Source of the DNA: Cephalotus follicularis
Lineage: Eukaryota; Streptophyta; Magnoliopsida; Oxalidales; Cephalotaceae
Direction: 5' to 3'
DNA: 64,000 bases
NCBI GenBank assembly: GCA_001972305.1
Contig: BDDD01000903.1
Location: forward strand, 237,118-301,117
A program made the position numbers and the translations under genes. The stretch's first letter is position 1. Each line of letters opens with the position of its first letter. Below are positions 1 to 64,000 of the stretch, piece after piece. The notes below the pieces were generated by a model that ran no database searches, was not told the origin of the DNA, and worked only from the letters and a program-made list of their open reading frames with translations.

Positions 1-2702
1 ATAAGGGCTTCATCAGGCCGAGTGTATCACTGTGGGGAGCACCGGTTCTGTTTGTGAAAAAGAAGGATGGATCGATGCGGTTATGCATTGATTACAGGCT
101 GCTAAATCAAGTAACGGTGAAGAACAAGTATCCTCTGCCACATATTGAGGAGTTGTTCGACCAATTGCAAGGCTCAACTGTATTCTCCAAACTTGACCTA
201 AGAATAGGTTATCATCAGTTGAGGATCAGAGAGGGCGATGTGGAGAAGACCGCATTTCGAACTAGATATGGGCATTACGAAATCCTGATACTGCCGTTTG
301 GTTTGACAAATGCTCCTGCAGCCTTTATGTGTCTGATGAACAAAGTGTTCCAAGCCTATCTTGACCAGTTTGTCGCTATATTCCTAGATGACATCCTGAT
401 TTATTCAAAGAGCATTGAGGAACACATGCAACACTTGAGAATTGTACTGCAGACACTACGGAAAGAACAACTATACGCCAAATTCAGCAAGTGTGAATTT
501 TGTCTGGATCATGTGACTTTCCTATGTCACATAGTATCGAGTGAAGGATTGTCGGAGGATCCTTCGAAGATAGAAAGTATTGTTGATTGGCCCCAACCGA
601 GGAACGTTATCGAGGTTCGTAGTTTCTTGGGATTGGCTGGCTACTACCGAAGGTTCATGAAAGGGTTTTCGAAGCTTGTTGCACCTTTGACACAGTTGAC
701 TCAGAAGAAGTCAAGTTTTGTATGGGATGATTCTTCTGAGGCAAGTTTCCAAGAGTTGAAGAGTCGGTTGATTTCGGCTCCAGTGTTGGCATTACCGAAA
801 GGTAATGAGGGTTTCACCTTCTGTACTGATGCTTCTGGGAAAGGATTGGGATGCGTTCTTATGCAACATGGTAGAGTTATTGCATACGCATCAAGGAAAT
901 TAAAGCCGTACGAAGAAAATTATCCCGTACACGATCTTGAGTTGGCAGCCATAATGTTTGCTTTGCAGAAATGGAGGCACTACCTCTATGGTGCTCAATT
1001 TGAGATTTTTACTGACCACAAAAGTTTAAAGTATTTGCTTTCCCAGAAGGAGCTCAACATGAGACAGAGACGATGGGTGGACTTCTTTAATGATTACAAC
1101 TGTAACATCCAATACCACCCAGGAAAGGCGAATGTAGTGGCAGATGCGCTGAGTCGCAAGGCAATGATTGCCGGAGCAATGGTTTTACAGTGGAGGCTAT
1201 TGGGGGAATTTCAGAGATGGAATCCGTTCGTAGTTTCCCGATGGGTTATTGTGGCAAGTCTGAGGGCACAACCAGAACTTCTGGAGCGTATTCTGACTGG
1301 TCAATATAGTGATTCTGAGTTATGGAATATTCGTGAGAACCTAGACACTAATTCTGAGTTCTCCATTCATACTGATGGCATATTAAGGTTCCGAGGAAGG
1401 ATAAGTGTTCCGGATGACGAGAGCATCAAGAATGAACTACTGCAACAAGCCCACAAGTCAAAATACAGTGTTCACCCAGGGAGTTCCAAGATGTGGCACG
1501 ACCTGACAAGAGACTACTGGTGGAATGGCTTGAAAAGAGAGATTGTTGAATACTTAGCAAGATGTTTGACCTGTCAGAGAGTGAAAGCTAAACATCAAAG
1601 ACATGCAGGACTGCTACAATCATTACCAGTGGTTGAGTGGAAATGGGAGCATGTGACCACGGACTTTGTGTCAGGATTACCGAGGTCACGGAATCAGAAT
1701 GAAGCAGTGTGGGTAGTAGTGGATAGACTCACTAAGTCTCCTCACTTCCTTCCGATGAACATGACGTATTCTATCGAGAAGCTTGCTCGATTGTATATCT
1801 GGGAGATAGTGAGATTGCAAGGGGTGCCTGTCAGTATTGTTTGTGACCGAGATGCTAGATTTACTTCAAGGTTCTGGAAGAAGTTCCAAGCAGCAATGGG
1901 AAAAACCTTGAAATTTAGCACTGCATTCCACCTACAGACCTACGGATAGTCCGAGCGTACCATTCAGACTCTAGAGGATATGCTACGGGCTTGCATGATT
2001 GATTTTGCTGGAAGTTGTGAGGATCATCTGGCACTGATTGAGTTCTCCTACAACAATAGTATTCACACCAGCATTGGAATGGCTCCTTATGAAGCTTTGT
2101 ATGGGAGAAAGTACAGATCACCTATTTGTTGGGACGAGGTAGGTGAGAGACAAGTGATAGGACCAGACTTGGTACAAGAGACTACTGCTAAAGTGGAAAT
2201 AATCAAGAAGAGACTGCTAGCTGCACAAAGTCGACAGAAGAGTTACGCCGATAGTAAGAGGAGAAAGCTCGAGTTCGAGAAGGGGGATCATGTTTTCCTG
2301 AAGATCTCGCCTTCGAATGGGATAATCCGTTTTGGCATCAAGGGAAAGTTGGCTCCAAGGTATATTGGACCTTACGAGATACTGGAAAGAGTGGGGGATG
2401 TAGCATATCAGATTGCACTACCGCCTAGTTTATCGGATGTGCATAACTTATTTCATGTCTCCATGTTACAGAAATACATACCTGACCCATCTCATATATT
2501 GAGCTACGACCCTGGATTCAGCAGTCCTAGATTGTCCTATGAAGAGAGGCCGACGAGGATCGTGGATCGAATGGAAAAGGTGCTAAGCAATAAGACTATT
2601 CCTATGGTGAAAGTGTTGTGGCATTTTCACGGAGCAAAGGAAGCCACGTGGGAGCGTGAGGACGAAATGATGGAGGCATTTCCCCACTTGTTCGGAATGT
2701 AA
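1..2702 (+). pseudogene. Ty3/Gypsy Tekay-type polyprotein, RT-RNase H-integrase-chromodomain (element 1, 5' end outside window)
   Basis: Reverse transcriptase, RNase H and integrase for retrotransposon replication and insertion. The frame is open from base 3, so gag and protease lie upstream of the window. In order: RT with an F-L-D-D catalytic box near 382-393; RNase H with TDASGKG near 823-843 and ADALSR near 1141-1158; integrase zinc finger (H-x-H then CLTC near 1567-1578); integrase core Asp at 1662 and Asp at 1845; C-terminal chromodomain-like stretch near 2545-2700 ending in a P-H-L-F motif. These match the Tekay/Del chromovirus type. One lesion is seen: an in-frame TAG at 1947-1949, two codons before the expected catalytic Glu (D-35-E). 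Reading then stays open to 2702. It is the best preserved coding copy here. Confidence 0.93.
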
Positions 2703-2730
2703 GGGCTAAATTCGAGGACGAATTCTCTTT

Positions 2731-2743
2731 AAGGAGGGGGGAA
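2731..2743 (+). other. Polypurine tract of Gypsy element 1
   Basis: Purine run with six consecutive G directly before the 3' LTR start TGTAATAACCGC. It is placed as expected for plus-strand priming of reverse transcription. Confidence 0.85.
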
Positions 2744-2936
2744 TGTAATAACCGCAATTTCAATTACTGTATATTGCTCCAAATTTTAAATAAAATATAC
2801 ATTTTAATTGAGATTATTTGTCCAATTATCATAATAATTGTGATTAGTGAATGTTTGGGTTGGATGGAGATACAATTGGTAAAAACAAACTTAAGGAACC
2901 CCGAAATCAGCTCAAACAGCCCACTGTCACAGGGTA

Positions 2937-2996
2937 ACAGTCGACTGTCTGATGGGTGGTGTGACAGTCGACTACCTATTAAAGACAGTCGACTGG
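2937..2996. repeat. Palindrome cluster CAGTCGACTG (first LTR cluster, element 1)
   Basis: Three copies of acagtcgact begin at about 2937, 2963 and 2984, roughly 195-250 bp after the LTR start. The last two are 21 bp apart. Confidence 0.8.
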
Positions 2997-4049
2997 AATG
3001 GTACAGAACAGGTGTCTGTGCATGCATGTGAGACAGAACTATGGCATTGCATGAGGGACAAGTGTTATGCGAGTCACCAGTTGCCATAACATGCAAGAGG
3101 AGTGCCTTGGATGTCCTCTATTCCTTCTGCAAGATTTGCAGACCTACAACCTGCAAAAACAGAAGAGAAAAGAGTGAGGAGAGGTGCATGTGAGAGAGAG
3201 AAGGAAAAGAGGGAAGGTTGAATTAATGGGATCCTAATGAATTCTAAGACTCTAAAACCTTTATATCAGCTGTGAAGAGCTGATTTGTGTGTTAGGAAAC
3301 ATTGAGGAGAAGAAATCAAAGGAAAGATTATCTTGGAGCTTGCATGTAGGAAGTTGGAGTTCAAAGTAGTTTTAAGGCTTGAATCTTCCTGGTAAGTCAC
3401 TAATCCGAATTCCTTAATGTTGTTATGGTTAATAGCTAGGAAAACAGACTAGGATTAGATATCCATATCTTCTGTTAACATGATTAAGATTAATAATTTC
3501 TTGAATTGAGATAGAATGGGTAAACGGTTCAAAGAGGAGTTGAAATTATAAGCCTCTAATTTGAATCATGGCTGCTGTTATGGTTGTCAATAGGTATATG
3601 TATGTTGATCACCATCTATACATACCTTCTGTAACGTGAAAACATAGTACTTGTTGATATTGGAGTTGAATAGTGGACAGATGTTGTGAAATGTAAAAAT
3701 GGAGGCTTAATGAACTATTGATGAGCTACTATTGGAGTAGTAATTTGTAACTGGATAATTAGTTAAACTTACTGACTAAATGTCTGAACCTTCGAGCATG
3801 CATTGTATAGATAAATTTTGCTGAGATTGGAAGGTTAAGTTGGTGAAAGAGCTTTGGACATTAAAGAGAGAAATCAATCCAAATTGATTTCGGGATAGCG
3901 TTTAAGGTAGGGGTAATGACATGTCTTTGAAGATATAATATGCATATCATGTTTGGTTAATTTTCTGTTTGATTGCATCTACTGATTGCTTTAGTATTTG
4001 GAAATTGAATATGCAAACCCTGCTGCTGCCTGCCAATTCCTGGGCAAAG

Positions 4050-4191
4050 CAGTCGACTGTTCTTCATGGCAGTCGACTACTCAATCGAACCGGTCGACTG
4101 TTAAGATCCAATAGTCGACTACTAAATCAAAATAGCCGACTGTTCTTGGGGACAACCGACTGTTATTGGGGACAGTCGACTGTCCTGGGAT
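4050..4191. repeat. Array of seven 21-bp units with CAGTCGACTG core (second LTR cluster, element 1)
   Basis: Units begin at about 4050, 4070, 4091, 4112, 4133, 4154 and 4173, so the period is 19-21 bp. The core agtcgact or agccgact is kept while the linker between cores varies. The core is a perfect palindrome in most units. Confidence 0.9.
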
Positions 4192-5469
4192 AAATTCTGA
4201 TATACGTTCTATTTAGGGCTTAAATTTAATGTAATTAACCTGGCCTCCATATGGGATGACTGTAACAGTCAATCCTGGCCTTATATAATTACATTCCAGA
4301 AATTAAACAACGTATGCACTTCTTGTGGAAGTTGTGCAAGAATGACTATGGTATGCTAATGACTTTATTGAATCCTCGAATTGTTATTGTGCCTTATTAA
4401 TCTGCTGTATATGCTACTGTTACAAATTGTACATACTAGTTGAGTGTTCATAAACACTACTGTTCCATTACTTTCAAGGGATTGAACCAACTAAGTGCTA
4501 TATGCACAATTAATGATTTCAACTATCATTTTCTAATGAAACCTAATGATTACTGTTTTCCTCCAATGTGAGGTATTGTTACTATACTGAATATCATTTT
4601 CCTCCTACGAGATGTACGATTACTGAACCGTAATTGTTTCAAAGAAAACAACTTATATTGCATAATATTGATATATGTAATATTACTACTGAATTGATTG
4701 AATTTATTGTTTATGTTATTGCCGTTAGTCGAGTGATAGGAGACATCACTGGCTACGGAGGTGGTCCTATGTGCCAGGAATTGGATAGAGTATCCACCCA
4801 AACTGTCTGCAATGCATATCTTGATTGTTAAACTGCCCGCTAATGCCGGTAGTAACTTACCTGATCTATCATCTTCGGAGTGAAGGGTGATAGATAGGTG
4901 GTTAACAGTTGGTGCTAGGAGTTAGCGACATGTGACACCTAAACCACTGTATTGATTGATTGTTCCCTTGTACGGTATTCTTGCATTGTACTGTCTATTC
5001 CCACTTGGCCTGATTGCTTATATATTGGAATATTTAAAAATGCTAGTTTATATAAAATGTCATACATGTTGCATGTATAGATTCAATTATCATGCATTAT
5101 TCCTACTTAGCCAAGTGAGGACAACGGCTAACCCCTACAATTTCAGATTAAGCGAAGACGCACAGGAGGTGCTGTTGGAGCTTTTGGAGAGTTGCTATTC
5201 CTGTTAAGGTTGTTACTCTTATGTTGTATTTTGTTTTGTAATGAACGATTCGCACTCCGTTGTTGTTGTTGTTGTTGTACTTTCCTTATGTATAAGGATA
5301 TTGTTGGATTGTACGAGCACGTAGTATGGGCTGCGTGCGGATGACTTTTATTTTATAATCCGGTTTATGGAATGCTTCCGCTTATATATTTGAATTGTTA
5401 TTTGGAATGCTGCATTATTTTCTACTTATTCCTAATATCACCACACATGTTGTCTAACGGGGTGTGACA

Positions 5470-7176
5470 ACAATATCTTGTAGGTTCTCAGTCCCATACT
5501 AGAGGACCCACTGTAGGTATTGATCTTCCGGCACAGCCGGAGGATCGGGTGTATGTATCGATCGTTGGAGAGAGGTAGGTATACATATGGATTTAAAATT
5601 ATTCTAACGATGATGAATCTCATGTGTATATAATCACCATAATTTTTTGATTTGGTTTTGTAGTGACTTTCCAGTCCCTGAAGTTAAATCTAATATCGGT
5701 GCGTTGTTTAGAAGTAGGTTACTACAACCCTGGCACAAACACAGTTTGTGGCCTCAGGAAGAGCGTGATCAGCTGTGGGAGAAGTTATGTGTAAGTCAAT
5801 TGTTTAACATTTCATTTTGCTACAACCCGCATTCATAGTTTGCTAACAACTTTAAATGATTTTTTATTTGTAGGAGTTTTTTTTATTTTGATTCGTCAGG
5901 CAAAGCTTGAGCAATGTTTGACCAGTACTGCAAAATTAATTACAAAAAGTGGATGTGCGATTTGAGGAATGAGTCGAAAATGCTTGCAAAAGTAAATGAC
6001 CTCACAGAGGCCTGCAGGCAGTTCCCCCCAAGAATCTTTCCCCCACCAGTTTGGGAGCAACTGATGGATATATGGCTGGATCCTGGTTGGCAGGTTACCT
6101 CTTCAAGGCAACAGAACAATAGGTCTAGTGTAAGTCATCTTCCCTACACTGGAGGAAATCGCAGAATGAGCCAACTGCTGAAGGAGGCGGTATATAACCG
6201 AGAACTTAATCTTTATTAACCATTTATTTCTTACTTGTTGTCCATTAACTTGTATTGTTTTTTTATTTTTGTATTTAGGAGAAAAATAATGAAGACTTGG
6301 CAGATCTTTTTAATAAATTTCACACTCCCAAAGGTGCTACTGAGCCTCGTGAAGAAGTTGCTGCTTGCTTTGTAAGTTATACTTACAGTGAATTTAGTAT
6401 CAAGTGAATATGATTTTATTTGTGATGCAAATCTTGAGGAATAACATACGTAATTTTTTTTTATTGTTTCTTTGCAGAATACGTACAAAAAACTGAAGGC
6501 GGATGTTACAATGAGAGGAAGAGGAGAAGGGGTGGCGGGGGCATCATCACAACCACCTGCGAAGGTGGTTGACTTGGACATGCGGTTGGAGACAGTGGGA
6601 AAGCCGAAGAAGGGGATAATTCGTGGCCTTGGAAATTTTATAAATGCTAAAAAGGCAAAGAAGAAGTATCAATCGAGCTCATCATCATGTAATGATCATT
6701 GTGTAGAAAGCAGAGCTTCAGTTCATTGTGGTCCTGATCATACTCCTAGTGTTCCTGATGCGAGCATGGAGGAGGTGGTTCAACGACATATTAGAGGACT
6801 GCGTGAGGAACTTATGGCAGCCATGATCGCGCAGATTGCAACTATTCAGGACATGTTTGCAAAGCATATGAGAGGGTCATATCCTTGAGCGTCGCACAAT
6901 ACCCCAAATGCGACTACACACTTTGATCCTGGTGTTGGTCCTCACTCGGCTGCTTGTCCTGTTGTTTCGTCATCGCAGCAGACTTCATACGGTCCTTAGT
7001 TTGCTCCTCCGCATCGGATTACTCACCAAGCAGCTCCACCAGCGCAATTTGGTCAGCCTACCCCTTCTCGGCACCGTGCTTATCATGACCCGCCTTCTCC
7101 GTACCCAGATGTTCGTATGTATCGGTCACAACATGATGATGATGATGATGATGATAATGAGGACGATGATGATTAG
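5470..7176 (+). pseudogene. Transposase_24-like (plant En/Spm) gene remnant, multi-exon
   Basis: Resembles the plant Ptta/En/Spm protein family (Transposase_24) that accompanies CACTA transposase. Exon-like blocks: to about 5573, 5664-5790, about 5874-6189, 6279-6371 and 6478-7176, with GT/AG borders. Diagnostic pieces are a KKWMCDLR block near 5951-5974, a PPPVWEQL block near 6046-6069, and a YTGGNR block near 6145-6162. The last exon has a basic region, a Gln/Met-rich helix near 6760-6870 and a Pro-rich then poly-Asp tail. Lesions: an expanded T run near 5876-5884, TGA at 5908, TGA at 6886 and TAG at 6997, after which the frame stays open to the poly-Asp tail. CACTA TnpA-like proteins bind subterminal repeats, which fits the repeats at 11183-11864. 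Family match is by recall, not by search. Confidence 0.75.
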
Positions 7177-7386
7177 GATCGCGATGATGCGCACTATTGT
7201 GCTGATGATTAGATGTGAACATTCGTCAAAGTTTTTTTGCTGTTAAATTGCAGGGACATTGAATAAGATACTGTTTTCATGCTATTCTTTTCTTGTGACA
7301 ACATTTATGAATTTTGATATTGGAATTTCATATTTGTTCTTATTGTTTGGTTGCCTTTTTGCTATGTTTTCTTCTGCTTCTTGCAG

Positions 7387-7595
7387 GTTACAATAACTCC
7401 TGAGGTGACATCAACAACAGTAAACAGAAATATTATGGCAGAGTTAGTGAGGCTACACAAAGAATCTGACCTGGGAAGGAGACTGCCTGCCTATGATGGC
7501 AGGAAGAGTCTGTACACAGCGGGTGAGCTTCCCTTTGCTTGGAAGGAGTTCACCGTTAAGCTCCAAAATGAAGAGAATGGAGTCAATGGTCCCAA
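7387..7595 (+). pseudogene. Captured Argonaute exon (N domain), AGO1/5/10-like
   Basis: The translated exon carries the Argonaute N-domain signature: VTPEVTS-like start, a VNR..M..LV helix, then the hallmark [15 protein letters not shown] and a P-F..KEF.V.L strand. In plant AGO1-clade proteins this block lies between the disordered N-terminus and linker 1. The exon is bounded by a 3' splice acceptor (ttgcag before 7387) and a donor (gtaag at 7596), so it was copied as genomic DNA with flanking intron. The expected next exon (RERE-type block) is not found downstream. PAZ, MID and PIWI are absent, so it cannot make a slicer. It sits between the CACTA gene remnant and the 3' terminus, in sense orientation. 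Most likely a transduplicated fragment. Confidence 0.85.
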
Positions 7596-8052
7596 GTAAG
7601 TTGTTACTTGTTCTTCTTATCTTCTTATACGAACATGTTCTTGTACTCTCTATCTCTATCTAAGTTCATTTATTTCATCTTATATCAACAATGTACACCT
7701 CCATAGTAGTGTGGAAGAGAGAGAATGTTTGGTAATGTAGTGCGAAAACTATTTTGTTGTGCTATAGTTTAAAATGTGTTGTAAAATAATATCAGAAGTG
7801 TCGTGAGTGACCAAATATAGTAATTTGTTTGGTAATCAGAAGGTCTATTTCCTGTGTTGGGTACGTTGTATATGACAAGTTACACACTTGACATGTTATT
7901 CCATACCTAATTTAAGACCCTTTGCTGGCAATATGTGGTTTTAGCCATTTTGTGACCAAGTCTTGAAAGATGGACCTCTAAATATAGCTTCTCAACTGTG
8001 TTGGTGTCGTTGCTTCACTGAACTAGTTTCTTTTTATTTTCTGATTTTTCAG
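7596..8052 (+). other. Intron-like spacer in CACTA element
   Basis: AT-rich sequence beginning with a splice donor of the Argonaute exon and ending in a pyrimidine tract and cag just before 8053. No coding signal was found. Confidence 0.45.
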
Positions 8053-9003
8053 AACTTTGTAGGTTATTCAGTTCTGCAAAAGGAACTATATCGGAGCATG
8101 ATGGTGGTATTGAGCATTGAAAACCTTCAAGGAAAGAAAGGAAAAAGTCACTTACTGCGTATGCTAGTATCCTTTTTTTCTCCTAGTTATAAGACTTCAA
8201 TTTATGTTTGTTCTACTTCCCAATATTTTCCTTGGAAGCGTAAATTGTTTCTTTATTCTTAGTCAAGTTTCATACCTAGAATGGAGAGAAATAGCTTTGG
8301 CATCTGTTCTTATAATCAACATTCATTGAAGATATTTTTGTTTTGGTTTAATTACAGGCTACTCATATTTGATCAATGGTTGATCCTATAGTAGTTCTTA
8401 ACTTCTCTTAGACAAGGCTACCCCAACTGCGGAGCAAGTAAGATCTGAAACAGCAGATGCAGATGATACTGCTGCATCAGAATCTCAATTGGATGGGCAA
8501 ATAGGGATGACCTCTTCCTTCTTCATGGATGCGAAAAGTGAGTTCATTTCACCCTTAATTTTTGTCTTTGTCACCCTTAAAAAGGAAGAACCATTTTATT
8601 TGAAGGCCCACATGGCTAGCATTTGAATGTGGGGACTGGTTGGTAAGAGTAAATATTTGCATGAGAATGATTGCATTTTGAAAATTTTATATTCAAATTA
8701 AGAATGATCATGTGAGAAGTAAAGATGGCTATGTCAAATTGTGCATTCCTTCATTCTTCTTCTGCTTCTCCTTTTATTTTCCTGCTTCCTATCTGTTGTA
8801 CGTCTTTAAATTGATTTTACTATCTATATTTCAAGGTTTATTTTCTATTTGCATCAATATTGTATAGTTTACTATCCAATTGGCTTGATTTTTTTGGTTC
8901 TCTGCCTCCTTTTGTAGGAAATTCTACTTGTGTGGATACAACATCTATAGTGGATGTTTTGGGAGTTGGTTCTGAGATCCTGCAATAAGATGATCTTACT
9001 GCG
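8053..9003 (+). other. Unassigned exon-like blocks in CACTA element
   Basis: Three open blocks with splice-like borders that I cannot assign: 8053-8163 (reads NFVGYSVLQKEL, then a basic stretch), about 8413-8537 (reads TPTAEQVRSETADADD and onward, Thr/Ser/Asp-rich) and about 8919-9003 (reads TTSIVDVLGVGSEIL then a stop). They lie between the Argonaute and SEC14 pieces, on the same strand, and could be further captured exons or decayed element sequence. Confidence 0.35.
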
Positions 9004-9137
9004 TAATCAAATACTTACTTAAATCTCCATTCAATTATCTTACTGTACATTGGCAATGTTGGGTACTTTATAATTTTACAATAGAAGAAAAAAACGATCA
9101 TCTTGCTGGATAAGACGTGTCCTTATTTTGGAAGCAG

Positions 9138-9613
9138 GTGAAGGAGCTTAAGGTTGCAATCGGTCAACTATCTGGATGAAGTGCACAGTATTCCTCTGAT
9201 GCATGTTTGAGGAGATATTTGGAAGCTCAAAGCTGGAATATAGACAGATCAAAGAAAATGTTGGAAGAGACACTTAAAATGAGATCCACCTATAAGCCTG
9301 ACGAAATTCATTGGGTAAGTTAAATTTTTATATTCTTGCATGTTTACTTACAACAACAAATTTCTAATAAAACGATGCTCTAAATAGTCCTTCCTTCAGT
9401 AGTTAGTTGAATGACAGGCCCTTCTCAATCTGTCAGATTGGTGATCTATTTTCTTGTTGATCTGGGTGAATATGACTTTCATTGACCATTTAAATGATCT
9501 TTTTTTTACACTGTCAAGTCGCTGTTGAAGGTGAGACTGGAAAAGTATACCGAGTGGGTTTTCATGACCGATATGGTAGAACTGTTCTTATTCTGAGACC
9601 TGGAATGGAGATA
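9138..9613 (+). pseudogene. Captured SEC14-like (CRAL-TRIO N-terminal) exons
   Basis: Two exon pieces. The first, 9138-9314, reads a CRAL-TRIO N-terminal helix pair (CLRRYLEAQSWNIDRSKKML, then ETLKMRSTYKPDEI) typical of plant SEC14p-like phosphatidylinositol transfer proteins; it ends at a clean donor gtaag. The second, about 9515-9613, reads VEGETGKVYR and HDRYGRTVLILRPGM, the start of the lipid-binding fold. An in-frame TGA occurs at 9177-9179, and the second exon's acceptor looks mutated (aag instead of cag). The rest of the lipid-binding domain is missing. Same strand as the other captured pieces. In living plants such proteins move phosphoinositides between membranes; this fragment is unlikely to be functional. 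Confidence 0.83.
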
Positions 9614-10067
9614 GGGAATGTATTGGGAATCAGTATTTTACCTATATAAAAAATATGTTTGGTTATCACCAGTTCTGAAAATTGACACAAACGTCTCAGA
9701 ACACAACTTCATTGGACAATCAGAATTCATCATTAATTGAGATTAGAATTATATGATTTAGATTTAGGTGTGGTCTGCTGAGGGCTGAGCCAAAATATAC
9801 CAACTGTGTTTTTCTTTACAGGGGGCGTAGTCCGATAAACGAATACATCATGCCCGATTTTTGGGAGAATTTAAGAGTTAGAATTTATTTTTGTTGATCT
9901 TTCTGCTTGCTTGACTTTGATTTAAATGTTTATATTTATAACACTTCTTGGGAGAATTTGAGTTGATACTTCACGCATTTTGTTATTTTTCTTTTGTGAA
10001 ATAGGTATTTGTTTTGGAGTGTTAAGCTTTCCTTTCTAATGACTTTTTCTTGTCTTCTTGATGCTAG

Positions 10068-10774
10068 ATCAATCGCGATCATGAGGCAACTCAGATGCAA
10101 AGAATGCAGAGCCAAATAGAGCAATTGCAAGCGAAGCTTGTTTTTTATCGTGGTAATGCTGGAGCACCATTCGAAGAACTTCAGGTATATCAATTGTGAG
10201 AAGTTGAGCATATGCTTATTAGTTATTGAATTTTGTTGCTTACTTAGCCTTGGTTTTGTAGATCCTCAAACACAAAGTATCTTTACTGTAAGCATGCAAT
10301 GCAGAGTTACTGCGAGAGTTCCAAGGACACAGAGTCACTTGTGATGGTTTCTCACAGCGTGCTCTTGATGTTGAGGTTCCGTTTGCTGTTAGTGTTGAGT
10401 CAGATGATATTTCAAGTAAGATAGGAGAAGAATTACTCTATTATTGCTTGAGATTGGTTATTTAGATCAGTAAAATTGTGAAACCAACACCCTCATCTTT
10501 TATTTGCTAGTGCATTAAGTTTCTATATTAGTATTCAATAATGATAGATCTACTCTTGTGATTGTTTAATTGCCCAACATTGTGATGTTTGCTAAAGATC
10601 TTGGAATCTATTTGTGTTTTATGAGCTAGATATGTAAATGTATGCATGTTTAATTTTTTCAGTTTATATGCAGATGATATTGAAGATGAGAAAAGGGAGC
10701 TAGAACAATCTTCTCTTCAAGAAACATTGGATATGTAGCTCAAAGATCTGGATAAGAGACTTGAACAAAAGGAG
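10068..10774 (+). pseudogene. Captured kinesin KIN-4-type exons (neck/stalk coiled coil)
   Basis: Three pieces matching the region just after the motor domain of plant KIN-4 kinesins (KIN-4C-like). 10068-10184 reads INRD, then MQRMQSQIEQLQAKL and APFEELQ, ending at donor gta. 10262 to about 10414 reads ILKHKVSLL, then with a small indel AELLREFQGHRVTCDGF and SQRALD. About 10674-10774 reads ELEQSSLQETLDM, a TAG near 10736, then LKDLDKRLEQKE, ending at donor gt. The motor domain is absent. Heptad-like spacing of hydrophobic residues supports coiled coil. Frame breaks and missing parts make it a fragment. Confidence 0.83.
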
Positions 10775-11182
10775 GTTAATTACTGTCTAGATTGCAACTG
10801 CTGGTGTCATGTATATATTGCAGCATAATTGTACACAAATTGCTATAAATCTGTTGACATATTGTAGATTTTAGGATGTAAATTTTGAGTGGATCATATT
10901 TCTTATAATTATATCATAAAATTGTATAACAAGTGGTATAAGCTTGTTGAAAAGACTCACTCCTGTAAATTTTTTTCTAATGAATTGTCAATTTTTCTTT
11001 TATATTGTTGCTCACGTACTTGCAATCGTTGGATCAGTACATAGGAATCAAAGAAAATGTTAATTGCAAATCATCGTAGTGGTTGCTTGTCCACCAAACT
11101 ATCTAACTTATAATTGACCAAAAGTGATTGGTCACAAAAACCGTGATAGCAAAAATTATATATTTCTCATAATCTAACTTAC
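10775..11182 (+). other. Non-coding 3' part of CACTA element
   Basis: AT-rich sequence between the last captured exon and the subterminal repeats. No reading frame or RNA gene was recognised. Confidence 0.4.
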
Positions 11183-11864
11183 CGACCGCTTCAAGCTTTC
11201 CCGACCGTCCATAGCGGTCGGGAAACCATTACAAAATTCATTTAATTTCAAAAATTATTGACAATTGCCGACCGCTCATATATTCCCCGACCGCTATAGG
11301 GGTCGGTAAATCCTTATAAAATTCAATTAATTTCAAAGATTACTGATAATTGCCGACCGCTTAAAAATTCTCCGACCGCCAAAGCGGTCGGCTTATCCTC
11401 ATGAAATTAATTTAATTTAAAATTTATTGTCAATTGCCGACCGCTTAAAGATTTTGCCGACCGCTAGTAGCGGTCGAGGACCATTATAAAACTAATTTAT
11501 TCTTAAAAGTTATGGTTAATTACCGACCGCTAATTTATTTCCCGACCTCTTATAGCCGTCGGCAAACCCTTATAAAATTATATTACTTTCACAAATTTCT
11601 TTTTTTCCCGACCACTTTCAACAATCTCCAACCGCCGGAGCGGTCGGTAAACCCCCATAAAATTTATTTTTTGACACCGAACAACAGCAACCGCTTCCCT
11701 TCCCAACCATTTTTGCGGTCGGTAAATGAAAAAGGCGGTCGGGGAACCGGTCGGGGTCTAATTGGTGACCCGATTATAAGCGACCCCCATTGCGGTCGGC
11801 TAGGCGGTGGAGAAAACTTTTGCCGACCGCTTTCAAGGTTTTCCGGACCGCTATGGCGGCCGGG
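11183..11864. repeat. CACTA subterminal repeats, ~85-bp period
   Basis: Repeated modules of the form CCGACCGC, 15-25 bp spacer, then an inverted GCGGTCGG. Modules begin near 11183, 11267, 11353, 11435 and 11521 (period 82-86 bp), with degenerate ones near 11607, 11689 and 11820. Such direct and inverted short motifs next to the ends are the binding platform of TnpA-like proteins in CACTA elements. Confidence 0.88.
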
Positions 11865-11873
11865 AAATGGTCT

Positions 11874-11886
11874 TTTTCTAGTAGTG
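11874..11886 (-). repeat. CACTA terminal inverted repeat (right end)
   Basis: On the reverse strand it reads CACTACTAGAAAA, the canonical CACTA terminus. Gypsy element 2 coding sequence resumes at the next base, so the border is sharp. A 3-bp target duplication would be aaa at 11887-11889; its partner is not in the window. Confidence 0.9.
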
Positions 11887-13628
11887 AAACTCGTCCCCGA
11901 AATCTTAAGTCACCATCGGCATGTATCCGAAAATCAGACCCCAAGTCCAGATTCTCTCGAATCTTTTGTAATTCAGGATCGTGTGCTTGAGCGTTCTTTA
12001 TTTCGTCAAGAAAAACAGGCTGTACTCTCATGCTAGCCACAAAGACTCCATGTGATTTATTAAATGGAAACCACTCTTGGAAATCTTCTAACATCTTCCA
12101 TTGCGACACCATTGCATTGGCAACCATAGCCTTGCGACTCAAGGCATCAACGACCACATTCGCTTTCTCCGGGTGGTACTGAACACAGCAATCATAATCT
12201 TTAAAGAATTCTACCCATCTTCGTGGCCTCGTGTTCAGTTTATCTTGACAAAATAGGTAACTCAAACTCTTATGATCTGCAAAGATCTCAAACTGCACCC
12301 CATAAAGATAGTGCCTCCATTTCTGAAGGGCGAAGATAATAACTGCGAGTTCAAGGTCATGTGTCGGGTAGTTTTCCTCATATGGCTTCAGCTTCATAGA
12401 AGCATAAGCGATCACTCTTCCTCGCTGCATCAGCATGCAGCCCAAGCCCTTACCCGATGCATCACTGTAGACTGCAAAGCCCTCATTACCATCAGGTAAT
12501 GCCAAGATAGGAGCGGAAACTAACCGATCATTCAGTTCACGAAAACTAGCTTCACAATCTTCGTCCCAGACAAATAAGGTCTTCTTCTGGGTCAGTCTAG
12601 TCAAGGGCGCGGCTATCCTTGAAAAGTTCTGGATAAACCTCCTGTAATACCCCCCAATCCAAGGAAACTGCGTACCTCCGCCACATTCTTCGGTTGTGGC
12701 CAGTCTCGTACCACTTCAGTGTTTGACGGATCCACCGTAAAGCCTTCCCCAGATACGATGTGACCGAGAAAGATAACATGATCAAGCCAGAATTCACACT
12801 TGCCGAACTTGGCGTACAATCGATGCTCTCTAAGAACCTGTAATAGCATCCTCAGATGATGAGTGTGTTCCTCCTCACTCCTTGAATATACCAGTATGTC
12901 ATCAATAAACACCACAACAAACTGATCCAGGTATGGCCGAAATACATCGTTCATCAATGTCATGAAAGCTTCCAGTGCATTGGTAACACCAAACAACATC
13001 AGCAAGTACTCGTAGTGACCATACCGTGTCCGGAAGGCAGTCTTCTCAATGTCTCCTTCCCTTACTATCAGTTGGTGATAACCCGATCTCAAATTGAGCT
13101 TGGAAAACACCCTTGATCCTTGCAACTGGTCAAACAAATCCTCGATGTGTGGTAGAAGATACTTGTTCTTGATAGTTGCCTTGTTCAACATTCTGTAGTC
13201 CATACAGAGCCTCATCGAACCATCTTTCTTCTTGACGAATAACACAGGCGCACCCCACGGAGAAACACTGGGTCTAACAAAACCCTTATCAATCAGGTCT
13301 TGTAACAACAACTTTAGCTCTCGCAACTCGGCAGGAGCCATCCGATAAGGTGATTTAGAGATAGGAGCCGTTACAGGAACAAGATCAATAACGAACTCCA
13401 TACTCCTCTTCGGTTGTAAGACCCCCCAAGTCATCAGGACACACTTCCGGAAATTCACACACAACAGGAATCTCCTCCATGCTCAAACCATTCTCTTTCC
13501 TTCGGTTAATTACATAAGCCAGGTATCCCTCGCATCCCTTCTCTGGATACCTCGATGCCCGAATAAAGGATATGATTGGTGTCGAGCACCCTTTGTCTCC
13601 CTTGAACTGAAATGTCGTTCTATCGGGT
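11887..13628 (-). pseudogene. Gypsy element 2 polyprotein, RT and RNase H part
   Basis: Reverse-strand Tekay-type RT and RNase H. Reading from 13628 leftward: protease-RT linker, RT with F-I-D-D box near 12900, then RNase H with SDASGKG near 12460 and the DALSRKA block near 12140. Two frame breaks lie in G runs of the coding strand: at 12650-12655 and near 13425-13430. The frame ends at 11887, where the CACTA terminus cuts it shortly after the R-G-R-V motif before integrase. Integrase is therefore outside the window, left of the CACTA element. The right end is cut by the solo LTR at 13629 and the protease continues at 15132. Confidence 0.9.
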
Positions 13629-14012
13629 TGTCACACCCCGTTTCCACAGGACATAATGAACATAGAAAGTGGTACGGCAATCAACATATAAATCCGGCTT
13701 ATGCAAAATTACCATAAAATTTAAACTTTCAGAATCCTTCATCAAATTGCGGAAGCATACAAATATAAGCCGAAGCAAAACACATCACGCATCCCATACT
13801 ACGTGATGCCCACAAATATAAATATCTCCAGGTACAACTGTCGATCGCCCAAAACGGAGCGTGAAACAATACGGTACAAGATAACAAAATATCCAATGTT
13901 ACAAAAACCAAATAACATGATAAATGTTCCATAACCCAAAATAAGAGAAAATGTTCAAGTGGCCAGAATGGCCGTCTGCAATGAACATCACAGTTCAACA
14001 ATTTCCCAGAAA

Positions 14013-14052
14013 AGGAGTCGACGTCTTCTACAAAGACGTCGATGTCTTTGAC
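14013..14052. repeat. Palindrome pair GACGTCGAYGTC (solo LTR, distal cluster)
   Basis: TCGA centres at about 14018 and 14039, 21 bp apart. The unit resembles the perfect palindrome AAAGACGTCGACGTCTTT. Confidence 0.88.
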
Positions 14053-14802
14053 AGTACAGAACGGGGTTTTCACGGTTCCCGCATACCAAGCCATTTCTAA
14101 ATCAATCCTTTACACAACAGAATCACATATTCATGTAATCATACATGCAAGCTTAACTCAGTGTACCACAGTAACATTTCAACAAGTACAGAATCTCAAT
14201 CCATTCAACAACATGCAATTCACATGCTATACATTTACTTAGAACTTAAAAAGCACATATGAATCCATCACTTTCCCCTACCTTTGATTTCAAGTTAGAA
14301 ATCGAAAGTCCACCTCTTTTAGTACTCCAACAGGTCACTTGAGTCCACAGGTACGCTTGGCAACTTCCTGCTTCGTCCTAGCAGTTGGTGTGCAAGCTCC
14401 AAGCTCCAACAATGGCACACACACACACTTTTTCCCTTTCTCTTTTCTCTCTTTCCTTCTGGTGTTATAAAACGAGAGAGATATGTGGGGAGGAATATCC
14501 TTAAGCAGATAGCTTCCTCCTGCCCTTTTCCTTTTGTCAATACACAGACCAACCCGAGATCTCTCCCACTTTCTCTCTTTCTGCCTATTCTTTTGCATAT
14601 ACAAATCTTCCTTTGCAGGTGGCATATGGCAGGTGAGGATTCCTCTGCATGTTCCATGTGAGGACATGTTCTGGGAATTCCTAGCAACACACAGGCACGG
14701 TTAACACGTCGAATCGCACTCGAAAAGGCGGTAGATAAGGCCCTTAAATAATCCCCCTTGCATGTTATTTCTGCCGAAGAAGAACGTGCTGGCCATTCTT
14801 AC

Positions 14803-14965
14803 AAAGGCGTCGACGTCTTCCATTAGACGTCGATGTCTTTTCCAATTTGTAAGAAGGTATCGATGCTTTCTCCCAGGGTCGACGTGCATGCCCATGCATT
14901 CACGTGAGCCCTAGCTTACAAAGGAGTCGACGTCTTTTCCAAAGACGTCGATGTATTTTCCCCAG
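14803..14965. repeat. Palindrome cluster GACGTCGAYGTC (solo LTR, cluster near LTR start)
   Basis: TCGA centres near 14810, 14830, 14860, 14879, 14927 and 14948, that is three pairs spaced 19-21 bp, 165-325 bp from the LTR start. Confidence 0.88.
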
Positions 14966-15131
14966 AACGCTGCCGTTCAAGCTTTAACATACACATTCCA
15001 ATTCTATGACCATAAATAGGGTTTTAAGCATACTTTTGAGTCCAAAACTCAACATTCTCATTATTCCAATTTAAGAATTACATCATAAATCAAAACATTA
15101 CATTCAGGATAATACCGGGCGTTACACGGGT

Positions 15132-16661
15132 AGACAAAAATCCACAGTTTTATGATAACAATCCATTCGAGCACGCTGTGCTGATAGCCAATCCATCCCC
15201 AGTATAACATCGAAGTCACGATTAGGCAGTACTATCAAATCTGCATACACAGATATGCCTGCCATTGACATCTCACAACTCCTATATATCGAGTTAGTGT
15301 ACATAGAAGCCCCAGTCAGTGTACTCACATCAAGCATATATGACATGCAGTCAGGGGTGACATCTAAGTAAGATGCAAAACGTGTAGATATAAAAGAATG
15401 CGATGCCCCAGAATCCATCAACACTCTAGCAGAAAAACCATATATATACAGAGTACCTCCAACAACTGAAGTCAACTCTGGAACCTCTGTCTAAGCAAGT
15501 ACAAAAACTCTACCTTTTGCGAAGCCCTTGCCGGTGTCTTTCCTCTGTGACGGTCCCGTCGCCGTACCACTACTACTTCCTGGCCCAGTAGGCGCTATAG
15601 CTGAACTCTTCGGACAGTCTTTCACTGAATGACCAGGTGCCCTACACCTCAAGCACTAGCCATTAAACCTCCAGCAATATTTCTGTTGGTGTCTCGTGCG
15701 ACCACAATAGTAATAACCTCCAGATATAGCATTACTCCCTTGGCTGGGAGAACCCTGTGAAGCTGTCTGCTAAGATTTGTTCTTGGATGACTTTTTCGGA
15801 GAACCGCCATCTTTCCATTTCGACAATGCTGGTCTGGATTATGTAGGACTCTGTTTATTCTGCTGTGCGCGAGGTCTCTCAGCCCGGTCTTCACTGGATA
15901 TGGTCTCCAGTAATCTTTCTTTCTGAGCAACCTCTACAAAGGTCCCCAGTTCCATAGCTCTAATTCTTGATCGAAGATCCGGCTGCAGACCTCTCAGGAA
16001 TCTCCATATCGTCTTCCCTTCATCAGCTACAAGATAGGGTGAATGTCTAGCTAGCTCCATGAACCTTGCTTGATACACTGTCACCGTCATCTCTCCCTGT
16101 CGCAACTCCAAGAGCTTCGTTCCCTGCTGCTCTTGTTCAATCTGTGGAACATAGGTCTCCAAGAATTCTGTCTGGAATTTGCCCCAAGTGCTGTCAAGCC
16201 TCTGAGATTCCCACTTGGCTTTGACCATTTTCCCAACAATGAGTGGCCTCACCCCACAGACGGTATACAGCAAACTTCAGTTTTTGATTGTCAGTACAGT
16301 CCATCACTTCAAATATTTTCTCCAAATCCTACAGCCATCCCTCAGCAATGGTAGCATCAAGTTACCCTAAAAAACTGGGTGGAATCTGCTTCATGAACCT
16401 TTCAATGTCCCTCCCAAACTGGTTACCATCCTCTCTCGGGCAATGGTCAGGAGCTCTATGTTGCGGCCGAGCTTGCGTGTAGTACAGGCGCATCTCCTCC
16501 GCATTAGCCATATTAAAGGCCATCTGTTGCTGAAAATAATCTATGATTCGGGTCATCAGATCTCTCTCATCCTGGGTGACATTCATCCTTTGCGGAACAT
16601 TCGCTTCCTCAGAGGCATTGGCACCAACAGCTCTAGCCCTACGTGTTCCCCTTCGGTCCAT
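15132..16661 (-). pseudogene. Gypsy element 2 gag and protease
   Basis: Reverse strand. The gag starts at an ATG at 16661 with a basic MDRRGTRRARAV start, continues with the gag core block near 15839-16273 (TVTVYQARFMELARHSPYL and RFLRGLQPDLRSRI), and a zinc-knuckle region near 15620-15700 (C-x-C then C-R-A-P-G-H..D-C). The protease at 15132-15475 has the aspartic active site DSGASHSF near 15410 and the ILGMDWL flap-region motif near 15190. Stops near 16360, 15838 and 15650, plus frame changes, break it. It joins the RT part across the solo LTR at 13629-15126. Confidence 0.88.
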
Positions 16662-16760
16662 TGGTTCCTATAAGAAGGATGACGATTAGTCACGACATGT
16701 GGAAAAAAATTCATTAATTGCAAAGGAAAATATCCTAGATAAGTATATATGGAATATGCA

Positions 16761-16773
16761 CTGATACCATGTC
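16761..16773 (-). other. Degenerate tRNA-Met primer binding site, Gypsy element 2
   Basis: Reverse strand reads TGGTATCAGTGC, one base off TGGTATCAGAGC, directly next to the LTR end at 16774. Confidence 0.7.
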
Positions 16774-17182
16774 TGTCACGCCCCGGTTTCGGGTAAACAC
16801 ACATAAGGTGGTAAAGGCAATTAACATTAGATTCAGCTGATGTAAATACCATAAAAATTAAACTTTTCAAATGAAATATGAGTTGCGAAAGCATTAAATC
16901 TCATAAGCTGAAAAAAAAAATACGTAACGTGCATCCCATACTACACGCTGCTCAATACAAGTCTGTCATTGTTAAAAGCCCATAAACGGAGCGCGATTCA
17001 TAATACATTATTGAAACCCATCGTTGAACAAAACATAAAGTACAGTACATCCGTAGTCCTTAAAACAAAACCAGTTATTACAATCCAGAACAATATAAAA
17101 CCAACAACAATAACATAAAGGCTTGTTCTTCGTCTAAGCTAGTCCAACCGGTCCACTGCATCAATCTATAAAGTAGGGGGTT
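16774..17182 (-). mobile_element. 5' LTR (partial) of Gypsy element 2
   Basis: On the reverse strand this piece ends CGGGGCGTGACA at 16774, next to the primer site. It resembles the 3' part of the other Tekay-type LTRs (cataccacg block near 16930). It is cut at 17182 by a new LTR start. Confidence 0.75.
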
Positions 17183-17301
17183 TGTGATGACCCGAATTTC
17201 CAGTAAAGATATTAATTATGGAAAAATGATTGCTATTGTGTAGTTGGCAGACATTTCAAGGGACCCATAGTATGACCCTACGCTCGGGGAGTACGGGGTT
17301 T

Positions 17302-17372
17302 CCGCTCCCCGGTGAGCGGACGGGGGGTCCCGCTGCTCGGTCAGCGGGCGAGGATTCAGGGGGCAGCGCCCC
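17302..17372 (+). repeat. Three consecutive GC-rich hairpins
   Basis: Perfect short inverted repeats: CCGCT/AGCGG (17302-17319), CCCGCTG/CAGCGGG (17329-17348) and GGGGC/GCCCC (17360-17372). Strong contrast with the AT-rich surroundings. Confidence 0.8.
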
Positions 17373-17423
17373 TAGAAGAAAATTTTATTTGGCTATTTTT
17401 TTTGGATGAATTTCATGTTGAAA

Positions 17424-17690
17424 GCGTCGATCTAAAAGGTTAAGAGTTGACAAAACTGTCTAAAGCGCCGACGGTTTTATTTAAAGAGTCGACGCTTTGG
17501 GTAGCAGTCGATGTCCTAATTTTAAACGTCGACGCGTTGAATTTAAATGTGTAAGTTGACTTGGACGAAGACTTAAAGCATCGATGCTTTGTAGGAAAGC
17601 GTCAGCGCTTTAGTCGGGATAGAGGTGAAAAATGCAGGAAAAAGGCTGTGACCGTCGATGCTTAGATATAAAGAGTCGACGCTTTGCCCT
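17424..17690. repeat. Array of GTCGAC-type palindromes, element G LTR
   Basis: Cores at about 17426, 17446, 17467, 17488, 17507 and 17528, then pairs 17580/17601 and 17654/17675. Spacing within runs is 19-21 bp. Typical unit: AAGCGTCGACGCTT with variants. Confidence 0.85.
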
Positions 17691-18549
17691 GTGTCAGGTG
17701 CAGAATTATAAGTTTTTACCCCATTTCGGAGGAATTAAATGGATTGTAGGACACGTGGCAAGCAAGGTGTAATATCCCGTTTTTCGTATAGAATTTTTCT
17801 GGGCTTTTCGATATGTTTTGTATGGGCTTTTCGATATGTTTTGTGTGGGCTGCCGATTGTTTTTCGGTTTGTGGATTGCCCGTTTTTCGGTTTGTTTTGC
17901 TTTTGGCTTGGCTAAACGGGTTTTAGTCTTAGCCAATGGGTTTTGATTTTGTGTCCATGATTTGATAAAATAAATTTGTGGCTTTTTATTTTTTGTGTTA
18001 AAAACCATTTTTAGCATTTTTACAAAAAGAAAATCATTTTTGCATTTTTTTTAGAAGTCAAAAAGCCTACATTTTGTGTTAAAACATTGTATCCCTCTCT
18101 CTCTCCCTCTCTCTCCCGACCATCTCTCTCTCTCCCGTTCTCTCTCACCTCTCACCTGCTGCCGCCACCATCGGGACCGATTCAGCGCCGGCGAAGGGTA
18201 CCATTCCCCAATCATTTCGAAAATATATATATTCGTAAATTATACATTTTCGCAAATTTCATTTGGTTTCATATATGAACCCTTAAAACATTTTTCTGTC
18301 ATTGGAAATACTTCCCCAAATAGTTCGAAAATATATAAATTCATGATTTGACAAATATACATTTTCGTACCCAAATAACCATAACAATCATACAAGCTTT
18401 ACAAAATGGTTTAAAACTTTTAGGAAAGCAACCATAATGCAATTCACAGTAACAATGCAATCATATGCTCAGAATGCATCTAGGTTCATTTCTAGAGTCG
18501 TTCCGGGTCTAACGGTTCTCATTCATGTGAAATTCTACTGTCCAGGAGG

Positions 18550-18680
18550 AAAGACGTCGATGTCTTTCCATAAGGTGTCGATGTCTTTTAGCCTAAAGCG
18601 CCAGATCAAAGCACAAATGTTCCCAGGCTTTTCTGGACCAAAGACGTCGATGTCTTTTACAAAGACGTCGATGTCTTTTT
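18550..18680. repeat. Two GACGTCGATGTC palindrome pairs
   Basis: TCGA centres near 18557/18578 and 18647/18668, both 21 bp apart. Confidence 0.87.
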
Positions 18681-18894
18681 CATACCAGGGAGTATCAGTT
18701 GCAAGCCTTGATTCAAGAGGCTAAAATCCAACCCCTTAATCTCTCATATAAACGAATCTTATTCCATAAACGTATAGGGTATACTACTGACTAACAGGTA
18801 CACAATCATAACATCAATCCTAAATCAAACAGGAAATTTCAAGTGGCCAGAATGGCCGTCTGCAATGAACATCACAGTTCAACAATTTCCCAGA

Positions 18895-18940
18895 AAAGGA
18901 GTCGACGTCTTCTACAAAGACGTCGATGTCTTCGACAGTA
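18895..18940. repeat. GACGTCGAYGTC palindrome pair, copy of 14013-14052
   Basis: Same sequence and spacing as the pair in the solo LTR at 14013, as expected from the shared LTR family. Confidence 0.85.
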
Positions 18941-19356
18941 CAGAACGGGGTTTTCACGGTTCCCACATACCAAGCCATTTCTAAATCAATCCTTTACACA
19001 ACAGAATCACATATTAATGTAATCATACATGCAGGCTTAACTCAGTGTACCACAGTAACATTTCAACGAGTACAGAATCTCAGTCCATTCAACAACATGC
19101 AATTCACATGCTATACATTAACTTAGAACTTAAAAAGCACATATGAATCCATCACTTTCCCCTACCTTTGATTTCAAGTTAGAAATCGAAAGTCCACCTC
19201 TTTTAGTACTCCAACAGGTCACTTGAGTCCACAGGTACGCTTGGCAACTACCTGATTCGTCCTAGCAGTAGGTGTGCAAGCTCCAAGCTCCAACAATGGC
19301 ACACACACACACTTTTTCTCTTTCTCTCTTCTCTCTTTCCTTCTGGTGTTATAAAA

Positions 19357-19928
19357 CGAGAGAGATATGTGGGGAGGAATATCCTTAAGCAGATAGCTTC
19401 CTCCTTCCCTTTTCCTTTTGTCAATACACAGACCAACCCGAGATCTCTCCAACTTTCTCTCTTTCTGCCTATTCTTTTGCATATACAAATCTTCCTTTGC
19501 AGGTGGCATATGGCAGGTGAGGATTCCTCTGCATGTTCCATGTGAGGACATGTTCTGGGCATTCCTGGCAACACACAGGCACGGTTAACACGTCGAATCG
19601 CACTCGAAAAGGCGGTAGGTAAGGCCCTTAAATAATCCCCCTCGAGAGAGATATGTGGGGAGGAATATCCTTAAGCAGATAGCTTCCTCCTACCCTTTTC
19701 CTTTTGTCAATACACAGACCAACCCGAGATCTCTCCCACTTTCTCTCTTTCTGCCTATTCTTTTGCATATACAAATCTTCCTTTGCAGGTGGCATATGGC
19801 AGGTGAGGATTCCTCTGCATGTTCCATGTGAGGACATGTTCTGGGCATTCCTGGCAACACACAGGCACGGTTAACACGTCGAATCGCACTCGAAAAGGCG
19901 GTAGGTAAGGCCCTTAAATAATCCCCCT
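19357..19928. repeat. Tandem duplication, 2 x 286 bp
   Basis: Unit 19357-19642 is repeated at 19643-19928, beginning cgagagagatatgtgg each time, with few differences. The related solo LTR at 13629-15126 has a single copy, so the duplication is specific to this insert. Confidence 0.9.
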
Positions 19929-19972
19929 TGCATGTTATTTCTGCCGACGAAGAACGTGCTGGCCATTCTTAC

Positions 19973-20135
19973 AAAGGCGTCGACGTCTTCCATTAGACGT
20001 CGATGTCTTTTCCAGTTTGTAAGAAGGTATCGATGCTTTCTCCCAGGGTCGACGTGCATGCCCATGCATTCACGTGAGCCTAAGCTTAAAAAGGAGTCGA
20101 CATCTTTTCCAAAGACGTCGATGTCTTTTCCCCAG
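19973..20135. repeat. GACGTCGAYGTC palindrome cluster, copy of 14803-14965
   Basis: Same three-pair arrangement as in the solo LTR, with point differences at CpG sites (for example gacatc for gacgtc). Confidence 0.85.
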
Positions 20136-20298
20136 AACGCTGCCGTTCAAGCTTTAACATACACATTCCAATTCTATGACCATAAATAGGGTTTTAAGCA
20201 TACTTTTGAGTCCAAAACTCAACATTCTCATTATTCCAATTTAAGAATTACATCATAAATCAAAACATTACATTCAAGAAAATACCGGGCTTTACACA

Positions 20299-21420
20299 CT
20301 AGGTGCTACCCTTGTGCTTGTAGTAAATTGCATTATGAGCGTTTCCCAAGTCAAGGATTACAATTCGGAGGTGGTTTGAGTAAGTTATGGCATTTTTAAA
20401 GTTGTTTGTTGAAAAGCATGGTTGTGCCTAAATTTCTGCATATGGAATTACTGCGAGTTTGTTCTTGTTGTCCATGCACAAACAACACTTTTTCTCCATT
20501 CTGCTGATTGTAGGATATCCTTCATGTAAGCCCCATGCTTTGGAAAACAACTTCCTATAGCTCAATGTGATACTCTTATATGTTCCGTCAATGAAATGAG
20601 CATTTTAAACATGTTATGGTAACAGACTTTCTTGACACTTTTGGACATATATATAATCTATCCTAGACTTGGGTTTGGAACCTAAAATTAAATAACTTAG
20701 AGGTCATTGATCTTTGCTTGATTTAGTGAGAGTTAAGGCACTAAAGTAGCTCATAATTTATTTTTTGAAATGGGCCATTACGGTAATGCGCAAAGAGTGT
20801 TAAATTAAATTTTATATTGCATATCTTCTTTAGTTTTCTTATGTGTGATGGATGGTTAAGGGACTGGACCTAGCTTTTTGTTTCTTTTGTGGATGATTTA
20901 TTCTTTTCAAAACTTTATGGCTAAATTGGCTTGTAATAAGGTGCTTGTATGCACCGTATGAATTCTCTTCTTACATCCTCTTTATAATAGGATTTCTTCT
21001 TCCGTAAACCTTATATTCTCTTCTTTAATTATTGAATTGTAATTTAACTTGGTCAATTTCTATTAAAGTTTTAATTCTTTAAGAAGGTTTGACAAAAGAG
21101 CATGGTGAGAAGAAACAAGAGAAGTTACAAAACTTTATGGCTAAATTGGTTTGTGATTAGGTGCTTATATGCACCATACTAATTCTCTTCTTACATCCTC
21201 TTTATAATAGGATTTCTTCTCCCGTAAACCCTATAGTCTCTTCTTTAATATGGAATTGTAATTCAACTTGGTGTATTTCTATTAAAGTTTTAATTCTTAA
21301 AGAAGGTTTGACAAAAGAGAATGGTGAGAAGAAACAAGAGCAATTACAAGACAGTTGAATGTAATGTATGAATGGTGCATATTGTAATAATTAGAGTTTA
21401 ATCTTACACCTAGATAGACC
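20299..21420. other. Probable continuation of LTR element G; no gene
   Basis: No coding signal. AT-rich sequence that appears to continue the LTR broken at 17767, and contains the 220-bp tandem duplication. Confidence 0.4.
20908..21347. repeat. Tandem duplication, 2 x 220 bp
   Basis: Units start caaaactttatgg at 20908 and 21128. They are similar but diverged by many substitutions and small indels, so this is an older duplication than the 286-bp one. Confidence 0.88.
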
Positions 21421-22990
21421 ATGAAACAACCCGTCCCGCGAGCCCGTAACCACGCCTCAACAAACCGTGTCCCACCTATAAACCTATTTTCATAATCCTT
21501 CCTACACATCTTTCCTTATGAGACCAATTTATCAAATCTAAGATTCATATCTAACATTATACTTGTAAACTTCATATGATCAAGATTACACATATTTTTA
21601 GTTCATACCTAATTGGTACTATTCCTTATCCTCATAATACAATTTCTCATCATCCATTTATTTCCTTAGTAACATATGTTCATAACCAAATCAATTTCTA
21701 TCATTTATCCATTATTTTAGACTTAAAAAGGGTGGACATTTGTACAGAAAAACTGCAAGAGTTCCCCCTAAAATTGGACCCATCCCAAATTTTCCTGTAA
21801 GAGAAAACACAGTTTAATAATTCCCACACTCCCGTAGGAGGAATCAGAGTGCACACGCATATACCTACTTTTTCCGTCACAAATTTGATCATCACCACAA
21901 ATATGCAACTACATATATAAAATCATCTAATTATCTAATTCATATCAAAATTATTACACACATATAAAGAATAAAACCTTCCATGCCCCTCATGGATGCA
22001 TGCAAAATCTGGCGTAGTCTGCCAGAGAATGATGCTTGTGCCTATGGTCTACCTTTTGCAAGAACTAACTGCTACTAAGCTGGTGAATCCAATATGCTAC
22101 AAAATTTCTGCTTCAGCCCAAAAATAAAGTAAGAGGGGGTAAGTCCAAGTGACTAAGTGAGTAGGAATAAAACATCCCCCAATACATCCCTCAATAAATG
22201 GGATGCGCTGAATAAAAAGAGCATCATAAAAAAATTAGAAACATAGACCATGAAATAAGATAATATAAATCCAAAGGAACAAAGCTCGAATCTCAACAAT
22301 GAAAACAAGGAGCCATAATACAAACAAGGTTACAAGTACAAGGTAAAAAAAAATATATGTATATCATGGAAAATAAACTCAATGATTCAAGAAGGAGCTC
22401 CACAATATAAACGAGATCCACCATGAAGTCATTGAATATAATCAAGATGAATGTGCCCATATATGAATAATATTTCAAGGGATGCTGGTTGACATGCACA
22501 ATGTCAGAAATCATCAAATAATATCCACATGGCCTAAGGCTACAGTATTTGTGCATCATACGTCATACACCGGTGGGGAGTGCCTTTAGGCTAAGTATCA
22601 TATACAGCACCCATCCCGCCCGATAGGCCTGCCTTAGCATGTAAGCCTATGTGCAAAACATATATATGACATCGGGTACCCAACATCAGAGTACAAAAAC
22701 ACATATCTCAAAATAAAGCATACAGTAAATGAAATACGTAAGCCTACGTGCAGAGTGGAAGTCAACACTAAAACTATCACCCATAACCAAAAAGAATCAT
22801 CACCATATCCACATTGCAAATATCTCAACAATGAGGAGGAGAATATCACAAGAAATTAACGTATCAATGCGGAAGATAATACAAATCAACAAGTCCGGCT
22901 ATTCAAGAGTCGTTTCCAAATAAAACAACAAAACGACACAAATATCATCGAAGGATAACAAACCAAAGGAAAACAAGAGAAGGTAATGTC
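21421..22990 (-). mobile_element. Probable LTR fragment, reverse orientation
   Basis: The left end reads TGAAACAACCCGTCCCG, which on the reverse strand would be an LTR end. Sequence near 22135-22170 (gggggtaagtccaagtgac) is of the kind seen in Gypsy LTRs. No coding domain. The far end is unresolved. Confidence 0.4.
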
Positions 22991-24243
22991 TGTCACACCC
23001 CGTTTCACAAACAACATAAAAGTGGTGGCAATCAACATATAAATCCGGCTTATGCAATTTACCATAAATTTAAAACTTTCCAATGCCATAAACAACTTGC
23101 GGAAGCATTTAAATATAAGCTGAATTAAAACGTAACATGCATCCCATACTACATGCTACAACAATAAATATCATCAAAGTTAACTGCCCTCAAACGGAGC
23201 GTGAACAATATTCATCATTACATCGATTCATTTATTACAAAGATCCATTAACGTTTCTCAAAAGTAGAAACAACCTAAACTCCACTTGCTCCACGGAACT
23301 CAACGGTAGCAATCCGCTGCATCAACCTGAAAACAATATAAAACTGTAGGGGGGTTAGCCTTTGTCCTCACTCGGCTAAGTTATAAACATGATTCGGGGT
23401 CAACGATAAAAAATGCTATGTGATGAATGCAACATGATGCAATACATACTATATCCCGATGCATATATATACGTATATATATACCCAACCACGATGTCAC
23501 AGTTCACGATGTCACAATAATCACGGTATCACAATGTCATAATTCACGGTCTCAAACAAGTCCAAAGGACTACACATTACTCAGTTCACGGTTCACGGTA
23601 CACGGTGGGTACGAAGAGCGTCGCCAACTCCTGGCCCCGACGTCGTACATCCCGACATCGGCCCCGTCTCCGGACGGCACGAAGCAGGTCACAATACAGT
23701 AAGTCACCCAGCCAACTCCTAGCCCCTGAGTCGACCAGACCACTAGTCATCGCTGGCATCTCCGCCACGCAACTAGTACGACCACAATCACAATCACAAT
23801 CAACAATCACAGTCAACTCAATCACAATCACAATCATCTCGATGCTCAAAACAATTTTCCAAGTAAATTTATAAAACAAAGATAATTGAAAACAAACTCA
23901 TTTTCACGATGTCACGGTTCTCGATTCAAGATGTTACAAAACTCAGTTCACAATGTTTACAAAACTCATTTCACGATGTTTGGAAGCCATTTTCACAGCC
24001 CTTCGAAAATATATATTTGCTTGAACAAACATTTTCGTGTAAAATAATGATTTATAATGATCATGAATGCACTTCCAAAAGAATGATACAACAGTTCACA
24101 ATCAGTTATCACGATGCATAATCAGTTCACCACAGTTCACAATCAACAATACTCAGTCACAAATCACAGTTCATCACAGTACAAGATGCATAGACATGCC
24201 CACAATGCAAGACAGACACAAACAAACGGTTGTCCCTCACTAA

Positions 24244-24545
24244 CAGTCGGTTGTTTTCCTTCAATAGTCGGTTGTCCTAAACTGGCAGTCGGCTGCCCAC
24301 ACTCGACAGTCGGCTGTCATCCTTGACAGTCGGCTGTTTATACCTAACAGTCGGCCGCTGGCCTACAACAGTCGGCTACTCAAGCCTCTGCAGGCATTTC
24401 TTAGTAACACACATTGAAAGTCGACTGGCTCCCAAGCACAATCGGCTGGATCCATTGAGTAGTCGGCTGCTCGTACCGAACAGTCGTCTGGCGCACTCGA
24501 GCAGTCGGTTGTCCTCTTGGACAGTCGGCTGGATTCTGCAGAGAG
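24244..24545. repeat. Two arrays of 21-bp units with CAGTCGGCTG core
   Basis: First array: cores at 24244, 24265, 24286, 24307, 24327, 24348 and 24369. Second array: 24418, 24439, 24460, 24481, 24502 and 24522. Thirteen units in all, each 20 or 21 bp from the next within an array; linkers vary while the core is kept. Confidence 0.93.
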
Positions 24546-24611
24546 TGCAGAAAAACAGCAGCAAAATAAAGCCATAACTCACAACGATCCATTCTAACAC
24601 ACAACGAATCA

Positions 24612-24720
24612 TAGCATCGACGTTATCTCTAAGCGTCGACGTTTATCGCGAAGCAGGACTCATTGTCCGTATAACAATCTATAGCGTCGACGCTTCTTTC
24701 CTAAGCGTTGACGGTTAAGC
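24612..24720. repeat. GTCGAC palindrome pairs in the same LTR
   Basis: Cores at about 24616/24635 and 24686/24707, spaced 19 and 21 bp, of the AAGCGTCGACGCTT type. Confidence 0.82.
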
Positions 24721-25935
24721 GAACCAAAACATGGTTCCTTCAACACGTCTCAAAACCGATCGAGTTCAAGGCATGCAACACTTGCGATCCGATCTACAAT
24801 CATCGTAAAACACGATATGCATAGCGGGTAAACTATTCATAGCAACCCTAACACAGTCACACAATTCACAATTCATAATCCACAACCCACAATCATTCAA
24901 AGACACGATATGCACCCATTTCATCAAGGAAAATTTATTATAATTGAACTCAAACCACATTTATAAAGTCCCCTACCTGCTACAGCAGTAACAACCATAC
25001 AGTCGAGCTGCACGTTCAATTGCCGAATCTTTTCGATGACCGTTGAACCGAAGCTGGTTCTCGCCAATCGATCAAGTCCTCACTGCCAAATCCAATTGTC
25101 ACTCGCACACTGCACATACAACACATTTCCGTTACGATCAACACACAAAACATTTCCATCGCCGAAACGCCGACCGGATTCCGACCGACACAACCAGGCG
25201 ACGAAACACCCATCAACGGGTTCCACATTGAACGGTCTACTCAAAACCGGTCAAGACTTGCCGGGAATCGGCGCCGAACACCGCGCCACGGCCGGCAGTG
25301 AGTCGTGACTCACTGAGTCAACTCGCCGGACCTCCACAGGTCCGATCACCACCCAAAAATGCCACACATTCACCAGTTATACACACCCATGCCTGTGACT
25401 CGCCAAGACTCGGCGCCAAACGCCGTGTCTCAGGCGGCCGTGAGTCGACTCGCTGAGTCGACTCGGTCCACTGATTCCGGCCGATTCCGGCTGAATCACG
25501 CCTCACCGGTGTTGGAAATGGGTAGAGCGGACCTTCTACACCAAAACCCACCCCACCCGTGACGCCAACGGCGCCGGGAAACGCCGGGAGGAGGCGCGAC
25601 ACAGTGGCGGGGAGAAGAAGAAAAATGAAGAAAAAGAGAAGAAGGGGGAGGAGGTTACCGTCAGTTCGAGGCCCTGGGTTGACTGGCGTGCTCTCCCGGC
25701 CCGGTAGCTGCCTCCGGCGTCCTCTCCCGTTCTCCCTGCCGATCTCTCTCCCACACTCTCTCGCCATCTCTCCCTGCAGGCGCACATAGCGCCTGCGTTC
25801 TTTTCTTGCACGGGAGCGTGATGCGCCCGTGTGTGGTCTTTCTCTCCCTTTATTCATTTGTTATTTTGCTTTCTCTTTAGTATTTTCTGGTAAAATACTA
25901 AGGTACGGGTCCCGATTTTTCCGTAAATCGTGACA

Positions 25936-27271
25936 TAAATTTTCCAAACAACCACCAAAATAATCGCAATAATATTGCGAGCATTCGGGCTTTATTATCG
26001 CGCATTATAAAATCATTTTCATTAACCTCTATACATCACTATATCTTCATAGAAATCGTACAATGTGAACATCTATAAATTTCTTAGCCTAGCCGAACTT
26101 CACCATAATTTATCATCACATAACAAACCTTTACTTATTCCATAACTTAGTTACCTACAGTATATGTAAAGCCAAAATCTCCTTCACAAGGATTTGATTA
26201 GTTCATATAACCTTAGTTCCTTATGGGCAACAATATAAATATCAAATATGCATCAATTCACTAACACCATCTCATCTTTCAGACACTTAAACATCATAGA
26301 AATGTTATTTCTCCCCCTAACTCACAACAGCCGAAATTCGAGAGGATGAAAATCAAAATTGAACTATGCTAATATGCTCTAATTTCGATGAACAAAAAGA
26401 TGATAATATGAAGATGATTCTCCAACCTCCTATACAAATTTTTACAACCAAAACTTCAAGAAATCAAAACTGGTTTTTGTTCATCTTTAACAAGACGGTT
26501 AGAATAACTTACTAATTCTTTAGAAGGGTGGAGAAGGATGTAGTTATAAGCTAGAACTTTGAAGAAAAATGGTAGAAATCTTGAGCTGTTAGTGGAGGAG
26601 GCGTCATGGCATTTCAAGAGAAGAAGAGAGGATAAGACTGAATTCACTATGATGTCCTCACATGTATCCAACGGGTAGAAGTCTCTAGAGTGTGGGAGAA
26701 TCTTACTATGGGCCCGAATTTTGACATGGAGAAAACAATTAATTTGGGCTTTAATTGGATCATTATTTTGGCACCATGAGGATAAAAGAAGACCAAAGGT
26801 TCCATCATGTATTCATATATGCATATATGAGTAAAGAAATTCTAGAATAATGAAGACTTGAAGAATAATGGACCAGGCTTTGTTAATTGAATTTGGGCCA
26901 AAAATTATAAGAGAAAAATTAAAAGATTGGGTGAGCAATTATAGGTGAACTCCATACCCTAATCACTAAGGTCCATAAAAATAATAAAAGTCATATATAC
27001 TTGAAAGGATAATATAAAAATTTTATGAAATCATATTGCCATACTCCAAATTATGACATGGGATGTGAAAGACCAAGTGAAGACTTTGGCTCAAGTGCAT
27101 CACTTATAGAAAACTCCTTAACCATGCCATATTGATTATGTTGGACATAGGTTGCATAAGTGTTGGTTTAAGTTAGACTAGCATGAAGTTAATAAAAAGC
27201 CATTAACAATATAATCATACAAAGAGAAAGAGCATGCTCTTCGAGTTCATTTGCCTAAACCAAAGTCCTAA
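25936..27271. other. Repeat-derived sequence, no gene recognised
   Basis: AT-rich, no coding signal on either strand and no clear terminus. Possibly the rest of the LTR beginning near 21421. Confidence 0.35.
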
Positions 27272-27974
27272 TGTAAACCCCGGATTTTATAAGCATTTTT
27301 TGTAATATATGTAATGTTCTATGACGTCACAAAGGCTAGAATTGTTGACTAAGTCAATAACAATTCTTGTCTCTTATGAGACATAAACTTAGTTGACATT
27401 TGCATAAAGGTGGGGTCCGGCCATTGTGAGACCATGGGCTGTCTCTAGATACTTCGCCCAAGAAATGCTTAGATATAATCTTTCCAGCCCTTTGATTCAC
27501 ACATTCATTCAAGCTTCCAGTTCAAGAGACAATAAGAAAGTGAGGGAGAGAAAGAAAGACGGAGCTTGATCCAGTAGTGGAACGTCGGAGAAATCAATAC
27601 TCTAGGTGTCAGACCGAGAGGTGAAGGAAAGTTCAGATCGAAGTTTTAGCAGCGAAATTATTCCAGATATGTAACTAGACATCTATCGATGTAGGCGTTA
27701 CTTATATGTTTGAACTCTTGTGTATTTCTTCCTTGAATGATGAATACTGTTATGAATTGATGAGTTGTGCTGCTGTGAACAACTAGATCAGGATTTCTTT
27801 AAGTTGTTTATGTTATAATCAACCACTGGGCTTATGGCTCCCTTGGTTCGAGTGTTAGATTGCCTGATCTAGACTTGAGCTGCTGATGAAATGATAATAG
27901 CCATATGTTGTCGTTCTGCTATGTCCGTGAAGCATTGGTGCTTTTCTTAAGAAATGATAGTTGGTGTCAAGAGT
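27272..27974 (+). mobile_element. LTR 5' fragment cut by Gypsy element 4
   Basis: Begins TGTAAACCCCGG, a typical Gypsy LTR start, and runs without coding sequence to the border of Gypsy element 4 at 27975. Confidence 0.5.
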
Positions 27975-30127
27975 TGTAACACCCCGCGCCCGCAGGGCGG
28001 ACACGTGGTATTACTCTCAATCCAATACACAATACAATGGTTGGGACTAGCAATATAAAAATGTGAAAAAACTTAAAACTTTGCAATACTTATCATATGC
28101 AGAAGCTACAATACAATAAACCATCCATACAAGTACAAATCCTTTACAATACCACTCTTTTTCAATACAATACAGTTCAATCTTTCACTACAATATCTCA
28201 CAACCAGCTCCATGATACCCAAGCAGTCGTGCGATAAAAAATAGTCTTCAGTCCTTCTGTCCGCTGCTACCTGCTGCCCTACCTATGCCGCACACAAAAG
28301 TACAACACAGCCCACCCCGAAGGATGGGGTTAGCCACACTTGCTAAGCAGGAACCTCATGCAGCATGTATGCATGTACAATGTGCGATATCTGTGACAAT
28401 CTATGCAATATCAATGTGCGGTGTACAATATCAATGCATGACATGGCAAATGCATATGTACAGTTGGCGATCAGACTACCTGTATGACAATGGCCCATAA
28501 CAGAGCATACGGATAGGATCTATAACAATCAATCAATGGCAGACACTCAATGGTGGTGTATAAAACACCCAACCAATCAATCAATATCCTATAGAGCATA
28601 CGACCTCGGGTCAATACAATGTTAATCAGTTAGCAGTGATCAATCCCACAGAAGGTAGTCCTTCAAAAAAGGTGGGAGATCTATCTAAGGTCCTCAGATT
28701 GATCAGGTCTGGGACTCATAGATCTTCCAGCCTATGGTTGGGTCATTACAATCTCGATGAGCTACAACCGATGGAGCTACTGATACCATTAGGGAGCTAG
28801 GGCCTCAAGGGAGCATCAATCGATAATCAATTGGTACCGCTCGTCAGCGGGTCAATACAATACAGTGAATGAAACGATCGACGAAATAGGTGGATAGCGT
28901 GAACAACCTTACATGCTAACACATATCATAAGGTCACTCTATAGGATCCATACAATACAATTAATCATGTCAGTACAATATCATTACAATGTCAATAGGC
29001 AAAGTCAATGAGTGACGGTATCTAATGGAGGGTCGGGAATGTGTGTCCAACTTACCGACTTAGACTCACATCACTCATGACACAAGTAATCAATCGCTTA
29101 GTACAATCATTAAAACCGTTTTCAAACACTTGAACACCTCAAGTTAGGCTCCAGTCAAGTGGCAATGTGAAAAGAAGTTGAAAACCAGCTTTAAAGTAGT
29201 TAAAAACTCCTTTCAGTCCATTCGGCGTCGATGTCCTTGGTGAAAGACGTCGTCGCATTTGTAAAATGGTGGAAAGACATCGATGTCTTTCTCTATTTGT
29301 GTAGAGATCTGGCCGAAAGAAGTCGATGTCCTTGGAGAAAGACGTCGACGCGTTTCAATAAAAATAGCCTGGGAATGTGCATCGATGTCTTTTCTGGGGA
29401 AAGACATCTCGAGGCAAAGACGTCGGTGTCTTTGCTGCGGAATCATAGATACAACACTCTGAAGCGAAAGACATCGACGCCCACGGGCTAGGGGTCGATG
29501 TCTTTGCTGGACAGGGTCAAGTTTTGCGTAGAAAACGCTGCCTATCTTATACCAAAATACAATTTAAAGCCATTCTTTGAAAACCAAGGTTTAAAACCAA
29601 TCATTTGAGGTTAGTAAAACTTGTTACAACCTTCAAAATTCAGTTTCAATCCCCCTAGATCAGTTAGATCAAGGAAATCAATAAAACCCTTGTTTTTCAA
29701 TTCAATGCAATACAATTACTCAATTCAATCAACATTCAATCAACTATGCAATTAAGCAATAGGCAATCAAGTAGGGATGTCCTACCTTTAATGAAGCTTC
29801 AATAGTGGAGCTAACGATCGATCAAGGCTAGAAACACTCAAGAAGTGGCTGCTATGTCACTCAATCGGCAACCCACACTTGCAATCGGTATCCTTGTTGA
29901 AAGATATGCAATCCGGCTGCTATAGAGATGGAGGGAGGCTGCCAGCAAGAGAGTGAGAGGGAGAAGAATGAAAGAATGAGAGTGAGAAACTGAATTATAT
30001 AGTCAATTCGACCAACTCTTCGAAACTCAACCCAAAATCCTGACTGTACATGCATATACACATAAATACGGTCTAATACGGTACAATGTATTCATGAACA
30101 GTACAAAAGGGAATTCGTGTCATCACA
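27975..30127 (-). mobile_element. 3' LTR of Gypsy element 4
   Basis: On the reverse strand it starts TGTGATGACACG at 30127, right after the polypurine tract, and ends GCGGGGTGTTACA at 27975. Length 2153 bp; clearly the partner of 47317-49572. Palindrome cluster at 29222-29510. Confidence 0.92.
29222..29510. repeat. GACGTCGAYGTC palindrome cluster, element 4 3' LTR
   Basis: At least nine cores; pairs at about 29228/29250, 29323/29345 and 29474/29495 are 21-22 bp apart. Central TCG is kept in most, while the outer CpG positions often read TG or CA. Confidence 0.85.
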
Positions 30128-30140
30128 TTCTCCCCTCCTT
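30128..30140 (-). other. Polypurine tract of Gypsy element 4
   Basis: Reverse strand reads aaggaggggagaa immediately before the LTR start. Confidence 0.85.
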
Positions 30141-33100
30141 AAATGAATGTAGTCCCCAGATTGATCGGTCAATCAATTAGGAAGGGATATGTCTCTCTCA
30201 TATCGTCCTCGTGCTCCCAGGTGCGCTCCATAGAACCATGATACTGCCATAGAACACTGACCAAAGGAATGGTCTTGTTCCTCAATACTCTGATCTGTCT
30301 GTCAACAATCTGTGTAGGAGTCTCGATAAATGATAAGTCAGGTTCTAGCTGAATCTGACCATACTCAATGATGTGTGAAGGATCTCAAACATATCTCCTC
30401 AACTGAGAAACATGGAACACATCATAAACTCCCGACAATGCTGGAGGCGAGGCAAGCCTGTAAGCAAGTCGTCCAATCCGATCCAATACCTCAAAAGGTC
30501 CAATAAAACGAGGATAAAGCTTCCCTTTCTTCCCGAATCTCATGACTCCTTTAGTGGGCGACACTTTGAGGAAAACATGATCACCAACACCAAACTCCAA
30601 GCCTCCGTGATGAACAACAGCATAGCTTTTCTGTCTCCTCTGTGCAATAATCAATTGGTCTTTAATCAATTTCACTTTCTCTGAGGTAATCTGTACAATC
30701 TTTTGCCGCAAAATGCTCTTTTCACCGACCTAATCCCAACAAACTGGCGATCGGCACTTTCTACCATGTAGGGCTTCATAAGGAGCCATCTGTATGCTCT
30801 CATGATAACTATTGTTATACGAGAACTCAATCAAATGCAAGTAGTCATCACAATTACTTCCAAAGTCGAGAACGCATGCACAAAGGAGGTCCTCCAATGT
30901 CTGAATGGTCCTTTCGGACAAACCATCTGTTTGGGGATGAAAAGCAGTGCTGAAACTCAATTCGGTACCCATAGCTACCTGTAACTTCCTCCAAAACCCC
31001 AGAAGTGAAGCGAGAGTCTCGGTCTGAAATAATGCTGATAGGAGCTCCATATGCTTTAACAATCTCTTTCAAGAACAATCTGGACAACTTTTCTCTAGAA
31101 TAAGTCATCTGAATCGGTAGAAAGTGGGCCGACTTCGTGAGCCGATCAACAATAACCCATATACCATCGTGTTTGTCACCAGTCAGAGGAAACCTGAACA
31201 CGAAATCCATGCTAATGTGCTCCCATTTCCACTCAGGAATGAGTAAATTCTGAAGCAAGCCTGCCGGTCTCTGGGGCTCTGCCTTTACTTGTTGACAAGT
31301 GAGGCATCTTGATACAAATTCCGCAATTTCTCTATTCATGCCATTTCACCAATACCTAAGTTTCAGGTCATGATACATCTTTGTACTCCCTGGATGGATA
31401 GAGAGACGAGAATTATGAGCTTGAGAAAGAAGCTCCTCCTTCAACTCGCTATCTGTTGGAAACAAATCGTGTTCCAGTATCTCAATAACCCATCTGTAGA
31501 TAGAGAGAAATCGGGTGTCAATGCCTCATCAATAGCAGTAGCCACTTTTTGCAATTCAATATCCACTATCTGAGCATCTCTAATCCGGTCAAGTAATGCA
31601 GGTTGCACACGAATATGGGAAAGAGTCATACAAGACATCTTGCGACTCAATGCATATGCAACATTGTTTGCTTTTCCCGGATGGTATGCAATGTCACAAT
31701 AATAATCAGTAAGAAGCTCAAACCACCTTCTCTGTCTCATGTTCAATTCCTTCTGTGAAAAAGAGATATCTCAAACTCTCATGGTCCGTGAAAACTGTGA
31801 ACTTGGTCCCATAAAGGTAGTGGCGCTATTCTCCAAGAGCAATGACAATGGCTGCCAACTCCAAGTCATGCACTGGGTAACTTTCTTCGTGTGGTTTGAT
31901 CTTCCTCGATGCATATGCAATCACTTTGCCGTATTGCATAAGAACGCAACCAAGTCCCTTCCCAGAAGAATCGGTGTATACAACAAAGTCTTCGTTCCTG
32001 TCTGGCAAGGCTAGGACAGGAGCGAGAATCAATCTGTCTTTCAACTCTTGAAAACTTCTTTCACAATCACTATCCCCTACAAAGGCAACGTTCTTCTGTA
32101 TCAATCTGGTCAATGGTGTAGCAATACGGGAAAATCCCTCAACAAACCAACGATAATACCCTGCTAAACCCATGAAGCAGCGAACTTCGGAAGAATTCGT
32201 AGGTCGTTTCCAATCTTTCATTGCCTCTACATTCGATGGATCCACTGATAAACCATCACTAGAAACAATATGCCCAATAAAAGCAACCTCTGATAAGCAA
32301 AACTCCCACTTGTTGAATTTGGCAGACAATCGATGATCCCTCAATGTCTTAATACAATGTGGAGGTGTCGGGCATGCTCCTAATCGGTCCTGGAATAGAC
32401 CAAGAGGTCGTCAACGAACACTACAATGAACTAATCCATATACGATCTAAACACTCAGCTCATTAGGCCCATGAAATCTGTGGGAGCATTAGTCACACCG
32501 AAAGGCATAAGCAAGAACTCATAATGGCCATATCTCGACCTGAAAGACGTCTTCGAAACATCCTCTAGTCTGACATTCAACTGGTGGTAGTCCGATCTCA
32601 AATCGAGCTTAGAAAACACTGCCGCTCCTCTAAGCTGTTCGAACAGCTCATCAATGTGCGGTAGAGGGTACTTATTCTTCACTGTAACTTTATTGAGCTG
32701 TCGATAGTCAATACACATACGAAGCGATCCATCTTTCTTTTAGACAAAAGAACAAGTGCTCCCAAGGGTGAAGCACTAGGTCTTATAAAACCTTTGTCTA
32801 GAAGATTTCGTAACTGCATCTTTAACTCTTTCAATTCTATTGGTCCCTTTTGGTACGGTGCTCGAGAAATTGGTGCAGTCCCTGGAATCAAATCAATCAT
32901 GAAATCTATCTCTCTGTCAGGCGGTAAAGAAGTCAAATCCCGGGGAAAAACATCTCTGAACTCGCAAACCACTGGAATATCTTCCAGTGCCGGCCACCAT
33001 CTATCTGTATCGAGCACATTTTCCAGAGACCCCTGGTATCCCTGTCGTAACAATCTGTCATCAGCAACGCCAACATTATCAGAACAAACAATGGCTCTAA

Positions 33101-34499
33101 GGTGCCGAGAAACCGAAAAGGTGGTCGTCCCAGAGGCATCAAAACCACTACTTTTCGATGACAATCCAACTGAGCAAAGCCAATCCATGCCAAGAATCAC
33201 ATCTAGGCCATCCATCGATAAAACCATAAGATCGGCTAGCAAGCAACAATCATCAATCTCTACAATACAATCTTTGCACACTTGATCGGTGGTCGCTGAC
33301 TCACTGAGAGGTGTGGATACCTCCATCAAGAAAGGAAGGTACTCGGGTCTCAAACCAACATGGGAGACAAAATTCAATGCAATGAATTAATGGGGTGAAC
33401 CCGGATCAATAAGAACCCGTGGTGGAAGATGAAAGAGTCGAATAATAGTACCTCCAATCAAAACATCGGACCCTGCCGTAGCACTCGGTTCCATAGCAAA
33501 CACTCTAGCCTGAACTGTCGGAGCAGAACTCGTAGGTTGTTTCCCTCTACAGTGCGAATTCCCACGGAAAGAAGACGGTACACTAGCTGTTGGTCCCGGT
33601 GGGGGTGGTGACCGCTGTGTCTGATCAAATCCACTAGGATGAGAACTCCAAGGACAATCTCTAGCAATGTGGTTGGAACCAACACAAACCAATCAATGGC
33701 TCAAGAACCATCTATAATTCTCAAAAGTATAGTTGGTCTTCTGACAATGCACACAAGGAACCGTAGCACTCTGATTACAACTCCCAGAGAGTCTGGAGGG
33801 TGTACCCTGACTAGGTGCTGAAGAATGATCACCTCGACATGCGTTCCTCGATCTGCCTCTCCTCTGAGAATGGGACGGGTTTCTGTTATCCAGATTGCTA
33901 CCACAAGAACCAGGTGAGGGGCTACTATCAGTCTTCAGCGATTTAGCACTGCCACTTTCACTACCACTCTGCCAAGAAGAAGGGTTAGGCCTGGTACGAG
34001 CAATATCTCTCGTCAGTTTAGCCTCAACTGCAATATCCTAAAGTTGCATAGCTCGAGAAGAAATATTCGATATGGAGGTCAAACCCAAGGGAGTCAGTTG
34101 CCTCCCCAAATCTAGTCTCAGTCCCCAAAGGAACTTCTTTGCTCTACGCTCTTGGCCTTCAACTAAGTATGGGGCAGATCGGGATAACTACATGAATCTT
34201 GCCTCATACTCAGCACCTGTCATGGTTCCTTGTATCAAGTTAGCAAATTCAATCCCTCTTCTGTCTGTCTCTACTTGAGGGTAGTACCTTGCATTGAGTT
34301 CTGTTTTGAAGGCATCCCAAGAGCGGACTATACCATTCCTTGTCCAATCTATGTTAACCATAGCCCACCATTGCTCAGCTTCTCCTTGGAGCATATACAC
34401 TGCAAATACAAATTATGTTCATCATCACATCCCATGACCTGAAAGATCGTCTCCAATTGAGTTAGCCAAGACTCAGCAAAGGTAGGATCAGGGAGTCCT
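30141..34499 (-). pseudogene. Gypsy element 4 polyprotein, gag to chromodomain
   Basis: Reverse strand, from right to left: gag core (GEAEQWWAMV near 34370), zinc-knuckle-like Cys/His segment near 33640-33770, protease with active site LIDPGSPH near 33400 and ILGMDWL near 33190, RT (32350-32960; [11 protein letters not shown] near 32660, F-V-D-D near 32410), RNase H (TDSSGKG near 31970; H-P-G-K-A near 31680), integrase (C-L-T-C near 31300; core Asp residues near 31200 and 31025) and a chromodomain-like end near 30170-30300. Breaks: stop near 33385, several stops near 32400-32460, frame changes near 31760, 31040 and 30720. Gag is cut at 34499 by the Athila-like element. Tekay/Del-type by motif. 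Confidence 0.9.
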
Positions 34500-36249
34500 T
34501 GATAAGCATAAAAATGTGTGATTTTAATGATTTATTTATTATATTTTTATGCTTGGAATAGACTACTGTGGTGGTGTTTAATTGATTTTCAGGTATTATT
34601 TCATTATTGCGGATTAAGAGAAAATGGAGTTAAAACGTTACTTTTCGAGTTAAAGTGGTTTGAAGTCAACGATCGGTTAAAGAGTGCACCCACTTAAGCG
34701 AGATAAGTCAAAATTTAAGACTCAGAAGATATTGAATATTGGGCTCATTTTGTTCATAAAATTATTTGGGGTACTTTTAGTTCTTGGGCCGACTCATTTT
34801 GAAGCTCCGATGAAGAGATATTACAAGAAAACAAGTGTTGAAGCATGTGAAGCCCAATGCTTATATCACAATGATGTCACCGTGCGCCCACCAATCAGAA
34901 ATGTCCAACATGCAATCCAATTCTGCCAGATTCTTCAGCCTTGCCTCCATGCATACAAGCCCATGCAATACACACCATCCGCATACATGCAATCCCCAAA
35001 GCCTAGTCCATGCAACGCATCCATGTGCATCAACGCCAGCAAACCCATGCGCCTCACGAATGTAGCCTGCCAATCAATACATACACAATGCATGCATGCA
35101 AGGAACCAACCCATACATCTCCAACCAATCACCAATCCATGACTCCATGCATAAGACGGCCATGCATCAAATCTCCTACATCCAGCAAATCAACGAATCA
35201 AGCAGCCCATGCAAGCGCCTCACGAGCGTTTTATTTTATATTTTAGGGCATAAGTTGGCTACATGTACATATATATATATATATATATGTATTGCAAAGG
35301 CAGACAATTGAGAAAAAATAAAAGACGTAATGAGGGAGTACGCAGCCGGCAGTAGGGAGGTGCAATGGAGAGGAAGAATTTATTGAAGATTATTGCAGCT
35401 TCCATCGTCATGTCCGGCTAAGTATTTTAATCCCTAGATGTAGATGAACTCATGTTATATATATATATATTTCAGTTTTGGTTTCAAGTTTAATTGCATG
35501 TTTGTGAGACACTTTTTCTTGTTAATGTAGTGACAACATTAATGATAATAATTTTTAATATAAAATCTGTGTTGATGACATGTAATATTTTTATATGTGA
35601 TTGAACCAATGACAGCCTTTAACAAATCAACATTTTGAGAGTATCAAGGTGTGACAGGATAGGTTGTACCAGGTTAAATCACTAGTTTGCTGTATTAATC
35701 AAAGACAGTCTTTAACCAATCAACCTTTTGAGAGTATCAAGGTTTGACAGGATAGGTTGTACCTAGGCAAAATCACTAGTTTGCTTTGTTAATCAAAGAT
35801 AGTCTTTAACCAATCAACCTTTTGAGAGTATCAAGGTTTGACAGGATAGGTTGTACCTAGGTTAATTCGGTAAATTTCTGCGCTAAACTGAAACTTGTGC
35901 CATGAATTTGAATATATATATACATGCGGGGATTCTCACATCTACGGGATTGCTGTTTCATATTACTTTTCTTATTTATTTATTTTGTTAGTTTACGTTA
36001 GATATTTAATTTGAATTGTTTAGTTTTTCATTAAATCAGTTTAATTCAAAACCAATCCTCTTTTCAATTTATTTTATTTGCATTGTTAGCTTAGATTAAA
36101 TTAATTTCGTATTCGTTATTTTTGTTTAGTTGCATCCTAAGTTTATTTTTATAGCATCTCCTTTCAGCTCTTCGTGGGAACGATCCCTACTTCCACTTGC
36201 TAAATTGTTAGATTAGGGTAATTTTGATTCGGCCTAACGACACCCATCA
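34500..36249 (+). mobile_element. 5' LTR of Athila-like element
   Basis: Starts TGATAAGCATAAAAATG and ends GACACCCATCA, 1750 bp. Contains a ~93-bp tandem repeat (35601-35870). It is about 730 bp longer than its 3' partner, which lacks the segment equivalent to about 35104-35842. Confidence 0.92.
35601..35875. repeat. ~93-bp tandem repeat, about three copies
   Basis: gacagtctttaacc-type starts at 35611, 35704 and 35798; each unit includes gagagtatcaaggt and gacaggataggttg. The 3' LTR keeps only the end of the last unit. Confidence 0.9.
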
Positions 36250-36255
36250 AAATTT

Positions 36256-36273
36256 TGGCGCCGTTGCCGGGGA
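36256..36273 (+). other. Primer binding site (tRNA-Asp type) of Athila-like element
   Basis: TGGCGCCGTTGCCGGGGA, six bases after the 5' LTR. This is the primer site usual for plant Athila elements. Confidence 0.88.
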
Positions 36274-36305
36274 GCGAAGTGAGTGTCATAAAAATAACTT
36301 AGGGA

Positions 36306-36338
36306 GTTTAGTAAGTCAAAAAAACAAAACAAAAAAAC

Positions 36339-36369
<31 letters not shown>

Positions 36370-36372
36370 CCT
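36306..36372. repeat. (AAAAC)n simple repeat in leader
   Basis: A run of aaaac and related units between primer site and gag. Confidence 0.85.
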
Positions 36373-36425
36373 TAGGAAAATTTCTTCTATTTAGTTTAGT
36401 TAGATGCATTCTAGGTCGCTGATCG

Positions 36426-38150
36426 TTGGATTCCGAAATACTTACTTGCGACCTAGAAATTGAAAGAACCCTTGCTGGAATTAGAGCGAATAACAGAATG
36501 GGTGAAAATTATGACGCACCCCAAAGACGGCCCTTAAGTGAACATTTTACCCCACGTGCATATACCACAGCTTCATGTATTAGGGTGCCTGCTGTCCAAG
36601 CTGCTCAATATGAGATCAAGTCTAGCATTATTCAGATGTTACCATCCTTTTATGGACTTGCCAATGAGGAACCGTACAAGCATTTAGATGAATTCATCGA
36701 GATTTGCTCCACGTTTAAAATTCAGATTTTGTCGGAGGATGTCCTTAAGTTGATCTTATTTCCATTCTCATTGAAAGATAGAGCTAAACGATGGTTACAT
36801 TCCTTCGACTCCGTAATCATCACAACGTGGGCACAATTACAACAAGAGTTCCTCAAGAAATATTTTCCCATAGGCCGAACTAACCAGATAAGATGAGCCC
36901 TCACTAGCTTTTCGCAACAAGATGGTGAGCGGTTCCATGAGTCATGGGAAAGATTAAAGGATCTCATCCGAAAATGTCCCCATCATGTCGTTCCTAAATG
37001 GCAGTTAGTCCAATGCTTCTATGATGGACTGACCGCACAAAATAGACAGATGGTGGATGCTTCTTGTGGAGGTACATCCATGCATAAAAATGAGGACGAG
37101 GCTTGGCAATTATTTGAGTCCCTCAGCGAGAACTATTTGCATCATTTATCATCCAGAGTAGAGTCCTCCGCAATGGTGCTCAAAAGAAGGGAGGTATTTA
37201 TGAGGTGAGCCAATTTGAGACCATCAAGGCTAAGGTAGACATCCTATCACAAAAGTTAGATAAAGTGCTGACCATAGGGACGCTTCCGACGCAATCTACT
37301 CAGAATTCCATTGCACAAGAGGCTTGTGCTTTGTACGCTAGCCCAACACATTATATGAGTGATTTCCCGCTTGCTGTGCATTATCCAGATTTTATTCAAG
37401 AACAAGCACAAGCAATACAAGGATTCCAACGACCGGGAAATGATCCATATTCCAACACGTATAACCCGGGATGAAGGAATCACCCCAACTTTTCATGGAA
37501 GCAGCCCAATACTAGCCAAAATCCCCCGTATAGGCAAGATAATTCCTTTCCTCATCAAAATGCCTATAGGGATGTGCAACAATCGAATTTTCCACCACCT
37601 CAAATGGCTACGACAAATGAAGATAAATTGGATAAGGTACTATTTGCGTTAGATGGGATCAACAAGAAAAGCCAGAAATATGATCAGATCATTCACTCCC
37701 ATACCCAATCCATCTCTAAATTGGAAACGCAAATAGGACAGCTAGCTGATATGATGAGAAAGAGAGAAGAAAGCCACCTACCCAGTCAAGTGGTAAGAAA
37801 TCCGAGAAATCAAGCTGGACAGTGTTCCTACGTAGAACAAGCCCAAGCAATTACTACCTTGAGAAGTGGACGAGTAGTAGAAGGAACGCAAGAAACTTTC
37901 TCAAATCCTGATCCGATTCATGAAAAGAGTCCTAAAGAGAGTGTGTCCTCCAAGAGTGGTGAGAAAGAGACCGTTGGCCAATCTGAAACGGAAGTCACTA
38001 AACTATCCACGTCCACAGAAAATGAACAAAAGGGGAAGGAAAAAGACATTACCTTTGCCACACCTAAAGCACCTTTCCCTGAGTGTTTGCGATATCCGTC
38101 TTTAGTTCCTCCGTTTGGTAAAAAGTTAGCAAGAATGGACGAGATGATGG
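36426..38150 (+). pseudogene. Athila-like gag
   Basis: Gag core typical of Athila/Tat plant elements: FSLKDRAKRWL near 36765-36800, FLKKYFPIGRTNQIR near 36850-36893, then ESWERLKDLIRKCPHH and WQLVQCFYDGL after a stop. Gag forms the virus-like particle and binds element RNA. A Gln-rich region and the motif ITTLRSGR near 37850-37873 follow. Lesions: TGA at 36894, a frame change near 37180-37200 and TGA at 37472. The frame is then open to the border of the Copia-like insert at 38151 and continues at 43170. Confidence 0.88.
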
Positions 38151-39425
38151 TGACGAAATCGGATATACCGAGTCCAGTGCCAAAATGGACTTAAGTGTTA
38201 AGGGTGTAGAATAAAACTTTAAACATACAATCATACAGCGGAAGAACACCCAATAAAACATAAACAAGTCCGTAATGGCACGTCCACAGACCACATGGAT
38301 CACCACAACATCTACTAAATTGAATTGGTATCACCATTGCATCCAATGGTGACACACAAACATGGTATAAGGAAGAAGGAACAAGAGTTTATACCAGCGG
38401 GTGTTGGCTCCTTCGTTCTTTGCCGCTACAAGCTTGAAGCAGATTCCCTTTGATCTCCTCCAAGTCTCAGGAACAGCAAGTAATTCAACCAACAAGATCA
38501 AAGTGCTTGAACTCACTCTCTCTCTCACTTAGCTTAGAAAAGGACCATTGATTATGACCAATGAAGTCAATAATCAATCCACCCTAGATAAGCCTTGCTT
38601 AGTGTATATCAAATGAAGGAACACTCGCTTGCAGAGAAGAATTCGAGGTTAATTGCCCAGCAAAAATTGTCTCTCATTTTAATTTTCATTTTCTACAGAA
38701 ATACTTATAACCAGCCTTCAATTCTCTCTCCCAATCTCCCATTAATTCAGGATCATGGCCTTCACTCCTTGGGAGTCTGATGCCATAATTCCACGTTTCT
38801 CGAACGTGTAGAATCGAGAGAAACCGGCTAAGGATGTGAGAGGAGTAGTGCCCACGATTTGCGGTTGTGCATAGGTTGCACGTTCTGCTCAAAGATGTCG
38901 ACGTCTTCCGAAAGACGTCGACTCCTATGCAACGTGGCACTAAAGCACATCGATGATTTCTAAAAGACATCGACGTCTTTATCAGGGAAACGCATCGATG
39001 CCTTTCTAAAAGACGTCGACGCCTTCTGGCTAGTAAAACATAAAAAGTCTAACTCCTTTAGTGTTTTCATGTCCCTTCGAATATTGGTTAAGTAAGATCA
39101 AACATAAGTGTTTCCACAAAATGTAAGATCCACATAACCGATATTTGACAGCAAGACTTAATATGTCCAACATATTAAAGACCTAGTCATTATAAGGCAG
39201 GGACCCTTTAAAATATTGGTTATCAGAGAGGTGTTCATAAATTACCGAAATACCCCTCGGGTCCGGTTTAGCCATTCTAAAAGGTCCTCGACCAATTTAA
39301 ATGCTGTTGGAATAATATCCAATATTATCCATATGGAAAAATCAATCTAATTAATTTTCCCAACACCTCAATAACCACAGATTTTCTAAGTTGTCGGTTC
39401 GCGTGCACTATAATCCCTTGTCATA
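38151..39425 (-). mobile_element. 3' LTR (truncated) of Copia-like element
   Basis: Homologous, with few differences, to 41026-42300. The ~870 bp corresponding to 42301-43169, which hold the LTR start, are missing here. Confidence 0.82.
38890..39030. repeat. GACGTCGACGTC palindrome cluster, Copia-like LTR
   Basis: Cores at about 38897/38917, 38949/38969 and 38994/39015; three pairs with 20-21 bp spacing. Confidence 0.88.
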
Positions 39426-41009
39426 AATGGGTAGGCTTTCTTGCCAATTTGTATCCAATACAAGATCCAATCATAGTATTTGGCCTTAGATTCAATATGG
39501 CCTCAGCTAGGGCATGACAAACCATCAGAATCTTGATAAGTCCAGTACCCACAATTTTCATTGGAATGCACTAGTTTTAACACCCGCACGTAGGTGTGCC
39601 CAAGTGCTAAAACATAGCCACCCTTTGCGGTGCCCAACACCGACGTTGACATAATATCCCCAAGTCATCAGCCTCAGCTAGGGCATGACAAACCAATAAC
39701 CCAGGAACACTACTCAACGAAAATTGTGGAAGGCCATGGGGATCCACTCCATGGGTTCCTACGTTACGACTTATTATTGTATTGAGGGAATTTGCGGTCT
39801 CAAGTTTTAATTACCAAACCATTAATTAATTCAATGGTTATATTAGCCAATTTCAATTAATTACGGCTCATCATGCAAGACGTGTATCTTATGCACCTTG
39901 GACATATTTCTAAAATATGTCAATGGATCTTGGCCAGGACATTATTAGTAGTGACTTGAGCCCAAAGTTATTACAAGGTCTTCCTAGGTGTAAGGATATA
40001 AATCTATTTATTACAACATTAACCATCCATACATGGCCTTCAAAAGTCTTGTACTTCATATCTCCTTGACTCCATCTCTCCTTGCATAGTCTTCTTTTAC
40101 AAAAGGAACAGTACATTTTTGAAAAGAAATTTTACATTTAAAACAAGGAGAAATTAAAAAGGTAAGGAAAATAAATGGTGCACGCAGGCACCTTATTACA
40201 GACCTTTAAAGATAATAAATAAATTAAAATCCATCCACACTTAGAAAACAATAAACTAGGTCAAAGTCCTTTTCGGGCCATCCATTGTGCATAAGATCTA
40301 CATTATATCCAATATAATGAAACCACAAGATAAAACAAATGCCATAAATGATAACCAATTACACAATTTAATTCAATGATTGTTAATTGATCAAACTCCC
40401 ACTAAATCAAGCAATGATTTTAATCTTCCAGGTGCCAAAATGTATAAAATCCAATTTTATACAAAAACAGTTTTTTTTATTTATAAAAGACGTCGACGCC
40501 TTACCAAAAGCATCGACGTGTTTTCTGGAAAAACAAGGCGTCGATGCCAAAAACAGAGCATCAACGCATTTGACAAGAACATTTAAAAAAAGGCGTCGAC
40601 GTCCAAAAATAACATCGACGCGTTTCACAAAGTATGATCCAGACATCGATGTCTATGATGAACGTCGACGTCTTTACTGGGAATTTGACATAACATCGAC
40701 GTCTTACCAAAGTCGTTGACGTCTTTAGCCCCCTGGGCATTTTATGCATTTCAAAAATGCTGAATTCAATGGTTTAGACTATGGTATACCATTCTGGTAT
40801 TCCAAAATGCACTATGTATGTTCCAAACTTAATTCTAAACACATTTAAACAACATTCCCAGCATTAAAACACAATGAAATCCAATTTCATGCAATTTTCA
40901 TTAAGGCACTTAGAAAATTTAGTTTGATCACAAAAACACATCCAATGATTAAACTATTAATCATTACATCATCCAAGGCATACATATTCAATTAAGGATG
41001 ATGTGGGAC
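39426..41009. other. Internal region of Copia-like element, non-coding
   Basis: No coding domain. It contains a direct repeat, cctcagctagggcatgacaa at 39499 and 39671, and the palindrome cluster at 40490-40725. Confidence 0.6.
40490..40725. repeat. GACGTCGACGCC palindrome pairs in internal region
   Basis: Cores at about 40493/40513, 40541/40561, 40596/40615, 40646/40665 and 40696/40716; five pairs with 19-20 bp spacing within each pair. Confidence 0.9.
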
Positions 41010-41021
41010 GCTCTGATACCA
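41010..41021 (-). other. tRNA-Met type primer binding site of Copia-like element
   Basis: Reverse strand reads TGGTATCAGAGC, four bases before the LTR end at 41026. Confidence 0.88.
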
Positions 41022-41025
41022 CTTA

Positions 41026-43169
41026 TGAAATCGGATATACCGAGTCCGGTGCCAAAATGGACTTAAGTGTTAAGGGTGTAGAATAAAACTTTAAACATAC
41101 AATCATGCAACGGAAGAACACCCAATAAAACATAAACAAGTCCGTAATGGCACGTCCACAGACCACATGGATCACCACAACATCTACTAAATTGAATTGG
41201 TATCACCATTGCATCCAATGGTGACACACAAACATGGTATAAGGAAGAAGGACCAAGAGTTTATACCAGCGGGTGTTGGCTCCTTTGTTCTTTGCCGCTA
41301 CAAGCTTGAAGCAGATTCCCTTTGATCTCCTCCAAGCCTCAGGAACAGCAAGTAATCCAACCAACAAGATCAAAGTGCTTGAACTCACTCTCTCTCTCTC
41401 ACTTAGCTTAGAAAAAGGAGTATTGATTATGACCAATGAAGTCAATAATCAATCCACCCTAGATAAGCCTTTCTTGGTGTATATCAAATGAGGAAACACT
41501 CACTTGCAAAGAAGAATTCGAGGTTAATTGCCCAGCAAAAATTGTCTCTTATTTTAATTTTCATTTTCTGCAGAAATACTTATAACCAGCCTTCAATTCT
41601 CTCTCCCAATCTCCCATTCATTCAGGATCATGGCCTTCACTCCCTGCGAGTCTAATGCCATGATTCCACGTTTCTCAAATGTGTAGAATCGAGAGAAACC
41701 GGCTAAGGTTGTGAGAGGAGTAGTGCCCATGATTTGCGGTTATGCATAGGTTACACGTTCTGCTGAAAGACGTCGACGTCTTCCGAAAGACGTCGACGCC
41801 TATGCAACGTGGCACTAAAGCACATCGATGCTTTCTAAAAGGCATAGATGTCTTTATCAGGGATACGCATCGATGTCTTTCTAAAAGACGTCGATGCCTT
41901 CTGGCTAGTAAAGCATAAAAAGTCTAACTCCTTTAGTGTTTTCATGTCCCTTCGAATATTGGTTAAGTAAGATCAAACATAAGTGTTTCCATAAAATGTA
42001 AGATCCACATAACCGATATTTGACACCAAGACTTAATATGTCCAACATATTAAAGACCTAGTCATTATAAGGCAGGGACCCTTTAAAATCTTGGTTATCA
42101 GAGAGGTGTTCATAAATTACCGAAATACCCCTCGGGTCCGGTTTAGCCATTCTAAATGGTCCTCGACCAATTTAAATGCTATTGGAATAATATCCAATAT
42201 TATCCAGATGGAAAAATCAATCTAATTAATTTTCCCAACACCTCAATAACCACAGATTTTCTAAGTTGTTGGTTCGCGTGCACTATAATCCCTTGTCATA
42301 CTTGGCCCCGATTGAGGTCTAGGGTAAGGATATGTGTCAACCCTAGATAGTACCTCAATGGCTAAATTATCTGATCATTACGAGGACCTTTGATAAACTC
42401 TCCAGAAATCTAATTTCCAGTCTACCTCAACCTTGGCCAAGGATTTCATAAGTCCAAAGTATAATCAGACAATAATAGGACCGATCACCTTTGCTCAGCT
42501 GTGACAATCCCTTATTGCGCACTCACTTATATTTGTATAGATTCGATCATACCCAAAGACCACCCGATTGCCAGTCCTGCGCAAGGACTGGGTAAGGTGG
42601 AGATCAAAGCATCACCGTCTCCATACAATATAGAGTGGTCGCTCAGGTCTAAGGATCAGACGAGTTTAAGAACTCGCTAAGTGATCATTACTTATACACA
42701 ACCGCAACAAGTAGGAGTCACTACTGACACGAGAATAGCGACTATCCAAACAGTGTCTCTTACGCGGGTCCTGTTCAGTGTACACGCTCCCAGCGCATTG
42801 CCCTAGTGTCCAACACAGATGGTAGTGAGAGAATCCATCCCCCGATTCCATGAGCAGGCAACATACACGCAAGTCTATCCGGTTCACTAATGCCCAAAAA
42901 GTGAACCTATGACTTGTAACAAGTTTGACATAAGGAGTAAGGTAACCAGTCTCACAGCCTCCATGCCAGGCATCCAACCTTATGTCGGGGCATCACTAGT
43001 ATAAGTAGGTAATTAAATAAACTACTTCAATTATGTGATAAAATACAAGTGATATAGCCATAACAAATTTAGCACGCATCATATATATAAAAGAATAAGA
43101 TTGTTCCATACATGGTAAGATATAATATGACAACCCATATAATGGCTTGTCGGGTCACTATATCTAACA
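41026..43169 (-). mobile_element. 5' LTR of Copia-like element
   Basis: 2144 bp; on the reverse strand starts TGTTAGATATAG and ends CCGATTTCA. Palindrome cluster at 41764-41910. The open frame at 42666-42977 is not a credible gene. Confidence 0.85.
41764..41910. repeat. GACGTCGACGTC palindrome cluster, Copia-like 5' LTR
   Basis: Copy of the cluster at 38890-39030, first pair at about 41772/41792. Several CpG sites differ between the two copies. Confidence 0.86.
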
Positions 43170-43170
43170 G

Positions 43171-44709
43171 ATGGAACTGTTCAAGCAAGTCCAAATCAAC
43201 CTTCCTCTCTTAGATGCCATACGACAAGTTCCAGCTTATGCCAAGTTCTTAAATGACTTATGCACCATGAAGCGTAAGCTGAAAATGCATATTCCAAAAA
43301 TGGTCCATCTCACAGAGCAGGTGAGCGCAGTGCTTTCTAACAAGTTTCCACCTAAACTAAAAGATCCTGGAGCTCCTCTAATATCGTGTAAGATTGGAAA
43401 TTTACTCATAGAGAAAGCACTTTTGGATTTAGGGGCTAGCGTTAACATCCTCCCTAGCTCAGTTTATGACAATTTCAGATTTGGAGAATTGAAACCCGCT
43501 GAGGTAACCCTTCAACTTGCTGATAGATCTTTGAAAATTCTAAAGGGATTCATTGAGGATGTTTTGGTGAAAGTAGATGAGCTTTATTTTCCAGTGGATT
43601 TTCTTGTGCTTGATATGGAAACACCTGCGATTGGGAAACCACATTCGATTATCTTAGGTCGTCCTTTCTTAGCAACAACAAATGCATGCATAAATTGTCG
43701 ATCTGGAGCTATGGACATATCCTTTGGTAATAAGAAATTGAGAATAAACGTCTTCAATGCACCCCTAGGACTGCAAGGTGAGGAGGATTGTTTTGCCATA
43801 GATAGGATAGATAGGACATATCCTTGGAGTTTCATTGATGATGATTGTGAGGTGGATTCAGACACTGTTGAGATTAATGCCCTGTTGGATTCTCCTTTGA
43901 TACACTCGACTCCTGATTGGATTGACACACAGTGGTTGGAAAATGAAATTGAGTTAGCATGGCTAGAAAATAAGCTTAATGAGCCAACATCAGATAGCGA
44001 ATGGGATCATCTATCCCATTACACTCACAAAATTGCCACGCCCGACCAAACGTCCTTTGACATAGAGTTTGATAGCAACTTCACTGAATGCTTGAAGGAA
44101 ATAGAGGATGAGGAATCAATTCAACATGAATTTTTGAAGTGGCTAGATAATGGGGTTATTGAATCCATCTCAGATAGGGAACGCAAATTTAATGAAATCA
44201 TCAGTGAGTGTATGAGGGAATTTGAGGAGATTGAAAAAGGAGAATTCTTTGAGGTGTTAGGTCCACAACCATTAGAATCAGAGGGTCCATTGCCCACATC
44301 TTGGCATAAACCATTCATAGAAAAGTCTACGAAATTTGAAATAAAAGAATTTTCTTGTAATTCATTCATGGGTCATTGTTCCACCTCATTTGAAATTGTG
44401 AATGTTCTTTGGGATTGGGAGACTAGTAATTTGGTAGATAGATTTCTTGATTGTTTTTACTGGTGGAATTCTTGTTGGGATGGTTCATATATTATAAAAT
44501 TTGTTTTCTCCCATTTTGTTGATGCACTTAAATGTTATGGTTCTCTTCATGGTTTTTATTGGTGGATGTCCCATTGGGATAGTGCTTATATTTTTAAAAT
44601 TATGCTTTTACGTGGTATTTTTGAGTTTGTTTGGACAGATTTTAAAGACACATTTAACGTCCATGGGCCGCGTTTGAAACCATATGTGGATGGAATTACT
44701 GATGGATAA
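43171..44709 (+). CDS. Athila-like protease fused to a Trp-rich domain of unknown function
   Basis: Open for 512 codons from the ATG in the target duplication; in the uninterrupted element it would continue gag. Residues 1-80 are the usual pre-protease segment (PKMVHLTEQVSAVLSNKFPP). The aspartic protease follows, active site DLGAS at 86-90 and IILGRPFLAT at 160-169. In complete Athila elements RT follows; here residues ~205-400 are acidic with no known fold, and 425-490 are rich in Trp and aromatic residues with a duplicated block (FYWWNSCWDGSYI at 429 and FYWWMSHWDSAYI at 462, period 33). The end, FNVHGPRLKPY, resembles the end of Athila integrase. This looks like a deletion or replacement of pol with the C-terminal tail kept. 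Confidence 0.82.
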   Translation: MELFKQVQINLPLLDAIRQVPAYAKFLNDLCTMKRKLKMHIPKMVHLTEQVSAVLSNKFPPKLKDPGAPLISCKIGNLLIEKALLDLGASVNILPSSVYDNFRFGELKPAEVTLQLADRSLKILKGFIEDVLVKVDELYFPVDFLVLDMETPAIGKPHSIILGRPFLATTNACINCRSGAMDISFGNKKLRINVFNAPLGLQGEEDCFAIDRIDRTYPWSFIDDDCEVDSDTVEINALLDSPLIHSTPDWIDTQWLENEIELAWLENKLNEPTSDSEWDHLSHYTHKIATPDQTSFDIEFDSNFTECLKEIEDEESIQHEFLKWLDNGVIESISDRERKFNEIISECMREFEEIEKGEFFEVLGPQPLESEGPLPTSWHKPFIEKSTKFEIKEFSCNSFMGHCSTSFEIVNVLWDWETSNLVDRFLDCFYWWNSCWDGSYIIKFVFSHFVDALKCYGSLHGFYWWMSHWDSAYIFKIMLLRGIFEFVWTDFKDTFNVHGPRLKPYVDGITDG

Positions 44710-46110
44710 ATCATTGAGTCTGTTGACTTGATTGATCCTGTCTACACTCCTCTTTGATATCCACACCAGCTGTGTCTAGCCAAAGACGTTAAAGCAAAGC
44801 GCTTAGTGGGAGGCAACCCACTGTGTTTTTATTTTATTTTATATATCTCGTTTCTTTTATGTTTTTTTTTATTGTTTTTGTAGGTAATTTAAGTGCGAAT
44901 TGATAATCTTCAAAAAAAATTCGCTGCACTGATAGATTATTTCAAGATTCACGACAATATCCGGTAAATCCTACCCCATTGTTCTTTTATTTACTTGCAT
45001 TGTTTGATTCTTTTTGTTCATTTATTGTTATTATTTTTATATTTGTGCTTCATTGCATTGAGGACAATGCAACGTTTAAGTATGGGGGGTTTAGTACCGT
45101 TTTTCATTTTAATTTTGAAAATAGGAATAAATATTGATATACTTAGAAATAATAGAAAACCCCATATGACAAATAATAAAAATTTTGTTTTCAAGGAAAA
45201 GAAAAGGAATATATCTCAAGGTAGGAGTTTGTGCGAATAAATGAATAAATGAAAATATAAAAGACCGTCTTGTATGTTTTCGAAGTTTCATAAATTTTAG
45301 TGAGGAGAAGGATGATGAATTGAAGTTCTTGCATTTAAAAAAAGAGAAAAAAAAGAAGAAGAAGAAGAAAAATAATGTTTATTTTACCTTTTTGAATTCA
45401 GCCTTGGTCTGTAGCCTATTTGATTCGAGTAATTAAATCCGAGGGGTGTTTTACACCTAGTTTCTTAAAGCCAACTGGTTTGAGAGTAACTGGTCGAAAG
45501 CTCGCTACATGGGTCTTATAGAAAGCTTAAGAGATCAAGACATTGCACGAATTTAAGTTGGTAAGAAAAAAGAGTGAGAAAAAAAAGCAAAAAGAAAAAA
45601 AAGAAAAGAAAAAGAAAGAAAAAGAAAAGAAAAGAAAAGAAAAGCAAAAGAAAGAACATGTGTGTAAGTGCTAAAGTTCTTTGTCTGACTCCGAACTAGG
45701 GTTTTATGTTGCTAAGAATGCATACATTGATTGGTATATATGGTGAAACAAAAAAAAATTGTTTGCTAAAGATTCCTTAATTGAGATGTGTTTTGATTCT
45801 AGAACTTGGAACGAGATAATAAAATTCAAGTATGGGGGTGTTGTATGAATTTTTGAGTAGAGATACATTTAGCCTATTATCAAATTTTTGATGAACTGAA
45901 TTTTGTGTGTTCATTCACTTGGAAAACACTCACGAGACAAAACTCGTCCACTAGGGACACCTAGGGGTTTAAAGGCTTGTTGCATGTGCTAAATGCAATC
46001 GTGATTCCTACGAAAGTGAGTTAGATTTTTATGTTTGCTGTTTTAGTTTTAGTTTTTATGTTCTTGTTTTGAGGTTTCCATTTTTGTTTGCTTGAGGACA
46101 AGCAAAGTGC
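44710..46110 (+). other. 3' non-coding region of Athila-like element
   Basis: Contains the block with gggaggcaacccac near 44809-44822, usual after Athila integrase. Two boxes resembling the terminal polypurine tract (aagtatggggg) lie near 45077 and 45829. A long AG-rich stretch fills 45338-45655. No gene. Confidence 0.75.
45338..45655. repeat. Purine-rich (A/G) simple sequence
   Basis: Two runs of almost only A and G (45338-45372 and 45565-45655) with gaaaag-type units. Confidence 0.85.
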
Positions 46111-46125
46111 AAGTATGGGGGTATT
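46111..46125 (+). other. Polypurine tract of Athila-like element
   Basis: aagtatgggggtatt directly before the 3' LTR start TGATAAGC. Confidence 0.8.
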
Positions 46126-47145
46126 TGATAAGCATAAAAATGAGTGATTTTAATGATTTATTTATTATATTTTTATGCTTGGAATAGACTACTGTGGTGG
46201 TGTTTAATTGATTTTCAGGTATTATTTCATTATTGCGGAATAAGAGAAAATGGAGTTAAAACGTTACTTTTCGAGTTAAAGTGGTTTGAAGTGAACGATC
46301 GGTTAAAGAGTGCATCCACTTAAGCGAGAGAAGTCAAAATTTAAGGCTCAAAAGATATTGAATATTGGGCTCATTTTGTTCATAAAATTTTTTGGAGTAC
46401 TTTTAGTTCTTGGGCCGACTCATTTTGAAGCTCCGATGAAGAGATATTACAAGAAAACAAGTGTTGAAGCATGTGAAGCCCAATGCTTAGATCATAATGA
46501 CGTCACCATGCGCCCACCAATCAGCAGCGTCCAACATGCAATCCAATTCTGCCAGATTCTTCAGCCTTGCCTCCCTGCATACAAGCCCTTGCAATACACA
46601 CCATCTGCATACATGCAATCCCAAAAGCCCAGTCCATGCAACGCATCCATGTGCATCAACGCCAGCAAACCCATGCGCCTCACGAATGCAGCCTGCCAAT
46701 CAATACATACACAACGCATGCATGCAAGGAATCAGGATAGGTTGTACCTAGGTTAATTCGGTAAATTTCTGCGCTAAACTGAAACTTGTGCCATGAATTT
46801 GAATATATATATACATGCAGGGATTCTCACATCTACGGGATTGCTGTTTCATATTACTTTTCTTATTTATTTATTTTGTTAGTTTACGTTAGATATTTAA
46901 TTTGAATTGTTTTGTTTTTCATTAAATTAGTTTAATTCAAAACCAATCCTCTTTTCAATTTATTTTATTTTCATTGTTAGCTTAGATTAAATTAAATTAA
47001 TTTCGTATTCGTTATTTTTGTTTAGTTGCATCCTAAGTTTATTTTTATAGCATCTCCTTTCAGCTCTTCGTGGGAACGATCCCTACTTCCACTTGTTAAA
47101 TTGTTAGATTAGGGTAATTTTGATTCGGCCTAACGACACCCATCA
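46126..47145 (+). mobile_element. 3' LTR of Athila-like element
   Basis: 1020 bp, same start and end as the 5' LTR, but with a deletion of about 740 bp that removes the 93-bp tandem repeats. Bounded by the target duplication gtcct. Confidence 0.92.
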
Positions 47146-47150
47146 GTCCT

Positions 47151-47300
47151 ACAAATGCTTGAGGCTACAACTTTAAGAAGCAGCTCAACAATGGGATGAT
47201 TAGATACAATCTCTTTCAATTTCAATATCAATCTCTATGCAAATCAATTCAGTCAATCTCAATCAACGAATTAATATACTTAACTAGCAGGCCAACCAAT
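47151..47300 (-). pseudogene. Gypsy element 4 gag start/leader remnant
   Basis: Short remainder of Gypsy element 4 between the Athila-like insert and its primer site. No clear motif remains. Confidence 0.5.
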
Positions 47301-47313
47301 GTGTCTTATACCA
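47301..47313 (-). other. Degenerate primer binding site, Gypsy element 4
   Basis: Reverse strand reads TGGTATAAGACAC beside the LTR end; partly matches the tRNA-Met site TGGTATCAGAGC. Confidence 0.55.
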
Positions 47314-47316
47314 TTC

Positions 47317-49572
47317 TGTAACACCCCGCGCCCGCAGGGCGGACACGTGGCATTGTTCTCAATCCAAAACACACTGCAATGGTTGGGACTAGCAATATAA
47401 ATATACGAAAAAACTTAAAACTTTGTAATACATATCATATGCGGAAGTTACAATACAATAAACCATCCATACAAGTACAAATCCTTTACAATATCACTCT
47501 TTTTCAATACAATACATTTCAATCTTTCACTAGAATATCTCACAACTAGCTCCGTGATACCCAAGCATTCATGAGATCAAAACGAGTCTTCAGTCCTTCT
47601 GTCCACTCTGACCTGCTGCCCTACCTATGCCGCACACAAAAGTACAACACAGCCCCACCCTGAAGGATGGAGTTAGCCATACTGGCTAAGCAGAAACCTC
47701 ATGCAGCATGTATGCATGTACAATGTGCAATATCGATGACAATCTTTACAATATAAATGTGCGGTGTACAATATCAATGCATGACATGGCAAATGCATAT
47801 GTACAGTTGGCGATCAGACTGCCTGTATGACAATGGCCCATAACAGAGCATACGGATAGGATCTATAACAATCAATCAATGGCAGACACTCAATGGTGGT
47901 GTACAAAACACCAAATAAATCAATCAATATCCTATAGAGCATACGACCCCGGTTCAATACAATGTCAATCAGTTAGCAGTGATAAATCCCACGGAAGGTA
48001 GTCCTTCAAAAAAGGTGGGAGATCTATCTATGGTTCTCAGATTGATCAGGTCTGCGACTCATAGATCTTTCAGCCTATGGCTGGGTCAATACAATCTCGA
48101 TGAGCTACAACCGAGGGAGCTACTAATACCGTTATGGAGCTACGGCCTCAAGGGAGCATCAATCGACAGTCAATCAGTACCGCTCGCCAGCGGGTCAATA
48201 CAATACAGTGAATGAAATGATCGACGAAATAGGCTGACAGAGTCAACAACCTAACACGCCGACATGAATCATAAGGTCACTCTATAGGATCCATACAATA
48301 CAATCAATCATATAAGTACAATATCATTACAATGTCAATAAGCAAATTCAATGAGTGACGGTATCTAATGGAGGGTTGGGAATGTGCGTCCAACTTACCG
48401 ACTTAGACTCACATCACTCATGACTTAAGCAATAAATCGGTCAGTACAATCATTAAAACCGTTTTCAAACACTTGAACACCTCAAGTGAGGCTCCAGTCA
48501 AGTGGAAATGTGAAAAGAAGTTGAAAACCAGCTTTAAATTAGTTAAAAACTCCTTTAAGTCCATTAGGCGTCGATTTCCTTGTAGAAAGACGTCGAGGCA
48601 TCTGTAAAATGGTGGAAAGACGTCGATGTCTTTCTCTATTTGTGTAGAGATCTGGACGAAAGACATCAATGTCCTTAGAGAAAGACGTCGACGTGTTTCA
48701 ATAAAAAGAGCATGGGAATGCGCATCGATGTTCGAAATCGATGTCTTTTCTGGGGAAAGACATCTCGAGGCAAAGACGTCGATGTCTTTCAAAGGCGTCG
48801 ATGTCTTTGCTGTGGAATCACAGATACAACACTCTGAAGCGAAAGACATCGACGTCCACGGGCTAGGGGTCGATGTCTTTGCTGCGTAGGGTTGAATTTT
48901 GTGTAGAAAAACCTGCCAATCTCATACCAAAATATAATTTAAAGCAATTCCTTGAAAACCAAGGTTTAAAATCAATCATTTGAGGTTAGTAAAACTTGTT
49001 ACAACCTTCAAAATTCAGTTTCAATCCTCGTAGATCAGTTAGATCAAGGAAATCAATAAAACCCTAGTTTTTCAATTGAATGCAATACAATCACTCAATT
49101 CAATCAATCATTCAATCAATTATGCAATTAAGCATTAGGCAATCAAGTAGGGAAGTCCTACCTTTAACTAAGCTTCAAAAGTCGAGCTAACGATCGATCA
49201 AGGCCGAAAACACTTAAGAATCGGCTGCTATGTCACTCAATCAGCAACCCACACTTGCAATCGGTATCCTTGTTGAAGGAGATGCAATTCGACTGCTATG
49301 GAGATGGAGGGAGGCTTCCAGCAAGAGAGAGAGAGGGAGAAGGATAGAGAGAGGGAGAAGAATGAAAGAATGAGAGAATGAGAGTGAGAAATTGACTTAT
49401 ATAGTCAATTCGACCAACTCTCCGAAACTCAGCCCAAAATCCTGACTATACATGCATATAATCAATACAATAACAATAGGTATAGGAATACCTCTGTTCA
49501 ATACAACTCGATACGGTCCAATACGGTACAATGTATGCATGAACAGTACAAAAGGGAATTCGGGTCATCACA
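47317..49572 (-). mobile_element. 5' LTR of Gypsy element 4
   Basis: 2256 bp, partner of 27975-30127, with about 100 bp length difference and many point differences. On the reverse strand starts TGTGATGACCCG and ends GCGGGGTGTTACA. Confidence 0.9.
48568..48880. repeat. GACGTCGAYGTC palindrome cluster, element 4 5' LTR
   Basis: Counterpart of 29222-29510, including gacgtcgatgtc near 48618 and a pair near 48775-48800. Differences between the two LTRs fall often at CpG positions. Confidence 0.84.
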
Positions 49573-50449
49573 AGAGCATACCTATCCCAATGGCTATAGA
49601 GTAGACCTGCGCCAAAGCCTATCATGCCCCGAACCCCAAGGAAGAGCCCAAGGCTCGACATGTGGCAAATCCATCCATACGATCCATTATGCACATAGAA
49701 TCATACGCCAAAATACGCTACAAATTTAAAACTTTAAATACCATATGCATGCGGAAGATAAATATCAATATTCAAAGACAAGCCCAACCATATACATAAC
49801 ATCAACATATATATCTTAAGCCCTTCCAGAAGCCGGCAGATCAATAGCTGAATTACAATATGTTACTTATACATCCAAATCATATACACAAGGTAGACAA
49901 TAAAACTGCACTGCTGCAAGAAATTCTGTGATGTGATCCGGTCCGTCTGATCACTTCAGTGCTTCACATATAGCTGACCCATCACGAGAACAGGTTAGCA
50001 ACCAGTGGCTGTGTAGGCTATACTATATGCTAGGAAATACAATAGATATTTTAGGTATATATATGCATGACATGTTATATGCATGAATGCTAATTGCCTA
50101 TAGCTTAAGTACATCAACCGTCCCTAAGCGGTGGTATACTTGGCTAGTCCTAAACACATCAAAGGCCATAAGCCTGCAGACTCCATAAAAGCAATCCATA
50201 ACCATCCATGGGGACAATGAATCTATAGGGTCAAGTACTACTCTGCCTCTCCGGCCAGAGATAGTACGCCCCACCGTCTATACACTGTCCGTGCCATAGC
50301 CGTGTGGGGCATAGGATAACATAGGCCACATAATCCATACAATAATGCTAGTCCCGAAGGTACCAGCCCATATTATGCCCAAAGGTAATAGCCATAATAG
50401 AGATTTGTGCAATATATAAACATTTCCATGCCATATCTGCACCATACCA
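49573..50449 (-). mobile_element. Probable Gypsy LTR fragment, reverse orientation
   Basis: Left part reads atcatgccccgaacc near 49620, like the end of a Gypsy LTR. Blocks near 49980-50020 and 50220-50340 are LTR-like. No gene. Confidence 0.4.
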
Positions 50450-51956
50450 TGTCACTCCACAATACGGTTCAAAGTACTACAAGAGGGGGGTGAATTGTAC
50501 TATGTATGAACTTTTTAAACTTTTCGGATTAAGGTAGTAACATTAGACTAGATGAACAATTCTAATATAATATAAACAAACCAGCAGAGAATAAATAAAA
50601 TATTCAGTGAATAAATAAATTGAGAGAAAGGGTAAGAAGATTGCAAACACGATTTATAGTGGTTCGCCCAATCTCTTGCCTACGTCCACTTTCTGATGAC
50701 CTCTTGAGATTCCACTAGTCTTCGAATATATTTGTAGGGGTTATTCGGTGCACCTTTACACTTTTTGTGATTGACCTCAGTCACTTACAATCTTTTTGGA
50801 TTCACTCCCTAGGGTTCACTCCCCTATTACAATAAAACATTACAATAATGGTTTTGTGTGTTTTGATAACCTCTCAAAGGTTGGATTTAGCTAAGTAAAG
50901 CTCAGAAATGACAACACTCAAGTATATTCACAAATAGACGATGAAGCATGTGAAAAAAGCTTTGATGTGAATTTGAATGTTTTAGATTACTCTTGATGTT
51001 GTTGTACCCTTTGATCTTGTTCTTGGCTTCTATTGATTGTATTCTTCAGTTTATAGTCATTGGTGAAGTAATAGAGCTGTTAGACTTTCTTGGACTTGTT
51101 GCGTCAAAAACTGCGCTGAAAAAGTAGTCCAGTAATTGCTCCCCACGCGCAAAGCATAGACAGTTTTTCTCTAAGGGTCGACGCTTATGTGATCATTGTG
51201 TATTGAATTTCAAATTTGGTGTTTAAACCGCTGAAGCTTTGCAATTGTTGTCGACGGTTGCCTTTAAAACACTGACAGTATGCACAAAGCATTGCCGCTT
51301 CTATTCCATCAAGTGATTTTATTCAACTCTGTACTATGGCATTGACATACTCTTCTCAATCTCTGACGCTTAACATTAAGAGCTAACGCTTTTAGTCAAA
51401 GCCTCGCTGGTTTACCTTTAAGTGTCGACTGTACGCTTTAAGCATCGTCTACTTTGACTGTTGAAGTTTGCTTATATCAAGTCTGCTATGAATATGATTT
51501 TTGCTGCATAAGTCTGCTTTGGAGCTTTAATATAGTTCCTTTCTCAACACTGAATTCTGTGATGGTATATTACTTCTTAATCGAGCTCTACCTTAAATTA
51601 TCAATAGCTTACAAAGTCTTATCTTCTTTGCCTTTAACTTGCTTGGTCTGATTCCTTTGTCTGACTCACACAAAACGCTGATGGTTTAGAATAAGCATCG
51701 ATGCATTATGTGTAAGCGCTGGCGCTTTTCTTAAAGCGTTGGTGTTTTTAATCCTTTAAGTGTCGATGCTTTATATATATAAGCAATGGAGCTTGTTTTT
51801 AAAGCGTTGTCGCTTTATGCTCATAACTTTGTGATTTGTTTTGGTTTAGCATCTATCTTTCTCAACTTGCATCTCTCTCAAACTTGCACATAAACTAAAA
51901 TGATTAGAAACAAATATGTCATCATCAAAACTAGGATTGAAATATAAATGTGAACA
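50450..51956 (-). mobile_element. 3' LTR of Sirevirus-like element (borders approximate)
   Basis: On the reverse strand it starts TGTTCACATTTATATTTC at 51956, just after a polypurine tract, and carries tttgatgatgacatatttg, matching the LTR-like start at 63875. Near the left end the reverse strand reads caattcaccccccctcttg, which is common near Sirevirus LTR ends. Left border is approximate. Degenerate GTCGAC pairs at 51150-51830. Confidence 0.6.
51150..51835. repeat. Degenerate AAGCGTCGACGCTT pairs, Sirevirus-like LTR
   Basis: Cores near 51156/51177, 51230/51250 and a run from about 51677 to 51830 with roughly 20-bp steps. More decayed than in the Gypsy LTRs. Confidence 0.65.
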
Positions 51957-51970
51957 ATCTCCCCCTTTTT
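51957..51970 (-). other. Polypurine tract of Sirevirus-like element
   Basis: Reverse strand reads aaaaagggggagat just before the LTR start, in the context TTTGTCATCATC often seen before Sirevirus-type LTRs. Confidence 0.72.
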
Positions 51971-53148
51971 GATGATGACAAAAATGTTCCAATAAATAAG
52001 TATAAATGCATAAGTAAGCAAGTAAGCATAATAAAAAGAATGAAGATGTCAGACTTAAGCATTTAGCAGATGTTAAGCAGAATCAAAAGAATCAAGATGC
52101 CTGACTTAAGCATTTAGTAGATGTTGTCTTCTCCCCAATCCCTCAACTCATGCATAATATATATTTCTCCCCCTTTTTTGTAGAGCATCAAAAAGTTTAG
52201 TAAAAAGTCTAAAATTTTCGTTAGCAACAAAATCATTAATAAGTTTTTACTATTTAATGCTGAAAATGAGCAAAACAAAGAATCATATAATCAATATACA
52301 AATTGACTCATGTGCTCCCCCTTTATAAATAAATGGAATATCTTGGATCATATATTATGTTCTAGATTTGGATAGATGTACCAATTAATCATATATTTAG
52401 ATATCATTATTAATTTCATAACATCAATATGTTTAAGTATCACAATATTTAGTGACGAAGCATTACTCCCTCTTAACACACAACATTTAATCTTTTGGTA
52501 GCAGAATATTATTTAATTCAAGAAAGAGTTACAAAAAGAAGATACTCTGCCCCTTAGTCTTTGTTCCTTCTCAGCCTTGAGCACATTTATTCTTCCCCTT
52601 ATATATCATCAAACAATTAAGAAGAACAAATACCATAATAACTAAGGCACTTTAAGCATAGCAAAACTGATATATAAATGATATGGTTATTCAAACTAAA
52701 AGACATCATCCACAATTAAAATCGGTATACCAATTGAAACATTTAAACAAAAAAACATCAATTTAAATGATTAAACAAAATATCAACAACATTATTTATT
52801 TTATATTTCAGATACGAAGATAAATGCATAATGTTTTTGCATTGCATTTGAAATTGAAAATTAAAACAATAACAATAGTATATGTATCTAATTTCCAACA
52901 CAATTATAAAATCAATAGTGTTTTGATAACATAACATTAGCAAAACAAAAAAATATAACTATAGCAAAACATCAAATTATATGATATAATATTCAAGAAA
53001 TCAGTCAACCAAAGTAAAAACTCAATCAATTGAAAATGCTAAACGTCAACCAAATCATCATAATTTATAATCTTTTGAAATACAAAACAAAACAGGAAAC
53101 ATAACACAAAACAAAAACAGGAAAAGTGATGATATGTAATGCAATCTA
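51971..53148. other. 3' non-coding part of Sirevirus-like element
   Basis: AT-rich, no coding signal, between the stop of the decayed ORF (53149) and the polypurine tract. Confidence 0.5.
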
Positions 53149-53243
53149 TCAATCATCCATCCTATCATCTCCATTATCTCCATCATCCCCAATCTTCGTG
53201 ATGTCGGTATTTTGATATTCATATGCATTTGCTTTCTCTTGAT

Positions 53244-53988
53244 TGTAACGCCCGGTATTTTCCTGAATGTAATATTTTGATTTATGATGTAACCATTAAT
53301 CTTGATTTAATGAGAATGTTGAGTTTTAACCTCAAAAGATGCATGCAAACCCTAGTTATGGACTTAAAGATGGAGTGTGTATGTTAAAGCTTGAAACGAC
53401 GCTGTTTTGGCCAAAAGACATCGACGTCTTTTGGAAAGGCGTCGACTCCTTTGTGAGCTAGGGCACAATATTTCACTGTACTGATATATGTAATTTCATA
53501 TATGTATAAATTGGGTCTCCACTGCACTGCATCATTTATGCATTCATATCATGACATGCATTATGTTAATCCCGATTTACTGTTATGACTTGGCCGAGTG
53601 AGGACAAAGGCTAACCCCCTACTGTAACAGATTGATGGAGTGGTCTTGACATGGAGCAAGCACGGAGATTTAAAGAGAAGACTTGTTATTTTCTATTATT
53701 TTGGGTTGTGGAACATTTATCATGTTATTTGGTTTTGTAACATCGGATATTTGTTATCTTGTACCGTTTTGTTCACGCTCCGTTTTATGGGCGGTTGACT
53801 TTATGACCTGTACTTGGGTAGCGTACGGTATGGGACGTACGTTACATGTTGACAGCTTATGTTCTTTTGTGCTTCCGCTACTGCTATGCTTGAGAAAGTT
53901 TTAAATTTCACGGTTTTGCATGAGCTGTATTATATGTTAATTGCCTTTACCGCTTTAATGTTGCGTTTATTGTAAACGGGGTGTGACA
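53244..53988 (+). mobile_element. Solo LTR (TSD ttgat)
   Basis: Starts TGTAACGCCCGG, ends GGGGTGTGACA, 745 bp, with perfect ttgat duplication (53239-53243 and 53989-53993). Same family as 13629-15126 but with a large internal deletion. One palindrome pair remains at 53415-53455. Confidence 0.94.
53415..53455. repeat. GACGTCGACGTC palindrome pair in solo LTR
   Basis: gacatcgacgtc then ggcgtcgact, about 21 bp apart, ~170 bp after the LTR start, the same position as in 13629-15126. Confidence 0.85.
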
Positions 53989-54903
53989 TTGATCTTCTTC
54001 TTCACTGGTCATATCCTCATTTCCAATTAAGCCTTTTTCAACAAATTTTCTTTCAAGTCTTCTTTGTCTTGTTTCTAAATATTTTTGACTTCTCTCTAAA
54101 CTTCTTTGTCCTCTCTCTAATCCCCTAATCGCTTGCATAATCTCCTCAAATTGACTGTTTGGAAAATTAAAGGTAGGACTAGGCTCAGCTTCAGGAACTA
54201 CATTTTCTCTGCCCTGTGCTTCTTCCCCTTCTCCCTCTTCTTCTTCTTCGCTCACTCTATTGGAATCTTCATCTTTATGAATCCATGTCCTAAGTCTCTT
54301 ATGCTTTTTAAATCCAATTTTTCCAAGGGTTCCTTTTCCTAACTTATCAGCCCTCTGAAGTGCATGGTGCAATTCCCCGTCTAAGTCCATATGAAAGTAC
54401 ATCAGAATCACGGCAACCAACTTCCCATAAGGAAGTCTAGCATTTTCTCGAGCTTTCATGTCCTTCATATGATTAAAAATTAACAGAGGCACATTATCCT
54501 TTTCCCGGTGATGATGTCAAACATAGTTCATGCTTCCGAATGAGTTACCTCATCAAATCCACCAGATTTTTGTAGAATGTCAGTCGCCACAGCACTATGC
54601 AAGAATCTATAATCAAATCGAAGATTCTGAGAATACATGTTTGCAACCACTAGTGCATTCTCTCCACACAACGGATGTGCACATTCTTCTTTGTTAAAGC
54701 CATCTTCTTCCAAAATTCACATAGATTCCTTCATTAGGTCAGGATAGTGAGGCAAATTAAGAGTGAACAGTGGTTTTAAATCAAGATTGTTCAACTAGCC
54801 AACAATTGGAAATCCTTCCCTTAGATAGAAATCAAAATCTAATATTTTCCCAACAAGTAGTTTTCTATCAAAATAAGCTGGAGGATATCTAATACCTTGT
54901 TGG

Positions 54904-55156
54904 TGTTAGAGATAAAGTGTACAAGCCAGTGTTGAGCTGGTGTTTACTATATCTTGTATAAACGATTTATAAATTCATTAAAGATGCTTATGTTTTATCT
55001 TTGGCTATGAGTTCGTTTCATTAGTACATGCTTAATTAATCGTAAATGAATGTCCTGGAATAAAGTTAGAGAACCAAGTTCATGATGAGATCGTGATGTG
55101 AGATTTGGAATCTCGGTATATTTCATTTCAAATCTTCCTGGTCATAGGATTCACAC
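54904..55156 (+). mobile_element. Probable Copia-like LTR 5' fragment
   Basis: Begins TGTTAGAGATAAAGTG after gttgg, interrupting the plant transposon ORF. It is itself cut by an LTR terminus at 55157. Confidence 0.45.
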
Positions 55157-56425
55157 TGTAACGCACCTGACCCGAGTTTGTTAAAAGCTCAAAGTGAACC
55201 TCGAGGAGTTGGTGCGTTACGTGGGGTGAACCATTACATCTTTTAGAATTCTTGTCTAATGCTAACAAATACCATTAAATCCTCATACTTTTCAACACAT
55301 TATTTCACTTTGAATTCAGACTTCAAATATCATCATCCTATACAAAAATCTCATAAACCATAACATTCATATACTATTACATTTCAACATCCATTATCAT
55401 AAAATATTACACAGCGGAAAAACAAGATCTTATTGCATTAAAAATAACAATTTATGCAATCACTATTGCATACCACATTTTCTTTCTCAAAACTTCTTCT
55501 TGTGAGCTCCCTCTAAAGCTCGCATTCTTCATCCAATCATTTCCTAAAAACATTTTATTTGAAAACAAAACATTGCAAGGGATGAGCTTTAAATAGCCCA
55601 GTAAGGTTTTGTAATTAAGCATACCTTATCACATTTCATTTTCTAATTATAACACATAACTTGAACATTTCATAAACTTAGGAGTTATAAAAACTTAATG
55701 AACCCTTTTAACACTGCTTCACCGGGGCATTGTACACTCCCCGATTACTATCCTTATATCACATGCATGCCCGTGAGCATCTCGCTCCATAAAATTAATC
55801 AATCTCGAATTATTCCCTCTTGGATCGCAGTCCATGAGTTAGTTCATTTCATTTCATTTTCTTTCACAATTCATAAAACCTTTCTCTTCATTTGAGTAAT
55901 TAACTCAAATGCATTCATAAAACAACTTTGCATAACATTTCTAAAATTGGCATTTCATATAGAAGTAACCATTTTAAGAGAAAACATAAAACGTCAAAGT
56001 TAAAACAGACACTTCAATGATTCAAGAATGATAAAAATCATTAAATTCCATTGAGAAATGAAGCTGCAATGAGTTTTTAAAGTTGCAAGTTCCATATGAA
56101 AATATGACATGAGCAGTAATCTTAAATATAAATTTTCTTAAGGAATTCGATAGAAATTCGAGATTCATGAAGCATAACAGTTAAACAAGACATCTTATGG
56201 TTTCCAAAACATTAAACCATTCGAAATTGCATCAAGAAATGAGCAAGATATGAATAAAACAATCTGTTGCATAATTTTGAAGTAAAACAGTGGAAACTTT
56301 AATGAAAATGGGTATTGAATTTCCTTACTTTGATTTAGATTTCCTTTTCTCCTTCCCCTTTTGAATTCTCCTCTTCAATCTCAGCAGACCACACTTTCTT
56401 CTTAGCTAAACTAACTGAATTCATA
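55157..56425 (-). mobile_element. Probable Gypsy LTR fragment, reverse orientation
   Basis: Left end TGTAACGCACCTGACC reads on the reverse strand as an LTR end. Contains a hairpin GTAACGCACC/GGTGCGTTAC (55158-55218). Blocks such as atgcatgcccgtgagcatc near 55763 are LTR-like. Cut at 56425 by Gypsy element 5. Confidence 0.5.
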
Positions 56426-56589
56426 TGTAATGACCGCAATTTCAATTCGATGTATATTGTATAATTCGTTAAAAAAATTATACATTGATTTGAGATTATT
56501 TTCTAATTGTCCTTTTAATTAGCATATTGTTGTGGATATGGAAGGAAGCTAAGTAAAAGTGTTGAAAGTAAAGGAATCAGGGCACTTGT

Positions 56590-56795
56590 GTGTGTCAACG
56601 CCATGAATTGACGTCAACGGCAAGTAACATTGAAACGCGCTTAAGGCTTTTGCCTTAAGGTGTTGACGCCATGCGAGGACGTTAACGTCCATTATTGGTG
56701 AACTAAAGGGAATACGCGTTAACGCGACTAGAGGAGCTTGTTAACGCCAAGTTATGGAGTCAACGTGTTGATGCCCTGTGTTGATGTTGACGCCT
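56590..56795. repeat. GTTAACG/GTTGACG palindrome cluster (near LTR start, element 5)
   Basis: Cores near 56595/56614, 56662/56681 and 56718/56740, spaced 19-22 bp, then tighter copies at 56759-56790. Located 165-370 bp from the LTR start. Confidence 0.83.
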
Positions 56796-57314
56796 AAAGT
56801 GTCGGCAGAATACGTTAAAGGAAGGACAAAAGACGCGTGAGGGACAAAAGTGCGAGATTTTGCACTTCCCCTTGCTCTGCACTGATGAAAAGTGAGAGAA
56901 GAGTGATTGATGAGGTCTTATCACCAGCCATGAGGAAGGAGAGGGAGGAGCGACTCCATTAAATCTCCTCTCCTCTTCTCCGAACCTCACACCAGTGAAA
57001 AAGAGAGTGCGTGAGAGCATTTTTGTTCCACCATTTAAGCCGGGAAAAGAAGCTTGAGGACCAGATCTTGGAACTCGGAAGTGGAGTGATCGAACCGGAT
57101 CTTGAGGCTTGGAGAAGCTGAGGATCGGATTAAAGATTAAAGATGTGGACTTTCGATTCCTAACTTGGAATCAGAGGTAGGGTTTATGACATGCTTATGA
57201 AAATATGGCTTGTATATTGTGTTGGTGATTATGAGTGCTTGCATATTGATTCCAACTGTTAAATCCATGGTTGATTGAAATGGTTGTTAACTGATTATCT
57301 TTTTGCGTTCGATC

Positions 57315-57680
57315 CGCGTTAACGCCTAAATGATTGACGTTAACGCCTTAACAGGAATAGGTGGTATTTTGTATGGATAGGTTGGTTTTCGTCAACGCCT
57401 AAGTGGCTGACGTTAATGCCATAGCTAGAATTAGTTGATGTTTCGCACGTTGATGCGTAAAACCTATTGGCGTTTCCAGGACATCGACGCCTAAAAGGAC
57501 GACGTTGACGCTTAAGGTTCCTACCTTAACGCGTCGATGCCAATTTTGAACGTTGACGCCTAAGGTCCTTCCTTAATGTGTTAACACCGGTTTTGAATAT
57601 TGACTCGTAAATGACGTTAACTTCTAAGATACACGTTGATGCATAAGTGCTCTTTGACGCCTAAGATACACGTCGATGCC
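57315..57680. repeat. GTTAACGCC palindrome pairs (distal cluster, element 5)
   Basis: Pairs near 57318/57339, 57391/57412, 57483/57504, 57533/57552 and 57616/57635, spaced 19-21 bp. Typical unit gcgttaacgcc with gttgac and gtcgat variants. Confidence 0.87.
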
Positions 57681-58853
57681 AATAGTGACTATTTTACCTT
57701 CTGAGCATATGTTGCCTGCATTTATGTGGTTTGATTCCTAGAACCTGCAATGATTGTATTGATTGAGTGATTGCATATTATTGAAAGTGGCACATCGTTA
57801 TAGATATTACATATCTATCAAGTGATTTACCTATTGATGTTGTATGCATGGCCAAGGTTTTCTATTACTGCTTTTAAAAGAAAACTAAGTGTATTGTTTT
57901 GTTTCCTCAAAAGGGAAACCTGGTGAAGTGTTTTACTGTTTCTTGCAAGTGAGGCACAGTTAGTGAAGTGTTTTATTGTTTCCTCAAAATATATTTTAAG
58001 TGAAAGTGTCTACCGTTTTCTCAAAGAAAACTAGTGTTATTTTACATATTATATATTTGTAATTTCAATGATTGATTATGATTGAAGTGTTTCCGATCGT
58101 CTAGTGGCATGGAGTATGTCGCTGACTACGGAGGTGAGCAGATGTGCCAGGAGTTGGCTCCAGCTTATTCACCAAATTTATCTGCATTGCAGACAGTGAG
58201 TGTTATATTGCCTGCCAAGTGTCGGCAATAAGTGTTTACCTAGTCTATCACATTGGAGTGCATGGTGGTAGTCAGGTGGTGTATCGGTTGAGCTAGGAGG
58301 TAGCAATAGATGACACCCACCCAATGTAGTGATTGATTGTACCCTTGTGCGGTATTCATGATCAAGTGATTGATTGTAGCCATTTGGCATGATTGCTTAT
58401 ATATATTCATCATATATATACTTAGTGTTTAATGATATAATTTCCATGCATGATTACATTCATATGTTCATTGTCATGCATATTTCCTACTTAGCGAAGT
58501 GAGGACAACGACTAACACCTACAATTACAGATTGAAGTGAAGAATTCCATGAGCTGCTGAAGCTACACTTGGAGGCTTCTTATCTCAAGGTTGTTTAAGG
58601 TGTAATGCTATCGAATATGGAATATTGTAATAAGTCATACTCTGTTACGTTATATTTATATTCCTGGTGTGTAATATATAACTCGTATCGTACTGAGTAA
58701 GCATGTAGTATGGGCTGCATGCGAATACTTTTATATAATCCAGTATTATCGATTGCTTCCTCTAAAGTTTTAAATTTATTTGATTTTATAAATGCTGGTT
58801 TAACTGATGGCCATGTTTAGTTAATGGAAATTGGAAACGGGGTGTGACAGACG

Positions 58854-58865
58854 TGGTATCAGAGC
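58854..58865 (+). other. tRNA-Met primer binding site, Gypsy element 5
   Basis: TGGTATCAGAGC, four bases after the LTR end; complementary to the 3' end of initiator tRNA-Met. Confidence 0.95.
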
Positions 58866-58956
58866 TTATATTAAATTATATGCTATCGCTAGGATACTAT
58901 CCTTGGTGATTTAATGAATTTTTCCTGATGATTAACTCATTCCTTATAGGGATAAA

Positions 58957-60100
58957 ATGGATCGTCGGAGAGGTAGGCGGGGAAGGCAAAGGGTTGAAGA
59001 GGAAGTTATTGCCCTGCCAGTGCACAAAAATGTTCCACAAATGAATGAAGGAGGGGATATTCCACAGATGAATGAAGGAGTAAATGTTCCGCCAGTGCAC
59101 GATGGAAGGAGTAATTTCGACCGTATGGCTGATCTTTTTCAACAGTAGATACAGGCCAATGCGGCAAATATGGAACAATTGTGAGAAATGTATGAAGCCA
59201 ATCAAGGGTACCGGAATGCACCTAAAGTTAATCAAGCTGGTGTATTTGGGAGAGATCTGGAGAGGTTCATGAGGTAGAATCCTCCCATGTTCAAGGGTGA
59301 ACTTGATGCCACCATAGCGGAACTGTGGATGAGGGACATGGACAAAATCTTTGCTGCTCTGGAGTGCACGAAAGAGCAAAAGTTTAACTTTGCACTGTAC
59401 CTGTTATGGGGATAAGCTACCCATTTGTGGGAGTTGATTGAAGCGAAGTGGGAATCTCTTGATCTTTACAGAACTTGATACATATTTCAGTCTGAGTTCA
59501 GTGATGCTTATGTTCCACAGATGGAGCGTGATCGAAGGGAGAGTGAATTACTGGAGCTGCGTCAAGGAGACATGACGGTCGCTCAATATCATACCAGTTT
59601 CATTATGTTGGCTAGACACATGCCTTACCTAGTGGAGGGAGAGTCAAGGAAGATAAGGAGATTCTTGAAGGGTTTTGAGGCCAGACATCAGGTCCAAGCT
59701 GGAGGTAATATAGTTGACTTCCTTTGTTAATGTTATAGAGAAAGCAAGGATTCTGGAGGCAGAAGCAAATGAGAGAAGGATGGAGAGGTCTCGTAATTCT
59801 CAATCGAGATCCTCTTATTCACAAGGGTAGGGAAGTAATAATCCTGCTGGGTCATCAAAGCCTGGTAACAAGGGGCAAGGAGGTTCTCGACGGAATACTT
59901 CTCATTCAAGGACTCCAAACCGAAGTGGTCAACAAGGTCCTGGAGTGTGTTCTTTTTGCGGTCTCTCGAACCATAATGAAAGTGTTTGTTGGAAGAGAAT
60001 GGGTAGTGTTTGAAGTGTGGCTCGCAAGAGCCTATGCTGAGGGATTGTCTGATACTGAAAGAGCAAATGCAAAGGGGTGCCGGAGCTAGTGGTTGTGGTG
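58957..60100 (+). pseudogene. Gypsy element 5 gag
   Basis: Starts at ATG 58957 with MDRRRGRRGRQR, as in element 2. A short internal repeat (VPQMNEG, IPQMNEG) follows, then the gag core (DMTVAQYHTSFIMLARHMPY near 59570-59630) and a zinc-knuckle segment near 59945-60040. Stops at about 59146, 59182, 59276, 59413 and 59477 and later frame changes break it. Confidence 0.85.
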
Positions 60101-62375
60101 CGGTTGGTCCTTCGTGGAGGGATACCGAAAAAGGGATTGTGAAAGGTAGGGTCTATACCTTATCTAAGGATGATGTGCCAGAATCTACTTCTGTTGTGGG
60201 AGGTACCATTTTCATATCTAGTATATCAGCTCTGTCTGAGTTGATCCGGGCGCTATACACTCGTTTATTGCATCATGTTTTCTGTGCAATTTGCATTGTA
60301 TGACTGATTGTTTGCCTTACATGCTGGAGGTGAGTCCTCCAACGGGTGTTTGTTTGAGAGCTGATACTATGTTGAAGGAGTGTGAGATCACGAGAGCTGG
60401 GGTTCAGCTATTCGCTGATCTGATTGTGTTGCCGATCCAGGATTTTGATATTATCTTGGGGATGGACTGGCTCTATGTTCATCGAGCTTGTGTTGACTGC
60501 TACAACAAGGAAGTGATTTTTCATCTACAGAATGGAGTTGTGTTCAAATTCATGGGAGAGAAGCTGACTTCTACTTCGGTTATTTCTTACACTCGAGCAA
60601 TGAAATATCTCGAGAAAGGATGTGAAGGTTATTTGGTGTATGTGATTGATCATACGAAAGGTTATTTTCCTGATGTATTTTCAGATGATCTTGTTTCATT
60701 ACCACCAGAGAGAGATATGGAGTTTAGTATTGAGTTACTACCGAGAACTGCCCTAATTTCTAAAGCTCCATATCGTATGGCTCCTGCTGAATTGAACGAA
60801 TTAAAGGTGCAGTTGCAAGACTATCTTGAGAAGGAGTTTATTAGGCCGAGTGTATCACCATGGCGAGCACCGGTCTGATTTGTGAAAAATAAGGATGGGT
60901 CGATGCGGTTGTGCATTGACTATAGACTGTTGAATCAAGTGACCGTGAAGAACAAGTATTCTCTTCCACATATTGAGGAACAGTTCGATCAATTGCAAGG
61001 CTCAACTGTGTTCTCTAAACTTGACTTGAGGATAGGCTATCATCAGTCGAGGATCCGTGAAGGTGACACTGAGAAGACAACTTTTCGAACCATATATGGG
61101 CACTATAAATTTTTGATACTGCCGTTTGGTTTGACTAATGCCCCTGCAGCTTTTATGTGTCTGATGAACAGAGTGTTTCAGTGTTACCTTGATTGGTTTA
61201 TCGTTGTCTTCTTAGATGACATTCTGATTTATTTGAAGAGTATTGAAGATCACATGCAGCATCTACAAATTGTTTTACAGACTCTACGGAAGGAAAGGTT
61301 GTTCGCCAAATTCAGCAAGTGTGAATTTTGGCTGGATCATATGACATTCCTTGGTCGCATTGTTTCGTGTGAAGGACTGTCAGTGGACCCTTCAAAGGTT
61401 GAGAGCATTGTGGATTGGCCCCAATCGAAGAATGTTACTAAAGTTCGTAGCTTTTTGGGATTGGTTGGCTATTATCGAAGGTTTATTGAGGAGTTCTCAA
61501 GGGTTGCGAATCCGTTGACTCGGAAGAAGTCGAGTTTTGTATGGGATGATGCTTGTGAGGCAAGCTTTCAAGAGTTGAAGAGTCGGTTGATTTCGGCTCC
61601 AGTGTTGGCATTACCAGAGGGTAATGAGGGTTTTACTGTTTATAGTGATGCTTCTAGGAAAGGCTTGGGATGTGTTCTCATGCAGTGTGGTCGGGTAATT
61701 GCCTACGCATCAAGGAAACCGAAACCATACGAGGAGAATTATCCCATTCATGATCTTGAGTTGGCTGCCATAGTGTTTGCTTTACAGAAATGGAGACATT
61801 ATCTCTATGGTGCGTAATTCGAGATATTCACTGACCACAAGAGTTTTAAGTATTTGTTCTCCCAGAAGGAGCTAAACATGAGACAGACAAGGTGGGTGGA
61901 GTTCTTTAATGACTACTACTGTAATATTCAATACCACCTAGGGAAGGCTAATGTAGTTGCTGATGCGCTGAGTCGCAAGGCAATGGTCGCTGGTGCGATG
62001 GTTTCGTAGTGGAAGCTATTGGAGGATTTTCAAAGATGGAATCCGTTCATGGTTTCCAAAGGGGTTATTGTGGCTAATCTTAGAGTGCAACCGAAACTTC
62101 TGGTTCGTATTCAGACTGCCCAGTAAATTGACACCGAATTGTGGAATGTTCGGGAGAACCTAGATTCATATTCTGAATTCTCCATACATTCTGATGGCAT
62201 ACTGAGGTTCTGAGGAGAGCATGTGTTCCGGATGATGAGAGCATAAGGAATGAGCTACTACAGCAAGCTCATAAACCACATTATACTGTTCATCGAGGGA
62301 GTTCTAAGATGTGGCAAGACATGAAGAGGAACTACTAGTGGAGTGGCATGAAGAGAGACATTGCCAAGTATGTGG
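60101..62375 (+). pseudogene. Gypsy element 5 protease-RT-RNase H-integrase start
   Basis: Protease with active-site region DPGAIHSF near 60244-60267 (in a shifted frame) and IILGMDWL near 60451-60474. RT with F-L-D-D near 61210, RNase H with SDASRKG near 61645-61665 and ADALSR near 61957. Very similar to element 1. Lesions: frameshift near 60235-60300, stops at 60879, 61816, 62008, 62124 and near 62210, and others after. The integrase zinc-finger region is cut at 62375 by an insert; it does not resume before the window ends. Confidence 0.9.
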
Positions 62376-63874
62376 TGTAACGGCCCGCATTAATTTTGGG
62401 TAAATTGATGTTTGGGCTTGGGGGAAAATTTTTTTTCCTTGGTTATGTTGGTTTGGGCTTCTCCTTCTTTGGGTAGTAAAGGTTTTATTTGGGCTTGGTG
62501 GAGGCCCAATGCTATATGTGTGGTTAAGTTATAAGAGAGGTTTAGTTGGTGTTGGGATATGTGCAAAGCTTGCTTAGGAAGCTTAATAGTTGACTTTGGC
62601 AAATATCATGTCCATCACCTCACGCCTACAGAAGTGTTGGGAGAGGGAGCTTTCATCTTTCATTTTCTTCTTTGTTTTTCTTCTAAAGCTTGAGCTCTGT
62701 TTGAGGTTGGAACTTTCTTTCACCCGTCTACGAGTCTAGCAGGTGAGTGTCCTCCTCAGTACGTTTTGGTGCGTCGCTTGGTTGGGGCAGGCACGACCTT
62801 TGGGGCCGAGGAAGAGCTTTGCCTTGGTTTTTCATGGTTGTATGTGGTTCATACATAGCTTCAAAGATGTTGTTCATGGTAGCTAAGCGGTGTTGTGTGT
62901 TTGTCTTGCAGAGGAAGATCTAGGCACGGAGCCCGCGCAACAAGGAATCTAGCTGAGGAAACTGTAAATACTAATGAGTGGGATGTTCTCCTTTCTATCA
63001 ATTGATAACTGAGAGTTTATTGATTTCATACCCTTCCATGATATCACCTTTGACTAGGATTTCTTCTCCTGTCATCTTGTTGGTATTGCATGTGAATACT
63101 GCTTGCCTGGGTTGAACTTGTTGTTTCCCCTTTCTGTTTAAGTATTCATGCTTTATTTGATATCATGTGTTGTTATCCTTGGATAGTGGTTATTGGGTGC
63201 TGGTTACTTGGTTATGTATGAGATTTCTGGCACGAGATGGTTTAAGTGGTGATACACTTACCTCTGAGCCGAGGTTCTCCTCTGTTATCTCTTCAAGGGT
63301 GGAGTTGAGCGGTGATTCGCAAGCCCCTTGTACGATATTAGTGCTATGCGATTGCCGACGAGGCAGCTTCTCGATCGAGGTTCACCTGGTGTAGTGATGA
63401 GCTCATGATTGCCGACGGCGGTGGGCTTCCGTAGCCCCTCGTTCGAGGTTCATGTAGTGAGGTACACCAACGTATGATTTGCCAGGGGAGGAGTGCTTGC
63501 GTAGCCCTTCTACCGATGTTCATGCGGTGCTCTAGAAGTGGGTATCTATATTGACTATATGAGGGATGTGTTCAATCCTGTAGCCCATGACTGCGTTGAT
63601 ACAATGTCAACGGAGTTGTTATTTATGCTGCCGAGGTGGTTCCGGCTATGGAAGTGTGTGAGTCGATTGAGCATGTGCGTGTGTGGAATGTGCTTGTGAT
63701 TGATACAGTACCAGTAGTCCAGTTAAGAATTGTTGATCCTTAGAGTTGATCTTGTGTTGATCCTTGGATCCTTGGCATGTTCTGATATATAAACTGTTGT
63801 TTATCTTCTTTCCTTGAGGTCAGTCATTGAGTTGGTAGCTCTGACATCTCGTCGGACATTTTTTCATTGATATC
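62376..63874 (+). mobile_element. LTR-like insert in Gypsy element 5 integrase
   Basis: Starts TGTAACGGCCCGC, a typical Gypsy LTR start, right after tgtgg. No clear end or coding domain is seen before 63875. Possible TATA-like ttataagag near 62529. Contains irregular repeats at 63290-63535. Confidence 0.6.
63290..63535. repeat. Irregular 57-70 bp repeats
   Basis: gattgccgac-type starts at 63350, 63407 and 63476, each followed by tagcccc- and cgaggttca-type blocks. Degenerate. Confidence 0.65.
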
Positions 63875-64000
63875 TGTTGACGATTAAGTCCCAATCCTTG
63901 TTTTGATGATAACATATTTGCATCTAACTAAGTTACTTGATGTGCAAGGAATTACAAGTTGAATATCAAAGTCTAAATGCCATCTGCAGAAAAAGAAGTC
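63875..64000 (+). mobile_element. Sirevirus-like LTR start
   Basis: Starts TGTTGACGATTAAG and contains ttgttttgatgataaca, matching the start of the LTR ending at 51956 (reverse). No polypurine tract precedes it, so it is probably a 5' or solo LTR. Continues past the window. Confidence 0.6.

Follow-up and report, generated by a model that had tools for sequence, protein, structure and literature searches.

Sirevirus LTRs carry palindromic repeated motifs, the RM boxes, in many copies that differ between elements; in the sections consulted of the describing paper, 13 motifs are tabulated from Copia hosts, 12 of them with a CGG-CCG core, and an LTR qualifies when its upper half holds eight or more copies of the palindrome (PMC2829016). 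Short non-coding motif arrays are also the targets of VANDAL VANC, and the passages seen of two reports state that the motifs differ between related families and that a VANC6 motif occurs in an unrelated element as well (PMC5735166, PMC10398659). A further criterion for VANC targets is that binding leads to loss of DNA methylation. Among Gypsy elements, Retand has repeat arrays between pol and the 3' LTR, a possible DNA-binding protein and antisense ORFs, according to the consulted part of PMC11963269. For insertion into palindromes, the portion seen of another study gives a slight preference only (PMC6911290).

Palindrome arrays and their host elements

We analyzed a 64,000-nt window of the Cephalotus follicularis assembly GCA_001972305.1 (contig BDDD01000903.1, positions 237,118-301,117), which holds the following LTRs and unit arrays.

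2744..5469, plus strand: 3' LTR of a Gypsy-type element, F1 (pol ORFs with domains at 3-2702); start TGTAATAACC after a purine-rich tract, end TGTGACA inferred by comparison with F2; CAGTCGACTG-type units at 2942, 2969 and 2990, plus seven at 4054-4177
4030..4191, no strand assigned: array of seven F1 units, spaced 20-21 bp from centre to centre
13953..15126, minus strand: left LTR copy of A (97-98% repeats, minus-strand TGTAACGCCC start, far end approximate); units at 14019, 14040, 14811, 14831, 14861, 14880, 14928 and 14949
17400..17700, minus strand: decayed stretch in which 6 units passed the score; a minus-strand gag ORF lies at 15839-16276
18540..18690, minus strand: two doublets of A adjoining the 5' LTR, 18558/18579 and 18648/18669
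18834..20296, minus strand: right (5') LTR copy of A, within which 286 bp are tandemly duplicated; units as in the left copy
24244..24545, no strand assigned: thirteen-unit array, mostly CAGTCGGCTG
24610..24700, no strand assigned: GCGTCGACGC-type units at 24618, 24637 and 24688
27975..30127, plus strand: LTR copy of E, which may be a solo LTR; TGTAACACCCC start, 88% to 47317-49572, units at 29281-29496
38154..39423, minus strand: left LTR of B, 96% to 41026-42298; units at 38899-39017
40486..40727, minus strand: five doublets in the 5' leader of B, units at 40494-40717, within-doublet distances 20, 20, 19, 19 and 20; two TATA-like sites just after
41026..42298, minus strand: right (5') LTR of B, units at 41774-41892, with a TATA-like site about 510-630 bp past them; primer-site-like TGGTATCAGAGC at 41021, minus strand
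47317..49572, plus strand: second LTR copy of E, units at 48572-48871
53244..53500, plus strand: A-like LTR piece, 81-83% to A, TGTAACGCCC start; pair 53422/53443
56426..58849, plus strand: 5' LTR of F2, Gypsy-type and related to F1; TGTAATGACC start, TGTGACA end; 15 RTYRAY units at 56664-57637, most of them GTTRAC, which include close pairs 19-21 bp apart; downstream, TGGTATCAGAGC at 58854 and Gypsy protease and reverse transcriptase ORFs at 60240-61817

Several of these had been reported in a first-pass annotation, whose seven units near 4050-4191, thirteen units at 24244-24545, five pairs at 40490-40725 and pairs at 14018/14039, 18557/18578 and 18647/18668 were all recovered at the positions listed. 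Its six units at 17426-17528 do correspond in number to those passing the score in 17.4-17.7 kb, but this stretch is more decayed. Around the five pairs that it placed at 57318-57635, the stretch of 56.66-57.64 kb holds close pairs among its 15 units. The hosts were said to include Gypsy LTRs, a Copia-like element and a Sirevirus-like LTR. Only the first part was supported: Gypsy-type domains accompany F1, F2 and A, and the Gypsy label rests on these, whereas no Copia reverse transcriptase was among the 13 Pfam families matched by the 44 of 53 window ORFs of at least 110 aa that were scanned. One ORF that spans an array of E was used as a protein query and gave no match. F1 and F2 have Gypsy reverse transcriptase, RNase H, integrase zinc and SH3-like domains. 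Tekay-type chromoviruses are recognized by the Gypsy domain order, a TGTAA...CC LTR start and a TGGTATCAGAGC primer site; F1 and F2 share a TGTAAT start and F2 has TGGTATCAGAGC. On domains, LTR start and primer site, they are at most candidate members of this group.

Like the RM boxes, the arrays consist of many short, element-specific palindromes in the upstream LTR (10 units in the upper half in F1, 15 in F2), and two of the 13 tabulated motifs (Vitis, Tnd-1) have the RTCGAY core found here (PMC2829016). In A, further units lie close to the end of the LTR and ahead of gag, and B has fewer per LTR. Unlike the RM boxes as given in the sections consulted, the resolved hosts are Gypsy-type instead of Copia, the core is RTCGAY or RTTAAY instead of CGG-CCG (TCGG occurs in the 24.2 kb array only), and both a spacing and non-mixing dialects are shown. 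We see in the arrays a variation on the palindromic arrays of Sirevirus LTRs, one that extends this kind of array to Gypsy elements. In a full-text literature search, neither this spacing nor these palindromes in Gypsy LTRs were named in the titles or displayed abstracts of the matches listed, and a motif-string search returned none on LTR palindromes by title among the matches listed.

We propose, with a probability of roughly two in three, that the arrays are cis-regulatory doublets of candidate sites for a dimeric protein in Gypsy-type LTRs and leaders, written in family-specific dialects.

Unit core and spacing

TCGA-centred near-palindromes were 4- to 42-fold more frequent than in shuffles, depending on the threshold, while palindromes with other centres showed no excess. 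At the loosest threshold, TTAA-centred palindromes numbered 155 against 166.0 in shuffles, which rules out TTAA as a general palindrome centre; of the two centres previously suggested, TCGA stands, and the GTTAAC type is one dialect. The core common to the unit types is RTYRAY, usually RTCGAY, and AAAGACRTCGAYGTCTTT occurs 31 times in the window with at most two mismatches (0.01 expected). The earlier suggestion of a bZIP-type GACGTC core as the common element fails, as it is absent from the CAGTCGACTG and GTTAAC dialects; bZIP (TGA-type) sites are ACGT-centred, and ACGT-centred near-palindromes were not enriched, the dyad centre here being TCGA or TTAA. Pairing is accompanied by a base preference: among the 354 half-sites of paired sites, 97% had C or T at position +3, which was near uniform in unpaired sites (n = 658).

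CBF/DREB-type factors bind the motif RYCGAC as monomers, and plant LTRs driven by stress elements are known. The units could be stress-response elements with single half-sites read by such factors, as GCCGAC can be read on the opposite strand of the 24.2 kb array and ACCGACTG and GCCGACTG are among the units of F1. However, RYCGAC matches neither the 9,899 exact ATCGAT-centred palindromes nor the GTTAAC dialect, monomer binding leaves the symmetry of the units unexplained, and the dialects do not mix; we consider this reading very unlikely.

The claim that the palindromes stand in pairs and arrays 19-22 bp apart was borne out. The distances between TCGA centres show a sharp peak at 19-22 bp, with 32 pairs in the window (2.0 expected) and 61 (6.6 expected) in an outside sample of 20 loci. 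These 10-kb loci came from every 50th contig (C10-C960), always from the same position, and 10,832 of the 200,000 bases were left out. At least one such pair was present in 14 of the 20 loci, some probably by chance. The peak thus holds beyond the window, and genome-wide two exact CAGTCGACTG palindromes lie at most 30 bp apart at 48,687 places (control, 166). The gap in this search was free over 31 lengths, and among the 69 places listed first, 57 gaps were of 9-12, 12 of 17-18 and none of the other 25 lengths. After removal of redundancy, 24 of 30 listed spacers were 9-12 long and six belonged to a 27-28 bp distance class, and the fourteen 11-nt spacers among them were 25% identical, i.e., random. 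Hence, the spacing is fixed and the spacer sequence is free.

For GACRTCGAYGTC, 18,445 pairs were found genome-wide. The 50 listed first all lie at 19-22, 29-31 or 40-42 bp, and the 18 non-redundant ones among them are phased at 10.5 bp (R = 0.853; compared with a uniform distribution over 18-42, p is about 5e-6). The GTTAAC dialect is looser (R = 0.26): of 20 non-redundant pairs among those listed first, six are at 18-21 bp, seven at 31-33, five at 36-38 and two elsewhere. This dialect and the CAGTCGACTG 27-28 bp class do not fit whole-turn spacing. Helical phasing past the doublet is visible when the non-independent distances of all pairs are counted, and was not significant for adjacent non-redundant units (p 0.056-0.11).

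Neutral tandem duplication or slippage would make the rows functionless, decayed short tandem repeats. Tandem Repeats Finder does report 19-22 bp periods in several arrays, and tandem repeats are frequent in plant Gypsy elements, as stated in the consulted part of PMC11963269. Duplication, however, would copy the spacers, which are random at constant length. Core identity was 0.84 in the thirteen-unit array (spacers, 0.30 and 0.33) and 0.80 in the seven-unit array of F1 (spacers, 0.37), the core values being partly set by the pattern that picked the units. The same core and spacing also recur in clusters with unrelated flanks. The random spacers largely refute this highly improbable explanation.

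Dialects and array flanks

The two main dialects make up about 67,000 close exact pairs genome-wide, yet the CAGTCGACTG and GACRTCGAYGTC types occur together at only 12 places, against roughly 60,000 if mixing were free. We propose a palindrome dialect specific to each family group, and the near separation argues against one factor reading every type alike. Of the shared dimeric factor suggested in the first-pass annotation, the resemblance to spaced dimeric DNA-binding sites stands, but a single factor for all units is unlikely. The homologous LTRs of F1 and F2 have their arrays at the same position, composed of different palindromes.

The masked flanks of 44 arrays form 22 clusters without detectable similarity (with a looser mask, 38 arrays form 14), which rejects a single, recently copied array as the sole cause; a remote shared origin within Gypsy LTRs may still lie behind them. 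Common descent alone, with one ancestral Gypsy array whose dialects arose by lineage drift and limited homogenisation, would accommodate the homologous positions in F1 and F2 and the TGTAA...CC starts common to the A, E and F LTRs. Neither drift nor whole-repeat homogenisation would leave cores alike beside unrelated spacers, and with the 22 flank clusters also against it, we give this account very little weight.

Candidate readers of the sites

The symmetry of the units, their spacing, the free spacers, the nearly unmixed dialects and the position in LTRs and leaders are properties of the arrays themselves. We hypothesize that each unit is a two-fold symmetric RTYRAY site for a putative dimeric, sequence-specific DNA-binding protein. 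A doublet at 19-22 bp would place two dimers on the same helix face, where they may cooperate in binding, either by forming a tetramer or by contacting a common partner, and repeated doublets would form a high-occupancy platform that raises element transcription or keeps silencing off. One dialect per family group would then imply several readers, or a reader co-evolving with its sites. If a protein reads the sites, one genome offers several dialects with strict spacing and tens of thousands of close pairs, and both sequence-specific retrotransposon control and code change become open to binding assays.

VANC targets, in the passages seen, are likewise non-coding arrays of short motifs that differ between related families, as between F1 and F2 here. 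They differ in that they belong to DNA transposons which encode the reader themselves, and in that their motifs are non-palindromic and lie in tandem repeats (PMC5735166, PMC10398659). No candidate motif-binding protein was found among the scanned window ORFs. Moreover, only 42 bp separate the integrase ORF of F1 from its LTR, where Retand, as described in the part consulted, has its arrays (PMC11963269), and this leaves no room for a reader downstream of pol; the other elements are incomplete. The reader is thus probably host-encoded and not carried by F1. A more specific version, in which each Gypsy family group writes its dialect on a two-turn lattice for its own tetramer-forming reader and the dialect was switched in place while the array position was kept, is possible but doubtful; if true, LTR retrotransposons would have their own equivalent of VANC-target co-evolution, in which each dialect has tens of thousands of sites.

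Alternatively, the palindromes may act in the element RNA, as hairpins or dimer contacts for packaging or as sources of host-diced small RNAs. Four of five array stretches (150 nt) fold strongly (z -6.65, -5.15, -6.16 and -7.29), which we count against protein sites, and in maize Sireviruses the LTR regions rich in palindromes are hotspots of small RNAs, according to the sections seen of PMC5311732 and PMC10760457. The F2 array, however, folds like its shuffles (z -0.90; 36 of 200 as good), asymmetric units of family A place A opposite C, not G opposite U, on the sense strand, and RNA pairing does not require 19-22 bp spacing with free spacers. Action in RNA is accordingly unlikely, though the least improbable of the alternatives to protein-binding doublets.

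Substitutions were also compared for signs of constraint on the protein-binding sites proposed above. Total identity gave no signal of purifying selection: family B units (0.827) were not more identical than the rest (0.838), because transitions are raised. Transversions in units were half those of nearby LTR (families A, B and E pooled; shift-null p = 0.062), a deficit suggestive of purifying selection within families. Changes at the outer CpG were asymmetric (37,431 of one kind and 375 of the other), which may partly reflect a founder effect; per flank cluster, nine were for the asymmetry, two against and 11 tied.

Viral contigs contained seven stretches with the 18-mer.

Enrichment of paired palindromes

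The palindrome arrays are real, strong, and genome-wide. The first-pass annotation had claimed short palindromes (units) in pairs or arrays about 21 bp apart in LTRs of different retrotransposon lineages, and when the sequence was read, the units were located where it had placed them in the window. We compared the window plus 20 further 10 kb loci, a systematic sample of the larger contigs with 10,832 of 200,000 bases left out, with shuffles generated locally under a dinucleotide model. TCGA-centred near-palindromes were 4.0-, 7.6-, 14-, and 42-fold above shuffles at four rising thresholds, the strictest corresponding to 14 observed versus 0.3 in shuffles. In the same material, TTAA, ACGT, GTAC, GATC, TGCA, CCGG, and AGCT centres ranged from 0- to 3-fold, the maximum being 1 observed versus 0.3 expected. 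TCGA-TCGA distances peaked sharply at 19-22 bp in the window (32 versus 2.0 expected) and peaked there too in the 20 other loci (61 versus 6.6). The distance peak was thereby seen for TCGA centres in both data sets; TTAA centres were not enriched in general.

All motif and pair counts across the 1.577 Gb genome, which looks plant-like from its size and kinds of element, are lower bounds. The exact 18-mer AAAGACGTCGATGTCTTT occurred at least 37,431 times versus 161 for its reversed control, and its two perfect forms were found at a minimum of 4,083 and 9,899 places. Exact CAGTCGACTG pairs no more than 30 bp apart occupied at least 48,687 places (control, 166), while at least 18,445 GACRTCGAYGTC pairs (control, 62) and at least 938 CGTTAACG pairs (control, 27) were counted.

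Host elements and palindrome dialects

Elements named individually below include:
2744-5469, LTR of F1, a Gypsy element related to F2
56426-58849, LTR of F2, a Gypsy element related to F1
34500-36249 and 46126-47145, element C, which has a different primer site

The F1 and F2 LTRs match at 79% and 68% identity in stretches at their two ends and also align in a middle block (3861-4013 with 57137-57282), the array starting 41 bp past this block in F1 and 38 bp past it in F2; the F1 array uses CAGTCGACTG and the F2 array GTTRAC forms. Two such palindrome types, or dialects, rarely meet: CAGTCGACTG and GACRTCGAYGTC were neighbours within 30 bp at 12 or more places genome-wide, all one related sequence, versus about 59,900 under free mixing (roughly estimated from the number of pairs of each type). 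Among 84 adjacent pairs in the sample, 58 were CG-CG, 13 CTG-CTG, and one a cross, the remaining 12 having a unit of neither or mixed type.

In LTR families A and B, arrays are present within LTRs as well as downstream of the 5' LTR, where that of A precedes a gag ORF; E has arrays in both copies, as do two LTR-pair-like direct-repeat pairs at sample loci L034 and L045. No TCGA pair was found in C. The protein domains identified, in ORFs of at least 110 aa, were Gypsy-type; Copia hosts may exist elsewhere.

Several other features were observed in the window. C contains a 513-aa open frame (43168-44709, + strand) with zero Pfam matches, and its left LTR holds a 94-bp tandem repeat (35604-35868) that the right copy lacks. 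One LTR of A has a 286-bp tandem duplication (19357-19928, 99% identical), and an 85-bp repeat of about five copies (11179-11669) carries its own CCGACCGCTATAGCGGTCGG-like palindrome in each unit.

Spacing and spacers

Spacer length is fixed, while spacer sequence is free. Gaps were inspected among the matches listed, 69 for CAGTCGACTG (all on one contig, C1) and 50 each for GACRTCGAYGTC and CGTTAACG. The 69 CAGTCGACTG gaps measured 9 (3 pairs), 10 (12), 11 (40), 12 (2), 17 (4), and 18 nt (8), with none at the other 25 allowed lengths; the non-redundant spacers among these matches numbered 30, of which 24 were 9-12 nt long, and the fourteen of 11 nt shared 25% mutual identity. Several of the 17-18 nt spacers listed include a ATGCGTGTTGTG-like word of related sequence, and this class may therefore have a second motif between its palindromes. 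The 50 listed GACRTCGAYGTC pairs had centre distances of 19-22 (25 places), 29-31 (3), and 40-42 bp (22), or 8, 3, and 7 of 18 non-redundant pairs, and several listed 40-42 bp pairs include a diverged middle unit. Distances among the 50 listed CGTTAACG matches were looser, grouping at 18-21, 31-33, and 36-38 bp.

Core and spacer identities were 0.84 versus 0.30-0.33 and 0.80 versus 0.37 in two long window arrays and 0.69 versus 0.32, 0.65 versus 0.37, and 0.52 versus 0.30 in three others; core identity is partly set by the unit-picking patterns, a bias from which the genome-wide gap result is free. In B and F2, close pairs 19-21 bp apart are set apart mostly by 28-37 bp, with some longer stretches in F2. 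Two TGAGTCGACTCGC-like palindromes at 25446 and 25459, 13 bp apart, fall outside the 19-22 bp rule.

Candidate binding platform and tests for sequence constraint

Because fixed-length, free spacers separate symmetric cores, the most likely reading is that each palindrome would be bound by a dimeric protein and each bound dimer would contact its neighbour. The proposed same-face spacing agrees with distances of about 21, 29-31, and 40-42 bp (two, three, and four helical turns) but not with a 27-28 bp class or the GTTAAC distances, and for helical phasing between neighbouring non-redundant units of the sample p was 0.056-0.11. A main role in RNA pairing is less probable: folding beat shuffles in four other array stretches tested, but was no better in that of F2 (z = -0.90), and the asymmetric units of A place A opposite C on the sense strand. 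The dimer-bound arrays might act as a promoter or anti-silencing platform, which fits the position of the B array upstream of a TATA-like site. A dedicated downstream reader gene, encoding the putative unit-binding protein, is disfavoured in F1 because just 42 bp separate the integrase ORF and the LTR.

Palindromic RM boxes occur in the LTRs of Sireviruses, all but one with a CGG-CCG core, and are described as missing in non-Sirevirus Copia elements (PMC2829016); in maize Sireviruses, the LTR regions rich in palindromes are hotspots of small RNAs (PMC5311732, PMC10760457); and VANDAL transposons carry short-motif arrays recognised by their own VANC proteins, with related families having different motifs (PMC5735166, PMC10398659). 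As described there, both RM boxes and VANC-target arrays resemble the present arrays, which matched neither in every membership feature tested. For Gypsy elements, the present arrays add a rule of spacing and dialects that do not mix.

Among the 354 half-sites of 177 TCGA sites that have a partner 19-22 bp away, 97% carry C or T at position +3, which is near uniform in 658 sites lacking such a partner; the common core is RTCGAY or, in F2, RTTAAY and relatives. If methylated-CpG decay were the only cause, TG and CA should be equally frequent at the outer CpG. Yet, genome-wide, at least 37,431 copies had one change versus at least 375 the other. Within the copies bearing the first change, the counts at the second outer CpG were at least 9,899 versus at least 1,830. 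High-copy founders may inflate this asymmetry. By flank cluster in the sample (22), TG exceeded CA in 9 and CA exceeded TG in 2, with 11 ties.

Across B copies, unit columns were not more identical than the rest (0.827 versus 0.838). Units had fewer transversions in all three families, A, B, and E (0.0485 versus 0.0935 in nearby LTR when pooled), and 0.062 of joint mask shifts gave a pooled value as low. In B, transitions were more frequent in units (0.1375 versus 0.0826); in A and E they were less frequent there.
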